Source: Tragulus kanchil (Eukaryota > Chordata > Mammalia > Artiodactyla > Tragulidae). From it: DNA of 64,000 nucleotides. Both the position numbers and the translations under genes were made by a program. The stretch's first letter is position 1. Every line of letters begins with the position of its first letter. The stretch lies in contig JAIOJX010000001.1 of assembly GCA_022376925.1 (NCBI GenBank), forward strand, positions 40,024,324-40,088,323, in the 5' to 3' direction. Below, piece after piece: positions 1-64,000 of this stretch. The notes below the pieces were generated by a model. It was not told the origin of the DNA. It did not search any database and was given only the letters and a program-made list of their open reading frames with translations.

Positions 1-204
1 CTTCTGGCTTTTGCCCAGATTTAGAACTGGACTTGGGGAAACATCAGATCGGCCTGTGATGTGCCTTCTGGGGGCTTTATGTTGCCTTTTTGTTTTTTTT
101 TTTTTTTTTTAGATCATTTGTTTGGTACTCATAAGAATTCAGAGAAAGAATGACGATCATCAGCACTTTGGTTTTGCCTGACAGTTTTCAAATCATTCTA
201 CTCT
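1..204. other. Unassigned sequence with a T homopolymer
   Basis: No gene or named repeat is recognised here. A run of 18 T at 93-110 could be the reversed tail of an old retroelement, but the flanks show no SINE or LINE head. Confidence 0.4.
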
Positions 205-435
205 ACATCTCTTTCTTATTTCACATTTATCAAGAACCTACCATGTACGAGGTACCACACTTTAACATATATTGCATAATTTCATCATCATGTCAATCCT
301 GTATTTTGGATTTGAATAACTTCATTTTACAGATGAATTTCTGACACTTGAACAACTTGCCTAAAGCTTGTAAACTGTGGAATCTGGATTTATATCTACA
401 CCTGCTTGATTCTAAAATGAGTGCCGGTTCCATCA
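205..435 (-). repeat. MIR SINE remnant
   Basis: Reads as reversed MIR: a degenerate form of the 'ctatgtgccaggcac' segment near 240, 'cattttacagatga' near 325, then a degraded 'acttgcc' and 'ctggatttatatctacacctg' block corresponding to the MIR core and tRNA-like head. It is old and diverged. Confidence 0.6.
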
Positions 436-879
436 CATGCCATGCTGATTTCTGTGCTGAAATGAGTCAAAAGCATAGAGAGACATAACCTAACATATAT
501 ATGTTTTCTTCTGTTTTAACCTGCTTACCTCCTTTCCCCTGCCCTTTTCGTGCATCGGCTTGTCAAGGGCTGGGTTCACTAATCTCTCCACCTGTATTAT
601 TGTCCCTGACCCACTTCTCAGATGTAATATAGTAAGTATGTAAACCAGTAATGGGAAATGATTTTCGTTTCTCTCCATAAGGCTTATGTGGCAGTATTCA
701 GAAATGGGTGCTGTGATAAATTCCTGACGGCTGTAATTGACATGCCAAGGACAGAACTCATGTGCTAATATATTTGCTATCCCTATCTTCAGCAATCCCA
801 AACTCCGTTCATGGTAAGAGGAGAATTAAGTATATCTTTATGTCAGTAATATGTGCTTACACGCTTAACTAGGCTTCCT
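436..879. other. No recognised feature
   Basis: Contains a 103-codon minus-strand frame (490-801) with no motif, signal peptide or splice context that I can recognise. I see no repeat family either. A short perfect hairpin lies at its right edge. Confidence 0.4.
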
Positions 880-889
880 CCTAGTTAAG
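864..889. repeat. Perfect 10-bp inverted repeat (hairpin)
   Basis: CTTAACTAGG at 864-873 and its exact complement CCTAGTTAAG at 880-889 flank a 6-nt loop. It sits exactly where the minus-strand BovB 3' end begins, so one arm may derive from the BovB terminal short repeat. Confidence 0.7.
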
Positions 890-1311
890 TCATTTCTCTT
901 TGTGACCCTATGGGCTGCAGACACCAGGCTCCTCTGTCCTCCACTATCTCCCAGGGTTTGCTGAAACTCATGTTCACTGAGTCGGAGATGCCAACCAACC
1001 TTCTCATCCTCTGCTTCTCCCTTCTCCTTTTGCCTTCAGTCTTTCCCAGCATCAGGGCCTTTTCCAGTGAGTCAGCTCTTCACAGCAGGTGGCCAAAGTA
1101 TTAAAGTTTCAGCTTTAGCGTCGGTTCTTCCAGTGAATATTCAAGGTTAATCTCCTTTAACATTGGCTTGTTTGATCTCCTTGCTGTCCAAGGAACACTT
1201 AAGAGTCTTCTTTAGCACCACAATTCAAAAGCATCAATTCTTCACTGTTCAAACTCCTTCACGGTCCAACTCTCATATACATACATGACTACTGGGAAAA
1301 AACATCAGTTA
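885..1311 (-). mobile_element. BovB LINE 3'-end fragment A
   Basis: RTE-type BovB 3' end read in reverse: degenerate 'gaccctatgggctgcag', the 'cctctgtcctccactatctcccag' segment, 'ccttctccttttgccttcagtc', 'ggtggccaaagtatta' and 'ttgatctccttgctgtccaaggaac'. The element is heavily 5'-truncated and noncoding here. It is followed directly by a second BovB 3' end (fragment B), so two insertions lie head to tail. Confidence 0.85.
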
Positions 1312-1979
1312 ACTTTAGTCACTCAGTCATGTCTGACTCTCTGAGACTCCGTGAACTACAGCACACCAGGCCTCCCTGCCCTTCACCATCTCCTGGAGCT
1401 TGCTCAAACTCATATTGACTCGGTGATGCAATCCAACCATCTCGTCTTATGTTATCTCCTTCTCCTTTTGCCTTCTATTTTTCCCAACATCAGGTTCTTT
1501 TCCAATGAGTCATCTCTACACATCAGGTGGCCAAAGTATTAGAGTTTCAGCTTTAGCGTCGGTTCTTCCAGTGAATATTCAAGGTTAATCTCCTTTAACA
1601 TTGGCTTGTTTGATCTCCTTGCTGTCCAAGGAACACTTAAGAGTCTTCTTTAGCACCACAATTCAAAAGCATCAATTCTTCACTGTTCAAACTCCTTCAC
1701 GGTCCAACTCTCATATACATACATGACTACTGGGAAAAAACATCAGTTAACTTTAGTCACTCAGTCATGTCTGACTCTCTGAGACTCCGTGAACTACAGC
1801 ACACCAGGCCTCCCTGCCCTTCACCATCTCCTGGAGCTTGCTCAAACTCATATTGACTCGGTGATGCAATCCAACCATCTCGTCTTATGTTATCTCCTTC
1901 TCCTTTTGCCTTCTATTTTTCCCAACATCAGGTTCTTTTCCAATGAGTCATCTCTACACATCAGGTGGCCAAAGTATTA
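1104..1979. repeat. 438-bp tandem duplication across a BovB/BovB junction
   Basis: Copies 1104-1541 and 1542-1979 are essentially identical. Each holds the end of BovB fragment A and the start of fragment B. The 18-bp string 'caggtggccaaagtatta' occurs at 1086, 1524 and 1962, at equivalent positions of A and B, so the breakpoints lie at matching sites in two homologous repeats. Unequal crossover or a repeat-induced assembly error would give this structure. Confidence 0.9.
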
Positions 1980-2243
1980 GAGCTTTAGCTTCAGCATCAG
2001 TCCTTCCAAAAAATACTCAGAGTTGATTTCCTTTAGGATTGAGTGATTTGATCTCCTCCAACACCACAGTTCAAAGGCATCAGTCCTTTGGTGCTCAGCT
2101 TTCTTTATGGTCCAACTCTCACATTCATACATAACTACTGGGAAAACCATAGCTTTGACCATACAAACTTTTGTTGGCAAAGTGATGTCTCCATTTTTGA
2201 ATATGCTATCTAAATTTGTCATAGCTTTCCTTCCAAGGAGCAA
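1977..2243 (-). pseudogene. BovB ORF2 C-terminal remnant
   Basis: An 88-codon minus-strand frame matches the C-terminal part of the BovB polyprotein beyond the reverse transcriptase core. 'GRKAMTNLDSIFKNGDITL', 'VVMYECESWTIKKAEH' and 'FELWCWRR' are typical of the family. After 'WCWRR' the frame goes straight to 'SNHSILKEI', so the short segment usually found between these blocks is missing. This is a dead copy with no independent function. Confidence 0.8.
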
Positions 2244-4287
2244 GTATCTGTTACTTTTGTGGCTGCAGTCACTGCCTGCAATGATTTTTGGAGCCTAAGA
2301 AAATAAATTCTGTCACTGCTTCCACCTTTTCCCTTTCTATTTGCCATGAAGTGATTGGACCAAATGCAATAATCTTAGTTTTCTAAATGTTGAGTTTTAA
2401 GCCAGGTTTTTCATTCTCCTCTCTCACCTTTATCAAGAGGCTCTTTAGTTCCTCTTCACTTTCTGCCATTAGAATAGTGTTTTCTGCATATCTGAGGTCA
2501 TTTATATTTCTCATGGCAATTTTTTGGATTCCAGTTTGTGAGTTTTCTAGTCCAGCATTTCACATTTCTCTGCCTAGAAGTTAGATAAGTAGGGTAACAA
2601 TATACAGCCTATTGTTCTTTTCCCAATTTTGAAGTTCACTGTTCTGTGTATGGTCCTAACTATTGTTTCTTGACCTGCATACAGGTTCCTCAGGAGACAG
2701 GTAAGGTCTCTTTCAGACAGGTAAGGTACCTTTCAGGTACCCATCTCTTTCAGAATTTTCCACAGTTTGTTGTGATCCACACAGTCAAAGGCTTTAGCAT
2801 AGTCAATGAAGTAGATGTTTTTCTGGAATTCCCTTTCTTTCTCTGTGATCCAGCGGATGTGGGCAATTTGATTTTTGGTTCCTCTGGCTTTTCTAAATCC
2901 AGCTTGTACATTTGGAAGGCCTCAGTTCATGTACTGAATTCTAGCTTAGAGAATTTTGAGCATGATCTTGCTAGCATGTGAAATGAGTGCAGTTGTGCAG
3001 TAATTGAAACACTTTTTTGGGATTGCCCTTCTTTGAGATTGGAATGAAAACTCTCTTTTTCCAGTCATCTGGCCATTGCTGTATTTTCCAAATTTGTTGG
3101 CATACTGAGTGTAGCACTTGAACAAAATCATGTTTTAGGATCTGAAATAGCTGACTAGGAATTCTGTCACCTCCACTAGCTTTGTTTGTATTGATATTTC
3201 CTCAGTGCCACTTAAGTTCACATTCCAAACTTTTGTTGGCAAAGTGATGTCTCCATTTTTGAATATGCTATCTAAATTTGTCATAGCTTTCCTTCCAAGG
3301 AGCAAGTATCTGTTACTTTTGTGGCTGCAGTCACTGCCTGCAATGATTTTTGGAGCCTAAGAAAATAAATTCTGTCACTGCTTCCACCTTTTCCCTTTCT
3401 ATTTGCCATGAAGTGATTGGACCAAATGCAATAATCTTAGTTTTCTAAATGTTGAGTTTTAAGCCAGGTTTTTCATTCTCCTCTCTCACCTTTATCAAGA
3501 GGCTCTTTAGTTCCTCTTCACTTTCTGCCATTAGAATAGTGTTTTCTGCATATCTGAGGTCATTTATATTTCTCATGGCAATTTTTTGGATTCCAGTTTG
3601 TGAGTTTTCTAGTCCAGCATTTCACATTTCTCTGCCTAGAAGTTAGATAAGTAGGGTAACAATATACAGCCTATTGTTCTTTTCCCAATTTTGAAGTTCA
3701 CTGTTCTGTGTATGGTCCTAACTATTGTTTCTTGACCTGCATACAGGTTCCTCAGGAGACAGGTAAGGTCTCTTTCAGACAGGTAAGGTACCTTTCAGGT
3801 ACCCATCTCTTTCAGAATTTTCCACAGTTTGTTGTGATCCACACAGTCAAAGGCTTTAGCATAGTCAATGAAGTAGATGTTTTTCTGGAATTCCCTTTCT
3901 TTCTCTGTGATCCAGCGGATGTGGGCAATTTGATTTTTGGTTCCTCTGGCTTTTCTAAATCCAGCTTGTACATTTGGAAGGCCTCAGTTCATGTACTGAA
4001 TTCTAGCTTAGAGAATTTTGAGCATGATCTTGCTAGCATGTGAAATGAGTGCAGTTGTGCAGTAATTGAAACACTTTTTGGCATTGCCCTTCTTTGAGAT
4101 TGGAATGAAAACTCTCTTTTTCCAGTCATCTGGCCATTGCTGTATTTTCCAAATTTGTTGGCATACTGAGTGTAGCACTTGAACAAAATCATGTTTTAGG
4201 ATCTGAAATAGCTGACTAGGAATTCTGTCACCTCCACTAGCTTTGTTTGTATTGATATTTCCTAAGGGCCACTTGAGTTCACATTCC
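2164..4287. repeat. 1062-bp direct tandem duplication (unit 1)
   Basis: Copies 2164-3225 and 3226-4287 lie wholly inside BovB fragment B and abut with 'ccaa' shared at the junction. They differ at a few sites, for example 3010-3030 versus 4072-4090 (T-run length and a G/C change) and 3201-3215 versus 4262-4277. The offset of 1062 bp recurs at 10497 and 50524, which points to an assembly cause. Confidence 0.95.
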
Positions 4288-4418
4288 AAGATGTCTGGCT
4301 TTAGGTGAATGACCACGCCATCATGGTTATCTGGGTCATTAACACCTTTCTTGTATAATTGATCTGTATATTCTTGCATGTAGTTCCCTGAGTTAATTTT
4401 TACTGCTTCTCTCACCAC
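4008..4418 (-). pseudogene. BovB reverse transcriptase N-terminal remnant
   Basis: A 136-codon minus-strand frame covers the start of the BovB reverse transcriptase. 'NTNKASGGDRIPSQLFQIL' (around residues 57-75) corresponds to the conserved NKA-x-G-D-x-I-P motif of RTE and other non-LTR reverse transcriptases. 'WPDDWKKRVFIPISKKGN' follows (around residues 97-114), the family's W-K/P-x-x-K-K-G block. The frame ends at 'SHASKIMLKIL', well before the catalytic FADD-type motif. Copy 1 of the 1062-bp duplication carries the same region at 2946-3131 with a frameshift near 'AIPKKCFNY'. An endonuclease domain would lie upstream, but the element is truncated at about 4425. It is a remnant with no expected activity. 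Confidence 0.85.
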
Positions 4419-4494
4419 ATACTCTTACTACCCACCCCTGTTCTCATATGGAAATTTATTTATTTCTTTATTTGACTTCTAAAATCTCATAGGG

Positions 4495-4878
4495 CTTTAT
4501 TGATGCCTTTGAATTGTGGTGTTGCAGAAGACTCTTGAGAGTCCCTTGGACTGCAAAGAGATCAAACCACTCAATCCTAAAGAAAATCAACCCTGAGTAT
4601 TTTTTGGAAGGAATGATGCTGAAGCTGAAGTTCTGATACTTTGGCCACCTGATGTGAAGAGATGACTCATTGGAAAAGAGCCTGATGTTGGGGGAAAATA
4701 GAAGGCAAAAGGAGAAGGGGATGACAGAGGATGAGATGGTTGGATTGCATCACTGAGTCAATGGACATTAGTTTGAGCAAGCTCTGGGAAACGGTGAAGG
4801 GCAGGGAGGCCTGGCATGCTCCGGTCCATGGAGTTGCAAAGAGTTGAACATAACTGAGCAACTTAACTGAACTGAAAG
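4495..4878 (+). mobile_element. BovB LINE 3' end
   Basis: A sense-strand BovB 3' end: 'gaattgtggtgttgcagaag', 'tcaatcctaaagaaaatcaaccctgagtat' and 'ctttggccacctgatg' segments, ending in the characteristic ACTGA-type tail ('aacttaactgaactgaa', 4860-4876). It lies head-to-head with the minus-strand BovB on its left, forming a long imperfect inverted repeat. Confidence 0.85.
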
Positions 4879-7095
4879 CCTTATTTATACTTTGAGTTAT
4901 TCTTCAAGGCTTCCTGTTTCTTTACACTGAATGGGATTATTGAAACTTTGAACATGTAGAATCTGCTTCCTCTAATAAGGACACCATTATCAAGGACAGA
5001 AAGGGTATCTAGAGAGAATACCACCTCCTGGAAATTTTACTCGTTTTTGAATACCACATATTAATAGTTCTCTTTTTCTGTATCATAATTAGAAATTCTT
5101 TACATTTAAAATGACAGGCCTTCATCCACCATCTAAACTTCCACTGTCATTTTGGCCTTCTCAATATACCTTTCTTATTGTAGTGGGCAGGTACAGAGCC
5201 AGATTCCATCTTTGATGGATACAATTCCTGCTGGATTTTGTTGTGTGAACATATCTGTGACTCACACAGTGATTTAAGTCCCAGGTATGTCAGAATATAC
5301 TGTTTAAATAACTAAGATTCCCTGGCCATGTTACTCTTGGTCTGTATAGCATTGGGACTTTGGTAATTGTATACCAAAGACTGCAAAACATCAAAATGAT
5401 AAACTTGGGCCCAGCTTCAAATATCCTTATGTCAGTGAAGGCTTGCTAAAATCAAGTTCCAGACCTGATTCTGGATATTGAAAAAAAATAATTTGAAAAA
5501 TATCAAAGTAATACATGTACATGATATGGAAATGTCTAATGAAATTGAAGTATGTGTTGCCCAAACAGTAACTCTACCTAGCCTCTCTTTTCTACTTTTT
5601 CAAATGAAGATTAGACCTATTGAATAGGACTGTTGAGTCAAGGTCTTAGCATACTATTTGGTCTATCTATTTGGTCTAACTACTAAGAGGCATTTATCCA
5701 TCTATCATCATAAATATTAAGCTGTGCACTCTTGCAAAGACTAGAGTATAAAGCTATTTGTTGTTTTTAGCTGCGATCACTACGAATTTCATTTTTCCTG
5801 CTCAATAAATAGGAATGAAAAGCCTGAAATCACTGTGAAATCAGCCAGCATAGTTATTTAACCAAATCGAGAAAAACTGATTAAAAACCAAAGCTTTTTC
5901 ACTTGTTCTTCCTCCCCTATGTGTCCTGAAGAACCCTATGGCAAATATAAATTTGTCAAGTCTAAGGCAAAGATTTGACTGCAGAAGAGAGGTTTACCTA
6001 GCAAAGAATCCTTCTGAATATAAAGAGAAACTTCCCTTTCACATTCTGATTAACATTCTTCTTGCTGAATAGACACCAAATGTTTAGGATACTGTGGAAG
6101 TCATCTACTTTTACAATTTGATCATACTTCCAGATCATCATGTGATAGATTTGTTATAAGGAATGATCAAATTGTAATTCTTCCCACCCACATAAATACG
6201 TAAAACCAATTTCCTTGTTCAGGTTCCTGAGAAATAAACATGCCAACACGGAAAGGCTATTTATCATGGCTGTCATAATTAGGTCCAATTGGGGAAGTCG
6301 GTTGCCTTTTGCAAATGACAAACTTCAAGTTCCAACTCACCAGTCCCATTTCACAGGACAGGTCTAATAACCTTCAGTCATTTATCACTGTTCTCAAATG
6401 CCAGGAACATCAGAGGCAAGGCAGGTGTTCCTCATTCCAGTTCACTAACCTAAAATTATTACCGTCATTTTACCAGTATGAAGATACTGCCTAGCTGGAA
6501 GCACCACTTCAACAGTTCTTTTTTTTTCATCTTTTTTTAAGTTTAGGAAGTATAGTTCATAAAAATTATTAAGGTATTTTTTTCCCTTGATTTTACATGT
6601 AGGCACTCAGCTGCTAGCTTTAGCCAGGGCATGCATATGTGTGAAGTAGACATTAGCAGACGAGGGGATCAAAGAAACCCCAGCTGTCTCCCATTCCTCT
6701 TACTCCCAACACAAAGAAAGAAAGAGAACAATGCCTGGCTGGAGCAATTGCCTGCCCAAAACACTGGCTAACAGGCTTTGTGCACTGTCTGGAGTTAGAG
6801 ACCCAAGATAGAACTGAAAGTTCTGCTTCAAAATCATCATGATCATGTTAAGTATATCACCTCTTCAATTAGCCTCAAGAATCTGGGGTTATGTGTCGGG
6901 GGGAGAGGGTTTGATTGATGAAGGGATTCTATTTAATGAGATCCTCTAAAAAACAAATCCCATTTGATTCACCTCTCAGGATTGAATATCTTACTAAATA
7001 ATGCCTGTTTCCTTCATAATAAGTGTAGATTAGTGACCTTTGTGTGTTAGATGAAAAAATCTCAGGGGAAGAGCAGTGGAATTGCATCAGCCAGC
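4879..7095. other. Unique-looking noncoding DNA
   Basis: About 2.2 kb without a recognisable gene. It is AT-rich and stop-rich in all frames; the only listed-size frame (6309-6494, 61 codons) has no motif. A 15-bp inverted repeat at 6111-6177 is described separately. Confidence 0.45.
6111..6177. repeat. Perfect 15-bp inverted repeat with 37-nt loop
   Basis: TTACAATTTGATCAT at 6111-6125 is exactly complementary to 6163-6177. The 67-nt unit could fold as a hairpin. It has no visible target-site duplication or matching family, so its origin is unknown. Confidence 0.75.
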
Positions 7096-7099
7096 CTGC

Positions 7100-7245
7100 C
7101 ATGAACAAACTTGATGTCGTTAGGCTAGTGGCTCAATTTTTCTGGACTTTGATTTCTTCTTTTGTATGACAGGCATAAATAATACTGCCTTTATAAGAAA
7201 CCAAGAAAGACAATTCATATGTGGTAAGCACTATAAATTTCATAT
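7100..7245 (+). repeat. MIR-like remnant
   Basis: 'tggctcaatttttctggactttgatttcttcttttgtatgacaggc' matches the MIR core order (tctgtgcctcagtttcctcatctgtaaaa), followed by 'aataatactgcc' and 'ggtaagcactataaa'. It is strongly diverged. Confidence 0.45.
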
Positions 7246-7489
7246 GAAAGAGAAAGTAAAACTTAGAACCAGTAAGTGGCATCCAGAAGTCGTGAGTGAC
7301 AGCCAGGTTTTCACAACTCATCTATATTAAAGTGAGACTGTGAATCCAGACATTGTCAGTTCCCACACCAATGTTTGTTCTCCTATGATGCTCGGATCAC
7401 CTATTTGCCAAGGACTGGAATCCAGTCAAACACCTTTCATAGTTCAACTGGGCAAAAGGATGCCATGTCCTTTTCCTTTGTAATGCCGC

Positions 7490-7666
7490 TGTTTTATCAC
7501 TGCACTTAATTCATTTTATTGTAGTTGCCATTTTTCCATATCTGTCTCGGTAGACTATGGGCTCCTTGATGACAGGGACCATGTCTTATGGATCTTTCTA
7601 TCCCCAGAACCTAGTCCAGTGTTCAGAGACACAGTAAGCATTCAGTTAAAGCCCGTTGAAGTAAAA
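7490..7666 (+). repeat. L2 LINE 3'-end remnant (copy 1)
   Basis: 'gggctccttgatgacagggacc', 'tatccccagaacctagtccagtg' and 'cattcagttaaagcccgttgaa' follow the order of the L2 3' end (ctccttgagggcaggga, ccccagcgcctagcacagtg, caataaatgtttgttgaa). The repeat is diverged and noncoding. Confidence 0.7.
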
Positions 7667-7860
7667 GGGGAGCTTCCCAGTTGACTCAGTGGTAAAAGAA
7701 TTCGCTTGCCAATGCAGGACAGTCAGGAGACACAGGTTCAAACCCTGGGTCAGGAAGATCCCTGACAGAAGTAAATGGCAACCCACTGCAGTGTTCTTGC
7801 CTGGAGAATTCCATGGACAATCCATAGGATCACAGAGAGTCGGACATGACTGAGCACATA
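7667..7860 (+). mobile_element. Bov-tA SINE (copy 1)
   Basis: A tRNA-like head 'agcttcccagttgactcagtggtaaaag' with a B-box-like 'ggttcaaaccctgg', then the Bov-A body 'ggcaacccactgcagtgttcttgcctgg' ending in 'cggacatgactgagcac'. Typical ruminant SINE moved by BovB machinery. Confidence 0.9.
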
Positions 7861-8609
7861 TTGGAGAGGAAGGAGGGAGAAACAGAGGAAGGTATAGGTG
7901 ATCCAGAAGGCACTTCTGACTCCTGCCTTGCTGTTATTTTTTTGCATGACACCTGGAAATCATTCTGACTCTTTGAACTTTCTGGAGGCTTGAGGTCTGG
8001 GTAAATGGGAGTTTTCAAGGATGCTAAACTAATCTGAACTTCTTGACTGCTTTAGTGATAAAGCAGTCAGCCCAGCCGACTCTCAGGCCATGTATCAGCT
8101 AATCAATAGCAATGTTCAGCCTATACCAAGATTTTCTAACACCTGTCAAGGCTGACTAATCAGGGATTGTTCAAAAATCACATGGAGCAGAAAAACCTTT
8201 CTTTTCTCTTGGGGAATTTCTTGCAAAAAGATGTTGGGTAGGAGCTGGACAGTTCAAATCTCAAATGATCTAATTATTATTAAGAAGACTATATGAAATG
8301 AGGAAGTAGGAGGGAAGCAGGAAAACCAAGGCTAAGCTTATATCACCCTTAGGAACTGGGCAATAGTCTGTAATGATCTATATACGAATAGAATTTGAAC
8401 ATCCAGAAGTCGTGAGTGACAGCCAGGTTTTCACAACTCATCTATATTAAAGTGAGACTGTGAATCCAGACATTGTCAGTTGCCACACCAATGTTTGTTC
8501 TCCTATGATGCTCGGATCACCTATTTGCCAAGGACTGGAATCCAGTCAAACACCTTTCATAGTTCAACTGGGCAAAAGGATGCCATGTCCTTTTCCTTTG
8601 TAATGCCGC

Positions 8610-8786
8610 TGTTTTATCACTGCACTTAATTCATTTTATTGTAGTTGCCATTTTTCCATATCTGTCTCGGTAGACTATGGGCTCCTTGATGACAGGGACC
8701 ATGTCTTATGGATCTTTCTATCCCCAGAACCTAGTCCAGTGTTCAGAGACACAGTAAGCATTCAGTTAAAGCCCGTTGAAGTAAAA
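8610..8786 (+). repeat. L2 LINE 3'-end remnant (copy 2)
   Basis: Second copy of the L2 piece at 7490-7666, carried by the 1120-bp duplication. It is not an independent insertion. Confidence 0.7.
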
Positions 8787-8980
8787 GGGGAGCTTCCCAG
8801 TTGACTCAGTGGTAAAAGAATTCGCTTGCCAATGCAGGACAGTCAGGAGACACAGGTTCAAACCCTGGGTCAGGAAGATCCCTGACAGAAGTAAATGGCA
8901 ACCCACTGCAGTGTTCTTGCCTGGAGAATTCCATGGACAATCCATAGGATCACAGAGAGTCGGACATGACTGAGCACATA
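8787..8980 (+). mobile_element. Bov-tA SINE (copy 2)
   Basis: Second copy of the Bov-tA at 7667-7860, carried by the 1120-bp duplication and identical by eye. Confidence 0.9.
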
Positions 8981-9491
8981 TTGGAGAGGAAGGAGGGAGA
9001 AACAGAGGAAGGTATAGGTGATCCAGAAGGCACTTCTGACTCCTGCCTTGCTGTTATTTTTTTGCATGACACCTGGAAATCATTCTGACTCTTTGAACTT
9101 TCTGGAGGCTTGAGGTCTGGGTAAATGGGAGTTTTCAAGGATGCTAAACTAATCTGAACTTCTTGACTGCTTTAGTGATAAAGCAGTCAGCCCAGCCGAC
9201 TCTCAGGCCATGTATCAGCTAATCAATAGCAATGTTCAGCCTATACCAAGATTTTCTAACACCTGTCAAGGCTGACTAATCAGGGATTGTTCAAAAATCA
9301 CATGGAGCAGAAAAACCTTTCTTTTCTCTTGGGGAATTTCTTGCAAAAAGATGTTGGGTAGGAGCTGGACAGTTCAAATCTCAAATGATCTAATTATTAT
9401 TAAGAAGACTATATGAAATGAGGAAGTAGGAGGGAAGCAGGGAAAACCAAGGAACTTAATCATGCTTATCACTCCACCCTTAGGAACTGGG

Positions 9492-9655
9492 CAATAGTCT
9501 GTAATGATCTATATACGAATAGAATTTGAAAAGGAATAGATACATGCATATGTGTAGTTGAATCATTTTGCTGTACACCTGAAACTAACACAGCATTGTT
9601 AATCAACTATCCTCCAATATAAACTAAAATTTGTTTTAAAATAAAAATATATTAG
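9492..9655 (+). mobile_element. L1 3'-end fragment
   Basis: 'tttgctgtacacctgaaactaacacagcattgttaatcaac' and 'cctccaatataaa' are the L1 3' UTR end, with an A-rich tail near 9630-9650. It is severely 5'-truncated and noncoding. The left part is also present at 8372-8399, cut off by the duplication junction. Confidence 0.8.
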
Positions 9656-11354
9656 ACCCCTGACTTGTTGGATTCTCTCAGAGGACTGCAGGAAGTGAGG
9701 AGTAGGGAGGGGAGAAGTGATGGTTAGGAGATTAGAACGAGATAGAAAGAAAATAGACAATGGTGTGTGGTGCCCACTCCTTCTGTAACCATTGAAGAAA
9801 AATCTTTCCCAGCTGCTTTCTCTTTTCAAAAACATGCAGGATTAATGCATTTGAAACACTGTGCACAGCTCCCCACCTCTATCTCTCAAATAGGTGCAGG
9901 CTTAGAATTTCTGTTTTAGCCCTTGCTATACCACCTGCTGTTTTCAAATTCCTAGGGCTCAGTTGTGTTGATAGTGTGAGGGTAAAGGGTCTTCCATTGT
10001 TTCCATCAGTAGTGTTTTCCCTTGATTTACTAGTTGAACTGTTTTACATCCCATAAGGATCAAGTTTGGCACCAAACATCAGGGGACGGATGATTTTGAA
10101 AATCTTGTTGCCTTTTTTAAACTCCAAATAATCAAAACCTGTTAAAATATTGTTAATTTAGAAGTGAGATATATGTCCTTCCTTCTGATTCACACATACT
10201 TTTAATCCTTTTCTTTAGATATCTGTTCTAAAAGTAATATTAGGGATTTTTTTTTTTTTTTTGGAGAAAGAGGGGTGAAAGTCCTTGATGATGCCTAGCT
10301 GCAGTTTGTCATGCAATAGGGGAAAGTATGGTAAGATTTGAATAGCCTTTTCAAGATTTACTCTTGATACTTAAGAGACTATTTTTTTCTCCTCATGACT
10401 CAGGGATTATTATGCGTGATCACCCATTTTTCTCAAAATGACAAATTCAGTGCTTATCCCTATGGGATAGAGTCACATGTCCTTGAAATGACTCAAGTTG
10501 CAAATTCTTTCAGGATTCTATTTTCCCATGAGTAGATCTGTGTGTTCCAAAGAACAAGTTCTACACTCTGGTGAAAAGTATGATTGTGCTCAAGCTGCAA
10601 TGATTTAAAAATGCTTTTAATCATTTTGTGAAAATAGTTGAATGTTCCCAGTCTTGAAAGTGTGAATGAGGGTAGGGCTAGTATTTTTATGGACCCATTT
10701 TGTTTGCATGTGTTATGAGACAGCATATATTGTCTTATGTAAACTTCAGGTATTGCACCAATTTCCACTTAAAGAAACAAGAGGCATCAGCATTTGGGTC
10801 CAGTAAGATGTTCAGATCCTCAAATTGCCTTCTAAAACTGTCTATAGAAAATGTAGGAATAAGATTGGTAAAGCCAGCTAGTCCTTTAGTCATTATTTTC
10901 AGTGTGTGTGTGTGTTTGGCAAGGATAAGGGGAATGAAATACTAATTTAAATTGTCCTTTAGGTGATGAAGCTTTGGAGCTCACAACATATCCACCACTT
11001 ATGGAACACTCATTCAAATTCATTCATTCACAATGTCTTATTTTTTCTCACTTCCCTATGAATTCCATCATTGGAGGGTGGGTGAAGAAAGAAGAAAAAA
11101 GCTACATTTTCCCAGAAGCTTTTTGCCAGGACAAGTTCCAGGATACTTGATTGTTTTGCCAAAAAATTTCATCCTTATCTGTCTTCACCATTAAGACTCA
11201 ATTCACCCTATCTCTACTTCTATTGTCTATGAATAATTTCATAGGTTTTGCTGTTCAATCAAGAGAAAAATATCCAGTTTTAGATTGTGCCCAATATCCT
11301 GGGGTCAGGTAATAATTCAATATACTAATAGCAGTCCAAACCAGTTTAGTGATC
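9656..11354. other. Unique-looking noncoding DNA
   Basis: No gene is recognised. It holds a T run at 10247-10262, a short GT run near 10900-10915, and the left copy of the 10497 duplication. Frames of 78-91 codons have no motif or splice context. Confidence 0.4.
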
Positions 11355-12620
11355 TGCTTTCTATGTTGGTTGTCAGATGTTGAATCATACTTGCATTCCT
11401 GGAATACATCCCACTTGGTCGTGTTATATAATCCTTTGACTGTTGTTGAGTTAGTTTTTCTTATATTTTCTTGAGAATGTTTTCATCTATGATCATCAGG
11501 GGTACTGACCCAAATAATTTTCCTTTATTGCCATACACTTGCATGGTTTTGGTATCAGGTTGCAAATTCTTTCAGGATTCTATTTTCCCATGAGTAGATC
11601 TGTGTGTTCCAAAGAACAAGTTCTACACTCTGGTGAAAAGTATGATTGTGCTCAAGCTGCAATGATTTAAAAATGCTTTTAATCATTTTGTGAAAATAGT
11701 TGAATGTTCCCAGTCTTGAAAGTGTGAATGAGGGTAGGGCTAGTATTTTTATGGACCCATTTTGTTTGCATGTGTTATGAGACAGCATATATTGTCTTAT
11801 GTAAACTTCAGGTATTGCACCAATTTCCACTTAAAGAAACAAGAGGCATCAGCATTTGGGTCCAGTAAGATGTTCAGATCCTCAAATTGCCTTCTAAAAC
11901 TGTCTATAGAAAATGTAGGAATAAGATTGGTAAAGCCAGCTAGTCCTTTAGTCATTATTTTCAGTGTGTGTGTGTGTTTGGCAAGGATAAGGGGAATGAA
12001 ATACTAATTTAAATTGTCCTTTAGGTGATGAAGCTTTGGAGCTCACAACATATCCACCACTTATGGAACACTCATTCAAATTCATTCATTCACAATGTCT
12101 TATTTTTTCTCACCTCCCTATGAATTCCATCATTGGAGGGTGGGTGAAGAAAGAAGAAAAAAGCTACATTTTCCCAGAAGCTTTTTGCCAGGACAAGTTC
12201 CAGGATACTTGATTGTTTTGCCAAAAAATTTCATCCTTATCTGTCTTCACCATTAAGACTCAATTCACCCTATCTCTACTTCTATTGTCTATGAATAATT
12301 TCATAGGTTTTGCTGTTCAATCAAGAGAAAAATATCCAGTTTTAGATTGTGCCCAATATCCTGGGGTCAGGTAATAATTCAATATACTAATAGCAGTCCA
12401 AACCAGTTTAGTGATCTGCTTTCTATGTTGGTTGTCAGATGTTGAATCATACTTGCATTCCTGGAATACATCCCACTTGGTCGTGTTATATAATCCTTTG
12501 ACTGTTGTTGAGTTAGTTTTTCTTATATTTTCTTGAGAATGTTTTCATCTATGATCATCAGGGGTACTGACCCAAATAATTTTCCTTTATTGCCATACAC
12601 TTGCATGGTTTTGGTATCAG
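10497..12620. repeat. 1062-bp direct tandem duplication (unit 3)
   Basis: Copies 10497-11558 and 11559-12620 abut with 'gtt' shared at the breakpoints. They are nearly identical; one visible change is 'cacttccc' versus 'cacctccc' near 11050 and 12112. The right breakpoint falls inside an L1 piece. The offset is exactly that of the 2164 and 50524 duplications. Confidence 0.95.
11355..11558 (-). repeat. Old L1 ORF2-region fragment (copy 1, cut at junction)
   Basis: Reverse of an L1 ORF2 segment: 'gttgaatcatacttgcattcctgg' and 'ggttttggtatcagg' are typical. It ends at the duplication junction; the full fragment is at 12417-12975. Confidence 0.65.
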
Positions 12621-12975
12621 GTTAATTTTGTCCTTCTTCATAAAATGAACTCAGAAATACTACTTCCTTTCCTATTTTATGGAAAAGTTTGAGTAGGATT
12701 GGCATCAATTCTTCTTTATATGTTTGATAGAATTTACTGGTAAAGCTGTCTGCTTCTGAACTTTTCTTTGTTGGAAAGGTTTTGATTATATTACCGATTC
12801 AATCTTGTTATAAGTAATTGGTCTATTCAGATTTTCTGTTTCTTCAAGACTTAGTCCTGCTAAGTTGTATGTTTCTAGGAATTCATCCATTTTTTTCTAG
12901 GTTGTCAAATGTGTTGGTAGATAATTGTTTATCATAGTCTAGTATGAAACTTTGTTTTTCTGTGATACTAGTTGT
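12417..12975 (-). repeat. Old L1 ORF2-region fragment
   Basis: Antisense L1 ORF2 sequence in the expected order: 'gttgaatcatacttgcattcc', 'ggttttggtatcaggtta', 'gagtaggattggcatcaattc', 'tttctaggaattcatccattt'. It has many stops in the sense direction, both ends are missing, and there is no poly-A tail. Confidence 0.75.
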
Positions 12976-13149
12976 AGTGTCACAAAGTCATTTTAATGTA
13001 TATAGTGCCAGACTGACATGAGTGTGAACGGTTTGGGTTCTGCATCCTCATAAGTTATGAGGTCAATATAAAAACAATTTAGTGCTCATTTAAAAAAAGA
13101 AAATGAAAATCCAGAGCCAATGATTACAATATATCATGTGGAATGTGTT
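12976..13149. other. No recognised feature
   Basis: A short AT-rich stretch between the L1 piece and a MIR-like remnant. Confidence 0.35.
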
Positions 13150-13275
13150 GAAAGAACATTCAGTTTTAGGGAGTTAGAAATACTGGATTCAGGTCTCAGG
13201 TCTGATCCTAACATGCTATGTGATTTTGGGAAAGATAGTACACTTTATGGAGCCTTGGTTGATTTGCAGTCCAAT
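13150..13275 (+). repeat. MIR-like remnant
   Basis: 'tggattcaggtctcaggtctgatcctaacatgctatgtgattttggg' follows the MIR order of tRNA-like head then 'agctgtgtgaccttggg'. The 3' part is missing. Confidence 0.55.
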
Positions 13276-13817
13276 TCAGACATATAAAATTTTCGAGGTG
13301 TAAAATGTGTGTCACTCTAGCACTGATACTCTGTGTCTCTATTCTTATTAGTGTGGAAAATGAGGAGCATGCTAGAGCTGAATTTAAAAATATTAGTTTT
13401 CAACTGGTCTATATTATGGATTTGTAAAGATTTGATGACAGTAGAAGCCTCTCTACTACTAAAGCCAATCAGTCAACTTTGCCAGATGGGAATTCTAAGA
13501 ATAAAATATAGTAAGGAAATGTCTAAAAAGTTAAAAAGCCATGAGGTCAAACAATGTAAATAGGATGGACACATACCTATAAACCTTTGCAGCATAGTAG
13601 TTCAAATGTTTAACTAAGATGATTGATCTGGAAAAAAAAAAATATGATTGATCTGAAGGTGAAAAATAAAGAATAAAGCCATTAAAGTTTATTCTGTAGA
13701 AAAACTTTTAATTATTTAGAAAAATATCCCTGTATAGTTTTAATGGAAAAAATCAGTTTATAAAACAATGTGTGGTTAATAGTTGTAGCTTTATATAAAT
13801 ATATTTGCATATACATA
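13276..13817. other. No recognised feature
   Basis: Contains a 76-codon + strand frame (13333-13563) without a recognisable motif, and A-rich stretches near 13630 and 13700. I see no splice sites that would make it an exon. Confidence 0.35.
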
Positions 13818-14022
13818 AGCTTCCCTTGTGGCTCAGACATTAAAGAATCTGACTGCAATACAGGAGACAGGGGTTTAATCCCTGAGTTGGGAAGATCCCT
13901 GTAGGAGTGCATGGAAACCTACTCCAGTGTTCTTGCCTGGAGAATTCCATGAACCAAGGAGCTTGGAAGGCTACAGTTCATGGGGTCGCGAAGAGTTGGA
14001 CACCACTGAATAACACTTTCCC
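13818..14022 (+). mobile_element. Bov-tA SINE
   Basis: 'agcttcccttgtggctcag' head, 'gtttaatccctgagttggg' B-box region, then 'ccagtgttcttgcctggag' and 'catggggtcgcgaagagttgg' body. Ends near 'ccactgaataacac'. Confidence 0.9.
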
Positions 14023-15342
14023 TTTCACATATTTGAAACAAAAGACTAAGTAAATACTCTATATATTAAATATTAAGTTGATTATACTATTGTTCATTTC
14101 TTTTTAGCCTTTTTTTTTACAATGTATTGCGTTTCATACACTGAACACAAATTGAATGTTCATTCACATATACCAATGTATGATATGTAAAAGAAGAAGA
14201 AAGAGGAGGGGAAAACAGGCTGAGTCTTTCTTCAGCTTTTGTGTTTGATATGTTAGAAGTCACCAGTCAATTGATGCTTGAAATTCCTATTAGATTCTCT
14301 TGCAGTGGGATAAATCACCTTCTCCAGGTACCCACTGCTTAAAGGCAAGTATTATTTGGGACATAATAACCCATGAACTCATTAGCATCTAATCACAGAG
14401 AACACAGTTCTGAACAAATGAGACAGAACTGAAGCACAAAAAAATGTTGGTGGCGATGATGGTGGGTTCACATATCATGCAAGGAGGGTGTAGTTGATGG
14501 TAATTGAGCCCCATGAGGGCAGCTGTTTGCTGAAATTTGCCAAAGTTAGAGCTTCATGGAGCAAACTGGATTCTTACCTTCTGTTCGTATTTCATTGTGA
14601 TGGTTGCCTGTGTTTATGAGTCTTATAACAAATGAAATGTTCTTCCATGGATATTCCCTCATATAATCACATTTCATTTTTCACTCTTTCAGATTGCATT
14701 CATTATTCAGTCAGTCAGAATGAGTTGGAGAAATCTTTCCACTCTGATAGAGTAACACTTATTACAATAAATAAGATACGGAATGGTGTTTTGGGTTAAC
14801 TTCTTTTCTTATACATTGCTTAGGGTTTGGGATTGTGGTGATGGTGGGGAGGGCAAGTGTTTAAGACAAGCATAATTTTCTTTTCTCCAGACTTGGGCAA
14901 TGATGTCATATGATGTGAGAGCCTTTATGAAATTTTCTTTCATTCTGTTATAGTCAAGATAGTGTGACAGTGATGATACATGAAGCATTTCCAGTTATGA
15001 ATGTTCTTTAGAAAAATTATAGGCATGTTTTCCCTTTTCTTGTGCTAAGTAATTATCTTTTTCCTGGGATAAAATGCTCTGTACAAATGAAATAAGTAGA
15101 AATTCCCTTCAGACTTTCCTTGTTAAATAATTAGTGCCAAACTTCAATCATCACCTAGATCATGTTGTTTGACTTCAAAATGCATCATGTGAAGTTTTCT
15201 CCTTGTCACCAATGTATTTATTTTCCTAAAAATATCTAACTCTGTAGATAATAAATTGACTTTATGTTGTATGATTATGTAAAAATTGTTGGGGCCGGGG
15301 GAGATGACCACTGAGGCACAATATACTACAGTGTTATACACA
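14023..15342. other. Unique-looking noncoding DNA
   Basis: About 1.3 kb with no gene or clear repeat. It contains AT-rich stretches but no ORF above 60 codons. Confidence 0.4.
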
Positions 15343-15565
15343 GCAGGCTTCCCAGTTAGCGCTATTAAGAACCCACCTGCCAATGCAGGAGACATAAGAA
15401 ACAAGGGTTCCATCCCTGGGTCAGGAAGATGCCCTGGCTGAAGGCATGGAAACCCACTCCAGTATTTTTGCCTAAAAAATCACATGGACAGAGAAGCCTG
15501 GTGGACTACAGTCCTTGGGGCCACAAAGAGTGGGACACAACTGAAGTGACTTAGCACACATGCAT
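15343..15565 (+). mobile_element. Bov-tA SINE
   Basis: 'ggcttcccagttagcgctattaag' head, 'ggttccatccctgggtcagg', 'acccactccagtatttttgcc' and 'agaagcctggtggactacag' body. It is somewhat diverged. It lies directly against a MIR remnant. Confidence 0.9.
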
Positions 15566-15569
15566 AGAC

Positions 15570-15785
15570 AACAGGCTTAGGGGTGAGATCTAGCTTTTAA
15601 CCTTGGTTTTACCACTTACACATTCTGCCTTTGGGGAAGGTATGACTGTCCTGAGCCTCAGTTTTCTATTCTGTGAGGAAAAGTGGGGATAATTCTAGTA
15701 CCTACCACTTGGGTTTGTTTGGGGAATAAAAGATGTAATGAAAGGAAAATGGTAAGCATTGTGAATGGTCCTCTGTAAGTAATCA
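15570..15785 (+). repeat. MIR SINE remnant
   Basis: 'taaccttggttttaccacttac', 'ctgagcctcagttttctattctg', 'ggggataattctagtacctacc' and 'ggtaagcattg' match the full MIR order in the sense direction. Confidence 0.75.
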
Positions 15786-17244
15786 GACATAGCAATCATG
15801 GCATCAAGCAGTGAGGTGGAGGCACTGATTAGCATTATCCACAAACAAAAATATACAAAGAATGAAGCAGAGATTAGATAAATAATTCATATAAATAAAG
15901 CCCATGTGTTTGTTGAAGGCTGACTAAATTCAAAATCTTTAACAGAATTGTCAAACATGGACATGGAGTACTTAAAGGCGTTTTGCTCGTGTTGTCAGAT
16001 TTCTTATTTGCAGTTCTAAGGAAACTGGCATAGGAACTTAACAAGGACCTTTACCTAGATAATTAGGTATTCTTCCACAGCATTAATTTTAATGACTATA
16101 GACAATTTTATCATACTGACACACATATATCTATCTGTTTAAGCAAAATCTTGGACATTTTGGCTGTTTGTAATCTTCTACTGTGACAGAGGTGGACAAG
16201 TGTACATCAGTCTCCATTCTCCTCTTATTTGTGAATTCAACTAAAATATTTAGCCAGATCTATCGCTGCCCAACTTCAATATACATTTCCTATGCTCCTT
16301 TGCGACTTTGGGCATGTAATTATACTATAGCTAGTGCTATATGAGTACCAGTGCTATGTTCTAGTTCTTAACTCTGTCTCTAAAAATGAATGAATGTCCT
16401 ATGCTTCCCTGGCCTCTCCTACTTTTCTTTTTGCTAGCAGATGGTAAGAAATCAAGCAGTAGCCCTAGTTTCAGCAATCAAAACTATGAGGTTAGAAGTG
16501 CTGCTTAACCCGCTTCTATTCTTCTGTAACACTTCTATAACAAAAGCACAAATTTCTCAAATGTCTATTTTATTCATGCCACTTATGTAGGGGTCTTTGT
16601 TTTGTAAGTTATATCCTAAATTTCTATATAGGCAATGCTATGACAATCACATTCAGAAGTCTGTGAACTACTGAATATTTCTGAAGGATAAGTTACTAAG
16701 AGTAAAAATTCTTACTTAAATAGCATATATATTTGAGACATTTGTTATATATTTCAAAATAACTCTTGAGCAATGCATAAGCATGCCAGTCTTCCTGTTC
16801 CCACACTGGCTCTTGGTATTGTTATTTTTGGTTTTATCTTTGTCAACCGATATGTTATTTAAATTTGCATTTACTTGACTAATTATGAGGTTCAATATTT
16901 CTGTTATGCTCATTGTTTGTATTCTTAAACCATTAAAAAAAATACTGGCATACTTCTAAGTTATTTAAAGAAAGCTTTTTATAATCTAAAGATATCAAGA
17001 ATTCATTTTTGGTCTATTTTGAAAATGTTTTCCCAGTTTATCCTTTTTCCTATGTTTTATTTATGATTTTTTTTTTAATGTGAACATCAAATAAAGATCT
17101 TCCATTTTTTTTCTTTATAATTAGACTCCTTGTGGTCATGATCCCAAAGATTAAGATTGATAATTTTTCACAGTACTTTCCCAGTATGATTTCACTTTTT
17201 AATGTTAAAATCTTTAGTGCTTATGAAGTTAACTTTGATATATC
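15786..17244. other. Unique-looking AT-rich DNA
   Basis: No gene is recognised. The last 250 bp before the L1 (about 16960-17200) is T-rich in a style resembling antisense old L1, but I cannot align it confidently. Confidence 0.35.
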
Positions 17245-18200
17245 TAGTTTTTTTTTTTTTTTTTCCCACAGAGTTTTGTTGTTTACTGCCACACATTGAT
17301 CCAAATCTGCCATAGGCATACACATGTTCCTCGCCCCCCTCTGAACCTGCACCCCATCTCCCTCCCTATCCCACACATCCAGGTCCCCAGAGAGCCTCTG
17401 TTTGAGATACCCTAGTCCCACAGCATATTCCTCCCCGTCACCACAACGTCCATAAGTCTATTCTCCATGTCCACCTCTCCATTGCTGCTCTGCATATTCA
17501 TTTATCAGCACCATCTTTCTAGATTCCATATATATGTGTCAGTATACAATATTTATCTTTCTCTTTCTGATATACTTCACTCTGCATAATAGGTTCTAGG
17601 TTCATCCACCTCATTAGAACAATTCAAATTTGTTTCTTTTTATGACTGAGAATACAATATTCTATTGTATATATATACCACAGCTTCTTTATCCATTCAT
17701 CTTTCAATGGACATCTATGTTGCTTCCATATTCTAGCTATTGTATAGAGAGCTGCAACGAACAATGGGGTACATGTGTCTCCTTCAGTTTTGATTTCATC
17801 AGGGTATATGCCTAGTAGTGGGATTGCTGAATCATATGGTGGTTCTGTTACTAGTATTTTGAGGAATCTCCATACTGTCTCCCATAGTGGCTGTATCAAT
17901 TTACATTCCCACCAACAGTGCAAGAGTGTTCCCTTTTGTCCACACCCTCTCCAGCATTTATTGTTTGTAGACTTTTTGATGATGGCCATTCTGACTGGTG
18001 TGAGGTGATATCTCATTGTAGTTTTGATTTGCATTTCTCTGATAATGAGCAACATTGAGCATCTTTCCATGTGTTTGTTGGCCATCTGTATGTTTGCTTT
18101 GGAGAGATGTCTGTTTAGGTCTTTTTCCCATTTTTTGTTTGGGTTGTTTATTGGTTTCACAGATGGGTGGCCAGTTTCTCCCACACCACTATACTACTGC
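17245..18200 (-). mobile_element. 5'-truncated L1 (3' UTR plus ORF2 end)
   Basis: The T run near 17250-17264 is the reversed poly-A tail. Next comes the ruminant L1 3' UTR ('gttgtttactgccacacattg', 'ccctagtcccacagcatattc'), then the end of ORF2 (17624-18184). The insertion stops near 18200 in the middle of ORF2, so it is strongly 5'-truncated, the usual fate of L1 copies. Confidence 0.9.
17624..18184 (-). pseudogene. L1 ORF2 C-terminal remnant
   Basis: A 186-codon minus-strand frame matching the C-terminal domain of L1 ORF2p, the endonuclease/reverse transcriptase of L1. Visible landmarks are '[19 protein letters not shown]' (about residues 34-52), the cysteine-containing segment '[19 protein letters not shown]' (about 87-105), and the near-terminal '[12 protein letters not shown]' (about 172-183). 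The family protein is about 1,275 residues, so only the last 15% or so is present and the endonuclease and reverse transcriptase domains are gone. The frame is open, indicating a fairly recent insertion, but it cannot act alone. The methionine here is an internal residue, not a real start. Confidence 0.9.
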
Positions 18201-18539
18201 TGCTCAATTATAAGCAATATCTTCCCTCCCATATAAGGATAAATTTGTGTATATAGAGTTTTTTTATATGTCAGAGGCAACTCAGAGCCTACTGACATAG
18301 GATATAGATACCAAGGATGCTATATACCCTGTAATATGTAGTCTAATGCTGCATAAAGAAGAAATGCCCCACCCAAAATATTTTAAAATATCTCATTGAG
18401 AAATGCAGATTGTTCCTATCATGCCAATTATAACTGTCACCTTTTTCTTAGAAGAAGAAATTTCTAAAGATTTTATATACATATACAGATACGTGCTCTG
18501 TGTTTTGTTACATCTACTACCACTGGATTTTTGTTTGTT
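18201..18539. other. No recognised feature
   Basis: AT-rich DNA between two L1 pieces with no gene evidence. It may include unrecognised old repeat. Confidence 0.35.
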
Positions 18540-18660
18540 TACTAAAGAATTTATTTGTTTTCATTTTCTAATTGTAGTAAAACTTTTACAGAGCTGTGTT
18601 GGTTTCTGCCATTCAACAACACAAATCTGTCATATATATATATATATAATCTCTTCCCTC
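18540..18660 (-). repeat. L1 3' UTR piece, left of SINE
   Basis: 'ttttacagagctgtgttggtttctgcc' and 'caacaacacaaatctgtcat' are reversed L1 3' UTR. A short TA run at 18633-18648 follows. The L1 text resumes at about 18941, so a CHR SINE has split it. Confidence 0.65.
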
Positions 18661-18940
18661 TTTGGTTTTTTTTTTTTTTTTGGCCACTTCTATTGGTCTT
18701 TCATTTATCTATTTTCATCCATCTTTGTTCTTTGGCCTGTGTGGGCCTCCCATCACAGTGGCCTCTCTCGTTGCAGAGCACCAGCTCTGGGCACATGCAC
18801 TCCAGAGCTCCAGTTTGGTAGTTGGACACATCAGTCCAGCTGCTCCAGAGCATGTGGGATCTTCCCAGGCCAGGACTGGAACTGGCATCCCTTGCACTGC
18901 AAGGCAGTGTCCTTACCCACTGGACCACTAGGGAAGTCCC
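18661..18940 (-). mobile_element. CHR-type tRNA-Glu-derived SINE
   Basis: Reversed CHR SINE: T-run tail, 'ggccacttctattggtctttc', 'tgtgggcctcccatcacag', and at the right end the reversed tRNA-like head 'acccactggaccactagggaag'. Overlapping frames read from both strands are translations of this repeat, not genes. Confidence 0.9.
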
Positions 18941-19030
18941 TATATCCTCCCTCTTGATCCTCCCTCCCCTATATGTCATCACAGATTGCCAGGCTATACC
19001 ACTGCATTGTAAATTATTTTAGTTCCATCA
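18941..19030 (-). repeat. L1 3' UTR piece, right of SINE
   Basis: 'tcctccctcttgatcctccctcccc' continues the L1 3' UTR broken at 18660. The end is diffuse. Confidence 0.5.
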
Positions 19031-19719
19031 TATTAAAATGTTATTTTATTACATTATTCTCCCTTTGTCTAAAAGCCCATGGCTATCTTCTTCAAGTATT
19101 CCTTCAAATGAATAATTTTGTCAAACTCTATCTTTTGATTTTACTTTTATAACTTATATAAAAGTCAGTGTCTTTTCATAGGAGATTATCTTAATGTTAT
19201 CTTTGACTTCTCCCTTTAACTCTTTCTAATTTTTTGTTTCTTCCTTTTTCTCTCATTTGACAATCTAATTTTTTCCTTGGTTGATTTACACTTATGGATT
19301 TAAATTTATGTATTCTATTTTTACTGTGATAGCTTAGTGGACCAAAATAAAAATGGGTCGATGAGCCAGCAATTCATAGATGAAACAAAACATTTAATGG
19401 CTAACATATATACTTTAATGTAGTCCTAATTATTTTGAATATTCAAAATTATATTTTTTTATCTATTAAACCTGGCAAAGATTAAAAATATAAATGATAT
19501 GTTATTCATGATTAGTAGAAATGCATAATCTTTGTAAAATGGCTTAACAATATCTAACAATATAAATGTGCATACCTTTTACCTTGCGTATGTCTATAAT
19601 GTACTTTTTTCCTATAACGTTTTAGCCAGATACTCTTTGGCTAATGGGAAGCTTAGCAAAAGTGATATTTAAGTGGAAACAAATCACAGACAAAATATTT
19701 TTGCTTCTTAAAAAAAAAT
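19031..19719. other. No recognised feature
   Basis: Very AT-rich DNA without an ORF above 60 codons or recognised repeat. Confidence 0.35.
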
Positions 19720-19962
19720 AGGGGCTTCCCTAGTGGTCCAGTGGGTAAGGATGCTGCCTTGCAGTTCTAGGGACGCCGGTTCGTTCTCTGGCCTGGGAAG
19801 ATCCTACGTGCTGTGAAGTGGCTGGACCAATTTGTCCAACTACCAAGCCAGAGCTCTGGGGCAATGAAGAGAGGCCTTTGTGGTGGGAGGCCCACACAGG
19901 CCAAAGGACAAAAATAATTAAATAAAAGATCAATAGAAGTGACCAAAAAAAAAAAAAAAAAA
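19720..19962 (+). mobile_element. CHR-type tRNA-Glu-derived SINE
   Basis: Head 'ggcttccctagtggtccagtgg', B-box region 'ggttcgttctctggcc', body 'ggctggaccaatttgtccaac' and 'gggaggcccacacaggcc', then an 18-A tail at 19945-19962. The last 70 bp are repeated at 21013 by the next duplication. Confidence 0.9.
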
Positions 19963-20124
19963 GGACTTTGTAAACACATTGCTAGTGCTCTTTCTTCCAC
20001 AGTCTTGGGAAGGATTTGGGTGTAGGAGGGGATTTGGGAATTTAAAACCCATGTTTCATGGGCTTCACTGGAAATCTGCTTCTGATTTAAAAAAACACAA
20101 ACAAACAGCATATTTTAGCTTTTG

Positions 20125-20478
20125 CTTTTTTTAGAATATTTATTTATTTATTTATGGCTGTGCTGAGTCTTTGTTGTTGTCTATAGGTTTTCTCTAGTTG
20201 CAGAGAGCAGAACCTACTCTCTAATTGTAATATGCAGGCTTCTCATTGCAGTAACTTCCCTTGCTGTGGAGAAGAGGTTCTAGGGTGCAGGAGTGTCAGT
20301 AGTTTCCATACAGGCTCTAGAGCCTGGGCTCAGCTTCTGGGTTCCAGAGCACAGTGTCAGTAGCTGTGGGCTAATTTGCTCCAAGGCATGTGGAAATCTT
20401 CTTGGACAGGGATCAAACCAGTGTCCCTTACGTTCCAAGGTGGATTTTTAACCACTGATCCACTAGGGAAGTCATCAT
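20125..20478 (-). mobile_element. Old CHR-type SINE (copy 1)
   Basis: 'tttatttatggctgtgctgagtctttgttg' at the left and reversed tRNA-like head 'accactgatccactagggaagtc' at the right. Diverged and with an internal 'gttccagagcacagtgtcag' segment, so an older or longer CHR subtype than the others here. Confidence 0.75.
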
Positions 20479-20483
20479 AGCTT

Positions 20484-20945
20484 TCTTTTTTTTTTTTTTC
20501 CCCTGTGGAATAAAAAGTTTATTTAAGAAATAATAAAAGGGATAGGGAAAGCTTCCAGCATAGACACTGGAAGGGGGAAAGAAGAATACCTCCAGAAGCT
20601 AGTTTAGGTGAGTCATTTTATACTTTTCCAGTTGGTCATTAACAGTAGATTGAAAGAATATTTTAAGGTGGTAAAGGTCTTATCAAACGCATACCCACAA
20701 CATGCATCTTTAGATAACATAGATACAAACTAAGAAGGAGAAACATGTCCTCCAGCAAGGTTAACACTGTTACAAACATTAGCTCTGGGCTTAGTCTTAG
20801 ACAAAATAGATCATTGTCATAGACATGGCAATCAAGGTGAAGGCACCTTGACTAAAAATGTTTATTCTTCCTCTTCCTCCTTGGAAACTTCAGGCTTTCT
20901 TAAAAATTACTTATACTCTACAGTAACTCAGTTCTTTAATCATTA
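20484..20945 (-). pseudogene. Polyadenylated retrocopy-like unit (copy 1)
   Basis: On the minus strand the sequence ends in AATAAA (around 20519-20524) followed about 20 nt later by an A run (20486-20499 as T). That is the hallmark of a reverse-transcribed polyadenylated RNA. The body is about 440 bp and has no frame I recognise. Upstream on the minus strand lies 'tataaaatgactcacc', a TATA-like box, so it could be an LTR-derived transcript rather than an mRNA. The parent is unknown. Confidence 0.45.
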
Positions 20946-21245
20946 TTATTTATTTATAATATTTCCCCAATTCTCAAATTAATTCTTTTATCTGTATATT
21001 TTTTATTTAATTCACACAGGCCAAAGAACAAAAATAATTAAATAAAAGATCAATAGAAGTGACCAAAAAAAAAAAAAAAAAAAGGACTTTGTAAACACAT
21101 TGCTAGTGCTCTTTCTTCCACAGTCTTGGGAAGGATTTGGGTGTAGGAGGGGATTTGGGAATTTAAAACCCATGTTTCATGGGCTTCACTGGAAATCTGC
21201 TTCTGATTTAAAAAAACACAAACAAACAGCATATTTTAGCTTTTG

Positions 21246-21600
21246 CTTTTTTTAGAATATTTATTTATTTATTTATGGCTGTGCTGAGTCTTTGTTGTTG
21301 TCTATAGGTTTTCTCTAGTTGCAGAGAGCAGAACCTACTCTCTAATTGTAATATGCAGGCTTCTCATTGCAGTAACTTCCCTTGCTGTGGAGAAGAGGTT
21401 CTAGGGTGCAGGAGTGTCAGTAGTTTCCATACAGGCTCTAGAGCCTGGGCTCAGCTTCTGGGTTCCAGAGCACAGTGTCAGTAGCTGTGGGCTAATTTGC
21501 TCCAAGGCATGTGGAAATCTTCTTGGACAGGGATCAAACCAGTGTCCCTTACGTTCCAAGGTGGATTTTTAACCACTGATCCACTAGGGAAGTCATCATA
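21246..21600 (-). mobile_element. Old CHR-type SINE (copy 2)
   Basis: Second copy of the SINE at 20125-20478 produced by the 1120-bp-offset duplication. Confidence 0.75.
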
Positions 21601-21605
21601 GCTTT

Positions 21606-22065
21606 CTTTTTTTTTTCCCTGTGGAATAAAAGTTTATTTAAGAAATAATAAAAGGGATAGGGAAAGCTTCCAGCATAGACACTGGAAGGGGGAAAGAAGA
21701 ATACCTCCAGAAGCTAGTTTAGGTGAGTCATTTTATACTTTTCCAGTTGGTCATTAACAGTAGATTGAAAGAATATTTTAAGGTGGTAAAGGTCTTATCA
21801 AACGCATACCCACAACATGCATCTTTAGATAACATAGATACAAACTAAGAAGGAGAAACATGTCCTCCAGCAAGGTTAACACTGTTACAAACATTAGCTC
21901 TGGGCTTAGTCTTAGACAAAATAGATCATTGTCATAGACATGGCAATCAAGGTGAAGGCACCTTGACTAAAAATGTTTATTCTTCCTCTTCCTCCTTGGA
22001 AACTTCAGGCTTTCTTAAAAATTACTTATACTCTACAGTAACTCAGTTCTTTAATCATTATTATT
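21606..22065 (-). pseudogene. Polyadenylated retrocopy-like unit (copy 2)
   Basis: Second copy of the unit at 20484-20945, with a shorter T run and one fewer A in 'ggaataaaagttt'. It is part of the duplication and not an independent retrotransposition. Confidence 0.45.
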
Positions 22066-22109
22066 TATTTATAATATTTCCCCAATTCTCAAATTAATTC
22101 TTTTATCTG

Positions 22110-22620
22110 ATATATTTATTTATTGTAGTTATTCTTTTATGTAGAAAAAGTAGGGTGTACATGTTCTCATTCTTGAATATCTTAATGTCTCTTTTTCTGC
22201 TGCCCTCCTAGGTGTGTAATAGCTTGGCTGGGTATAGAATTAGTTGCTCTTTTGTTTTTTCTTAAAACTCCATAGTCATTGTTCAGTTGTTTTATTGCTT
22301 TCAATGTTATGGAAAATATGACAAATAAAAGTGACATTTAGTTTTCTTTTTTGGTAAGCTCATTTTGATTTGCTTGTTTTCTTGTTGGTTTGTTGCTATG
22401 GATATTAATAGGAGTTTTCCCCTTTTCCTTGATAGTAAAAAAAGCTATGAATAGATATACAGATTTACTCCGTAAATCCTTCTTTTCTATAAAGTATTTC
22501 TCATTATTCTCCGAAGACTTTTTGTTTAATTCCATACGTGTGTGTATACTTATATATGAAGTATATATCAATAAGTCCATGAATATATTATGTTGGTTAT
22601 TAAAATGGAGTAAAATTTCT
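22110..22620. other. Possible antisense old L1; otherwise unassigned
   Basis: 'ttggctgggtatagaattagttg' near 22226 resembles a phrase common in antisense old L1 sequence. The remainder is not recognised. Frames of 77-80 codons on both strands overlap each other and show no motif. Confidence 0.35.
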
Positions 22621-22624
22621 TGAT

Positions 22625-23095
22625 TTAGCTTTTGGGCTTTGAATCAAGAGAACGTTTCAAGTCCCACTTCTGCTCTTTACTAGCTGTGTGACTTTGATAA
22701 AGTTATGCAAATTTATTATACTCCAATTTTTTAAACACTAAAGTAATACACTACTACTACTACTAATATTGGGGGCTTTCTAGGTGGCTCAGTGGTAAAG
22801 AATCAGCTTGCCAGTGCAGGAGATGCAGGTTCAGTCTCTGGGCTGGGAAGATCCCATGGAGAAGGAAATGACAACCCACTCCAGTACTCTTGCTTATAAA
22901 TCCCATGTAGAGAGAAGCCTGGCAGACTACAGTTCATGGGCTCGTAAAGAGTTGGCCATGACTTAGTGACTAAACAGCAGCAGCAGCAATAATAATATCT
23001 AGTTCATAGCACTGAGAGGGGTAAATGAGCTATAAAATGTTAAATATTTAGAGCAGCTTCTGACATAACAAACACTCAATAAAATCAGATACTTT
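22625..23095 (+). repeat. MIR SINE split by a Bov-tA insertion
   Basis: Left half 22625-22745: 'caagtcccacttctgctctttactagctgtgtgactttg'. Right half 22990-23095: 'aataatatctagttcatagcac', 'gtaaatgagc' and 'aacactcaataaaat'. Together they rebuild a full MIR order, interrupted by the Bov-tA at 22772-22985. Confidence 0.8.
22772..22985 (+). mobile_element. Bov-tA SINE inside a MIR
   Basis: 'ggctttctaggtggctcagtgg' head, 'ggttcagtctctgggctggg', 'caacccactccagtactcttgc' and 'cagactacagttcatgggc' body, ending in a CAG/AAT-rich tail at 22976-22998. An ACT run at 22752-22766 lies just upstream. Confidence 0.92.
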
Positions 23096-23929
23096 ACATT
23101 ATTTTCTTTCATCACAGTTTTACAGTAAGTGAATATTTCTCATCTCCATGAAATCTTCTCTGATTTTATATTGTTGCCTTTTCAATGTCCCCTGCCAATT
23201 AAAATATATTTTACAAATGTAATATAGTATATATTCTCATTGAAAATGCACAGTTATGTGTTACAGATTTCTCTGTCATTTTCCCATATTTTTGTTTGTT
23301 TATTTCTGGTTTATTTACTTTTAAATGACTCAATTTCATAGATCATTGCAATTCTAGAGGAAAATTATTCAGGGAAAAAATTGATTAACTTGTGGCTGAC
23401 ATCCTGTTGCTACTTCATTCCATTTTATTCTCTCCATTTATTAGAACCTACTCAAAGGTCTTCACCTACACTTATTTTCTGGTGATGGTATAAATGAGTA
23501 TACTTTGACAGGTATATGTAAGAATTCCTTGTAACATATAGTTCTCCCTGACTAATTGCCTATTTCTGTGTGACAGTTGTTCTCGAGAGATGATAGAAAT
23601 ATTCCAGTGTTGGGTGACAGCATGTCTTCATTGACTCGAAGTGTGGTCACAGACTGTTAACCTACTTAATATGTTTCATTGGACCAGTACAATATTTTTT
23701 AGTGTCTTCAGACACTGCCTACAATATTTCTCTTCAATTCCAACTACTCTCAGTTGATTTTACAACAGGGTCACTTCATTTATTTTGTCAACTTGCTCTG
23801 TAAACATTTAAGATTGTGATTTCTAAGCTGATGTAAAGTTTGTGCAAGAGAGCCTCAGTGTGAAGATCAAGATTATCAAGAGGCCATAAAGTCATGTCTA
23901 AACCTGCCAACTGAGCTATTAATGGGTCT

Positions 23930-24065
23930 GTACATTTGTCAACTATTCACCTACTCTGTGCTATAATTTGAAATAAGTCTAAGGATAAAGCAGTAAACAA
24001 AATATACGTGTTCATTGGCCCTCTTGGAGCTTATAGTGCAGTGGAAGAAACAGAGAAAGAATAAC
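23930..24065 (-). repeat. L2-like remnant (copy 1)
   Basis: 'ctactctgtgctataattt', 'aaagcagtaaacaaaatatacg' and 'ccctcttggagcttatagtgcagtgg' follow an L2 3' region read in reverse (cactgtgctaggcac, agtgaacaaaacag, ccctcatggagcttacattc). Confidence 0.65.
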
Positions 24066-24997
24066 TTACTCAGATAAATGAAAAATTGTAATGGTGATTT
24101 ATGACCAAAAGTAAAAATGGAAATATTTTCTGTATCTCAATCTGTTTCTTTTTTGTATATATATTAGTTTTTTAACATTCCACAGTTTTACAGTAAGTGA
24201 ATATTTCTCATCTCCATGAAATCTTCTCTGATTTTATATTGTTGCCTTTTCAATGTCCCCTGCCAATTAAAATATATTTTACAAATGTAATATAGTATAT
24301 ATTCTCATTGAAAATGCACAGTTATGTGTTACAGATTTCTCTGTCATTTTCCCATATTTTTGTTTGTTTATTTCTGGTTTATTTACTTTTAAATGACTCA
24401 ATTTCATAGATCATTGCAATTCTAGAGGAAAATTATTCAGGGAAAAAATTGATTAACTTGTGGCTGACATCCTGTTGCTACTTCATTCCATTTTATTCTC
24501 TCCATTTATTAGAACCTACTCAAAGGTCTTCACCTACACTTATTTTCTGGTGATGGTATAAATGAGTATACTTTGACAGGTATATGTAAGAATTCCTTGT
24601 AACATATAGTTCTCCCTGACTAATTGCCTATTTCTGTGTGACAGTTGTTCTCGAGAGATGATAGAAATATTCCAGTGTTGGGTGACAGCATGTCTTCATT
24701 GACTCGAAGTGTGGTCACAGACTGTTAACCTACTTAATATGTTTCATTGGACCAGTACAATATTTTTTAGTGTCTTCAGACACTGCCTACAATATTTCTC
24801 TTCAATTCCAACTACTCTCAGTTGATTTTACAACAGGGTCACTTCATTTATTTTGTCAACTTGCTCTGTAAACATTTAAGATTGTGATTTCTAAGCTGAT
24901 GTAAAGTTTGTGCAAGAGAGCCTCAGTGTGAAGATCAAGATTATCAAGAGGCCATAAAGTCATGTCTAAACCTGCCAACTGAGCTATTAATGGGTCT

Positions 24998-25133
24998 GTA
25001 CATTTGTCAACTATTCACCTACTCTGTGCTATAATTTGAAATAAGTCTAAGGATAAAGCAGTAAACAAAATATACGTGTTCATTGGCCCTCTTGGAGCTT
25101 ATAATGCAGTGGAAGAAACAGAGAAAGAATAAC
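24998..25133 (-). repeat. L2-like remnant (copy 2)
   Basis: Second copy of 23930-24065 carried by the 1068-bp duplication, with one substitution. Confidence 0.65.
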
Positions 25134-25209
25134 TTACTCAGATAAATGAAAAATTGTAATGGTGATTTATGACCAAAAGTAAAAATGGAAATATTTTCTG
25201 TATCTCAAT

Positions 25210-25365
25210 CTGTTTCTTTTTTGTATATATATTAGTTTTTTAACATTCCACATGTAAGTGATATTATACGGTATTTGTCTTTCTCTGTCTGACTTATTTC
25301 ACTAAGCACAATATTCTCCATCCTTGTTGCTACAGATGGAAAAATTTTATTTTTTATGGCTTCAT
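25210..25365 (-). repeat. Old L1 fragment, first segment (copy 1)
   Basis: 'ccacatgtaagtgatattatac' and 'tctgtctgacttatttcactaagc' are reversed L1 3' region. It is broken by a Bov-A at 25366 and resumes for about 60 bp near 25499, then after the BovB at about 26230. The segment recurs at 26291-26446. Confidence 0.75.
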
Positions 25366-25498
25366 GTTTGTGCATGCTTAGTTGCTCAGTCATGTGTGAA
25401 TTTTTTGTGACCCCGTAGACTTTAGCCTGACAGGCTCCTCTGTTCAAAGGATTCTCCAGGCAAGAATACTGGAGTGGGTTGCCATTTCCTTCTCCACT
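25366..25498 (-). mobile_element. Bov-A SINE monomer in L1 (copy 1)
   Basis: 'ttagttgctcagtcatgtgtg', 'gaccccgtagactttagcctg', 'ctccaggcaagaatactggag' are the reversed Bov-A body. There is no tRNA head. It repeats at 26447-26579. Confidence 0.85.
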
Positions 25499-25559
25499 TT
25501 ATGACTGAGTAGTATTCAGTCATGTGTGTGTGTGTGTGCTGAATATAGTATACACTCAT

Positions 25560-26232
25560 ACTGTTGTTGTTCAGTCGCTAAGTCATGTCTGACTCTTCGT
25601 GACCCCATAGACTGCAGGTTGCCAGGCTTCTCTGTCCTTCACCATCTCCAGAAGTTTACTCAGACTCATGTCCCTTAAGTCAGTGATGCCATCCAATCAT
25701 CTGTCACCCCCTTAGCCTCCTGCCCTCAATCTTTGCCAGCATCAAATTCTTTTCCAGTGAGTTAACTCTTCATACTAGATAGCCAAAGTATTGGAACTTC
25801 AGCATCAGTCCTTCCAATGAATATTTAAGGTGAATTTCCTTTAGGATTGACTGGTTTGATCTCCTTGCTGTCCAAGGAACTCTTGAGAGTCTTCTCCATC
25901 ACCACAATTCAAAAGCATTAGTTCTTTGGTGCTCAGCCTACTTTATGGTTCAACTTTCAAATCCATACATGACTACTAGAAAAACCGCAGCTTTGAATAT
26001 ATGGACCTTTAATATGATATCTAAGTTTGTCATAGCTTTCCTTCCAGGAGAAAGCATCCTTTAATTTTGTGCTTGCAGTCACTACCTGCAGTGATTTTCC
26101 AGCCCAAGAAGATAAAATATGCCACTGCTTCCACTTTTCCCCCATCTTTTGTTATGAAGTGATGGGACCAAATGCCATGAATCTTAGTTTTTTGAATGTA
26201 GAATTTTAAGCCAGCTTTTTCACTTTGCTCTT
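25560..26232 (-). mobile_element. BovB LINE 3' fragment in L1 (copy 1)
   Basis: 'gttgttcagtcgctaagtcatg', 'ccaggcttctctgtccttcacc', 'gatctccttgctgtccaagg' and 'tagttttttgaatgtagaattttaagccag' are reversed BovB 3' sequence. The minus-strand frame 25957-26145 is a damaged BovB ORF2 end; a one-base deletion relative to copy 2 shortens it. Confidence 0.88.
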
Positions 26233-26446
26233 TTACTTACATACACACACATAGACACATACCACATCTTCTTTATCCATTCATCTCAATCTGTTTCTTT
26301 TTTGTATATATATTAGTTTTTTAACATTCCACATGTAAGTGATATTATACGGTATTTGTCTTTCTCTGTCTGACTTATTTCACTAAGCACAATATTCTCC
26401 ATCCTTGTTGCTACAGATGGAAAAATTTTATTTTTTATGGCTTCAT

Positions 26447-26579
26447 GTTTGTGCATGCTTAGTTGCTCAGTCATGTGTGAATTTTTTGTGACCCCGTAGA
26501 CTTTAGCCTGACAGGCTCCTCTGTTCAAAGGATTCTCCAGGCAAGAATACTGGAGTGGGTTGCCATTTCCTTCTCCACT
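26447..26579 (-). mobile_element. Bov-A SINE monomer in L1 (copy 2)
   Basis: Second copy of 25366-25498, carried by the 1081-bp duplication. Confidence 0.85.
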
Positions 26580-26640
26580 TTATGACTGAGTAGTATTCAG
26601 TCATGTGTGTGTGTGTGTGCTGAATATAGTATACACTCAT

Positions 26641-27312
26641 ACTGTTGTTGTTCAGTCGCTAAGTCATGTCTGACTCTTCGTGACCCCATAGACTGCAGGT
26701 TGCCAGGCTTCTCTGTCCTTCACCATCTCCAGAAGTTTACTCAGACTCATGTCCCTTAAGTCAGTGATGCCATCCAATCATCTGTCACCCCCTTAGCCTC
26801 CTGCCCTCAATCTTTGCCAGCATCAAATTCTTTTCCAGTGAGTTAACTCTTCATACTAGATAGCCAAAGTATTGGAACTTCAGCATCAGTCCTTCCAATG
26901 AATATTTAAGGTGAATTTCCTTTAGGATTGACTGGTTTGATCTCCTTGCTGTCCAAGGAACTCTTGAGAGTCTTCTCCATCACCACAATTCAAAAGCATT
27001 AGTTCTTTGGTGCTCAGCCTACTTTATGGTTCAACTTTCAAATCCATACATGACTACTAGAAAAACCGCAGCTTTGAATATATGGACCTTTAATATGATA
27101 TCTAAGTTTGTCATAGCTTTCCTTCCAGGGAGAAAGCATCCTTTAATTTTGTGCTTGCAGTCACTACCTGCAGTGATTTTCCAGCCCAAGAAGATAAAAT
27201 ATGCCACTGCTTCCACTTTTCCCCCATCTTTTGTTATGAAGTGATGGGACCAAATGCCATGAATCTTAGTTTTTTGAATGTAGAATTTTAAGCCAGCTTT
27301 TTCACTTTGCTC
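26641..27312 (-). mobile_element. BovB LINE 3' fragment in L1 (copy 2)
   Basis: Second copy of 25560-26232. The minus-strand frame 27031-27216 shows BovB ORF2 C-terminal residues ('YFIFLGWKITAGSDCKHKI', 'GRKAMTNLDIILK'). A third copy of its upstream half follows at 28120 through the next duplication. Confidence 0.88.
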
Positions 27313-27650
27313 TTTTACTTACATACACACACATAGACACATACCACATCTTCTTTATCCATTAGCCTGTTGATAGACACTTGGTTGCTTCCATATCTTG
27401 GCTATTGTAAATAATGCTACTATGAACATGGGGTTGCATGTATCTTCAAATTAGTGTTTTCATTTTTCTTTAGAGTAATCAGGAGTGTGATTGCTGAATC
27501 TTATAGTAGTTGTATTTTTAGTTTTTCATGGTAATTCCACCTTGTTTTCCATGGTAGTTGTACTAATTTATATTCTCACTGACAGTATACATAGGTTCCC
27601 TTTTCTCTACATCTTCCCAAAACTTTTATTATTTTTAAATTTCCTGGTCA
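27313..27650 (-). repeat. Old L1 fragment, last segment (copy 1)
   Basis: 'accacatcttctttatccatt', 'ttggttgcttccatatcttgg', 'gaacatggggttgcatgtatc' and 'gtgattgctgaatcttatag' are the reversed L1 ORF2 end, continuing the L1 started at 25210. It recurs at 28405-28742. Confidence 0.8.
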
Positions 27651-28119
27651 ACTGGCCCATTTACAAATAAATTGCTTTCTGTACATGGCCAGTGACATAG
27701 CTCACTCACTTATCTGATGACAATGCATTTAGCCTTCTCTGGTAAACTCTCAGTGAATTGGTTCAACCCCAAATTTTTCATTCATAAATTTATTGATGCA
27801 GTTTATAAAATTACTCTTTATATTTCTCTAAGTCTGGTCCAGACAGTTTATGGGAGATTGTGGCTTCCATCTCCACTGGGCTGAGTTACAAGTCAAGACT
27901 GCAGAGTGTTACTTAATTCTGATGGTGACCTAGCTGATCTTCATTCCAATAGTAATCTCACCTGAATTTATATCAGTCAGGGAGACTGAGTTCCTGATAG
28001 GAGTTTCTCTGAATTCCTACTGGCATTCCCATGGTACAGGTTCCTGATGACCTCTCATAAGACTCTGTGTTTGGACTGAATTGCCTATCCTGCAATGATT
28101 TTCCATTTAGCCAAATTTA
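27651..28119. other. Unassigned DNA in duplication unit 7 (copy 1)
   Basis: Not recognised as gene or repeat. It ends with the 37-bp spacer at 28083-28119. Confidence 0.35.
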
Positions 28120-28404
28120 GGTTCAACTTTCAAATCCATACATGACTACTAGAAAAACCGCAGCTTTGAATATATGGACCTTTAATATGATATCTAAGTT
28201 TGTCATAGCTTTCCTTCCAGGGAGAAAGCATCCTTTAATTTTGTGCTTGCAGTCACTACCTGCAGTGATTTTCCAGCCCAAGAAGATAAAATATGCCACT
28301 GCTTCCACTTTTCCCCCATCTTTTGTTATGAAGTGATGGGACCAAATGCCATGAATCTTAGTTTTTTGAATGTAGAATTTTAAGCCAGCTTTTTCACTTT
28401 GCTC
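28120..28404 (-). mobile_element. BovB LINE fragment (partial third copy)
   Basis: Same BovB text as 27028-27312, cut at its left by the duplication junction. The minus-strand frame 28123-28308 is the same ORF2 remnant. Confidence 0.88.
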
Positions 28405-28742
28405 TTTTACTTACATACACACACATAGACACATACCACATCTTCTTTATCCATTAGCCTGTTGATAGACACTTGGTTGCTTCCATATCTTGGCTATTGT
28501 AAATAATGCTACTATGAACATGGGGTTGCATGTATCTTCAAATTAGTGTTTTCATTTTTCTTTAGAGTAATCAGGAGTGTGATTGCTGAATCTTATAGTA
28601 GTTGTATTTTTAGTTTTTCATGGTAATTCCACCTTGTTTTCCATGGTAGTTGTACTAATTTATATTCTCACTGACAGTATACATAGGTTCCCTTTTCTCT
28701 ACATCTTCCCAAAACTTTTATTATTTTTAAATTTCCTGGTCA
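28405..28742 (-). repeat. Old L1 fragment, last segment (copy 2)
   Basis: Second copy of 27313-27650 from duplication unit 7. Confidence 0.8.
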
Positions 28743-29319
28743 ACTGGCCCATTTACAAATAAATTGCTTTCTGTACATGGCCAGTGACATAGCTCACTCA
28801 CTTATCTGATGACAATGCATTTAGCCTTCTCTGGTAAACTCTCAGTGAATTGGTTCAACCCCAAATTTTTCATTCATAAATTTATTGATGCAGTTTATAA
28901 AATTACTCTTTATATTTCTCTAAGTCTGGTCCAGACAGTTTATGGGAGATTGTGGCTTCCATCTCCACTGGGCTGAGTTACAAGTCAAGACTGCAGAGTG
29001 TTACTTAATTCTGATGGTGACCTAGCTGATCTTCATTCCAATAGTAATCTCACCTGAATTTATATCAGTCAGGGAGACTGAGTTCCTGATAGGAGTTTCT
29101 CTGAATTCCTACTGGCATTCCCATGGTACAGGTTCCTGATGACCTCTCATAAGCCTCTGTGTTTGGACTGAATTTTAGATCAGACTTAAAGTGGAAGCAT
29201 GTGCCCTTGACCAGTGACTCTTCCTAGCATAGCTAAATTTGTAGTGTAAATTTCCATTGATCAGATATTTGATAGCACCACTACTCAAATGATCTACACT
29301 TGGAACATCAAGAACTTAA
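28743..29319. other. No recognised feature
   Basis: The second copy of 27651-28082 plus about 145 bp of unduplicated DNA. No gene is seen. Confidence 0.35.
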
Positions 29320-29515
29320 TAATAATAATCACTAATACCGATTAGGTGCCCATTATGTGCCAGAGACTACAGAGATTATTTTCTTAGATCTTCACATTAG
29401 CCATTTATATTGGACCTTTTATTGAATCCCCATTTTATGAATGGAAAGATGGTAAACTAGAGTGAATTCCCACAATCTATGTTAATAACAAATGCGGCTG
29501 GAATTTTCAACTTAG
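29320..29515 (-). repeat. MIR SINE remnant
   Basis: 'aggtgcccattatgtgccagagac', 'atccccattttatgaatgg', 'aatgcggctggaattt' match MIR in reverse (tactatgtgccaggcac, atccccattttacagatg, gagctgggattc). The part from 29414 is repeated at 30493-30594. Confidence 0.75.
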
Positions 29516-30084
29516 TTCTCTATGGCTTTACAACATGAGGTTTTCACAACAATATTACTATGTCCAGAGTATAAATTTTTACATTGCCCTGTGCTTATGA
29601 AGCCTTTTGAGTCATGAAAGAAATCTTTCTGTTTTTTCCAACTTAGCAGTGTACATTCTATATATAATATTATGTCCCAGAGATATAAAAATAAACAGTA
29701 TAATTTATATTGCAATGTTATAAGGGCCATATTATCAGTTTGGACAAATTTCAGAGCACTGACTGATAGTAGTATTGCAATTGGACAGGACAATGCCACA
29801 AATAATACTAAACAAAGAACAGTAAGAAGAGAATTCTATCCAGGGGAAATGTTATGAACGAAACATCAGGAAGATATATCCAAATAGATGGTATGTCTCA
29901 GGAAAAGGACAAGTAACTTATTGTAGCTAAACAGAGTATGCATGGAAAACTGAAATAATGGATGGAAGAAGATAAATTTTGAAGGGTCTTCTGTGTTGTA
30001 TCTTATTAATGGCATGTGTGTATCTAACATACATGCATATAATGTAAAAGTATGTTTGTGATTCATTTGTGGGTTCATTCATTT

Positions 30085-30200
30085 ATTCACTCATCCAATG
30101 AACATTTAACGGATACTTTCTGTCAGGTCCCATGCTAAATCATAATGATTCAGAGATGTAAGAGATGGCTCCTTTCCTCGCAGAACTTTCTCATGGCCTA
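30085..30200 (-). repeat. L2-like remnant (copy 1)
   Basis: 'atgaacatttaacggatactttctgtcagg' and 'gagatgtaagagatggctcc' then 'gcagaactttctcatgg' follow the reversed L2 3' end. It is repeated at 31164-31279. Confidence 0.5.
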
Positions 30201-31163
30201 ATCACCTGTAGCCCATGATCCATCTCAGTAACTTATAGTGTGTTTTCATGTGCAGATTTTACCTTCTCAGCAAACAGACACACTCAACAGTGTATACACA
30301 CCACCAATTTGTTTCAAGATGTTTTTCAAAGCCCCATACTGAATGTCTGAACATTCTGTGAGCCAATTATAAGCATTCAGTAGTTATTTGTTCAAATTTA
30401 TCCTTCAGAATAGTCCCTGAACCTCTCAATATTCTTTCAAGAATGCTTTTACCTCTTTGTCCCTTGGAGAGATCACTCTAAATGCTTTATTTACCTTTTA
30501 TTGAATCCCCATTTTATGAATGGAAAGATGGTAAACTAGAGTGAATTCCCACAATCTATGTTAATAACAAATGCGGCTGGAATTTTCAACTTAGTTCTCT
30601 ATGGCTTTACAACATGAGGTTTTCACAACAATATTACTATGTCCAGAGTATAAATTTTTACATTGCCCTGTGCTTATGAAGCCTTTTGAGTCATGAAAGA
30701 AATCTTTCTGTTTTTTCCAACTTAGCAGTGTACATTCTATATATAATATTATGTCCCAGAGATATAAAAATAAACAGTATAATTTATATTGCAATGTTAT
30801 AAGGGCCATATTATCAGTTTGGACAAATTTCAGAGCACTGACTGATAGTAGTATTGCAATTGGACAGGACAATGCCACAAATAATACTAAACAAAGAACA
30901 GTAAGAAGAGAATTCTATCCAGGGGAAATGTTATGAACGAAACATCAGGAAGATATATCCAAATAGATGGTATGTCTCAGGAAAAGGACAAGTAACTTAT
31001 TGTAGCTAAACAGAGTATGCATGGAAAACTGAAATAATGGATGGAAGAAGATAAATTTTGAAGGGTCTTCTGTGTTGTATCTTATTAATGGCATGTGTGT
31101 ATCTAACATACATGCATATAATGTAAAAGTATGTTTGTGATTCATTTGTGGGTTCATTCATTT

Positions 31164-31279
31164 ATTCACTCATCCAATGAACATTTAACGGATACTTTCT
31201 GTCAGGTCCCATGCTAAATCATAATGATTCAGAGATGTAAGAGATGGCTCCTTTCCTCGCAGAACTTTCTCATGGCCTA
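31164..31279 (-). repeat. L2-like remnant (copy 2)
   Basis: Duplicate of 30085-30200. Confidence 0.5.
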
Positions 31280-31566
31280 ATCACCTGTAGCCCATGATCC
31301 ATCTCAGTAACTTATAGTGTGTTTTCATGTGCAGATTTTACCTTCTCAGCAAACAGACACACTCAACAGTGTATACACACCACCAATTTGTTTCAAGATG
31401 TTTTTCAAAGCCCCATACTGAATGTCTGAACATTCTGTGAGCCAATTATAAGCATTCAGTAGTTATTTGTTCAAATTTATCCTTCAGAATAGTCCCTGAA
31501 CCTCTCAATATTCTTTCAAGAATGCTTTTACCTCTTTGTCCCTTGGAGGGAGATCACTCTAAATGC

Positions 31567-32368
31567 ATTTTAATGTGTGCTGAAAAAGGGCAGCACAGCT
31601 GAAGCCTGATTGAAAATCTGATCTTTTCCCTAATGTCACAAGGACATCCTGAGACAATGACTGAGGAGCTATGCACCAGTACCCAGCTGGATCCCTGATA
31701 CTTACATTGATAGATGCATTATCAACAGAGATATTGATTTAAAGTGAATTAAGTAACCAATTTTCATTTTCAAGCCTCCAGTTCCATTTTAGCACCAAGA
31801 GATATTAACCAGTATTCTTACAGGTGAAACCTGATTGTGTTAAGAAGGGTGCCTGGACGGTTGGAGAGAGCCAGGATAGGAAATTAAAGTCAGGAGTTTT
31901 GTTCTCAGGTCTAACCTATCAGGTCACCTTGGGTAACTTATATCATGACTGAATCTTAACTTCTAAAATCAAAGCTTCCTTGCTATAATCCAGAGGAAGA
32001 ATTTTGGATCACTGACTTGCTATGTATAACTCTCCCAGGGTAAGAGTATGCAAGGAATTGCTGTAGATGCAGGATTTTTCAGTCGTTGAAATGAAACATT
32101 GGTTGGTCTTGAAATATACTACTTTTCATTTGTAGAGGCAGCAGACTAAAAAGCAAACTTGAAACACTAGTGTTCCTGTTTCCAGCATGATTCCAGCTGA
32201 TTGACTGAGCATGATAGAGTAGAAAGGGAGAAACAGAAGTCATATGCACAAAGTCACTATAAGGCATACAAAAGTATTAATATATAATAGCTCTTCTGGG
32301 CATAATTTTGCTGCTTTAAATACTTCAATGCTATATCAGTGCTATTTATCATAAACACAGGTATTTTT
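31567..32368. other. Mostly unassigned; weak MIR-like core
   Basis: 'tcaggtctaacctatcaggtcaccttgggtaac' near 31905-31940 recalls the MIR 'gtgtgaccttgggcaagt' core on the + strand, but the flanks are poor. No gene is seen. Confidence 0.35.
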
Positions 32369-32644
32369 TATTAATTAATCATTTTTATTTTGCCTTCACA
32401 CAGTTTTGTTGTTTACAGCTATATACAATCCCAAATCTGTCATAGGGATATCTTTGACCCCTCCCACCTGAGTCTTCCTCCAGGTTGTTGCATAGCCCCC
32501 GTGTAAGACCCCTTAGTCCCACAGTGCGTTCACAATGATTCTTTTTTTTTAATATGATAGTATAGTTTTCTATGTTACTCTTTCCATACCTCTCATCCAC
32601 TCTCCCCTCCCCCCAGTGTCCATACGTTTTCTATGTCTATTTAT

Positions 32645-32708
32645 CCATCACTGCTCTGCATGTGTATTTATCAGTACCATCACTGCTCTGCATGTGTATT
32701 TATCAGTA
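32645..32708. repeat. 32-bp tandem duplication in the L1 3' UTR
   Basis: The unit from 'ccatcactgctctgcatg' to 'tcagta' occurs twice in direct contact (32645-32676 and 32677-32708). It looks like local slippage and is far shorter than the 1.1-kb duplications. Confidence 0.9.
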
Positions 32709-32856
32709 TCCATATATATGTCATAGTATACTGTATTTGTCTTTCTCTTTGTATAATAGGTTCTAGATTCATCCACCTCATTAGGACCAATTCTTCTGCA
32801 TTGCTTTTTATGGCTGAGAAATATTCCATTGTATATATGTACCATAGTTTCTTTAT

Positions 32857-33749
32857 CTATTCATTTGTCGATGGACATCTAGATTGCTTCCATGTTCTAG
32901 CTATTTTATAGAGAGCTGCAGTGAACATTGGGGTACAGGTGCTTCTTTCAGTTTTGATTTCTTCAGGGTATAAGCCTAATAGTGGGATTCCTGGGTCATA
33001 TAGTGCTTCTATGTTTAGTTTTTTAAGGAATCTCCATACTGTCTTCCATAGCGACTGTACCAATTTACATTCCCACCAGCAATGCAAGAGTGTTCCCTTT
33101 TCTCTGCACCCTCTCCAGCATTTTTTGTCTATAGATTTTTTTGATGATGGCTATTCTGACCGTTGTGAAGAAATTTCCTATTATTTTCTCCCATTCTGAG
33201 GGTTGTCTGTTCACCTTGGTTGTAGCTTCTTTTGCTGTACGAAAGCTTTTAAGTTTCATTAGGTCCCATGTGTTTATTTTTGTTTTTATTTCTGTTATTC
33301 TAGTGGGTGGGCCATAGAAGATCTTGCTTTGATTTATGTCATTGAGTGTTTTGCCTATATTCTCCTCTAAGAGTTTGATGGTTTCTGTTCTTACATTTAG
33401 GTCTTCAATCCATTTTGACTTTGTCTTTGTGTTTGGTATCAGGGAGTGTTCCAACTTCACTGAATGTAGCTATCCAATTCTCCCAGCACCATTTGTTGGA
33501 GAGGCTGTCTTTGTCCCATTTTATATTCACCTCCTTTGTCAAAATAAGGTACCCATATGTGCATGGGTTTATCTCTGGGTTCTCTATCTTGTTCCAATTG
33601 TCTACATTTCTGTTTTTGTGCTGGTACCATACTGTCTTGATGACTGTTGCTTTGTAGTATAATCTGAAGTTAGAGAGATTGATCCCTCCAACTCCATTCT
33701 TCTTTCTCGGGATTGTTTTGGCTATCTGGGGTCTTTTGTGTTTCCACAT
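32857..33749 (-). pseudogene. L1 ORF2 C-terminal half, frameshifted
   Basis: Three overlapping minus-strand frames follow L1 ORF2p. 33405-33749 begins '[12 protein letters not shown]' and carries '[19 protein letters not shown]', the thumb region after the reverse transcriptase domain. 33065-33460 has 'DLNVRTETIKLLEENIG' and 'INTWDLMKLKSFRTAKE'. 32857-33087 has '[14 protein letters not shown]' and '[17 protein letters not shown]'. At least two frameshifts and an internal deletion after 'WEKIIGNFF' separate them. The reverse transcriptase core and endonuclease would lie upstream and are missing. This is a dead remnant. Confidence 0.9.
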
Positions 33750-33907
33750 GAACTATGCTATTTTTTGGTCTAGTTCTGTGAAGAATGTCATTGGTAATTT
33801 GATAGGGATTGCATTGAATCTGTAGATGACATTTGGTAGCATGTTCATTTTCACGATATTGATTCTTCCAACCCAGGAACATAGAATATCTCTCCATCTG
33901 TTTATGT

Positions 33908-34231
33908 TGTCTTTGATTTCTTTTTACTTTTCTCTTTTTTCCATTGTGCCTCTTATATTTATATTTATTTTTTTCCATCATTTTATTATTATTATTATTA
34001 TTATTCTTTGGCACGTGTGGGCCTCCCATTGCAGTGGCCTCTCTCACTGCAGAAGACCAGCTCTGAGCGCATGCACTCTGGAGCACTGGCTTGTAATTGG
34101 ATACACTGGTCCAGCCACTCTGTGGCATGTGGGATCTTCCTGTACCAGGGATTGAACCAGTGCCCCTGGCACTGCAAGGCAGACTCTTTACCCACTGGAC
34201 CACCGGGGAAGCTCCTGTCTTTGATTTCTTT
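33908..34231 (-). mobile_element. CHR SINE with 16-bp target-site duplication
   Basis: 'tgtctttgatttcttt' occurs at 33908-33923 and 34216-34231 and is present once in an uninterrupted L1, so it is the target-site duplication. Between them lies a reversed CHR SINE: an unusually long tail region (33924-34008) with an ATT run at about 33982-34005, 'cctcccattgcagtggcctc', then the reversed tRNA-like head ending 'actggaccaccggggaagctcc'. It inserted after the L1 did. Confidence 0.93.
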
Positions 34232-34553
34232 CATTAGTGTCTTATAATTTTTTGTGTACAGTTCTTTTGTCTCTTTAGATAGGTTCAATCCTAGATGCTC
34301 TGTACTTTTTGTTGCAGTGGTTAATGAGATTACATCCTTGATTTCTCTTTTCATTTTTTATTTTTTTATATATAGGAATGTGAGTGATTTCTGTGTATTG
34401 ATTTTGTATCCTGTGACTTTACTGAATTTGTTGATTAGCTCTAGTAGTTTTCTAATAGTGTGTTTGGAATTTTCTATGTATAGTATCATGTTGTCTGCAA
34501 ATAGAAGGAGTTTTGCTTCTTTTCCAATCTGGATTCCTTTTATTTCATAAACA

Positions 34554-37500
34554 GTACTTTAAACAACAATATTATATTCAGAATTATGTAGAGTCGAATT
34601 GTGTATATACAGTTTTACTCTGGAATTTTCTCTGTTTTTCTCACTTTCTCTCATACATATCATAATTTATACTAATAGTGTCACTATATAACATTTTACA
34701 GTTCACATGTAAGTCAATTCATTTTAACTAATATTATTCTCTTTATTTTGTTGTTGGAGCAATTGAAGTTCAGGTGGATTGGTACTTGCTAATATTTCCT
34801 AGCTAGGACTAAGCTCTGGCATTCCGCATCCACTGATAGTGATCTCTCCGCCACAGGATGCTGTGTAAACTAAATTGTGGTACAACTAAACAAAGCTATT
34901 ATGCCTAAGAGATTTGAAAGATTAATTTGGGCCAAAGGCCTCAAGGAAAGATGATTTCATTACCGAGGTGGGATACTTGAAGTATGCCATTTATTTATAA
35001 TGGAGAACAATAAAAACACACGGTACTTTACCTTATTTTTAACCTTGTGAAGCCTTAGTTTCTGGAAATAAATAACTTCTGGTATTTTATTAGCACCATG
35101 TTTTATAGACTATTTGGTGGGTGTCTCATAAAAACACAAGGACAAATACTTCTGGGCAAAATGGTATATGATATCCTTTTTTTGAAGGCTCATAGTGTGT
35201 TTTTGTAGATGAAATGTTTTGGGAAATTCTGCAAAAAGGAAATTGGTTCAAGTTTCTCAAACTTGGATTTTCTTTCTTATTAAACCTAACACCTATTAAA
35301 CCTCCCCTGGAACACTCATATTTATGTGAAATGTAGTTTGGAAAATGGAAAGTAATCGTCCCATTTCTCCTATTAACCACATCAATCCTTTTTTTCTATA
35401 ATTACACTTTAAGAAAACTAAATGAATCCGAGATAAATTGATGCTGAATATGACTGTACTCACAGTATCATTTGAGTGAAATCTATGAGCCCACAATCTG
35501 TTTTTCCTAAAGAGTCTTACCCATCACACTTGCTCAGTGTATTATAATGTTTCTGTCCAATTGACATGGAGATAGGCTCTGAGCATTTTTATCCATGAGA
35601 AGAATAAACTATTTCTAGATTTTTAAAAGAAAGCAAGTATATTTTCAGAGACATTAGACATCTTCCTAAAAACCGAGGGCTGAAACAATGGTCTTTTTAC
35701 ATTCATTAACAGGGTCTTTCATTGTGTAAAGTTTTACTCTGAAATTTTTGTTCTCACTTTCTCTCATACATATCATAATTTATACTAATAGTGTCACTAT
35801 ATAACATTTTACAGTTCACATGTAAGTCAATTCATTTTAACTAATATTATTCTCTTTATTTTGTTGTTGGAGCAATTGAAGTTCAGGTGGATTGGTACTT
35901 GCTAATATTTCCTAGCTAGGACTAAGCTCTGGCATTCCGCATCCACTGATAGTGATCTCTCCGCCACAGGATGCTGTGTAAACTAAATTGTGGTACAACT
36001 AAACAAAGCTATTATGCCTAAGAGATTTGAAAGATTAATTTGGGCCAAAGGCCTCAAGGAAAGATGATTTCATTACCGAGGTGGGATACTTGAAGTATGC
36101 CATTTATTTATAATGGAGAACAATAAAAACACACGGTACTTTACCTTATTTTTAACCTTGTGAAGCCTTAGTTTCTGGAAATAAATAACTTCTGGTATTT
36201 TATTAGCACCATGTTTTATAGACTATTTGGTGGGTGTCTCATAAAACACAAGGACAAATACTTCTGGGCAAAATGGTATATGATATCCTTTTTTTGAAGG
36301 CTCATAGTGTGTTTTTGTAGATGAAATGTTTTGGGAAATTCTGCAAAAAGGAAATTGGTTCAAGTTTCTCAAACTTGGATTTTCTTTCTTATTAAACCTA
36401 ACACCTATTAAACCTCCCCTGGAACACTCATATTTATGTGAAATGTAGTTTGGAAAATGGAAAGTAATCGTCCCATTTCTCCTATTAACCACATCAATCC
36501 TTTTTTTCTATAATTACACTTTAAGAGAAAACTAAATGAATCCGAGATAAATTGATGCTGAATATGACTGTACTCACAGTATCATTTGAGTGAAATCTAT
36601 GAGCCCACAATCTGTTTTTCCTAAAGAGTCTTACCCATCACACTTGCTCAGTGTATTATAATGTTTCTGTCCAATTGACATGGAGATAGGCTCTGAGCAT
36701 TTTTATCCATGAGAAGAATAAACTATTTCTAGATTTTTAAAAGAAAGCAAGTATATTTTCAGAGACATTAGACATCTTCCTAAAAACCGAGGGCTGAAAC
36801 AATGGTCTTTTTATATTTCCTGTAATTTCATTAACAGGGGTCTTTCATATGGCATCTCTCAATTGATCTTATTCAACTCTTTACCTACTGGTTGTGAGGT
36901 CATGATTTCTTTGTTGCTTTCTGGATATAACTCTATTTTGTCTGGTTCAGTTAGCCTGAATGTTGCTTATGCCGATGTGCCTACCAGAATAAAGCCACAT
37001 ACCCATGTATTTTATTGCAAGGCCTCTCTTGAAATACGAAGTCCACCTTGATGTTCAACCTCTTGAGAAAGGGGCATCTATTTCAGATCAGGTGCAGGAA
37101 CTGAGAGGGATAATTCTGTTAAAGTTCTTTCAGTTAATCAGGATGTCCAAGTGTATTCCTAGATGGTGCATTATGGGGAAATTTTGCCCATTGCATAGAG
37201 GAATTCTGCAAGATAAGAAATTAGTAAGTCTAAGCAAAATGCTATTGAATAGTCTACTAGACTTCTGTGGCCCAAGGACTGATGTTACAAGACAATAAAA
37301 AGAATAGGTGCTAAGACCCTTAAACCCTGGAAACAAGCTGTCGTAGGATTTGAGAGATCAATCTTTTAACTCTCCAGCTTCATCCCTTATTTCTCACTGT
37401 TTTACCAGCCTTCTAGTGGACAAATATATTCAGTGTATTTCAGATTCCTGAGTGGATTACTGATTCTTCTCTTTGGTCCTTTTCAAATTCTGTTTCCACT

Positions 37501-37690
37501 GACTGGAACATTTCCCCTTGACCCTACTCCCACTCTAAGGTGATAAATGCCTGCACGTGCTTCAGTTCTCTCCGGATATTATTTGGTGGGGATGGTGGTC
37601 TTCATTCCTGCCCATGCACTTTCCTTCATTTAGATTATATGTTGGGTATTCTTCTTGTGTGATCCCAGAACATCCTGTATTTTTTCCATC
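34554..37690. other. Noncoding DNA, mostly inside duplication unit 9
   Basis: No named repeat is recognised outside the duplication itself. Right of it (36849-37690) a 97-codon + strand frame at 37005-37298 lacks a motif or splice signals that I can identify, so I do not call it. Confidence 0.4.
34612..36848. repeat. About 1.11-kb direct duplication (unit 9)
   Basis: Copies 34612-35722 and 35731-36848 are separated by a few bases. This is the most divergent pair at its edges: 34621-34645 versus 35741-35755, and 35695-35712 versus 36810-36835 where copy 2 has about 10 extra bases. There are also small indels ('aaaaacacaag' versus 'aaaacacaag'; 'taagaaaac' versus 'taagagaaaac'). Confidence 0.93.
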
Positions 37691-38205
37691 ACTCTGTTCA
37701 CATTACAGTGTAGTAAACATCGGTTAAGTGTCTTCTTTCCAAAATTTGAGCTTTTTGGGATAAGAACTATGCTTTTCTTTCTTTCTTTTTTTTTTTTTAA
37801 GATTTATTTATTTTGGGCGGGGGTCGGGTTGGGGAGAGAGGGGAGTGGGCGGGCCACTTCTATTGGTCTTTCATTTATCTATTTTCATCCATCTTTGTTC
37901 TTTGGCTCCTGTGGGCCTCCCATAGCGGTGGCGTCTGTAGTTGCAGAGCACCGGCTCTGGGCGCATGCGCTCCAGAGCTCCGGCTCAGTGATTGGACACA
38001 TCAGTCCAGCCGCTCCGCGGCACGTGGGATCTTCCCAGGCCAGAGATCGAACCGGCGCCCCTTGCACTGCAAGGTGGTGTCCTTACCCACTGGACCACCA
38101 GGGGTAGCCCTGCTTTTCTTGTTCATCGTTTTATTTATATTAATAACTGGTTAGCAGGTAAAAGGTCTCAATAAATACTAGTTGAATGAATAAATATGGC
38201 TTATT
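37691..38205 (+). repeat. L2 LINE 3' end split by a CHR SINE
   Basis: Left part to about 37778 includes 'tttgagctttttgggataagaac' (degraded 'gagctccttgaggg...'). Right part 38109-38205 includes 'cttgttcatcgttttatttat' and 'ctcaataaatactagttgaatgaataaa', the L2 3' terminus. It ends about 50 bp before the putative exon. Confidence 0.7.
37779..38108 (-). mobile_element. CHR-type SINE inside L2
   Basis: Reversed CHR SINE: T run, 'agatttatttatttt', 'cttctattggtctttc', 'cgcatgcgctccagagc', and head 'acccactggaccaccagg'. 'tgcttttctt' at 37769-37778 and 38109-38118 is the probable target-site duplication. It is relatively CpG-rich, suggesting a young insertion. The long + frame 37655-38107 is a translation of this repeat. 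Confidence 0.92.
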
Positions 38206-38252
38206 ATTTTATTATATTTTTACTGTGGTTTCTTTTGTGATTTTTGCTCTAG

Positions 38253-38351
38253 ATGTTCAGAATGAATGGAGACAAGCAGAAAAGGGAATGCCTCTCAAAA
38301 CCGTGGCAGCTTGGAAATCCTGAGCAGAAGTCAGTTTGACAAGGACGAAAG
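38253..38351 (+). CDS. Putative first coding exon of an unidentified gene
   Basis: The 99-nt segment is preceded by a T-rich tract and 'tttttgctctag' (AG at 38251-38252) and followed by 'GAAAG|gtaagt' (GT at 38352), a near-perfect donor. ATG at 38266 is immediately preceded in frame by TGA (38263-38265), as expected of a 5' UTR/start exon. The other two frames are closed within the exon. Translation from 38266 gives 28 residues beginning METSRKGNAS and ending SQFDKDE, then a split codon (AG left over, phase 2). The peptide is polar and basic, with no signal peptide or membrane segment, so it would be the N-terminus of a cytosolic or nuclear protein or the cytosolic tail of a membrane protein. 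An earlier ATG at 38253 opens a frame that closes after 28 codons inside the exon and could be a short upstream ORF. I do not recognise the gene, and no second exon was found. A chance splice-site pair or a noncoding RNA exon remains possible. Confidence 0.5.
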
Positions 38352-39217
38352 GTAAGTAGATGCCATTGTTTCTCAAACTCAAAGATCAAGGATACTTCTA
38401 ATTTGCTTTGATTACACATTAGATCTTTTCTTTGTGATTCTATTGCTTTCTTTCAAATGGTATCAACTGTTCAACTTTAATTCCATAGACATAACAAAAA
38501 CAAAGAACCTATTTGTTAATCTTTAAAGAGATGAAAAGAAGTCATTTGAAAATGGCCAGCAGCTTTGTACAGTGTGAATGAAAATGTTTAGAATATGATT
38601 GAACATTATATTCAATTGTTAGATGATGAACATTAGGTTTAATAGTTTAAAATAGATTTTTCAGATACATGTGCTGAAAAACCTTACCCTCTCCGTATGG
38701 TGTTATTTAATCGAAATGTTGGATATGCTGTTTGAAAAGAAATACTATTAACTTTTCTTTTGCTGTTAGCGTCCCCCACCCCCCACTGCCCCGATCTGTC
38801 TCTGGCTGTTTGAGATTCTAAATTAGTCCTTCAACAGAAATAATGAAAAAGAGGAATCAAGCAGGTTAAGCAGGTGACAAGATACCAAGAATGAGTCAGG
38901 GGCAAAATAAATTGATCTTTATTTGGTTATCTGACTGAATTAAAGAGGCAGTGTCTGCTTTCTTTTCACTCAATACTTAGCTTTCCTAGATATGCTAGTT
39001 TGACTAAAATAATGTCTAATTCCAATATTTTCTAATGTAGATAATCATAGCATCTCTGTGGATTTTCATAATCCTGCCAAAACCTTCATGTTTATTGTTG
39101 ATGATGGAAATAGTACAGCTCTCTGGGGAATTTTGCTTCAGTAATCAAATAGTTTGGCTATGAAAGGAAGGAAGGAAAACTTCAGATGATTGAGAGATTA
39201 GGTTTTTCTCCAGTGGT
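38352..39217. other. Putative intron DNA, no recognised feature
   Basis: Follows the putative exon's donor. It is AT-rich with a C-rich patch near 38770-38795. No repeat is recognised. Confidence 0.4.
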
Positions 39218-39435
39218 GAAAGTGAAAGTGTTAGTCATTCAGTCATGCCCTACTCTTTGCAACCCCATGAACTGCAGCCCACCAGGCTCCTCTGTCAGCG
39301 AAATCCTTCAGACAAGAATACTGGAGTGGGTTGCTAGTCCCTCCTCCCAGGGATCTTCCTAATACAGGGATTGAACCCAGGTTTCCTTCATTGCAGACAG
39401 ATTCTTTACTGTTGGAGCTATCATGGCAGCCCCAC
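39218..39435 (-). mobile_element. Bov-tA SINE
   Basis: Reversed: 'gtgaaagtgttagtcattcag', 'ccaccaggctcctctgtc', 'gaatactggagtgggttgc', then the B-box region 'gggattgaacccagg' and tRNA-like head 'gattctttactgttggagc'. A TA run at about 39455-39465 follows. Confidence 0.92.
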
Positions 39436-40214
39436 AGTGGTCAGAATATGCTGATATATATATATATTTTTTTTTCTTGAATTTCAAATTTTGGCCTCAA
39501 ATATGATCAAATAGGGCAAGATTGATTGTTTATTGAGTGAACTGGGGAAAATGTAATGATTTATCAACCAGTGAGTCATTAAGCAAGAGCTATGAAGCTC
39601 CTGTACCATGTAGAGTTCTTTGCTAGATATTACAGAAGGCATGACAAAATAGAACTGTACTTCCAGACCTAAGAAAACCTTATTATCCTCTTGGAAAAAG
39701 ACACAAGCCTCACAGTCAAATCCTGAAACAATTTTTTCCCAGTTGTGAATGCTAGGTATGTGGTACAAAACGCACTGTTGCATAAGTTCAAGAAAAATAG
39801 ACATCAGTGTGGGCTGAAGTCACCAGGAAAATCAAGGAAAGATTGTCCAGACAATGGGGTGTCCTAGCTGGGACTTGATAGATTGTACTATGCTTTCATT
39901 TATTAGAGCTTGAGCAGATACTTCTTCATTTCCTTAAGAGATGTACATTCAGTTAGATCTTTTAAATTAGAAAAAGGAAAGGGGATGAAAAGAGGGAAAG
40001 ACAAATAATATTCTTTGAGGAGACCACCTGGATAAAGGGACTGGCCTGTCTTTTATTGTTTGTTCAAATGCTAATTACAGCAATAACCTACATTGAATTA
40101 TACACTCATCTACCCATATTCTCCACTCTGTGCCCATTAGATTTAGAATTGTAGCTTAGAAGAGCAGATATTTATATATTGCATATATATGCATACATTC
40201 ATAGGTATAACATT
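39436..40214. other. Unassigned; possible old L2
   Basis: A 106-codon minus frame (39484-39804) has no recognisable motif. 'gttctttgctagatattacag' with 'ctcttggaaaaagacacaagcc' faintly recalls L2 3' sequence, too weak to call. Confidence 0.35.
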
Positions 40215-40405
40215 TGCTGTATGACAAGAACTGTTCTAAGCAATTTGCAACTATTAATTAATTTCAGCTTTTAATTCTATAAGGCTTTACAGGTGAACAA
40301 TCAAGGTACAGAGAGGTAAAGTAACTTGTTCAAGCTCATGACTTGTATGTAACAGAGCCAAGGTTTAAATCCAGACAGCTTGTTTCCAGTTATTAAAAGC
40401 TATTA
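40215..40405 (-). repeat. MIR SINE remnant
   Basis: 'gtatgacaagaactgttctaagc', 'caaggtacagagaggtaaagtaacttgttcaagctcatgac' and 'cagagccaaggtttaaatcc' match reversed MIR well (gttctaagc, gaggttaagtaacttgcccaaggtca, cagagctgggattcgaacc). Confidence 0.85.
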
Positions 40406-40546
40406 ATCGCACCTTGGTTACACTTGTTTATTTGTAGACACTCAGTTGAGTTCTCAGTACGTCTATTAATTTTTATGGTTAGACTTGTTTCCTTGGTCCC
40501 TGTGTCTTTGGCTTCCTTTGACCTCTAGTTTATTTTTACTATGTAT
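40406..40546. other. No recognised feature
   Basis: A short unique stretch between the MIR and the nested element cluster. Confidence 0.35.
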
Positions 40547-40602
40547 CAGTGGTCCTGAACCTTTTTGCATCAGGAGCTGATTTCATGGAAGACAGTTTTA
40601 CT

Positions 40603-42003
40603 TTTTTAAAAATTATTTATTTTTAGGAATATAATTGCTTTATAATGTTGTATTGGTTTCTTCTGTACAAGAACATGAATCAGGTATGTGTGCTTATATA
40701 TACATATATAAATATGTATATTTATACATACATACATACACACACACATATCCCCTCTCTTGCCCCTCTCTCTCATTCCACCCCCATCTCATTACTCTAG
40801 GTAATCACAGAACACCGAGCTGAGTTCCATGTGATATAAAACTGCTTTGCACTAGCTGTCTATTTTACACAACTATTGTTTTTGTTATTGTTCAGCCACT
40901 GTTATGTCTGACTTGTTGCCACCCCATCGGCTGTAACACTCCAGGATCACCTGTCCTTCACTATTGCCTGGAATTTTCTCATATTCATGTCCACTGAGTT
41001 ACTGATGCTGTCTAAGTGTCTCATCTTCTGCCTCCCCCTTCTCCTTTTGCCTTCAATCTTTCCCAGAAGCAGGGTTTTCATGGTAGTGCGTGTGTGTGTG
41101 TATCAATACTACTCTCTCTATTTGCCCCACCCTCTCCTTCCCCCAATGTACTTACAAGTCCATTCTCTATGTCTGCATCTCTATTCCTGCCCTGCAAATA
41201 GATTCATCAGGACCATTTTTCTAGATTCCATATATATGCATTAATATATGATATTTGTTTTTCTCTTTCTTAATTTCTTCACTGTGTATAACAGATTCTA
41301 GGTCCATCTACCTCACTATAATGGACTTTGTTTTTTTTTCCCTATGGCTGAGTAATATTCTGTTGTATATATGTACCATAGCTTCTTTATCCATTCATCT
41401 GTCGATGGACATCTAGATTGCTTCCAAGTCCTGGCTATTGTAAATAGTGCTGCTATGAACATTGGGGTACATGTGTCTTTGAATTATGGTTTTCTTAGAG
41501 TATATGCCCAGCAGTAGTTTTGCTGGATAACAGGGTAGTTTTATTCCTAGTTTCTTAAGGACTCTCTACTCTGCTCTCCATAGTGGCTGTATCACTTTAC
41601 GTTCCCACCAACAATGGAAGAGGATTTGCTTTTCTCCACACCCACTCCAGCATTTGTTGTTTGTATATTTTTTGATGATGCCTATTCTGACCAGTGTGAT
41701 GTGATACTTCATTATAGTTTTAATTTGCATTTCTCTAATAATGATCCATGTTGAACATCTTTTTCATGTGTTTGTTGGCCATCTGTATGTCTTCCTTGGA
41801 GAGATGTCTGTTTAGGTCTTCCACCCATTTTTTGATTAGGTTGTTTTTCTCTTACTAAGCTGGATGAGTTGCTTGTATATTTTGGAGATTAATCCTTTCT
41901 CAGTTGCTTCACTTGCAATTATTTTCTCCCATTCTGAGACTTGTGTTTTCTTTTGATTTATGATTTCCTTCACTGTACAAAAGCTTTTCAGAGGAAGGAC
42001 ATG
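40603..42003 (-). mobile_element. 5'-truncated L1 (middle element of the nest)
   Basis: Reversed L1: T-rich tail, 3' UTR ('ataattgctttataatgttgtattgg', 'ctgagttccatgtgatataaaac'), interrupted at 40876-41074 by BovB, then 'ttgccccaccctctccttccccc', 'ttctagattccatatatatgc', and the ORF2 end to 'tgtacaaaagcttttc'. The ORF2 part is riddled with stops. Confidence 0.88.
40876..41074 (-). mobile_element. BovB LINE 3' end (innermost element of the nest)
   Basis: 'ttattgttcagccactgttatgtctgac', 'gatcacctgtccttcactattg', 'ccttctccttttgccttcaatc' and 'cccagaagcagggttttc' are a reversed, very short BovB 3' end. L1 text lies on both sides, so BovB inserted last. Confidence 0.85.
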
Positions 42004-42123
42004 GTTCTAATGGTGATGCCACTGATCATGAGCTGCAAGAAAAAGTTTCACTGACTTACCCACTGCTCACCTCATGCTGTGTGGCCCAGTTCCTAAAAGG
42101 TACAAGCCAGAACTGGTCCACTG

Positions 42124-43005
42124 ATACATGTATGTAAACCCTGAGGAAATCCAGTGGAAATATTGATCCTGACATCTTGGAAGAGGTTATTATATATTTA
42201 TGAAAATAGAACTTTTTCACTGTCTATGAAATTATGATAGGAATTACTGAATACTCAGCTCACTTCTCTGATTAGGCTGTTATGTATCAGTGAATGGAGA
42301 CTATAGTAATCTACCAGTTAGACATATGCCAGCAAGATGTAACTCATCCACAGTGTTCTGTGCAAGACAGGATTCTATAACTCCGTCTAAGGTAGCCCTC
42401 CTACAATAAGCACACATTTTGAGAAGGTAAAAAGTAACTCTACCAGCCTCTTCCTTCGCATTTGTTTGCTCATCCTTATCATGGAGTTTTTCCAGCAAGG
42501 TTTATATTTATGTATAATAAGATTTACTTTTTCCCCTCCAAAAATTTAAACCAACCACTACAAAAGCACTTGACAGTACTGGATAGTAACTCTATGCCTG
42601 GTAGGTCTTTAATTTGGGCCATCTTTGACTTCAGTTTTTGAGAACCTACACTCAAAGCATAAATATTTCTGTCAACTAACTTCTCAAATAGTTTTCTGAA
42701 TTCACATGTGGAAGGAAGAACCAAATATGTTGACTAGAGATATTCCTAACCTGCACACAGTGTGAGGTCTTTGCCCTTTCACCTCCCCCACTGGCTCAGG
42801 CTAATGCCCACATTCATGCCTCCCTCACTACTGACCCTACTGAATACCAGTGAGGTCCATGCCCTATCCTCAACCTAAGAGCAGATCTCAGGGTGGATTG
42901 GAAGTAGTAAGTAGTTTCACCTTCACAGAAATGCTGAGGTTCTACATCAAAATATTATTTTGTTTATTTTGCTTTTGTTTGAGAAGGCAGAGGAAGGGAA
43001 TTCCA
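42124..43005. other. No recognised feature
   Basis: Minus-strand frames of 65-66 codons (42301-42498, 42524-42724) have no motif or splice context. No clear repeat. Confidence 0.4.
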
Positions 43006-43719
43006 CTATGCCTGTCACAGTGATTGACAGAAATGAAGCATGAAAGAGAGCAACTGTGTTGATGAGCCAGGGAGGTGAAAAGTAGACAAGACCTGCATCA
43101 TATATTTTTAACAACTCAATAAATTTCTTTCATCCATTCCCTGAATCTTTGCATTCCAGCCAGAAAAGAATGACATCAAGTTTCAGCTAGAAATGAATTT
43201 TTGTTTGTGAAGGTTGGAAAGGTAGAAGACTGTAAAGCATATATTTTTAATGAAATTATAGTACCCTCCAGAATCTCACTCAAACCTAGTCCTTGGGGCC
43301 ATGCTATACTTATGGGAAAGCAAAGCAAAGCAAAGCAATGTCTTTTTGCTGCTTCAGCAAGTAAATTCTTCTGGATGAATCTGTAACAGCCTCTTTTTAT
43401 GTGGAGTTCTGTATTGTTCTCTCATTTCATTAAAAGAAAATTTGACTTACTTCACCGTCCTAAACCCTTGACATTCAGAATAGGATCCAGAAAAAAAAAA
43501 AAAAACTGGTTAGGATAAAAACATTTTGTGGAAGAAGTTTGACAAGCTTGGAGCCAATCAACGGGAGAGCTTTGTCAGGATATACAGGTGATGGCCTATG
43601 TCTCTTTTCTTGGAAATCCTGAAGACAGGACTTGTTTTAGAAAATTAAAATCCCCTTTTCATTTTAATTATGTATTCCTCCACCTTAAAAGAGATTACAC
43701 TACCCCTTATTGAAGCAAT

Positions 43720-43900
43720 ATAAAATAGTTGAAAATGCACAGACCCTGAAGCAAAACAGACAGATTCAAAACATGGCTGTGAAAATTAGTAGCTTTGAGT
43801 GAAGTCTTGGAAAACCAGTTAACAGTGCTTGATTCTTTCTCTTCTGCAAATAGTAAATAATATTATTCATCCTGTGGGGTTATTAAAAAATTGATATAGG
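43720..43900 (+). repeat. MIR SINE remnant (copy 1)
   Basis: 'gttgaaaatgcacagaccctgaagc', 'gacagattcaaaacatggctgtg', 'ttcttctgcaaatagtaaataatattattcatcctgtggggttatta' follow the MIR order. It is repeated at 44798-44977. Confidence 0.7.
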
Positions 43901-44797
43901 AATATATAAATGATATAAATCTATATCAATATAATACTGAAATTCCTACTATAAACATTTCTTCTGCTGATGTCTCTGTTTATCTTCAAATGTGAATGAT
44001 GGGTCTTAAAATCTTAGAAATGTGTTGTCAATCTCTTTCTCCTTCTTGTCACCTGTTCCTTAATTTTCATGGGCATAAATTTATTTTGGAAGATGCTCCT
44101 ATGCCTGTCACAGTGAGACAGAAATGAAGCATGGGTGTTGATGAGCCAGGAGGTGAAAAGTAGACAAGACCTGCATCATATATTTTTAACAACTCAATAA
44201 ATTTCTTTCATCCATTCCCTGAATCTTTGCATTCCAGCCAGAAAAGAATGACATCAAGTTTCAGCTAGAAATGAATTTTTGTTTGTGAAGGTTGGAAAGG
44301 TAGAAGACTGTAAAGCATATATTTTTAATGAAATTATAGTACCCTCCAGAATCTCACTCAAACCTAGTCCTTGGGGCCATGCTATACTTATGGGAAAGCA
44401 AAGCAAAGCAAAGCAATGTCTTTTTGCTGCTTCAGCAAGTAAATTCTTCTGGATGAATCTGTAACAGCCTCTTTTTATGTGGAGTTCTGTATTGTTCTCT
44501 CATTTCATTAAAAGAAAATTTGACTTACTTCACCGTCCTAAACCCTTGACATTCAGAATAGGATCCAGAAAAAAAAAAAAACTGGTTAGGATAAAAACAT
44601 TTTGTGGAAGAAGTTTGACAAGCTTGGAGCCAATCAACGGGAGAGCTTTGTCAGGATATACAGGTGATGGCCTATGTCTCTTTTCTTGGAAATCCTGAAG
44701 ACAGGACTTGTTTTAGAAAATTAAAATCCCCTTTTCATTTTAATTATGTATTCCTCCACCTTAAAAGAGATTACACTACCCCTTATTGAAGCAATAT

Positions 44798-44977
44798 AAA
44801 ATAGTTGAAAATGCACAGACCCTGAAGCAAAACAGACAGATTCAAAACATGGCTGTGAAAATTAGTAGCTTTGAGTGAAGTCTTGGAAAACCAGTTAACA
44901 GTGCTGATTCTTTCTCTTCTGCAAATAGTAAATAATATTATTCATCCTGTGGGGTTATTAAAAAATTGATATAGGAA
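44798..44977 (+). repeat. MIR SINE remnant (copy 2)
   Basis: Duplicate of 43720-43900, with a one-base deletion in 'agtgctgattc'. Confidence 0.7.
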
Positions 44978-45175
44978 TATATAAATGATATAAATCTATA
45001 TCAATATAATACTGAAATTCCTACTATAAACATTTCTTCTGCTGATGTCTCTGTTTATCTTCAAATGTGAATGATGGGTCTTAAAATCTTAGAAATGTGT
45101 TGTCAATCTCTTTCTCCTTCTTGTCACCTGTTCCTTAATTTTCATGGGCATAAATTTATTTTGGAAGATGCTCCT

Positions 45176-45871
45176 ACATGTGCTGAATGAATTTGATTGA
45201 AAAAAGTCACAAGGGACTCCTTTCCCAAGCAAGTTGACTAATTGTTAGTGATAAATTAATAGCTCTCAAAAGGAGGATAAGGCCCCATGATTATAGTGTG
45301 GGACTGTACTGGCTTCCAGATGGTAGTCATAAGCATTTATTAATACACTGTGCAATTTAAAAGCAGTTGGCAAAAGGCCCACCTGACCCTACTCATCTTC
45401 ATTATAGTAGCCCCTGCCACCTTCCCTTTTCACTGGTCATACACTTGTTTAGGTGGTGAAGAACCTAAGAGAGTAGAAATCTTCCCCAACTTCCCAAAGA
45501 GATGAAGAATATCTTTATACCTGTCAAGAACATATTCTAAAATACCAAGTATGTAAATTGCGACACATATGCTCTGGTGTCCTGTCTTCTGTAATAGTGT
45601 AGAAAACATCCATGAATTTGAAAAAAATAAAAAGGAATAACTGAGCAGTTTTAAATATCTCTTCTCACAATGCAGTTTGCAGATGTATGCAGCTGCTGTA
45701 CTTAACTCCGTCTCAACCCAACATATGTATTTTCATTTTCATTAAGATTTTTCATAGATTTATTCAGCATATGTTACTTGACACCTTTGAGGCAGTCTGA
45801 ATTTTATTGTAATGTGAATGAAAAGTTATTAGAGAATTCTAAGTCAGAGAATGCTGTCAAATTTGCATTTT
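45176..45871. other. No recognised feature
   Basis: Unique-looking noncoding DNA of about 700 bp. Confidence 0.4.
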
Positions 45872-46830
45872 TTTCTTTAAAAATTTTTTATTTTATATTG
45901 GAATATAGTTGATTCATAATGTGTTTCAGATGTATAGAAAAGTAATTCAGTTATAGATATACATATATCTGGTTTTTTTTGGAGACACTTTTCCCATTTA
46001 GGTGGTTAAAAAACATTGAGTACAGTTCCCTGTGCTATACAGTAGGTCCTTGTTTATCTACTTTATATATAGGAGTTTGTTAATTTCAAGCTCCTAAGTT
46101 ATCCCTCTTCCCTTCTTTTCTTGGTAACTGTTAGTTTTCAGTGTCTGTGGATCTTGTTTCTGTTTTATAACTCTGTGAATCTGTTTCTGTTTTATAGCTA
46201 AGTCCATTTCAATTTTTTTTAGGTTTCACATATAAATGATATCATATTATACTTATATTTCTCTGTCTGACTTATTTCACTTAGCATGATAATCTCTAGG
46301 TCCATCCAGGTTGCTACAAATGGCATTGTTCCAGTCTCTTTTATGTTGAGCAATATTCACCTGTATATATGTATCATATCTTCTTTGTCTATTCATCTGT
46401 CAATAGTAAATAGTGTATGCTGTAAGCCTTCAAGTGTATGTATGTTACATATAAATGTACATAGTTCTGCTTAAACATGAAGGTGTATGTATCTTTTAAA
46501 ATTAGAGTTTCCTCTAGATGCACATCCAAGAGTGGGATTGCAAGATCATATGGTCGCTCTATTTTTATTTTTTTAAGGAAGCTTAATCCTTTTCTCCATA
46601 GTGGCTGCAACAACTTACATTCCCATCAACAGTGCAGCAAGTTCCCATCTCTCCACACCTTATCCAGCACTCGTTATTTATAGACTTTTTGATCATGGCC
46701 ATTCTGACTGGTGTGAGAATTTTTTTGCTTTAATTTGCATTTAACTACGTTCATTGGTGTGAGAATGTAGTTTTAATTTACATTTCTCTAATAGCTAGTG
46801 ATTTTGAGCAACTTTTCATATACCTCTTGG
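45872..46830 (-). mobile_element. Older L1 fragment
   Basis: Reversed old L1: 'ggaatatagttgattcataatg', 'cagttccctgtgctatacagtaggtcc', 'tatttctctgtctgacttatttcacttagc', 'ccattctgactggtgtgag'. The minus frame 46389-46613 contains 'LQPLWRKGLSFLKK', a degraded ORF2 C-terminus. A local repeat of 'attggtgtgagaat' occurs near 46700 and 46753. Confidence 0.88.
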
Positions 46831-47310
46831 CCTAAATTTGATTTGGTCACAGAGACAAAATTGAATACCAGATACCCTAAGAGAGTGTGAAGTCACAATT
46901 ACACTAGCAACAAGTAAGCTTGAGTTCAACTGTACTGATCCAGGGTCACAGAACTTGTAAACAGAACAGCTGGCATTTTGCATTCCCATAGCTTTGCTTC
47001 AGAACCTTGCTTGCACTCATAGCTAGGTACATTACTTCTCTTTGTTAATGGCCACATAGCATTTCTTTGTGACTAACATTCTATAATTGATTTGACATCT
47101 TGAATATTATTGATCATATATTTCCAGTTTGTATTATTATACCTGGCTCAACAATGCACATCTTTACAGAAACATCTTTGTTCATGTGTTTTATGATTTC
47201 ATTAACATCTGTATTCCATAACTTTCCTTGATAAAAATTAGTTTCAACTCTTAACTGTGGTAGAGCTATTAGAAGTATACAGATGTTTTAGGACTACTTC
47301 TTTAGTAGAT
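46831..47310. other. No recognised feature
   Basis: No gene or repeat is identified; the sequence near 46910-47000 is unique-looking. Confidence 0.35.
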
Positions 47311-47580
47311 AATGATAATAGCTATGATTTACTGAGCTTTTACAATGTAGCAAGAATTGTGCTGAGTTCTTTGTATTATTCAATAATTATCTCAGTTAAT
47401 CATCACAATGATATTATGAAACATATCATATACTATATATGATATAATATATATGCTATCATTAGCCAACATTTTCAAAAAGGAAATTGAGGTTCATATA
47501 TATTATGCTATATGTCCAAGGTCACATAGTAAATAAAAATTCCAACAGAGTTCAGTCTCACCCCAGAACTTGTTTTCTCT
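47311..47580 (-). repeat. MIR SINE remnant with AT expansion
   Basis: 'gatttactgagcttttacaatgtagcaag', 'ctcagttaatcatcacaatgatattatg' then, after an AT-rich run at about 47420-47456, 'aaaaaggaaattgaggttc' and 'gtccaaggtcacatagtaaat'. Reversed MIR with an inserted AT-rich expansion. Confidence 0.8.
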
Positions 47581-47659
47581 TTTGTATGGAATAGGCTTAT
47601 ACAGCAGATTGAAGGAGGAATAGATATTAGAAGACTATTATAGTAATTTAGAAGTAAAT

Positions 47660-48045
47660 TAGAAAAACGATCTCAAAATGTAGTGCCTAGCCTATAGCAT
47701 TAGGGATTTGTTTTATTAATATTTATTTAGACCCTAAGTTGGGTCTTAGTTGCAGCATGTGAGCTCCTCTCTCTAGTTGTGGCATGTGGGCTGTCTAGTT
47801 GTGGCATGGCATGTGGGATCTTAAATCCCTGACTAGGATTTGAACCTGTATCCCCTGCGTTGGAAGGCAGATTCTCAACCACTGGGCTGAAAAGCAAGTT
47901 CCCTGAGATTTGTTAAACATACAAATTATTGGGCCTCATCTCAGATTTATAGAATCAAAAACTTTGGAGGTGGGGCTAGTTATTTGTGTTTTAACCATCC
48001 CTCTGGTGGATTCTGATGCTTGCCTAAATTTAAAAACCACTCGAC
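47660..48045 (+). repeat. MER5A-like DNA transposon split by a CHR SINE
   Basis: Left part 47665-47712 'atctcaaaatgtagtgcctagcc' and right part 47904-48045 'gagatttgttaaacatacaaattattgggcc', 'tggaggtggggctag', 'ttctgatgcttgcctaaat', 'aaccactcgac' follow the MER5A (hAT-Charlie) order. Confidence 0.75.
47713..47903 (-). mobile_element. Old CHR-type SINE inside MER5A
   Basis: 'aatatttatttagaccctaag', 'tgggtcttagttgcagcatgtgag' and 'gtggcatgtgggatcttaaatccc', then reversed head 'ggcagattctcaaccactggg'. Diverged, an older subtype than those at 37.8 or 54.3 kb. Confidence 0.8.
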
Positions 48046-48840
48046 TAAAGTGATAATAGTGGAAAATGAGGGGGAAGGGGAAAATAATATTACTTGGAGA
48101 GGATAATAGGAAATTTTAGACTTGAATATGCTCCCCATGTTTGAAATATTGCTTAGAGAAGGAATAGTGGTGACATAGAAGAAAAAAAGAGAAAGAATCA
48201 TCTTTATGGTTTTTCCATCAATTTGAAGTTAGATAATTTTGACAGGTACATTCTGGATACACGAAAATAGCAATGAGTGCTATGTTATTCTCATTACTGC
48301 CTCCCCAACTATCCTAATAGTTAAAGCATTAGCATCAAGACGTTTGCTTTCTGCACTGAGGTAAGTGGGAGGGAGTAGTGGCAGTGGGAGGTGTGTAGTT
48401 CAGTTAAGCATTAGAGGAAAAAAAGATGCAAGGATCCTGTGAAAATGAAAGGATTGTAGAAGTTAATTTTGAACACATACACATGGGGCTGGTACGGTAG
48501 CATGAGTCAAGGAGATGAGCATATTAATAAAAGCAGTCTTATAGCAAACGGAGGTAATAAAGCACTGCAGTGTTAACTGAGCTACATTAGAAGCCCTACT
48601 GTTCTTAGATGCTGGCTTTTAAACCTCATTGGAAATTAAAAACTAAGCCCTTGTGAGGAAAACCTGTTCCACTAGAAACAATATCAAAAGCCTTCATCTC
48701 AGTCAAATTAATTGCACTAGTACTTGTCATGGTAAAATAAAACATCAGGAGTGAATGATAAACAAAGCCGTCTCATGAGCAGAGTTTCTGAGGAATTGCC
48801 TCCAATCACCTAAACTAATAAGACCAACCTTTTTGCATAA
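48046..48840. other. No recognised feature
   Basis: Unique-looking noncoding DNA; the 73-codon minus frame 47980-48201 has no motif. Confidence 0.4.
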
Positions 48841-49300
48841 TCGGTTCAGTCTCTCATTCATGTCCACCACGTTGCAGCCCCATGGACTGCAGCATACCAG
48901 GCCTCCCAATCCTTCACCATCTCCCAGATCTTGCTCAAACTAATATCCACTGACTCAGTGATGGCATCCAGCCATCTCATCCTCTGTCATCCCCTTCTCC
49001 TTTTGCCCATCATTTTCCCCAACATCAGGCTCTTTTCCAGTCTGTCATCTTTTCGCATCAGGTAGCCAAAGTATTGGAGCTTCAGCTTCAGCATCATTCC
49101 TTCCGAAAGATATTCAGGGTTGATCTCCTTTAGGATTGATTGGAGTTGAAGGGATTATCAAGAACCTTCTCTAACACCACAGTTCAAAGGCATCAGTTCT
49201 TTCATGCTCAGCCTTCTTTATGGTTCAGCTTTTACATCCACACATGACTATTGTGAAAACCATAGCTTTGACTATATGGACTTTTGTTGGCAAAGGGATG
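48841..49300 (-). mobile_element. BovB LINE 3' end
   Basis: 'cggttcagtctctcattcatg', 'gccccatggactgcagcatacc', 'ccatctcatcctctgtcatcccc', 'gtagccaaagtattggagcttcagc' and 'ggacttttgttggcaaagggatg' are the reversed BovB 3' end. It is well preserved but only about 460 bp. Confidence 0.9.
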
Positions 49301-49514
49301 TATGGATAATACTTGGCAGTTTGAGTAATAACTTGGCAGTTTTCAAAGCATTTCAATATATACCATGTTAACTAAGACTTGTAAACTTGGTGAATGAGAC
49401 AGGAAAGGTGTCACTGTTGCCCTTTTATGGCGGAAGGATGGAGACTCCCAGAGGTCTCCCATAACAAAGGTCTCATTTTAGGTCACATTGTCATTCTTTC
49501 TTAAGTAATGTATT
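49301..49514. other. No recognised feature
   Basis: Short unique stretch; 'taacttggcagttt' occurs twice near 49311 and 49330. Confidence 0.35.
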
Positions 49515-49725
49515 ATATATTCTTAATTGGAGGATAATAGCTTTACAATGTTGTGTTACAACATTGTGAATCTGCCATACAACAGTATGAATCAGCCATA
49601 AGTATGCATATATTCCCTCTCTCTTGAACCTCCCCCCAAGGCCATCCCACCCTTCTAGGTCCTCACAGAGCACTGGGCTGATCTCCTTGTGTTGTATAGC
49701 AACTTCCCACTAGTCATGTTCTCAT
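49515..49725 (-). mobile_element. L1 3' UTR fragment
   Basis: 'ttggaggataatagctttacaatgttgtg', 'tgaatctgccatacaacagtatg', 'cacagagcactgggctgatctcc' and 'cccactagtcatg' are the reversed L1 3' UTR; no coding part is present. Confidence 0.82.
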
Positions 49726-50646
49726 TCTTGACCAGATTTGTTCTGCACAAATTCCTCTTCCCTTCAGCTGAGTTCTGCCTAAGGACATTTCTGTCACTGT
49801 AGTACAGAAGTAGCTGTATCATTGAATAGGCATTTCAATGTATAATTGAATGAGTTCTAATAGAAAAATAGACAGTGGGCCATGTTTGTCCACTCATAGG
49901 CAATAGTTTGCCAATCCCTGACTTAGTTCATTGTGCTGCTGCAGGTATTTATCACTTTCTTATTGGTTCTAAAAAGTTCTGCATATATTAAAAACAGTTC
50001 TTCATATATTGAGACTCTGTTAACTGAAAGAAGTGCACAGTGTGATAGCTATGATTTAAATTTTATTTGGGATCAAATAAGGACTTTAGCCAGGAGACAG
50101 CATCTCAGTGAGCTCCGATGAACTGCTCTGAAGATGTAGCAGATGCTCACTATGGTATGTGATTTTAGTGAAGAGGGAAACATGCAGTCAAGCGCACATT
50201 TTGTTTGGCAGAGGCTTGCTGCTACTCTCATGAAGGTTAATACTAGTCATGAGGATCAGATATCCCTATTAATGATTTTAATGCCTTTCTGGGTATGAGA
50301 TGATGCAGAATCTTATGAGAAGTCCTGTTCTGCCACTTTTTCCCGGAACACAGGGTGCCTCATTCATGATCTCTACCCTGAACTCCTTTCAGGACCTGCT
50401 GAAGGTCAGTGACTGCAAGGCTAGTGGCTTAATCCTTGTAGAGACAGATGACAAGTACCAATTTTTAGTTGGCAGCCCTTTGTAATGTGTTTTGTAAATG
50501 CCTCCCTGCTTGTTGTAAAATTTCATGTATTTCAGTATATGAATTTTCGTTATTTAGTCTTTGCTTTTTACTCTTAGCAAGATTTTCCCCACCAAAATAA
50601 AGAAAAATCCAGATAATGATTGACTGATATTTTCTTCTAGTCCTTT
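49726..50646. other. Unassigned; possible LTR-like repeat at about 50040-50640
   Basis: The right part ('gccaggagacagcatctcag', 'tctttcatgatctctaccc'-like text, 'cctccctgcttgttgtaaaatttc', ending with AATAAA near 50597) reads to me like a dispersed ruminant repeat, perhaps an ERV LTR. I cannot place it in a named family and see no gag, pol or env coding sequence. Confidence 0.3.
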
Positions 50647-50999
50647 TACGGTTCACTTTTTTTTTTTTTTTTGACATTTATTTTATTTATTTATCTTTTA
50701 TCAGGTGGGGAGGGAGGGGGATGGGTGGGCCACTTCTGTTGGTCTTTCATTTGTCTATTTCCATCCGTCTTTGTTCTTTGGCCCATGTGGGCCTCGCATC
50801 ACGGTGGCCTCTGTTGTCACAGAGTGCTGGCTCTGGGCGCATGCGCTCCAGAGCTCTGGCTCAGTAGTTGGACACATCGGTCCAGCCGCTCTGCGGCACG
50901 TGGGATCTTCCCAGGCCAGGGATCAAACCAACGCCCCTTGCACTGTAAGGCAGTGTCCTTACCCACTGGACCACCAGGGAAGCCCTATGGTTCACTTTT
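50647..50999 (-). mobile_element. CHR SINE with target-site duplication (copy 1)
   Basis: 'ta(c/t)ggttcactttt' at 50647-50660 and 50986-50999 is a 14-bp target-site duplication with one CpG-type change. Between is a reversed CHR SINE ending in the head 'acccactggaccaccaggg'. The long + frames here (50671-51048, 50705-51001) are repeat translations. Confidence 0.93.
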
Positions 51000-51585
51000 A
51001 AGTCTATCTGGAAATAACTTTAATGTGAGGCTTGTAGTAGAGAACTGATTTTCTGTTTTGCAACAAATAGTCAACCAATGGTGTCAGTACCTCTTATTGA
51101 ATAAACCTTCTTTGCTCATTGGGGCTTCTTTTAAAGTTGAGTCTCTCCTAAATTGGATGTATCTCTATTGATCTTAAAGGTGCTATCCTTTGAGTCTAGC
51201 ATTTGAAAAAATAATGGCTCTAGAAGTCTATTCACTGTAGGCAGCCTCTCAAACTGCCTTTCTACTTACATTGATCCAGTTGGAAATGTATGGAGAGTTC
51301 CACCATAACTATAGTGATTGCTATTGTTGTAGCTGCTGGTGTCGTTTTGTTTTCCTTACATCTCTGTCTCTTTGTATTTATATTGCTCAGTGAAGAAATG
51401 TCTTTCTGTATAAAATCAGAGAAATGGTGACTCCTCTTCCTATTGTAATTTAGCCTTGGTTCACTCTTCTCATTGGCAGTAGGCTTCGTTTCCTCATATT
51501 GTGATAAAACTACTTGTCTGTGGTACACTATACCCCTTTCTCATATTCTTTTTTAAATCTGTGTGTAAATACTTTTCTTAAATTA
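51000..51585. other. Unassigned DNA in duplication unit 11 (copy 1)
   Basis: Noncoding; the 88-codon minus frame 51262-51528 (and its copy 52325-52591) has no motif. Confidence 0.35.
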
Positions 51586-51708
51586 CATGTATTTCAGTAT
51601 ATGAATTTTCGTTATTTAGTCTTTGCTTTTTACTCTTAGCAAGATTTTCCCCACCAAAATAAAGAAAAATCCAGATAATGATTGACTGATATTTTCTTCT
51701 AGTCCTTT

Positions 51709-52062
51709 TACGGTTCACTTTTTTTTTTTTTTTTTGACATTTATTTTATTTATTTATTTTTTTTTAGGGGGGGGGGGGGGGGGGTGGGTGGGCCACTTCT
51801 GTTGGTCTTTCATTTGTCTATTTCCATCCGTCTTTGTTCTTTGGCCCATGTGGGCCTCGCATCACGGTGGCCTCTGTTGTCACAGAGTGCTGGCTCTGGG
51901 CGCATGCGCTCCAGAGCTCTGGCTCAGTAGTTGGACACATCGGTCCAGCCGCTCTGCGGCACGTGGGATCTTCCCAGGCCAGGGATCAAACCAACGCCCC
52001 TTGCACTGTAAGGCAGTGTCCTTACCCACTGGACCACCAGGGAAGCCCTATGGTTCACTTTT
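51709..52062 (-). mobile_element. CHR SINE (copy 2) with 18-G run
   Basis: Duplicate of 50647-50999. The tail-side segment that reads as mixed G/A/T in copy 1 is replaced here by 18 consecutive G at 51767-51784. Confidence 0.93.
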
Positions 52063-52907
52063 AAGTCTATCTGGAAATAACTTTAATGTGAGGCTTGTAG
52101 TAGAGAACTGATTTTCTGTTTTGCAACAAATAGTCAACCAATGGTGTCAGTACCTCTTATTGAATAAACCTTCTTTGCTCATTGGGGCTTCTTTTAAAGT
52201 TGAGTCTCTCCTAAACTGGATGTATCTCTATTGATCTTAAAGGTGCTATCCTTTGAGTCTAGCATTTGAAAAAATAATGGCTCTAGAAGTCTATTCACTG
52301 TAGGCAGCCTCTCAAACTGCCTTTCTACTTACATTGATCCAGTTGGAAATGTATGGAGAGTTCCACCATAACTATAGTGATTGCTATTGTTGTAGCTGCT
52401 GGTGTCGTTTTGTTTTCCTTACATCTCTGTCTCTTTGTATTTATATTGCTCAGTGAAGAAATGTCTTTCTGTATAAAATCAGAGAAATGGTGACTCCTCT
52501 TCCTATTGTAATTTAGCCTTGGTTCACTCTTCTCATTGGCAGTAGGCTTCGTTTCCTCATATTGTGATAAAACTACTTGTCTGTGGTACACTATACCCCT
52601 TTCTCATATTCTTTTTTAAATCTGTGTGTAAATACTTTTTTTTCTTAAATTACTTGAAGGTAAGAATGATTTTTGGCCTCCTGGACTCCCAAGAGACCCT
52701 ACTCTGGGCTACTAATTGGATTAATTGACCTTTCTTTTTCTAATTCAACTGACCATAATGACATACTCCCAATGTAGGAGTATATTCACCTTGACCATTT
52801 CACTTCGGTGGTGATCTAATCATAGTGGAACCTTCTGCTGTCCTAGACCTTCTCGTTCCAGTTTTCACTGTGTTCTCTGCTTTCAGTAATAATAGAAGTA
52901 TACTAAG
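52063..52907. other. No recognised feature
   Basis: The rest of copy 2 and about 250 bp of unique DNA. Confidence 0.35.
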
Positions 52908-53120
52908 GTGTTAGATGCCCTACATGGCACATTGGTAAAGAATCTACCTGCCAATGCAGGATACGTGGATTTGATCCCTGGGCTGGGAAGGTCCCCTGGA
53001 GGAGGAAATGACAACCCAACATGGTATTCTTGCCTGGAAAATCCCATGGTCAGAGGAGCCTGGTGGGCTACAGTCCATAGGATCGCAAAGAGTAAGTGAG
53101 CAACTGAGCATGCACTCGTG
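52908..53120 (+). mobile_element. Bov-tA SINE
   Basis: 'atgccctacatggcacattgg' head, 'ggatttgatccctgggctggg', 'caacccaacatggtattcttgcc' and 'gtgggctacagtccatagg' body, ending 'gagcaactgagcatgc'. ORFs on both strands here are its translations. Confidence 0.9.
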
Positions 53121-53364
53121 CTGGATGTCCTTTTTCCTTCTTTGAGAAAAGAAGGACTGGCTTCCACATGGAATACCACTCAGAAGATAAACCCAAAAAC
53201 CCTGGGAAATGATCATTTTTTTCTTAACATTTTTACAGTTTCTAGGAAAGACTCAAAATGGTTGTGTCTAAAATATACAACATGTAACCTCTATTCAAAT
53301 ATCTGCTTTCCTAATAAAGTCATTTTCAAATCTTCGATTTTCTTCCGATTCCAGTGTGCATGTG

Positions 53365-53402
<38 letters not shown>

Positions 53403-53829
53403 ACTATGTTTATGATCTCTGGTTGGTTGAATTTGCAAACAGAATCTGTGAAGGTGGGTGGCTGAATATGGACCTCAGTATTCATGGATTTTGGTAATTG
53501 CCCAGGTCCTGGAACTTGGGGTTACAGAAGAACAACTATAGTCTGCATGGTGAAAGCAAGATGATATGTAAAAATTCATGCATAGAATCTGGAGTTCATC
53601 AAAACTCTGTGGTTAACCCAAAGCTCTATCAATTATGAGGTTTATTTTTAGTGAGAACTATGTACACTTTTTCTACTAGGAGATCAATAAATACACTTAT
53701 TAAACTTTACAGTTGAAAAAAGTATATCATTAATGTCCTGCAGTGACAGTTTAGAATTTAAAAAGTAGATTAATCAAAAATTTTCAAAAAGCACTTACCT
53801 CTATGTAATTATAGTGTTTTGTATGTTGA
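53121..53829. other. Unassigned DNA with a TA/CA microsatellite
   Basis: No gene is seen. The compound microsatellite at 53364-53402 is listed separately. Confidence 0.4.
53364..53402. repeat. Compound (TA)n(CA)n microsatellite
   Basis: About 12 TA units followed by about 7 CA units. Probably length-polymorphic. Confidence 0.95.
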
Positions 53830-54035
53830 ATGTGACTTTACTTCATGCTGTTCCAAGTGCCATGCAAAAATTTATTTGTAATCATGGCAGTGCCCTTGTA
53901 TTCCCTTAAGTATGATAAACTTGCTATACACTACACAGAAACCAAAACCTGGAGATAAAATGATTTGTCCTAGGATGTGTAGCCTGTTAATGAACAAGTA
54001 TGACCCTACATGTCTCGCCAACCTCTTTATGCCTA
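53830..54035 (-). repeat. MIR-like remnant
   Basis: 'catgctgttccaagtgccatgc' then 'cagaaaccaaaacctggagataaaatgatttgtcctagg' recall the reversed MIR (gttctaagtgc, gaggttaagtgacttgcccaagg). It overlaps the 105-codon frame 53912-54229, which I do not consider a gene. Confidence 0.45.
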
Positions 54036-54294
54036 ACCTCACATATCTGGAGGTGACTTTGTACGTGGCAATTCTTTCCTGTTATTACCTAGAGGCTTCA
54101 AGTGAAGAAAATACATCTACCTCTTCCAGGAAGCATGCTTTCCTCTCCCTTGGCTCTGATCTCAGTTTTCCTTCACTTTCCTCTGTGCTTATAAACACAG
54201 CTTATGTTATATGGACTTGCCTCATTTAGGGATATTAAAAAATGACTGACACTTGAGCAGGGGTTTCTTTGCCCAAATTCTACTGAATGTTTGT
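54036..54294. other. No recognised feature
   Basis: Short unique stretch. Confidence 0.35.
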
Positions 54295-54562
54295 TTTGGG
54301 GAAGGGCACTTATATTGGTCTTTCATTTGTCTATTTTCATCCGTCTTTGTTCTTTGGCCCATGTGGGCCTCCCATCGCGGTGGCCTCCGTTGTCGCAGAG
54401 CACCGGCTCTGGGCGCATGTGCTCCAGAGCTCCGGCTCGGTAATTGGACACATCGGTCCAGCCGCTCCACGGCACATGGGATCTTCCCAGACCAGGGATC
54501 GAATCAGCGCCCCTTGCACTGCAAGGCGGTGTCCTTACCCACTGGACCACCAGGGAAGCACT
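54295..54562 (-). mobile_element. CHR-type SINE
   Basis: 'ttatattggtctttcatttg', 'gggcctcccatcgcggtggcctcc', 'ggacacatcggtccagccgctcc' and head 'acccactggaccaccagggaag'. It retains many CpG sites, so it is relatively young. Imperfect flanks 'actgaatgttt' and 'attgaacgttt' may be the target-site duplication. Confidence 0.92.
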
Positions 54563-54889
54563 ATTGAACGTTTCTTGGCACAGGAAACAGTATGATCTTT
54601 GCTTTCTCTCTCTTGGAACTTAGTTCAGGCTGCAGGATTACATACAGTAGAGGCCAGATACTGAATCATTCCAAGGAATATACACTTAATTGAGGATAGT
54701 ATGGTAAATGAAATAATTGACTAGGAATTGTTTCTCCTTAGTCAAATCAGCCTGTGCCTCTGGACAGTGGTTCCTTTCTATTAAATAAAGGAGACTAAAG
54801 AAAGTATTTTATCTCTAAGGTTCCTTCCAGTTTTAGAAGCCTATGATTCCCAATCATTTCTTAATGATTTTATAGTACCGGTATAGTAT
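54563..54889. other. No recognised feature
   Basis: Unique-looking noncoding DNA. Confidence 0.35.
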
Positions 54890-55125
54890 AGTTTTATGTA
54901 CATGAATTTTGGAGTCAGATAGACTTAGTTTAGAGGAATGCTTCTATTGCTCTATAGCTATATAATCTTGAACAAATCCTTTGGCCTCCCTAAACGCTGG
55001 TTTTCTTTGTTGGGAAAATGGGCCTAATCATAACCTTTCTCACAAAGTCACTGTGACATAGTGCATATTAAGTGCCTCACACACTTAATAGCAGGTAGAA
55101 ATAAGTCAATCAATGTTAACTATAA
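54890..55125 (+). repeat. MIR SINE remnant
   Basis: 'tttggagtcagatagacttag', 'ctatagctatataatcttgaacaaatcc', 'gaaaatgggcctaatcataacc' and 'cactgtgacatagtgcatattaagtgcc' match MIR in the sense direction across nearly its full length. Confidence 0.82.
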
Positions 55126-56098
55126 ACTATAAGCTATATTTAGGACTAGCCGTGGGCAAAATTGTGATAAGTAAAGAGTTTGTCACTTCTCTTTCCCTCT
55201 TTCTGTGCTCCTTAGTCTTGTTATTCTTCTCTCTGACTACTTTGTCTTCACCTGCCACATATATGTAGGAAATATTGAGGTGATGTGTCTAAGCTAGCCA
55301 TATATACAGTGCTCATAGTTTTAGATCTTTGAGTCTGTAATTTTCCATTTCCCACTTAAGAAAATTTCCCTGGTAATTAATACTGAATATCTGATTCCAG
55401 GAACCATACCTCAGGAGAGTGTTCCTGCATACAATGTGCATTACTTATTAGGAACTGCCTGGCACTCATTTATAAGGCTGATTACAGGCCTGCTTTTTTT
55501 TATTACTTACTGAATGTTTATAATAATTGCATGCGTTCAGGCAGACTATGTCTCTCCATGAAGCTATATGTTTTCAGGGAAAGAAATCTTTATATTTATT
55601 ACATGACAGCTCATGTGCTCACATCCATCACTTTTTGGAGCATGGCTTATTTGCAGCCTGGTGGGAGTTATATAATCTGCCACTAAAATTTCAACAAAGC
55701 AACGAGAGGGAATTAAGAGAGAGGTGTACCACTAATCTTCCCAAAAATTCTATTTTGTTAATAGAAATGAGATCTCAAATCAGTGGCAGCTTCTCCTGTA
55801 CATTTCAAGTACCACTGTTAATCTAAATCACTAATGAGCTCATTGCCTCTGTCTCTGTTTCTATCTCTGTCTCTCACATATACACACACACACTGCACAC
55901 ATACACACACGAAATGGATTGTGGTAAATATATAATGAACATGAGAAATACCCCAAAGTCAAACCAGTGGGGTCCATTTGGGTGGGATTTGGCTATTCTG
56001 GTCATGACTGCTTTTAATATGACATTGTTAAACATCCATAAGGTGGGATGTGTGTGATACCACTAGGCTGTGTCCATCTATGGCTGGATTTCTAAAGT
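55126..56098. other. Unassigned DNA with CT and CA simple repeats
   Basis: Simple CT-rich then CA-rich sequence at about 55847-55912. The 99-codon + frame 55527-55826 lacks splice sites or a motif that would support a gene. Confidence 0.4.
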
Positions 56099-56226
56099 GA
56101 AAGCAAAGGGTTAGTCACTCAGTCATGTCTGACTCTTCACAACCCCCATGGACTGTAGCCCACCAGGCTCCCCTGTCCATGGAATTCTCCAGGTGAGAAT
56201 ACTGGAATGGGTACCCATTCCCTTAA
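56099..56226 (-). mobile_element. Bov-A SINE fragment
   Basis: 'gtgaaagcaaagggttagtcactcag', 'ggactgtagcccaccaggctcc' and 'gagaatactggaatggg' are the reversed Bov-A body; no tRNA-like head is present. Confidence 0.88.
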
Positions 56227-56469
56227 TATCCTGAACTCAGTCCATTAGATATTAGTAACACCACTCAGCACCCCTGTTGGAACAAACAAAAAGATCGCCA
56301 GATATTGCCACATATTCCTAGAGCACAAAATTGAGAACTACTGGTCTAAGCCTATATCCTTTCTCCCGTTTATTCCCCATTATAGTTATCAAAGATAACA
56401 TTTTTAAAAATTCATCTGAGATCTTTGTTTCTAAATAACCAGTTAAAAGGTACAGGCATTTCTTAGGAA
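56227..56469. other. No recognised feature
   Basis: Short unique stretch. 'gagcacaaaattgagaactactgg' near 56320 resembles the end of a MER5-type repeat, but too little remains. Confidence 0.35.
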
Positions 56470-56680
56470 AGGAATAAGGCTGATTCTCAGCCTTGTCTGC
56501 ATACACACAAGGATCACTTGGAAATCTTTACAGTATACTGCCATCTGGGTATTGGTTTTGCTTCCAGAGAGATTCTGATGCTTGAGGAGTAATCTGGGTA
56601 CTGGGATTTTTAAAAACTCTTCCTATGATTCAAGTCTACTACAAAGTTGGAGAATCAGTGTTCTGGAGATTTCCGTCTAA
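56470..56680 (+). repeat. MER5A-like DNA transposon remnant
   Basis: 'gattctcagccttgtctgc', 'aaggatcacttggaaatctttac', 'gagattctgatgcttgagg' and 'gttggagaatcagtgttctgg' follow the MER5A order (tctcaaact, agaatcacctggagggctt, agtttctgattcag, gagaaccactg). Confidence 0.65.
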
Positions 56681-57394
56681 GAAATGATCATTAAAAAGCT
56701 GGCTATGTTGGGTGCTTGACAATATTCAAGTCAGGAAACACTGGTTTATGTGCTGGACTATAGACTTATCCTGTAAGGGAAATGGAATGAAATGGAAGAT
56801 ACAAACTGACTAACAGCTAATGCTGATAACAGATCAGGTCAAGACTACTTTGGACTACATTACGTATTCTGGAAAGTACTCATCCTCCCTGCCTATCCCT
56901 CGCATTTGACACGGATGAACATATTAAATGCTATTTTAAGCTAGGAAGAGTATTTTTTAGATCAATTTTATTGATGGAGAGACCAATTTTAGGTTAACAT
57001 GAAGACAGTCTTGAAGGGAAATAAAGTAGCCAGAAGATAAGCCACTCTATGGCAGGCCATATCGAACAGAAAATGATTGACTTTACCTAGTCTCAGAGGT
57101 GGAAGATAGAGGTCTGCCTTAGTCCCTGGCACCTATGCTTGATTTTATGCAGATGAACAGGTGGAAAAGGTATCTCTATCCTCATCTGGCTGCCTCTTTG
57201 GGTCATAACCCGGCGACCAGTGACTATAGCAGAATTGGGCCCTCAGAGAAGTCTGGCTAAGCACCTGATAGCCTGAGAACAGAGAGTCCTGTTGTTCACT
57301 TAAAGGAACCAATGTAGATGAACAGTAGACCAAAAAAAAAAAAAAAAAAAACCCTGTTTCACCATTAACTTAGAGCTGAGCTATGTCCATGCCC

Positions 57395-57602
57395 TGGTGG
57401 CTGAGGGTAATGAACTTACCAGCAATGTGGGAGACACAGATTTGATCCCTGTGTCAGGAAGATCCTCTGGAGGAAGACATGGCAATCCACTCTAGTATTT
57501 TTGTTTGGGGATTTCCATGGGACAGAGGAGCCTGGCAGGCTACAGTCCATGGGGTCATAAAGATTCAGACATGACTGAGGTGACTGAGAGCTCACACATG
57601 TC
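57395..57602 (+). mobile_element. Bov-tA SINE (copy 1)
   Basis: 'gccctggtggctgagggtaatg' head, 'gatttgatccctgtgtcagg', 'ggcaatccactctagtatttttg' and 'ggcaggctacagtccatgggg' body. An 18-20-nt A run at 57333-57352 lies upstream. Confidence 0.9.
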
Positions 57603-57855
57603 CATGCCACAGGCAATTATTTCTGCCCAAAACAGAGAAATAAGCTAGTGACAAAGTGTCTCCAGCTTCTCTTAACAGCCCATTATGTGTGAGTCTGTCA
57701 GTCTTTGTGTTTTCAGTCACTTTAATTTTGGGAAAAATAATGTAATGATCCTCATCTTTTTCATTTGTCCTAAAAGTGCTTACACTAGAATTATGAAATC
57801 TGAGGGTGAAAAGGAACCTTTTACCAAAACCAGATTAAGAGTGTGCACCAAAAAA
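57603..57855. other. Unassigned DNA in duplication unit 12
   Basis: Noncoding; no motif in the 68-codon frame 57685-57891. Confidence 0.35.
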
Positions 57856-58494
57856 CTGGTTTATGTGCTGGAAACAGAGGAAATGGAATGAAATGGAAGA
57901 TACAAACTGACTAACAGCTAATGCTGATAACAGATCAGGTCAAGACTACTTTGGACTACATTACGTATTCTGGAAAGTACTCATCCTCCCTGCCTATCCC
58001 TCGCATTTGACACGGATGAACATATTAAATGCTATTTTAAGCTAGGAAGAGTATTTTTTAGATCAATTTTATTGATGGAGAGACCAATTTTAGGTTAACA
58101 TGAAGACAGTCTTGAAGGGAAATAAAGTAGCCAGAAGATAAGCCACTCTATGGCAGGCCATATCGAACAGAAAATGATTGACTTTACCTAGTCTCAGAGG
58201 TGGAAGATAGAGGTCTGCCTTAGTCCCTGGCACCTATGCTTGATTTTATGCAGATGAACAGGTGGAAAAGGTATCTCTATCCTCATCTGGCTGCCTCCTT
58301 GGGTCATAACCCGGCGACCAGTGACTATAGCAGAATTGGGCCCTCAGAGAAGTCTGGCTAAGCACCTGATAGCCTGAGAACAGAGAGTCCTGTTGTTCAC
58401 TTAAAGGAACCAATGTAGATGAACAGTAGACCAAAAAAAAAAAAAAAAAAACCCTGTTTCACCATTAACTTAGAGCTGAGCTATGTCCATGCCC

Positions 58495-58702
58495 TGGTGG
58501 CTGAGGGTAATGAACTTACCAGCAATGTGGGAGACACAGATTTGATCCCTGTGTCAGGAAGATCCTCTGGAGGAAGACATGGCAATCCACTCTAGTATTT
58601 TTGTTTGGGGATTTCCATGGGACAGAGGAGCCTGGCAGGCTACAGTCCATGGGGTCATAAAGATTCAGACATGACTGAGGTGACTGAGAGCTCACACATG
58701 TC
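58495..58702 (+). mobile_element. Bov-tA SINE (copy 2)
   Basis: Duplicate of 57395-57602. Confidence 0.9.
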
Positions 58703-58934
58703 CATGCCACAGGCAATTATTTCTGCCCAAAACAGAGAAATAAGCTAGTGACAAAGTGTCTCCAGCTTCTCTTAACAGCCCATTATGTGTGAGTCTGTCA
58801 GTCTTTGTGTTTTCAGTCACTTTAATTTTGGGAAAAATAATGTAATGATCCTCATCTTTTTCATTTGTCCTAAAAGTGCTTACACTAGAATTATGAAATC
58901 TGAGGGTGAAAAAGGAACCTAATTAGAGGTCACC

Positions 58935-59140
58935 AAAACCAGTGATTCCCAAACTGCAGTGTGCACATGTCAGAGGATTGACAGCATCAGCTTGATTTGG
59001 GAACTTGTTAGAACTGCCAGGTTCTTGGGAACTCGTTAGAACTGGCCCTCTTCCCCAAACTATTGAATGGGAATCTGCATTTATAACAAGATCCTTGGGA
59101 AATTCTTTATACGTATGAAAGGTTGAGAATCATGTAACTG
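58935..59140 (+). repeat. MER5A-like DNA transposon remnant
   Basis: 'cagtgattcccaaactgcagtgtgcac', 'gaatgggaatctgcatttataacaag' and 'gaaaggttgagaatcatg' match MER5A in the sense direction, with a partly repeated 'aacttgttagaactg' segment near 59003 and 59030. Confidence 0.75.
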
Positions 59141-59688
59141 GACCAACTTCTTTGAAGATTCAGTATAGGGTAGGGAAACTCTCTAGGCTTTATATTTTAG
59201 TCTACTGAAAAATTGTGTATTCATGTTCTCTAGGCTTGGTTGCTTTAGATCACCCCTCCAAACTATCACTGAGTATCTTCTGTATTCTGGGCACTGAGAT
59301 TATAGTAGTTCTCAGGCTTTTAACCTTTGTCTTTCTCGTCTATGTTTACAGTTACTAGAGTTCACCTCTTTGAACCTCTTCCAAATGCTGCAGTATGAGG
59401 TGACTGAAGCCCATTCTAACCTGATTTTAAATGAGAGTGAGGGAAATGCCAAACTGGTTTACAGGAGTATTTTCCTGCTTCTAAAATTGTTCTTTCCAGT
59501 CATTTATCCACACAGCAGGGTCATGATTGTTTGACACCTCTCACCATTCCTTCCTTAATCCTATGATCTAACCACAATGGCTTTCTTTAAGTTTCTTGAA
59601 AGCATCAAGCTCTATTGTACCTTAGTGACTTATGCTCTTCCCATACTGTGGAATAGTCTTCTCTTCTTGATCTGGTTAATGCCTATTA
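59141..59688. other. No recognised feature
   Basis: Noncoding unique-looking DNA. 'gtatcttctgtattctgggcactgagattatag' near 59272 may be a tiny L2 or MIR piece. Confidence 0.35.
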
Positions 59689-59800
59689 ATTCTTTTTTTA
59701 TTTAATTAACTTTTAATTGAAGGATAATCACTTTACAATCTTGTGAGGGTTTTTGCCATACATCGACATGAATTGACCACAAGTATACATGTGTAGAACA
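59689..59800 (-). mobile_element. L1 3'-end fragment
   Basis: 'aattgaaggataatcactttacaatcttgtgag' and 'gccatacatcgacatgaattg' are the reversed L1 3' UTR start. Only about 110 bp. Confidence 0.75.
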
Positions 59801-60269
59801 TTATCTTAAGTGGAACTTATTCAGAAAAGTTGTACTTGACCATTTCCTCTCAGTTCGAATCAGCTGTTTTTGTTATCATCTTTCATTCTCCTCCTTTATA
59901 TTTCCTTGGGAACACAACATGAAATCGTGAATATATTTTATAATCATATGTTTATTTGGGGGATTATTTTTTAGTGATCTCTTCTACCATAATCTAATCT
60001 GCATGGGCCTAGCAACTATGTTTGGTTCTTCACCATGGATGCTTAAGGTTTAGAATAGCATTTGATACATTGCACATGCTCGGTAAATATCTGTTGAATG
60101 CAGTGTGTATTTTCTCTTACCAGCCTAATATTACTCCCACAGGTGACTATTTAATTCATTCTCATGCTTTATTTTCTTTGTAATAATTATCATTAGCTGA
60201 AACTCTCTGTTGATTAATGCATTTATATATGTTTAATTGTCTGTGTCCTCCATCTAAACTATCAGTTCT
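59801..60269. other. No recognised feature
   Basis: Noncoding. 'gcacatgctcggtaaatatctgttgaatgcag' near 60072 resembles the L2/MIR 3' terminus, so part may be an old repeat. Confidence 0.4.
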
Positions 60270-60580
60270 ATAGGGTGCAGACCCTGAACCAGACTGCCTC
60301 AGTTTAAATCTCACCTTTACTACTTACTGCATTTATAGCAGTAAGAAAGTCACTCATTTAAGCCAGCTTCCATGACTCATTGCTAAAACTGTAATAATAA
60401 TTGTCCCTGTTTCATAAGCCTGTTGGGAGAATTAATTGAAAGATAATATATAAACCACCTATCAGGCTGCCTGTTGTGATGATGGTAGCTATTATCAGTA
60501 TTATCCATATCTGTTTTCTTGGATAATTGATCAGTACCACTAACATAGTAGGTGTTCCCTAAATATATTTTGAGTATATT
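60270..60580 (+). repeat. MIR SINE remnant
   Basis: 'accagactgcctcagtttaaatctcacc', 'gtaataataattgtccctg', 'gttgggagaattaattg' and 'aacatagtaggtgttccctaaat' follow MIR through to its 3' end. Confidence 0.75.
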
Positions 60581-61449
60581 AAGGAAAGTGTTAGGCCTGA
60601 TTAGACATGGAAATGATATTTTATTTGGCTCCAGAGGAATAATGCCATTTTACCAAATTTCATAGAAGTTATTTGTCTGCCATGGCATACTATAAAATTG
60701 CCCCTTTTGATTATGGGAAGGGAAGTAACTTAGCCTTTGCTGCTATATTTCTGATATTGGATTAAAGAGTGACACCTCTTAACATCTAGATAAAATTCTA
60801 GTACCTTAATCAATGTGACTCTAGATATTTTGCTCTTAAAACAGCTGTTCAATTAAATTCTTCAGTACACACCCCATTCCCACCCCCACTTGGCCTACAG
60901 TGAATATAAATTTTAAATTGATTTTAGTGCTACTGTGAACATAACTTCTGTCTGAGCAAGAAATGTATTCTAAGGGTAGAATTGGTTACTAATTTAAATT
61001 CCTTATCCCCCCCTTTGCTACAAATGTTAGGATATTCAGACAAGTTGGAGCAGGGAGCTTCAAGGACTTAATTCAACCCTCTCTTCACATATATGAAATA
61101 GAGAAGCTCAGTGATTTATCATACTCTGTATTTTATTGTACTGTCATTTTTTGTATATTTAAGTTTGGTTAATACAATCTTGACAGCAGAGTGGAATGTA
61201 ATTTAAATTTTAATATTTTCAGCTACAGCAATGGCAATGTATTATTTCTGCATATGGAAAGATACCAGTTTTCTGATTGACTGATATAGCAGAGGGTACA
61301 AATATATATCCTCAGGTTACTTTTTGAAAATAGAAGTGAAAGATCATCTCTCCATGTCAGCGATGTCATGACATAATAGATGCTTTGAATTATTCACTTG
61401 GTGCCAAAGATCCCATCAAGTTTTAAAATATATGTTTAGATACTTAAAA
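60581..61449. other. No recognised feature
   Basis: Unique-looking AT-rich DNA with no ORF above 60 codons. Confidence 0.4.
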
Positions 61450-61592
61450 TGGGGCTATAGCACAGGAAATATGGCCAATCTTTCATAATAATTTTAAATG
61501 GAGCATAATCTATAAAAATATTTTATCACCATTATACACATGAAAATAGTATAATTTTGTAAATCAACTGTAATTCAATAAAAAAGAGTGTT
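61450..61592 (+). mobile_element. L1 3'-end fragment
   Basis: 'ggggctatagcacaggaaatatgg' and 'tttgtaaatcaactgtaattcaataaaaaa' are the terminal L1 3' UTR in the sense direction, with a short A-rich tail. Confidence 0.75.
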
Positions 61593-61652
61593 AATTTTCA
61601 AAATTGGTCTTTTAACGTTTAGAATGCTATTTTTTTTAAAAAAATCACACAG

Positions 61653-61902
61653 TGGGCTTCCCTGGTGGTCCAGTGGTTAAAGAGTCCGCCTTGCAGTGGA
61701 GGGGGCACTGGTTCGATCCCTGGCCTGGGAAGATCCCACGTGCCATGAAACAACTGGACTGGTGTATCCAATTATGAGCCAGTGCTCTGGAGCGCATGTG
61801 CCCAGAACCAGTGCTCTGCAATGAGAGAGGCCACTGTAACAGGAGGCCCACACAGACCAAAAAATGAAGATGAATGAAAATAAATAAATAAAATATCTAT
61901 AT
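61653..61902 (+). mobile_element. CHR-type SINE
   Basis: 'gggcttccctggtggtccagtgg', 'ggttcgatccctggcctgggaag', 'gtgctctggagcgcatgtgcc' and 'aggaggcccacacagacc', then an AAAT-type tail. The two minus frames here are its translations. Confidence 0.93.
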
Positions 61903-61965
61903 ATATAGTTAGATAGATAAATTTTAGCCTGTTTTATTGATGTTTTACTTATTTTCATCCATCTT

Positions 61966-62025
61966 TATATATATATACATATATATATATGTATATATAT
62001 GTATATATATATATATATATATATC
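61966..62025. repeat. AT-rich microsatellite (TA/TATG)n
   Basis: TA runs interrupted by 'gtatatatat' units. It is self-complementary and lies between a CHR and a Bov-tA SINE. Confidence 0.92.
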
Positions 62026-62039
62026 TCACAGTAATGCTT

Positions 62040-62268
62040 AAGTAGGTTGGTGGCACAGTGGCAAAGAACCCACCTGCCAAGGCAGGCAATGCAAGAGACC
62101 TGGTTTTGATCCCTGGGTCTGATCCCTGTGTCAGGAAGGTCCTCTAGAGGAGGAAATGGCATCCCAATTGAATATTCTTGCCTGAAAACTTCCATGGTTA
62201 GAAGAGCTTGGTGGGATACAGTCCATAGGGTTGCAGAGAGTCAGACAGGAGGAACTGAGCACACATGT
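62040..62268 (+). mobile_element. Bov-tA SINE
   Basis: 'ggttggtggcacagtggcaaag', 'ttttgatccctgggtctgatccc', 'ggcatcccaattgaatattcttgcc' and 'ggtgggatacagtccatagg'. The B-box region holds a short internal repeat, 'tgatccctg' twice. Confidence 0.9.
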
Positions 62269-62920
62269 TAAGCTGTGTCTCTCCAAAGGTAAAATTCTGA
62301 ATGCAAATAGCTGATAGCACAGATTTTAATACTGTTTCCAGAAGCCAACCTGATAAAGGAGCTCTAGTATAATGATTTTGCACTCCGAAGATCAAAATTT
62401 CAGTAGCATCAATTAAGGTTGGTTAAAAAGAGAACCAGAGTCTGTTTGCCCCAAAAGCAAATATATATATATATATATGAGTTCAAGTTCAAGGTGTAGG
62501 AAAATAGTTGACCTACTTATGGCCTATGAAGCAAACATTTAGTTATCCAGTCCTCATCACAGGAATGTGCCCTCAGTTCATACATGATTTGAGCTAAAGA
62601 AGGAACCCTTTTTTCCACTCTGTAGAAATAAGCAGTATTTTAATCAGGTTGGAATAAATACTATGGATTAAGGAACCAAGTCTTTTTTGGTCTTAACATT
62701 GTCTCCACAGCTGTGTGGGATGTGTAATAGTTACACAATATGTTGTTATTGAATGAATAAACATATTTCTGTTATTTTAAAAATTAAAACAGAATTTTCA
62801 TTTGGAACTCATGTATTTTTTTCAGGTATTACTTGGAAAGCTGAAACTCTCCCTAAGGGTTAGGATATCTTTGGGACAAAGTTTGAAAATCACATGTGCC
62901 TGTCACTATGAAAACTGAGA
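62269..62920. other. No recognised feature
   Basis: Noncoding, with an AT run at 62461-62479. It contains the left edge of duplication unit 13 at 62703. Confidence 0.4.
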
Positions 62921-63207
62921 TAGGGGCTTCCCTGGTGGTCCAGTGGGTAAGGACACCGCCTTGCAGTGCAAGGGGCACCGGTTCGATCCCTGGCCTGTGA
63001 AGATCTCACGTGCCGCAGAGCGGCTGGACCGATTTGTCCCAACTACCGAGCCGGAGCTCTGGAGTGCATGTGCCCAGAGCCAGTGCTCTGCAGCGACAGA
63101 GGCCACTTTGATGGGAGGCCCACACAGGCCAAAGAACAAAGATAAATGAATGAAAGATCAATAGAAGTGGCCAAAAACAAAAACAAAAACAAAAAACAAA
63201 ACTGAGA
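62911..63207 (+). mobile_element. CHR-type SINE with 10-bp target-site duplication
   Basis: 'aaaactgaga' at 62911-62920 and 63198-63207 flanks the SINE. It has 'ggcttccctggtggtccagtgg', 'ccggttcgatccctggcc', 'cagagcggctggaccg' and a CAAAA-type tail at 63173-63197. It is CpG-rich and probably among the youngest insertions here. Confidence 0.94.
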
Positions 63208-63488
63208 ACAATTAGTCACTGGATAGTCTTCAGTTACTCTGAATCTTACACCATCTTCTTGTTTCCACTTTTTTTTTTGTTTGCCTCTACTGTTCTACTT
63301 ACTTATATTCTATCTCGAGTCCACAGTCAAGGGAATATTAATGAAGGAGACAAGGCAAAATACAGAAGTGTGGAAGTTATAGTGAACTGAGTTTCATACT
63401 CTGAGAAAGTAAAATGAGATGAAACCCCATGAGAAGAAAAATAGTGCAGTTCTCTTTTATTTTCTGGAATCTCTTTCTAAGAACAAAT
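63208..63488. other. No recognised feature
   Basis: Short unique stretch. Confidence 0.35.
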
Positions 63489-63844
63489 CTTTTTTTGTAA
63501 TTCATTTTTATTTTACTTTTACAGAATTTTGCTGTTTACTGCTGCACATCAACCTGAGTCAGCCATAGGTACACACATCTCCCCTCTCACTTGAACTTCC
63601 CTCCCATCTCCTTCCCCATCCCACCCTTCCAGGTTGTTGCAGAGCCCCTGTGTAAGTTCCCTTAGTCTTACAGCAGATTCACACTGGTTATCTATTTTAC
63701 ATAAAGTAATTTAAGTTTCCATGTTACTCTTTAAGTACATCTCACACATTCCTCCCTCCCCTCAAATGCCCATAAGTCTTTTCTCTATGTCTGTTTCTCC
63801 ATTGCCGCTTTGCATATACATTAATTAGTATCATCTTTTAAATT
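63489..63844 (-). mobile_element. L1 3' UTR fragment
   Basis: 'tttacagaattttgctgtttactgctgcac', 'ccaggttgttgcagagccc', 'tccctcccctcaaatgcccataagtc' and 'ctccattgccgctttgcatatac' are reversed L1 3' UTR of the same type as at 17.3 and 32.4 kb. It stops exactly at the duplication junction, so the rest of this L1 may lie beyond copy 2. Confidence 0.85.
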
Positions 63845-64000
63845 CTCCACAGCTGTGTGGGATGTGTAATAGTTACACAATATGTTGTTATTGAATGAAT
63901 AAACATATTTCTGTTATTTTAAAAATTAAAACAGAATTTTCATTTGGAACTCATGTATTTTTTTCAGGTATTACTTGGAAAGCTGAAACTCTCCCTAAGG

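Follow-up and report, generated by a model that had tools for sequence, protein, structure and literature searches.

Near-identical adjacent pairs of about 1.1 kb in a Tragulus kanchil genome assembly are very probably unmerged overlapping ends

Falsely duplicated sequence has been described in several assemblies. In the part of their report that concerns duplicated overlapping contigs, Kelley and Salzberg (2010; PMC2864568) described end overlaps of neighboring pieces that were kept twice and mimicked duplication; the pieces were separate contigs, and haplotype differences were given as the cause. In chicken, nearly identical tandem copies were identified as assembly errors (Zhang and Backstrom, 2014, as cited in PMC5217101). 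Homotype false duplications, as outlined in PMC9516828, are under-collapsed sequence arising from long-read errors, with raw-read lengths of 1–50 kb and a location on unplaced scaffolds. The long-read assembler wtdbg2, according to the summary in PMC11831799, tiles reads in 256-bp bins.

Here, a stretch of 64,000 nt from T. kanchil (assembly GCA_022376925.1, contig JAIOJX010000001.1, positions 40,024,324 to 40,088,323, forward strand), hereafter the window, was searched for adjacent pairs by self-comparison followed by gapped re-alignment of the copies. Together with the window, which lies on C1, contigs C2, C4, C7, and C15 were sampled, giving five of the 32 contigs of the assembly. The pairs are very probably an assembly artefact, in which overlapping ends of neighboring consensus pieces were pasted end to end unmerged, likely by a long-read assembler of the wtdbg/wtdbg2 type.

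Adjacent pairs in the window and on other contigs

As shown in Table 1, the window contained 12 complete side-by-side direct duplications and a 13th truncated at the window end, of whose right copy 157 bases lay inside and were 100% identical. Identity between copies was 98.4–100% over more than 1 kb, which rules out chance. The original prediction had placed adjacent direct pairs at 13 positions, and self-comparison recovered all of them, although the pair given as 27028 begins near 27016. Their length was near-constant, as had been claimed, with offsets of 1062–1142 bp (mean 1094, SD 28). The junctions had been described as carrying 0–5 shared bases or short filler. Short filler was indeed found, but in the self-comparison the copies shared up to 7 bases or sat at most 59 bases apart; gapped re-alignment closed the larger gaps at pairs 9 and 12, and the largest remaining filler was 26 bases, at pair 7. 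Because pairs 6 and 7 overlap, a block of ~348 bp is present three times (at 25935, ~27016, and 28109). Second copies made up 20% of the window. Self-comparison of the 64 kb revealed no runs of N, and the Rfam search gave no match.

Table 1. Coordinates of the adjacent pairs in the window
Pair	Span	Left copy	Right copy	Offset (bp)	Features
1	2164..4286	2164-3225	3226-4286	1062	junction within BovB-like reverse-transcriptase region
2	7280..9530	7280-8399	8400-9530	1120	left copy carries all 7 small deletions, at 57-91 columns from junction end
3	10497..12620	10497-11558	11559-12620	1062	
4	19893..22124	19893-21007	21013-22124	1120	5 bases between copies; sole window tip with an opposite-way indel
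5	23113..25248	23113-24180	24181-25248	1068	
6	25202..27363	25202-26281	26283-27363	1081	right copy overlaps left copy of pair 7 by ~348 bp
7	27016..29174	27016-28082	28109-29174	1093	26 filler bases
8	29414..31572	29414-30489	30493-31572	1079	
9	34608..36848	34608-35722	35727-36848	~1119-1125	bases missing at right copy 5' tip and left copy 3' tip (3' outside strict count)
10	43006..45173	43006-44098	44099-45173	1093	right copy: 15 bases absent from first 65 columns
11	50524..52652	50524-51585	51586-52652	1062	tRNA-derived SINE complete in both copies
12	56736..58966	56736-57848	57851-58966	~1101-1115	bases lost at both tips, each time in junction-abutting copy (3' tip outside strict count)
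13	62702..64000	62702-63843	from 63844	1142	right copy truncated at window end

Adjacent pairs of ~1.1 kb were present on all five contigs sampled, at a density of one per 3–5 kb. C2 contained 61 complete pairs in 200 kb and one more truncated at its end, with offsets of 1025–1216 bp (mean 1110, SD 37) and identities of 96.2–100%; second copies occupied 34% of this stretch. Two pairs were found in 10 kb of C7 and three, one of them truncated, in 10 kb of C4. On C15, a 20-mer typed independently of the window sequence occurred at only two sites, and both carried a pair, one of them truncated. All 74 offsets counted (13 in the window and 61 on C2) exceeded 1024 and lay within 1025–1216.

The occurrence of pairs in the assembled sequence of all five contigs would also be expected of real tandem duplications, produced by an undescribed genome-wide process that makes ~1.1-kb copies. 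The density of pairs, the share of second copies in the window and on C2, and the restriction to nearly one length and one age argue against such a process. At pair 1, moreover, a mobile element is interrupted mid-frame. Matches to the Pfam domain RVT_1 (four of ten pieces, all below the Pfam cut-off) ran over domain positions 38–95 and 145–185 and then again over 38–95 and 145–185, so that by these predicted matches the reverse-transcriptase order starts anew at junction 3226. The check for junctions inside mobile elements covered this BovB-like case.

Direction and density of differences between copies

Differences near the block ends were counted after the ends had been trimmed to a 12-base exact run, which removed up to 58 columns at window block ends; the window count covered the 12 complete pairs. 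Of the indels located no more than 100 columns from a block end, 17 of 18 in the window and 53 of 54 on C2 shortened the junction-abutting copy. The proportions were similar at other limits, with 11/12 at 60 and 17/19 at 150 columns in the window, and 29/29 at 50 and 64/65 at 150 columns on C2, where the count was the same without the one pair that contains N. Counted by tip, 33 of the 122 tips on C2 were net shorter in the junction-abutting copy, none was longer, and 89 were neither. The 17 shortening indels of the window came from six tips, against one tip pointing the opposite way. A first tally, in which 36 of 43 tip indels were short in the junction copy, depended on how the boundaries were drawn and was superseded by the strict count.

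On C2, the middles of the copies were free of this bias. Mid-copy indels there left the left copy short in 16 cases and the right copy short in 25, and differences were about four times denser in the tips (7.3 per kb) than in the middle (1.7 per kb). The direction of the tip indels is the decisive sign, being expected of the ends of overlapping consensus pieces and not of real duplications. The latter would leave the ends of the copies equally intact; the deletions were instead found at the meeting ends and not at the outer ones. Together with the density and single length of the pairs, this direction leaves the undescribed duplication process raised in the original prediction unsupported, and we regard it as extremely unlikely.

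The original prediction had also offered uncollapsed haplotypes; the copies would then be maternal and paternal alleles placed in succession. The mid-copy substitutions on C2 amount to ~0.9 per kb, a value within the ordinary range of heterozygosity, and false duplications in earlier vertebrate assemblies were mainly of the haplotype kind, according to the overview in PMC9516828. However, allele blocks would differ in length, and every counted offset fell in the narrow range given above. Allelic differences would be spread evenly, whereas those on C2 were concentrated in the tips and directional, with deletions on the junction-abutting copy that haplotypes do not predict; the middle was free of differences in 28 of 60 C2 pairs. 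Haplotypes thus explain neither the length nor the direction of the tip errors, and are very improbable as the source of the pairs. The presence of pairs on every contig sampled, the near-constant unit, the one-sided tip indels, and the unbiased middle all strongly favor unmerged overlapping ends, one of the two readings that the original prediction preferred.

Offsets, junction spacing and a candidate joining failure

The original prediction laid stress on exactly repeated offsets. These do exist in the window (1062 and 1120), where five coinciding pairs of offsets compare with 0.96 expected if offsets were uniform over 1062–1142 (p ~0.004). Their weight was not borne out on C2, whose 61 offsets included 1120 once and 1062 not at all. 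Because 1062 was absent there, equal offsets as a fixed biological unit were rejected.

Junction spacing ranged from 1.8 to 15.6 kb, and the shortest piece between junctions measured 1.8 kb among 12 pieces in the window and 60 on C2. In the window, the best period was 261.5 bp (p 0.004 over periods of 256–290; 0.03 over 200–600), and the five shortest pieces corresponded to 7, 8, 9, 12, and 12 units of 263 bp (p 0.0008, with a cut picked after seeing the data). On C2, the best period was ~229–232 (p 0.07–0.39), while the pre-set 261.5 gave z values of 2.0–2.4 for junction spacing, 2.6–2.7 for start-to-end distances, and 0.5–0.9 for start-to-start distances. The rhythm was therefore rejected as proof of the assembler, as the window signal had no clean replication on C2.

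In wtdbg2, a node spans 1024 bp, overlaps are limited to one bin, and joining proceeds edge by edge. We infer that the unmerged ends would likely arise as follows. Reads would be cut into 256-bp bins, and four bins, or 1024 raw bases, would make up a graph node. A separate consensus would be built for every edge, which runs from where one node begins to where its successor ends. Adjacent edges, having one node in common, would normally be aligned at that node and merged; wherever this step failed, the node would be written twice. If the reads have a net loss of bases, as is likely, ~1.06–1.1 kb of consensus would result from 1024 raw bases. Offsets that all exceed 1024 fit deletion-biased reads with a unit of 4 × 256, and are also compatible with other 1-kb overlaps. 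Two observations count against a wtdbg origin: junction spacing follows the 256-bp rhythm clearly in the window but weakly on C2, and start-to-start distances on C2 reach down to 686 bp, less than three bins (768).

Another fixed-overlap step in the pipeline, such as chunked polishing, gap filling, or contig joining with ~1-kb overlaps, could have left the overlaps unmerged, and we consider this a real but minor possibility. Any tool working with ~1-kb overlapping chunks could yield near-constant duplicates with poor tips, and the rhythm that would indicate wtdbg is weakly seen. Chunked polishing, on the other hand, would be expected to space junctions evenly, unlike the wide range observed, and a length variation of ~3% would suit a unit measured out on noisy raw reads better than one measured out on a finished draft. 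Within the reading of unmerged consensus ends, a more doubtful suggestion is that the joining bug depends on length, so that shared units stay unmerged only when their consensus is longer than a preset maximum overlap. If so, the same program and settings applied to deletion-biased long reads should leave a hidden tandem-repeat peak at ~1.06–1.15 kb, covering a fifth to a third of the length.

Consequences and comparison with described assembly errors

On this evidence, the pairs are most likely not a biological feature. As unmerged overlaps, they would mean that the assembly likely overstates genome size and duplication content. If the sampled density held throughout, false second copies would account for ~0.6–1 Gb of the 3.17-Gb assembly. 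The consequences would be spurious exons, disrupted genes, erroneous tandem-duplication calls, and incorrect ages for transposons. Extending the share on C2 genome-wide would give a true genome of 2.1 Gb. Because this is small for a ruminant, C2 may be richer in pairs than average, or the reading may be incomplete. The tip-deletion test can separate such artefacts from real tandem duplications by sequence alone, in the absence of reads.

Judged from search results alone, no published report of this joining failure and no usable literature on the T. kanchil assembly were found. The pairs resemble the units of wtdbg2 in that the unit lies just above 1024, pieces are at least 1.8 kb, and the overlap between consecutive blocks on C2 never exceeds 433 bp, while C2 does not clearly follow the bin rhythm. 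Like homotype false duplications, they would be under-collapsed sequence resulting from long-read errors, but they form a near-fixed ~1.1-kb unit in a row. They share with the contigs of Kelley and Salzberg (2010) end overlaps kept twice; in Tragulus, however, the pairs lie inside one contig, are near-constant in length, and have no N at the window junctions. The false tandem duplicates of chicken are likewise nearly identical tandem copies, and the figure given for them in PMC5217101 is 0.4% of that assembly; in Tragulus, second copies reach 20% in the window and 34% in the 200-kb stretch of C2.

Pairs in the window and on other contigs

When the window was compared with itself, an adjacent direct pair was found at each of the 13 places where the original prediction had put a duplication, and its coordinates were correct to within a few tens of bases. 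Twelve pairs were complete, and pair 13 was cut by the window end. The copies were 98.4-100% identical, with offsets (start-to-start distances) of 1062-1142 bp and a mean of 1094 bp (SD 28). Second copies made up about 20% of the window, about 348 bp was present three times through the overlap of pairs 6 and 7, and the window had no N runs.

The parent assembly comprises 3,167,203,957 bases in 32 contigs. The 20-mer of the first probe had only two matches in it, both on contig C15 and 1071 bases apart, and these loci contained the same kind of pairs (one with an offset of 1070, and one with an offset of 1172 that was truncated where the locus ended). A 200-kb stretch of contig C2 contained 61 complete adjacent pairs and one end-cut pair, with offsets of 1025-1216 (mean 1110, SD 37), identities of 96.2-100%, and 34% of its length in second copies. 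Moreover, 10 kb of C7 contained two pairs and 10 kb of C4 three, one of them cut. All five contigs sampled of the 32 (C1, C2, C4, C7 and C15) were affected, the small contigs lying outside this sample. The assembly is a chromosome-scale set (C2, C4 and C7 span 155-297 Mb) with small leftovers (C12, C16 and C20, 242-263 kb; C9, 1.5 Mb).

Exactly repeated offsets had also been claimed. The coincidence held in the window, with five coinciding pairs of offsets against 0.96 expected if offsets were even (p 0.004), but 1062 and 1120 are not favoured lengths, since 1062 was absent from C2 and 1120 occurred there once. If the C2 proportion of second copies applied to the whole assembly, the true genome would measure 2.1 Gb; at the proportion of the window it would measure 2.5 Gb. 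The lower figure agrees less well with the artefact reading, because ruminant genomes typically exceed it, and pairs are therefore probably denser in the C2 stretch than in the assembly at large.

Features in the window and at other loci (window positions unless a contig or locus is named)
Feature	Coordinates	Strand	Remarks
Window	C1:40024324-40088323
Tandem array	978-2057		438 bp, 2.5 copies, within BovB-like element
Reverse transcriptase, presumably BovB-like	across pair 1 (2164-4286)	minus	Pfam RVT_1 matches
tRNA-derived SINE, presumably CHR-like	37851-38103; 54304-54564; 50727-50988		GC-rich body; copies 90-91% alike
Substitution cluster, pair 11	50695-50721; 51758-51784		7 substitutions within 27 bp
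N runs, locus L019	C2:20167333-20167397; C2:20168412-20168476		65 bases each, 1079 apart
Third N run	in locus L004		91 bases

Mobile elements at and near the pairs

The window contains repeats that are presumably BovB-like, Bov-tA-like and CHR-like; they suggest a ruminant, and a mouse-deer is conceivable. Ten separate stop-free pieces of the reverse-transcriptase region of pair 1 were searched against Pfam. Four matched RVT_1: two covered profile positions 38-95 and 145-185, and past the junction at 3226 the other two covered 38-95 and 145-185 again. Their E values were 4e-5 and 0.07, all under Pfam's own cut-off, and two other pieces gave weak unrelated matches. The order restarts at the junction, which is what double writing of a single stretch would produce.

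The two longest copies of the tandem array were 91.7% alike. This array differs in kind and age from the 1.1-kb pairs and is perhaps a real old duplication. The substitution cluster of pair 11 adjoins the A/T-rich tail of a SINE, and is either a local consensus error or the trace of another SINE copy mixed in.

Direction of errors at the junctions

If consensus pieces were pasted end to end, one piece would contribute its 3' end as the left copy, and its successor its 5' end as the right copy. The bases on either side of the junction would then be tips of pieces, where read support is likely to be poor, and the partner of each tip would sit inside a piece. Each complete pair was aligned and trimmed to the outermost exact 12-base run at each end, and the shorter copy was recorded for every indel. 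Within 100 columns of a block end, the junction copy was shortened in 17 of 18 window indels and in 53 of 54 on C2. A small number of the 24 window tips contributed these indels, six in this direction and one in the other. Per tip, 33 of the 122 on C2 were net shorter, none longer and 89 neither, and the tip-indel result was unchanged without the one N-containing pair. On C2, middle indels lacked this bias (left copy short in 16, right in 25), and differences were denser at tips than in the middle (7.3 versus 1.7 per kb). Twenty-eight of 60 C2 pairs had no middle difference at all.

Nothing in a real duplication would lead to damage at precisely the two ends that meet, and the same is true of alleles placed in a row. 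The pairs are almost certainly an artefact of some kind. The N run of L019 was itself duplicated, one per copy of a pair, and probably marks sequence that was withheld, not a gap between scaffolded pieces.

Candidate assembler and known false duplications

All 74 offsets (13 from the window, 61 from C2) lay just over 1024, junction-to-junction pieces measured at least 1.8 kb, and on C2 the overlap between one repeated block and the next reached 433 bp at most. These values are compatible with a layout in units of 1024 bases (four 256-base bins) in which units could share about one bin and a separate consensus was made for every edge joining two of them. The nodes of wtdbg2 comprise 1024 bases and share no more than 256, and an edge-by-edge joining step follows. 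The tiling of its reads in 256-bp bins is described in PMC11831799. A consensus length of 1.06-1.1 kb would imply reads losing about 4-8% of bases on balance. Older nanopore reads lose bases in this way, and the deletion-rich tips are compatible with such reads. The layout would be expected to space junctions in steps of one bin. Junction spacing in the window had a period of 261.5 bp (p 0.004 within 256-290, 0.03 within 200-600). On C2 the best period was about 229-232 (p 0.07-0.39), and the pre-set 261.5 gave z of 0.5 to 2.7, varying with the spacing measure. We consider wtdbg or wtdbg2 the probable assembler.

False duplications from unmerged contig ends have already been described, as duplicated overlapping contigs (PMC2864568), false tandem duplicates in the chicken assembly (cited in PMC5217101) and homotype false duplications (PMC9516828). 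Our literature search, in the text accessible to it, found no earlier report of dense false pairs with a near-constant unit. Compared with these three kinds, the present pairs differ by their near-constant unit and their density.
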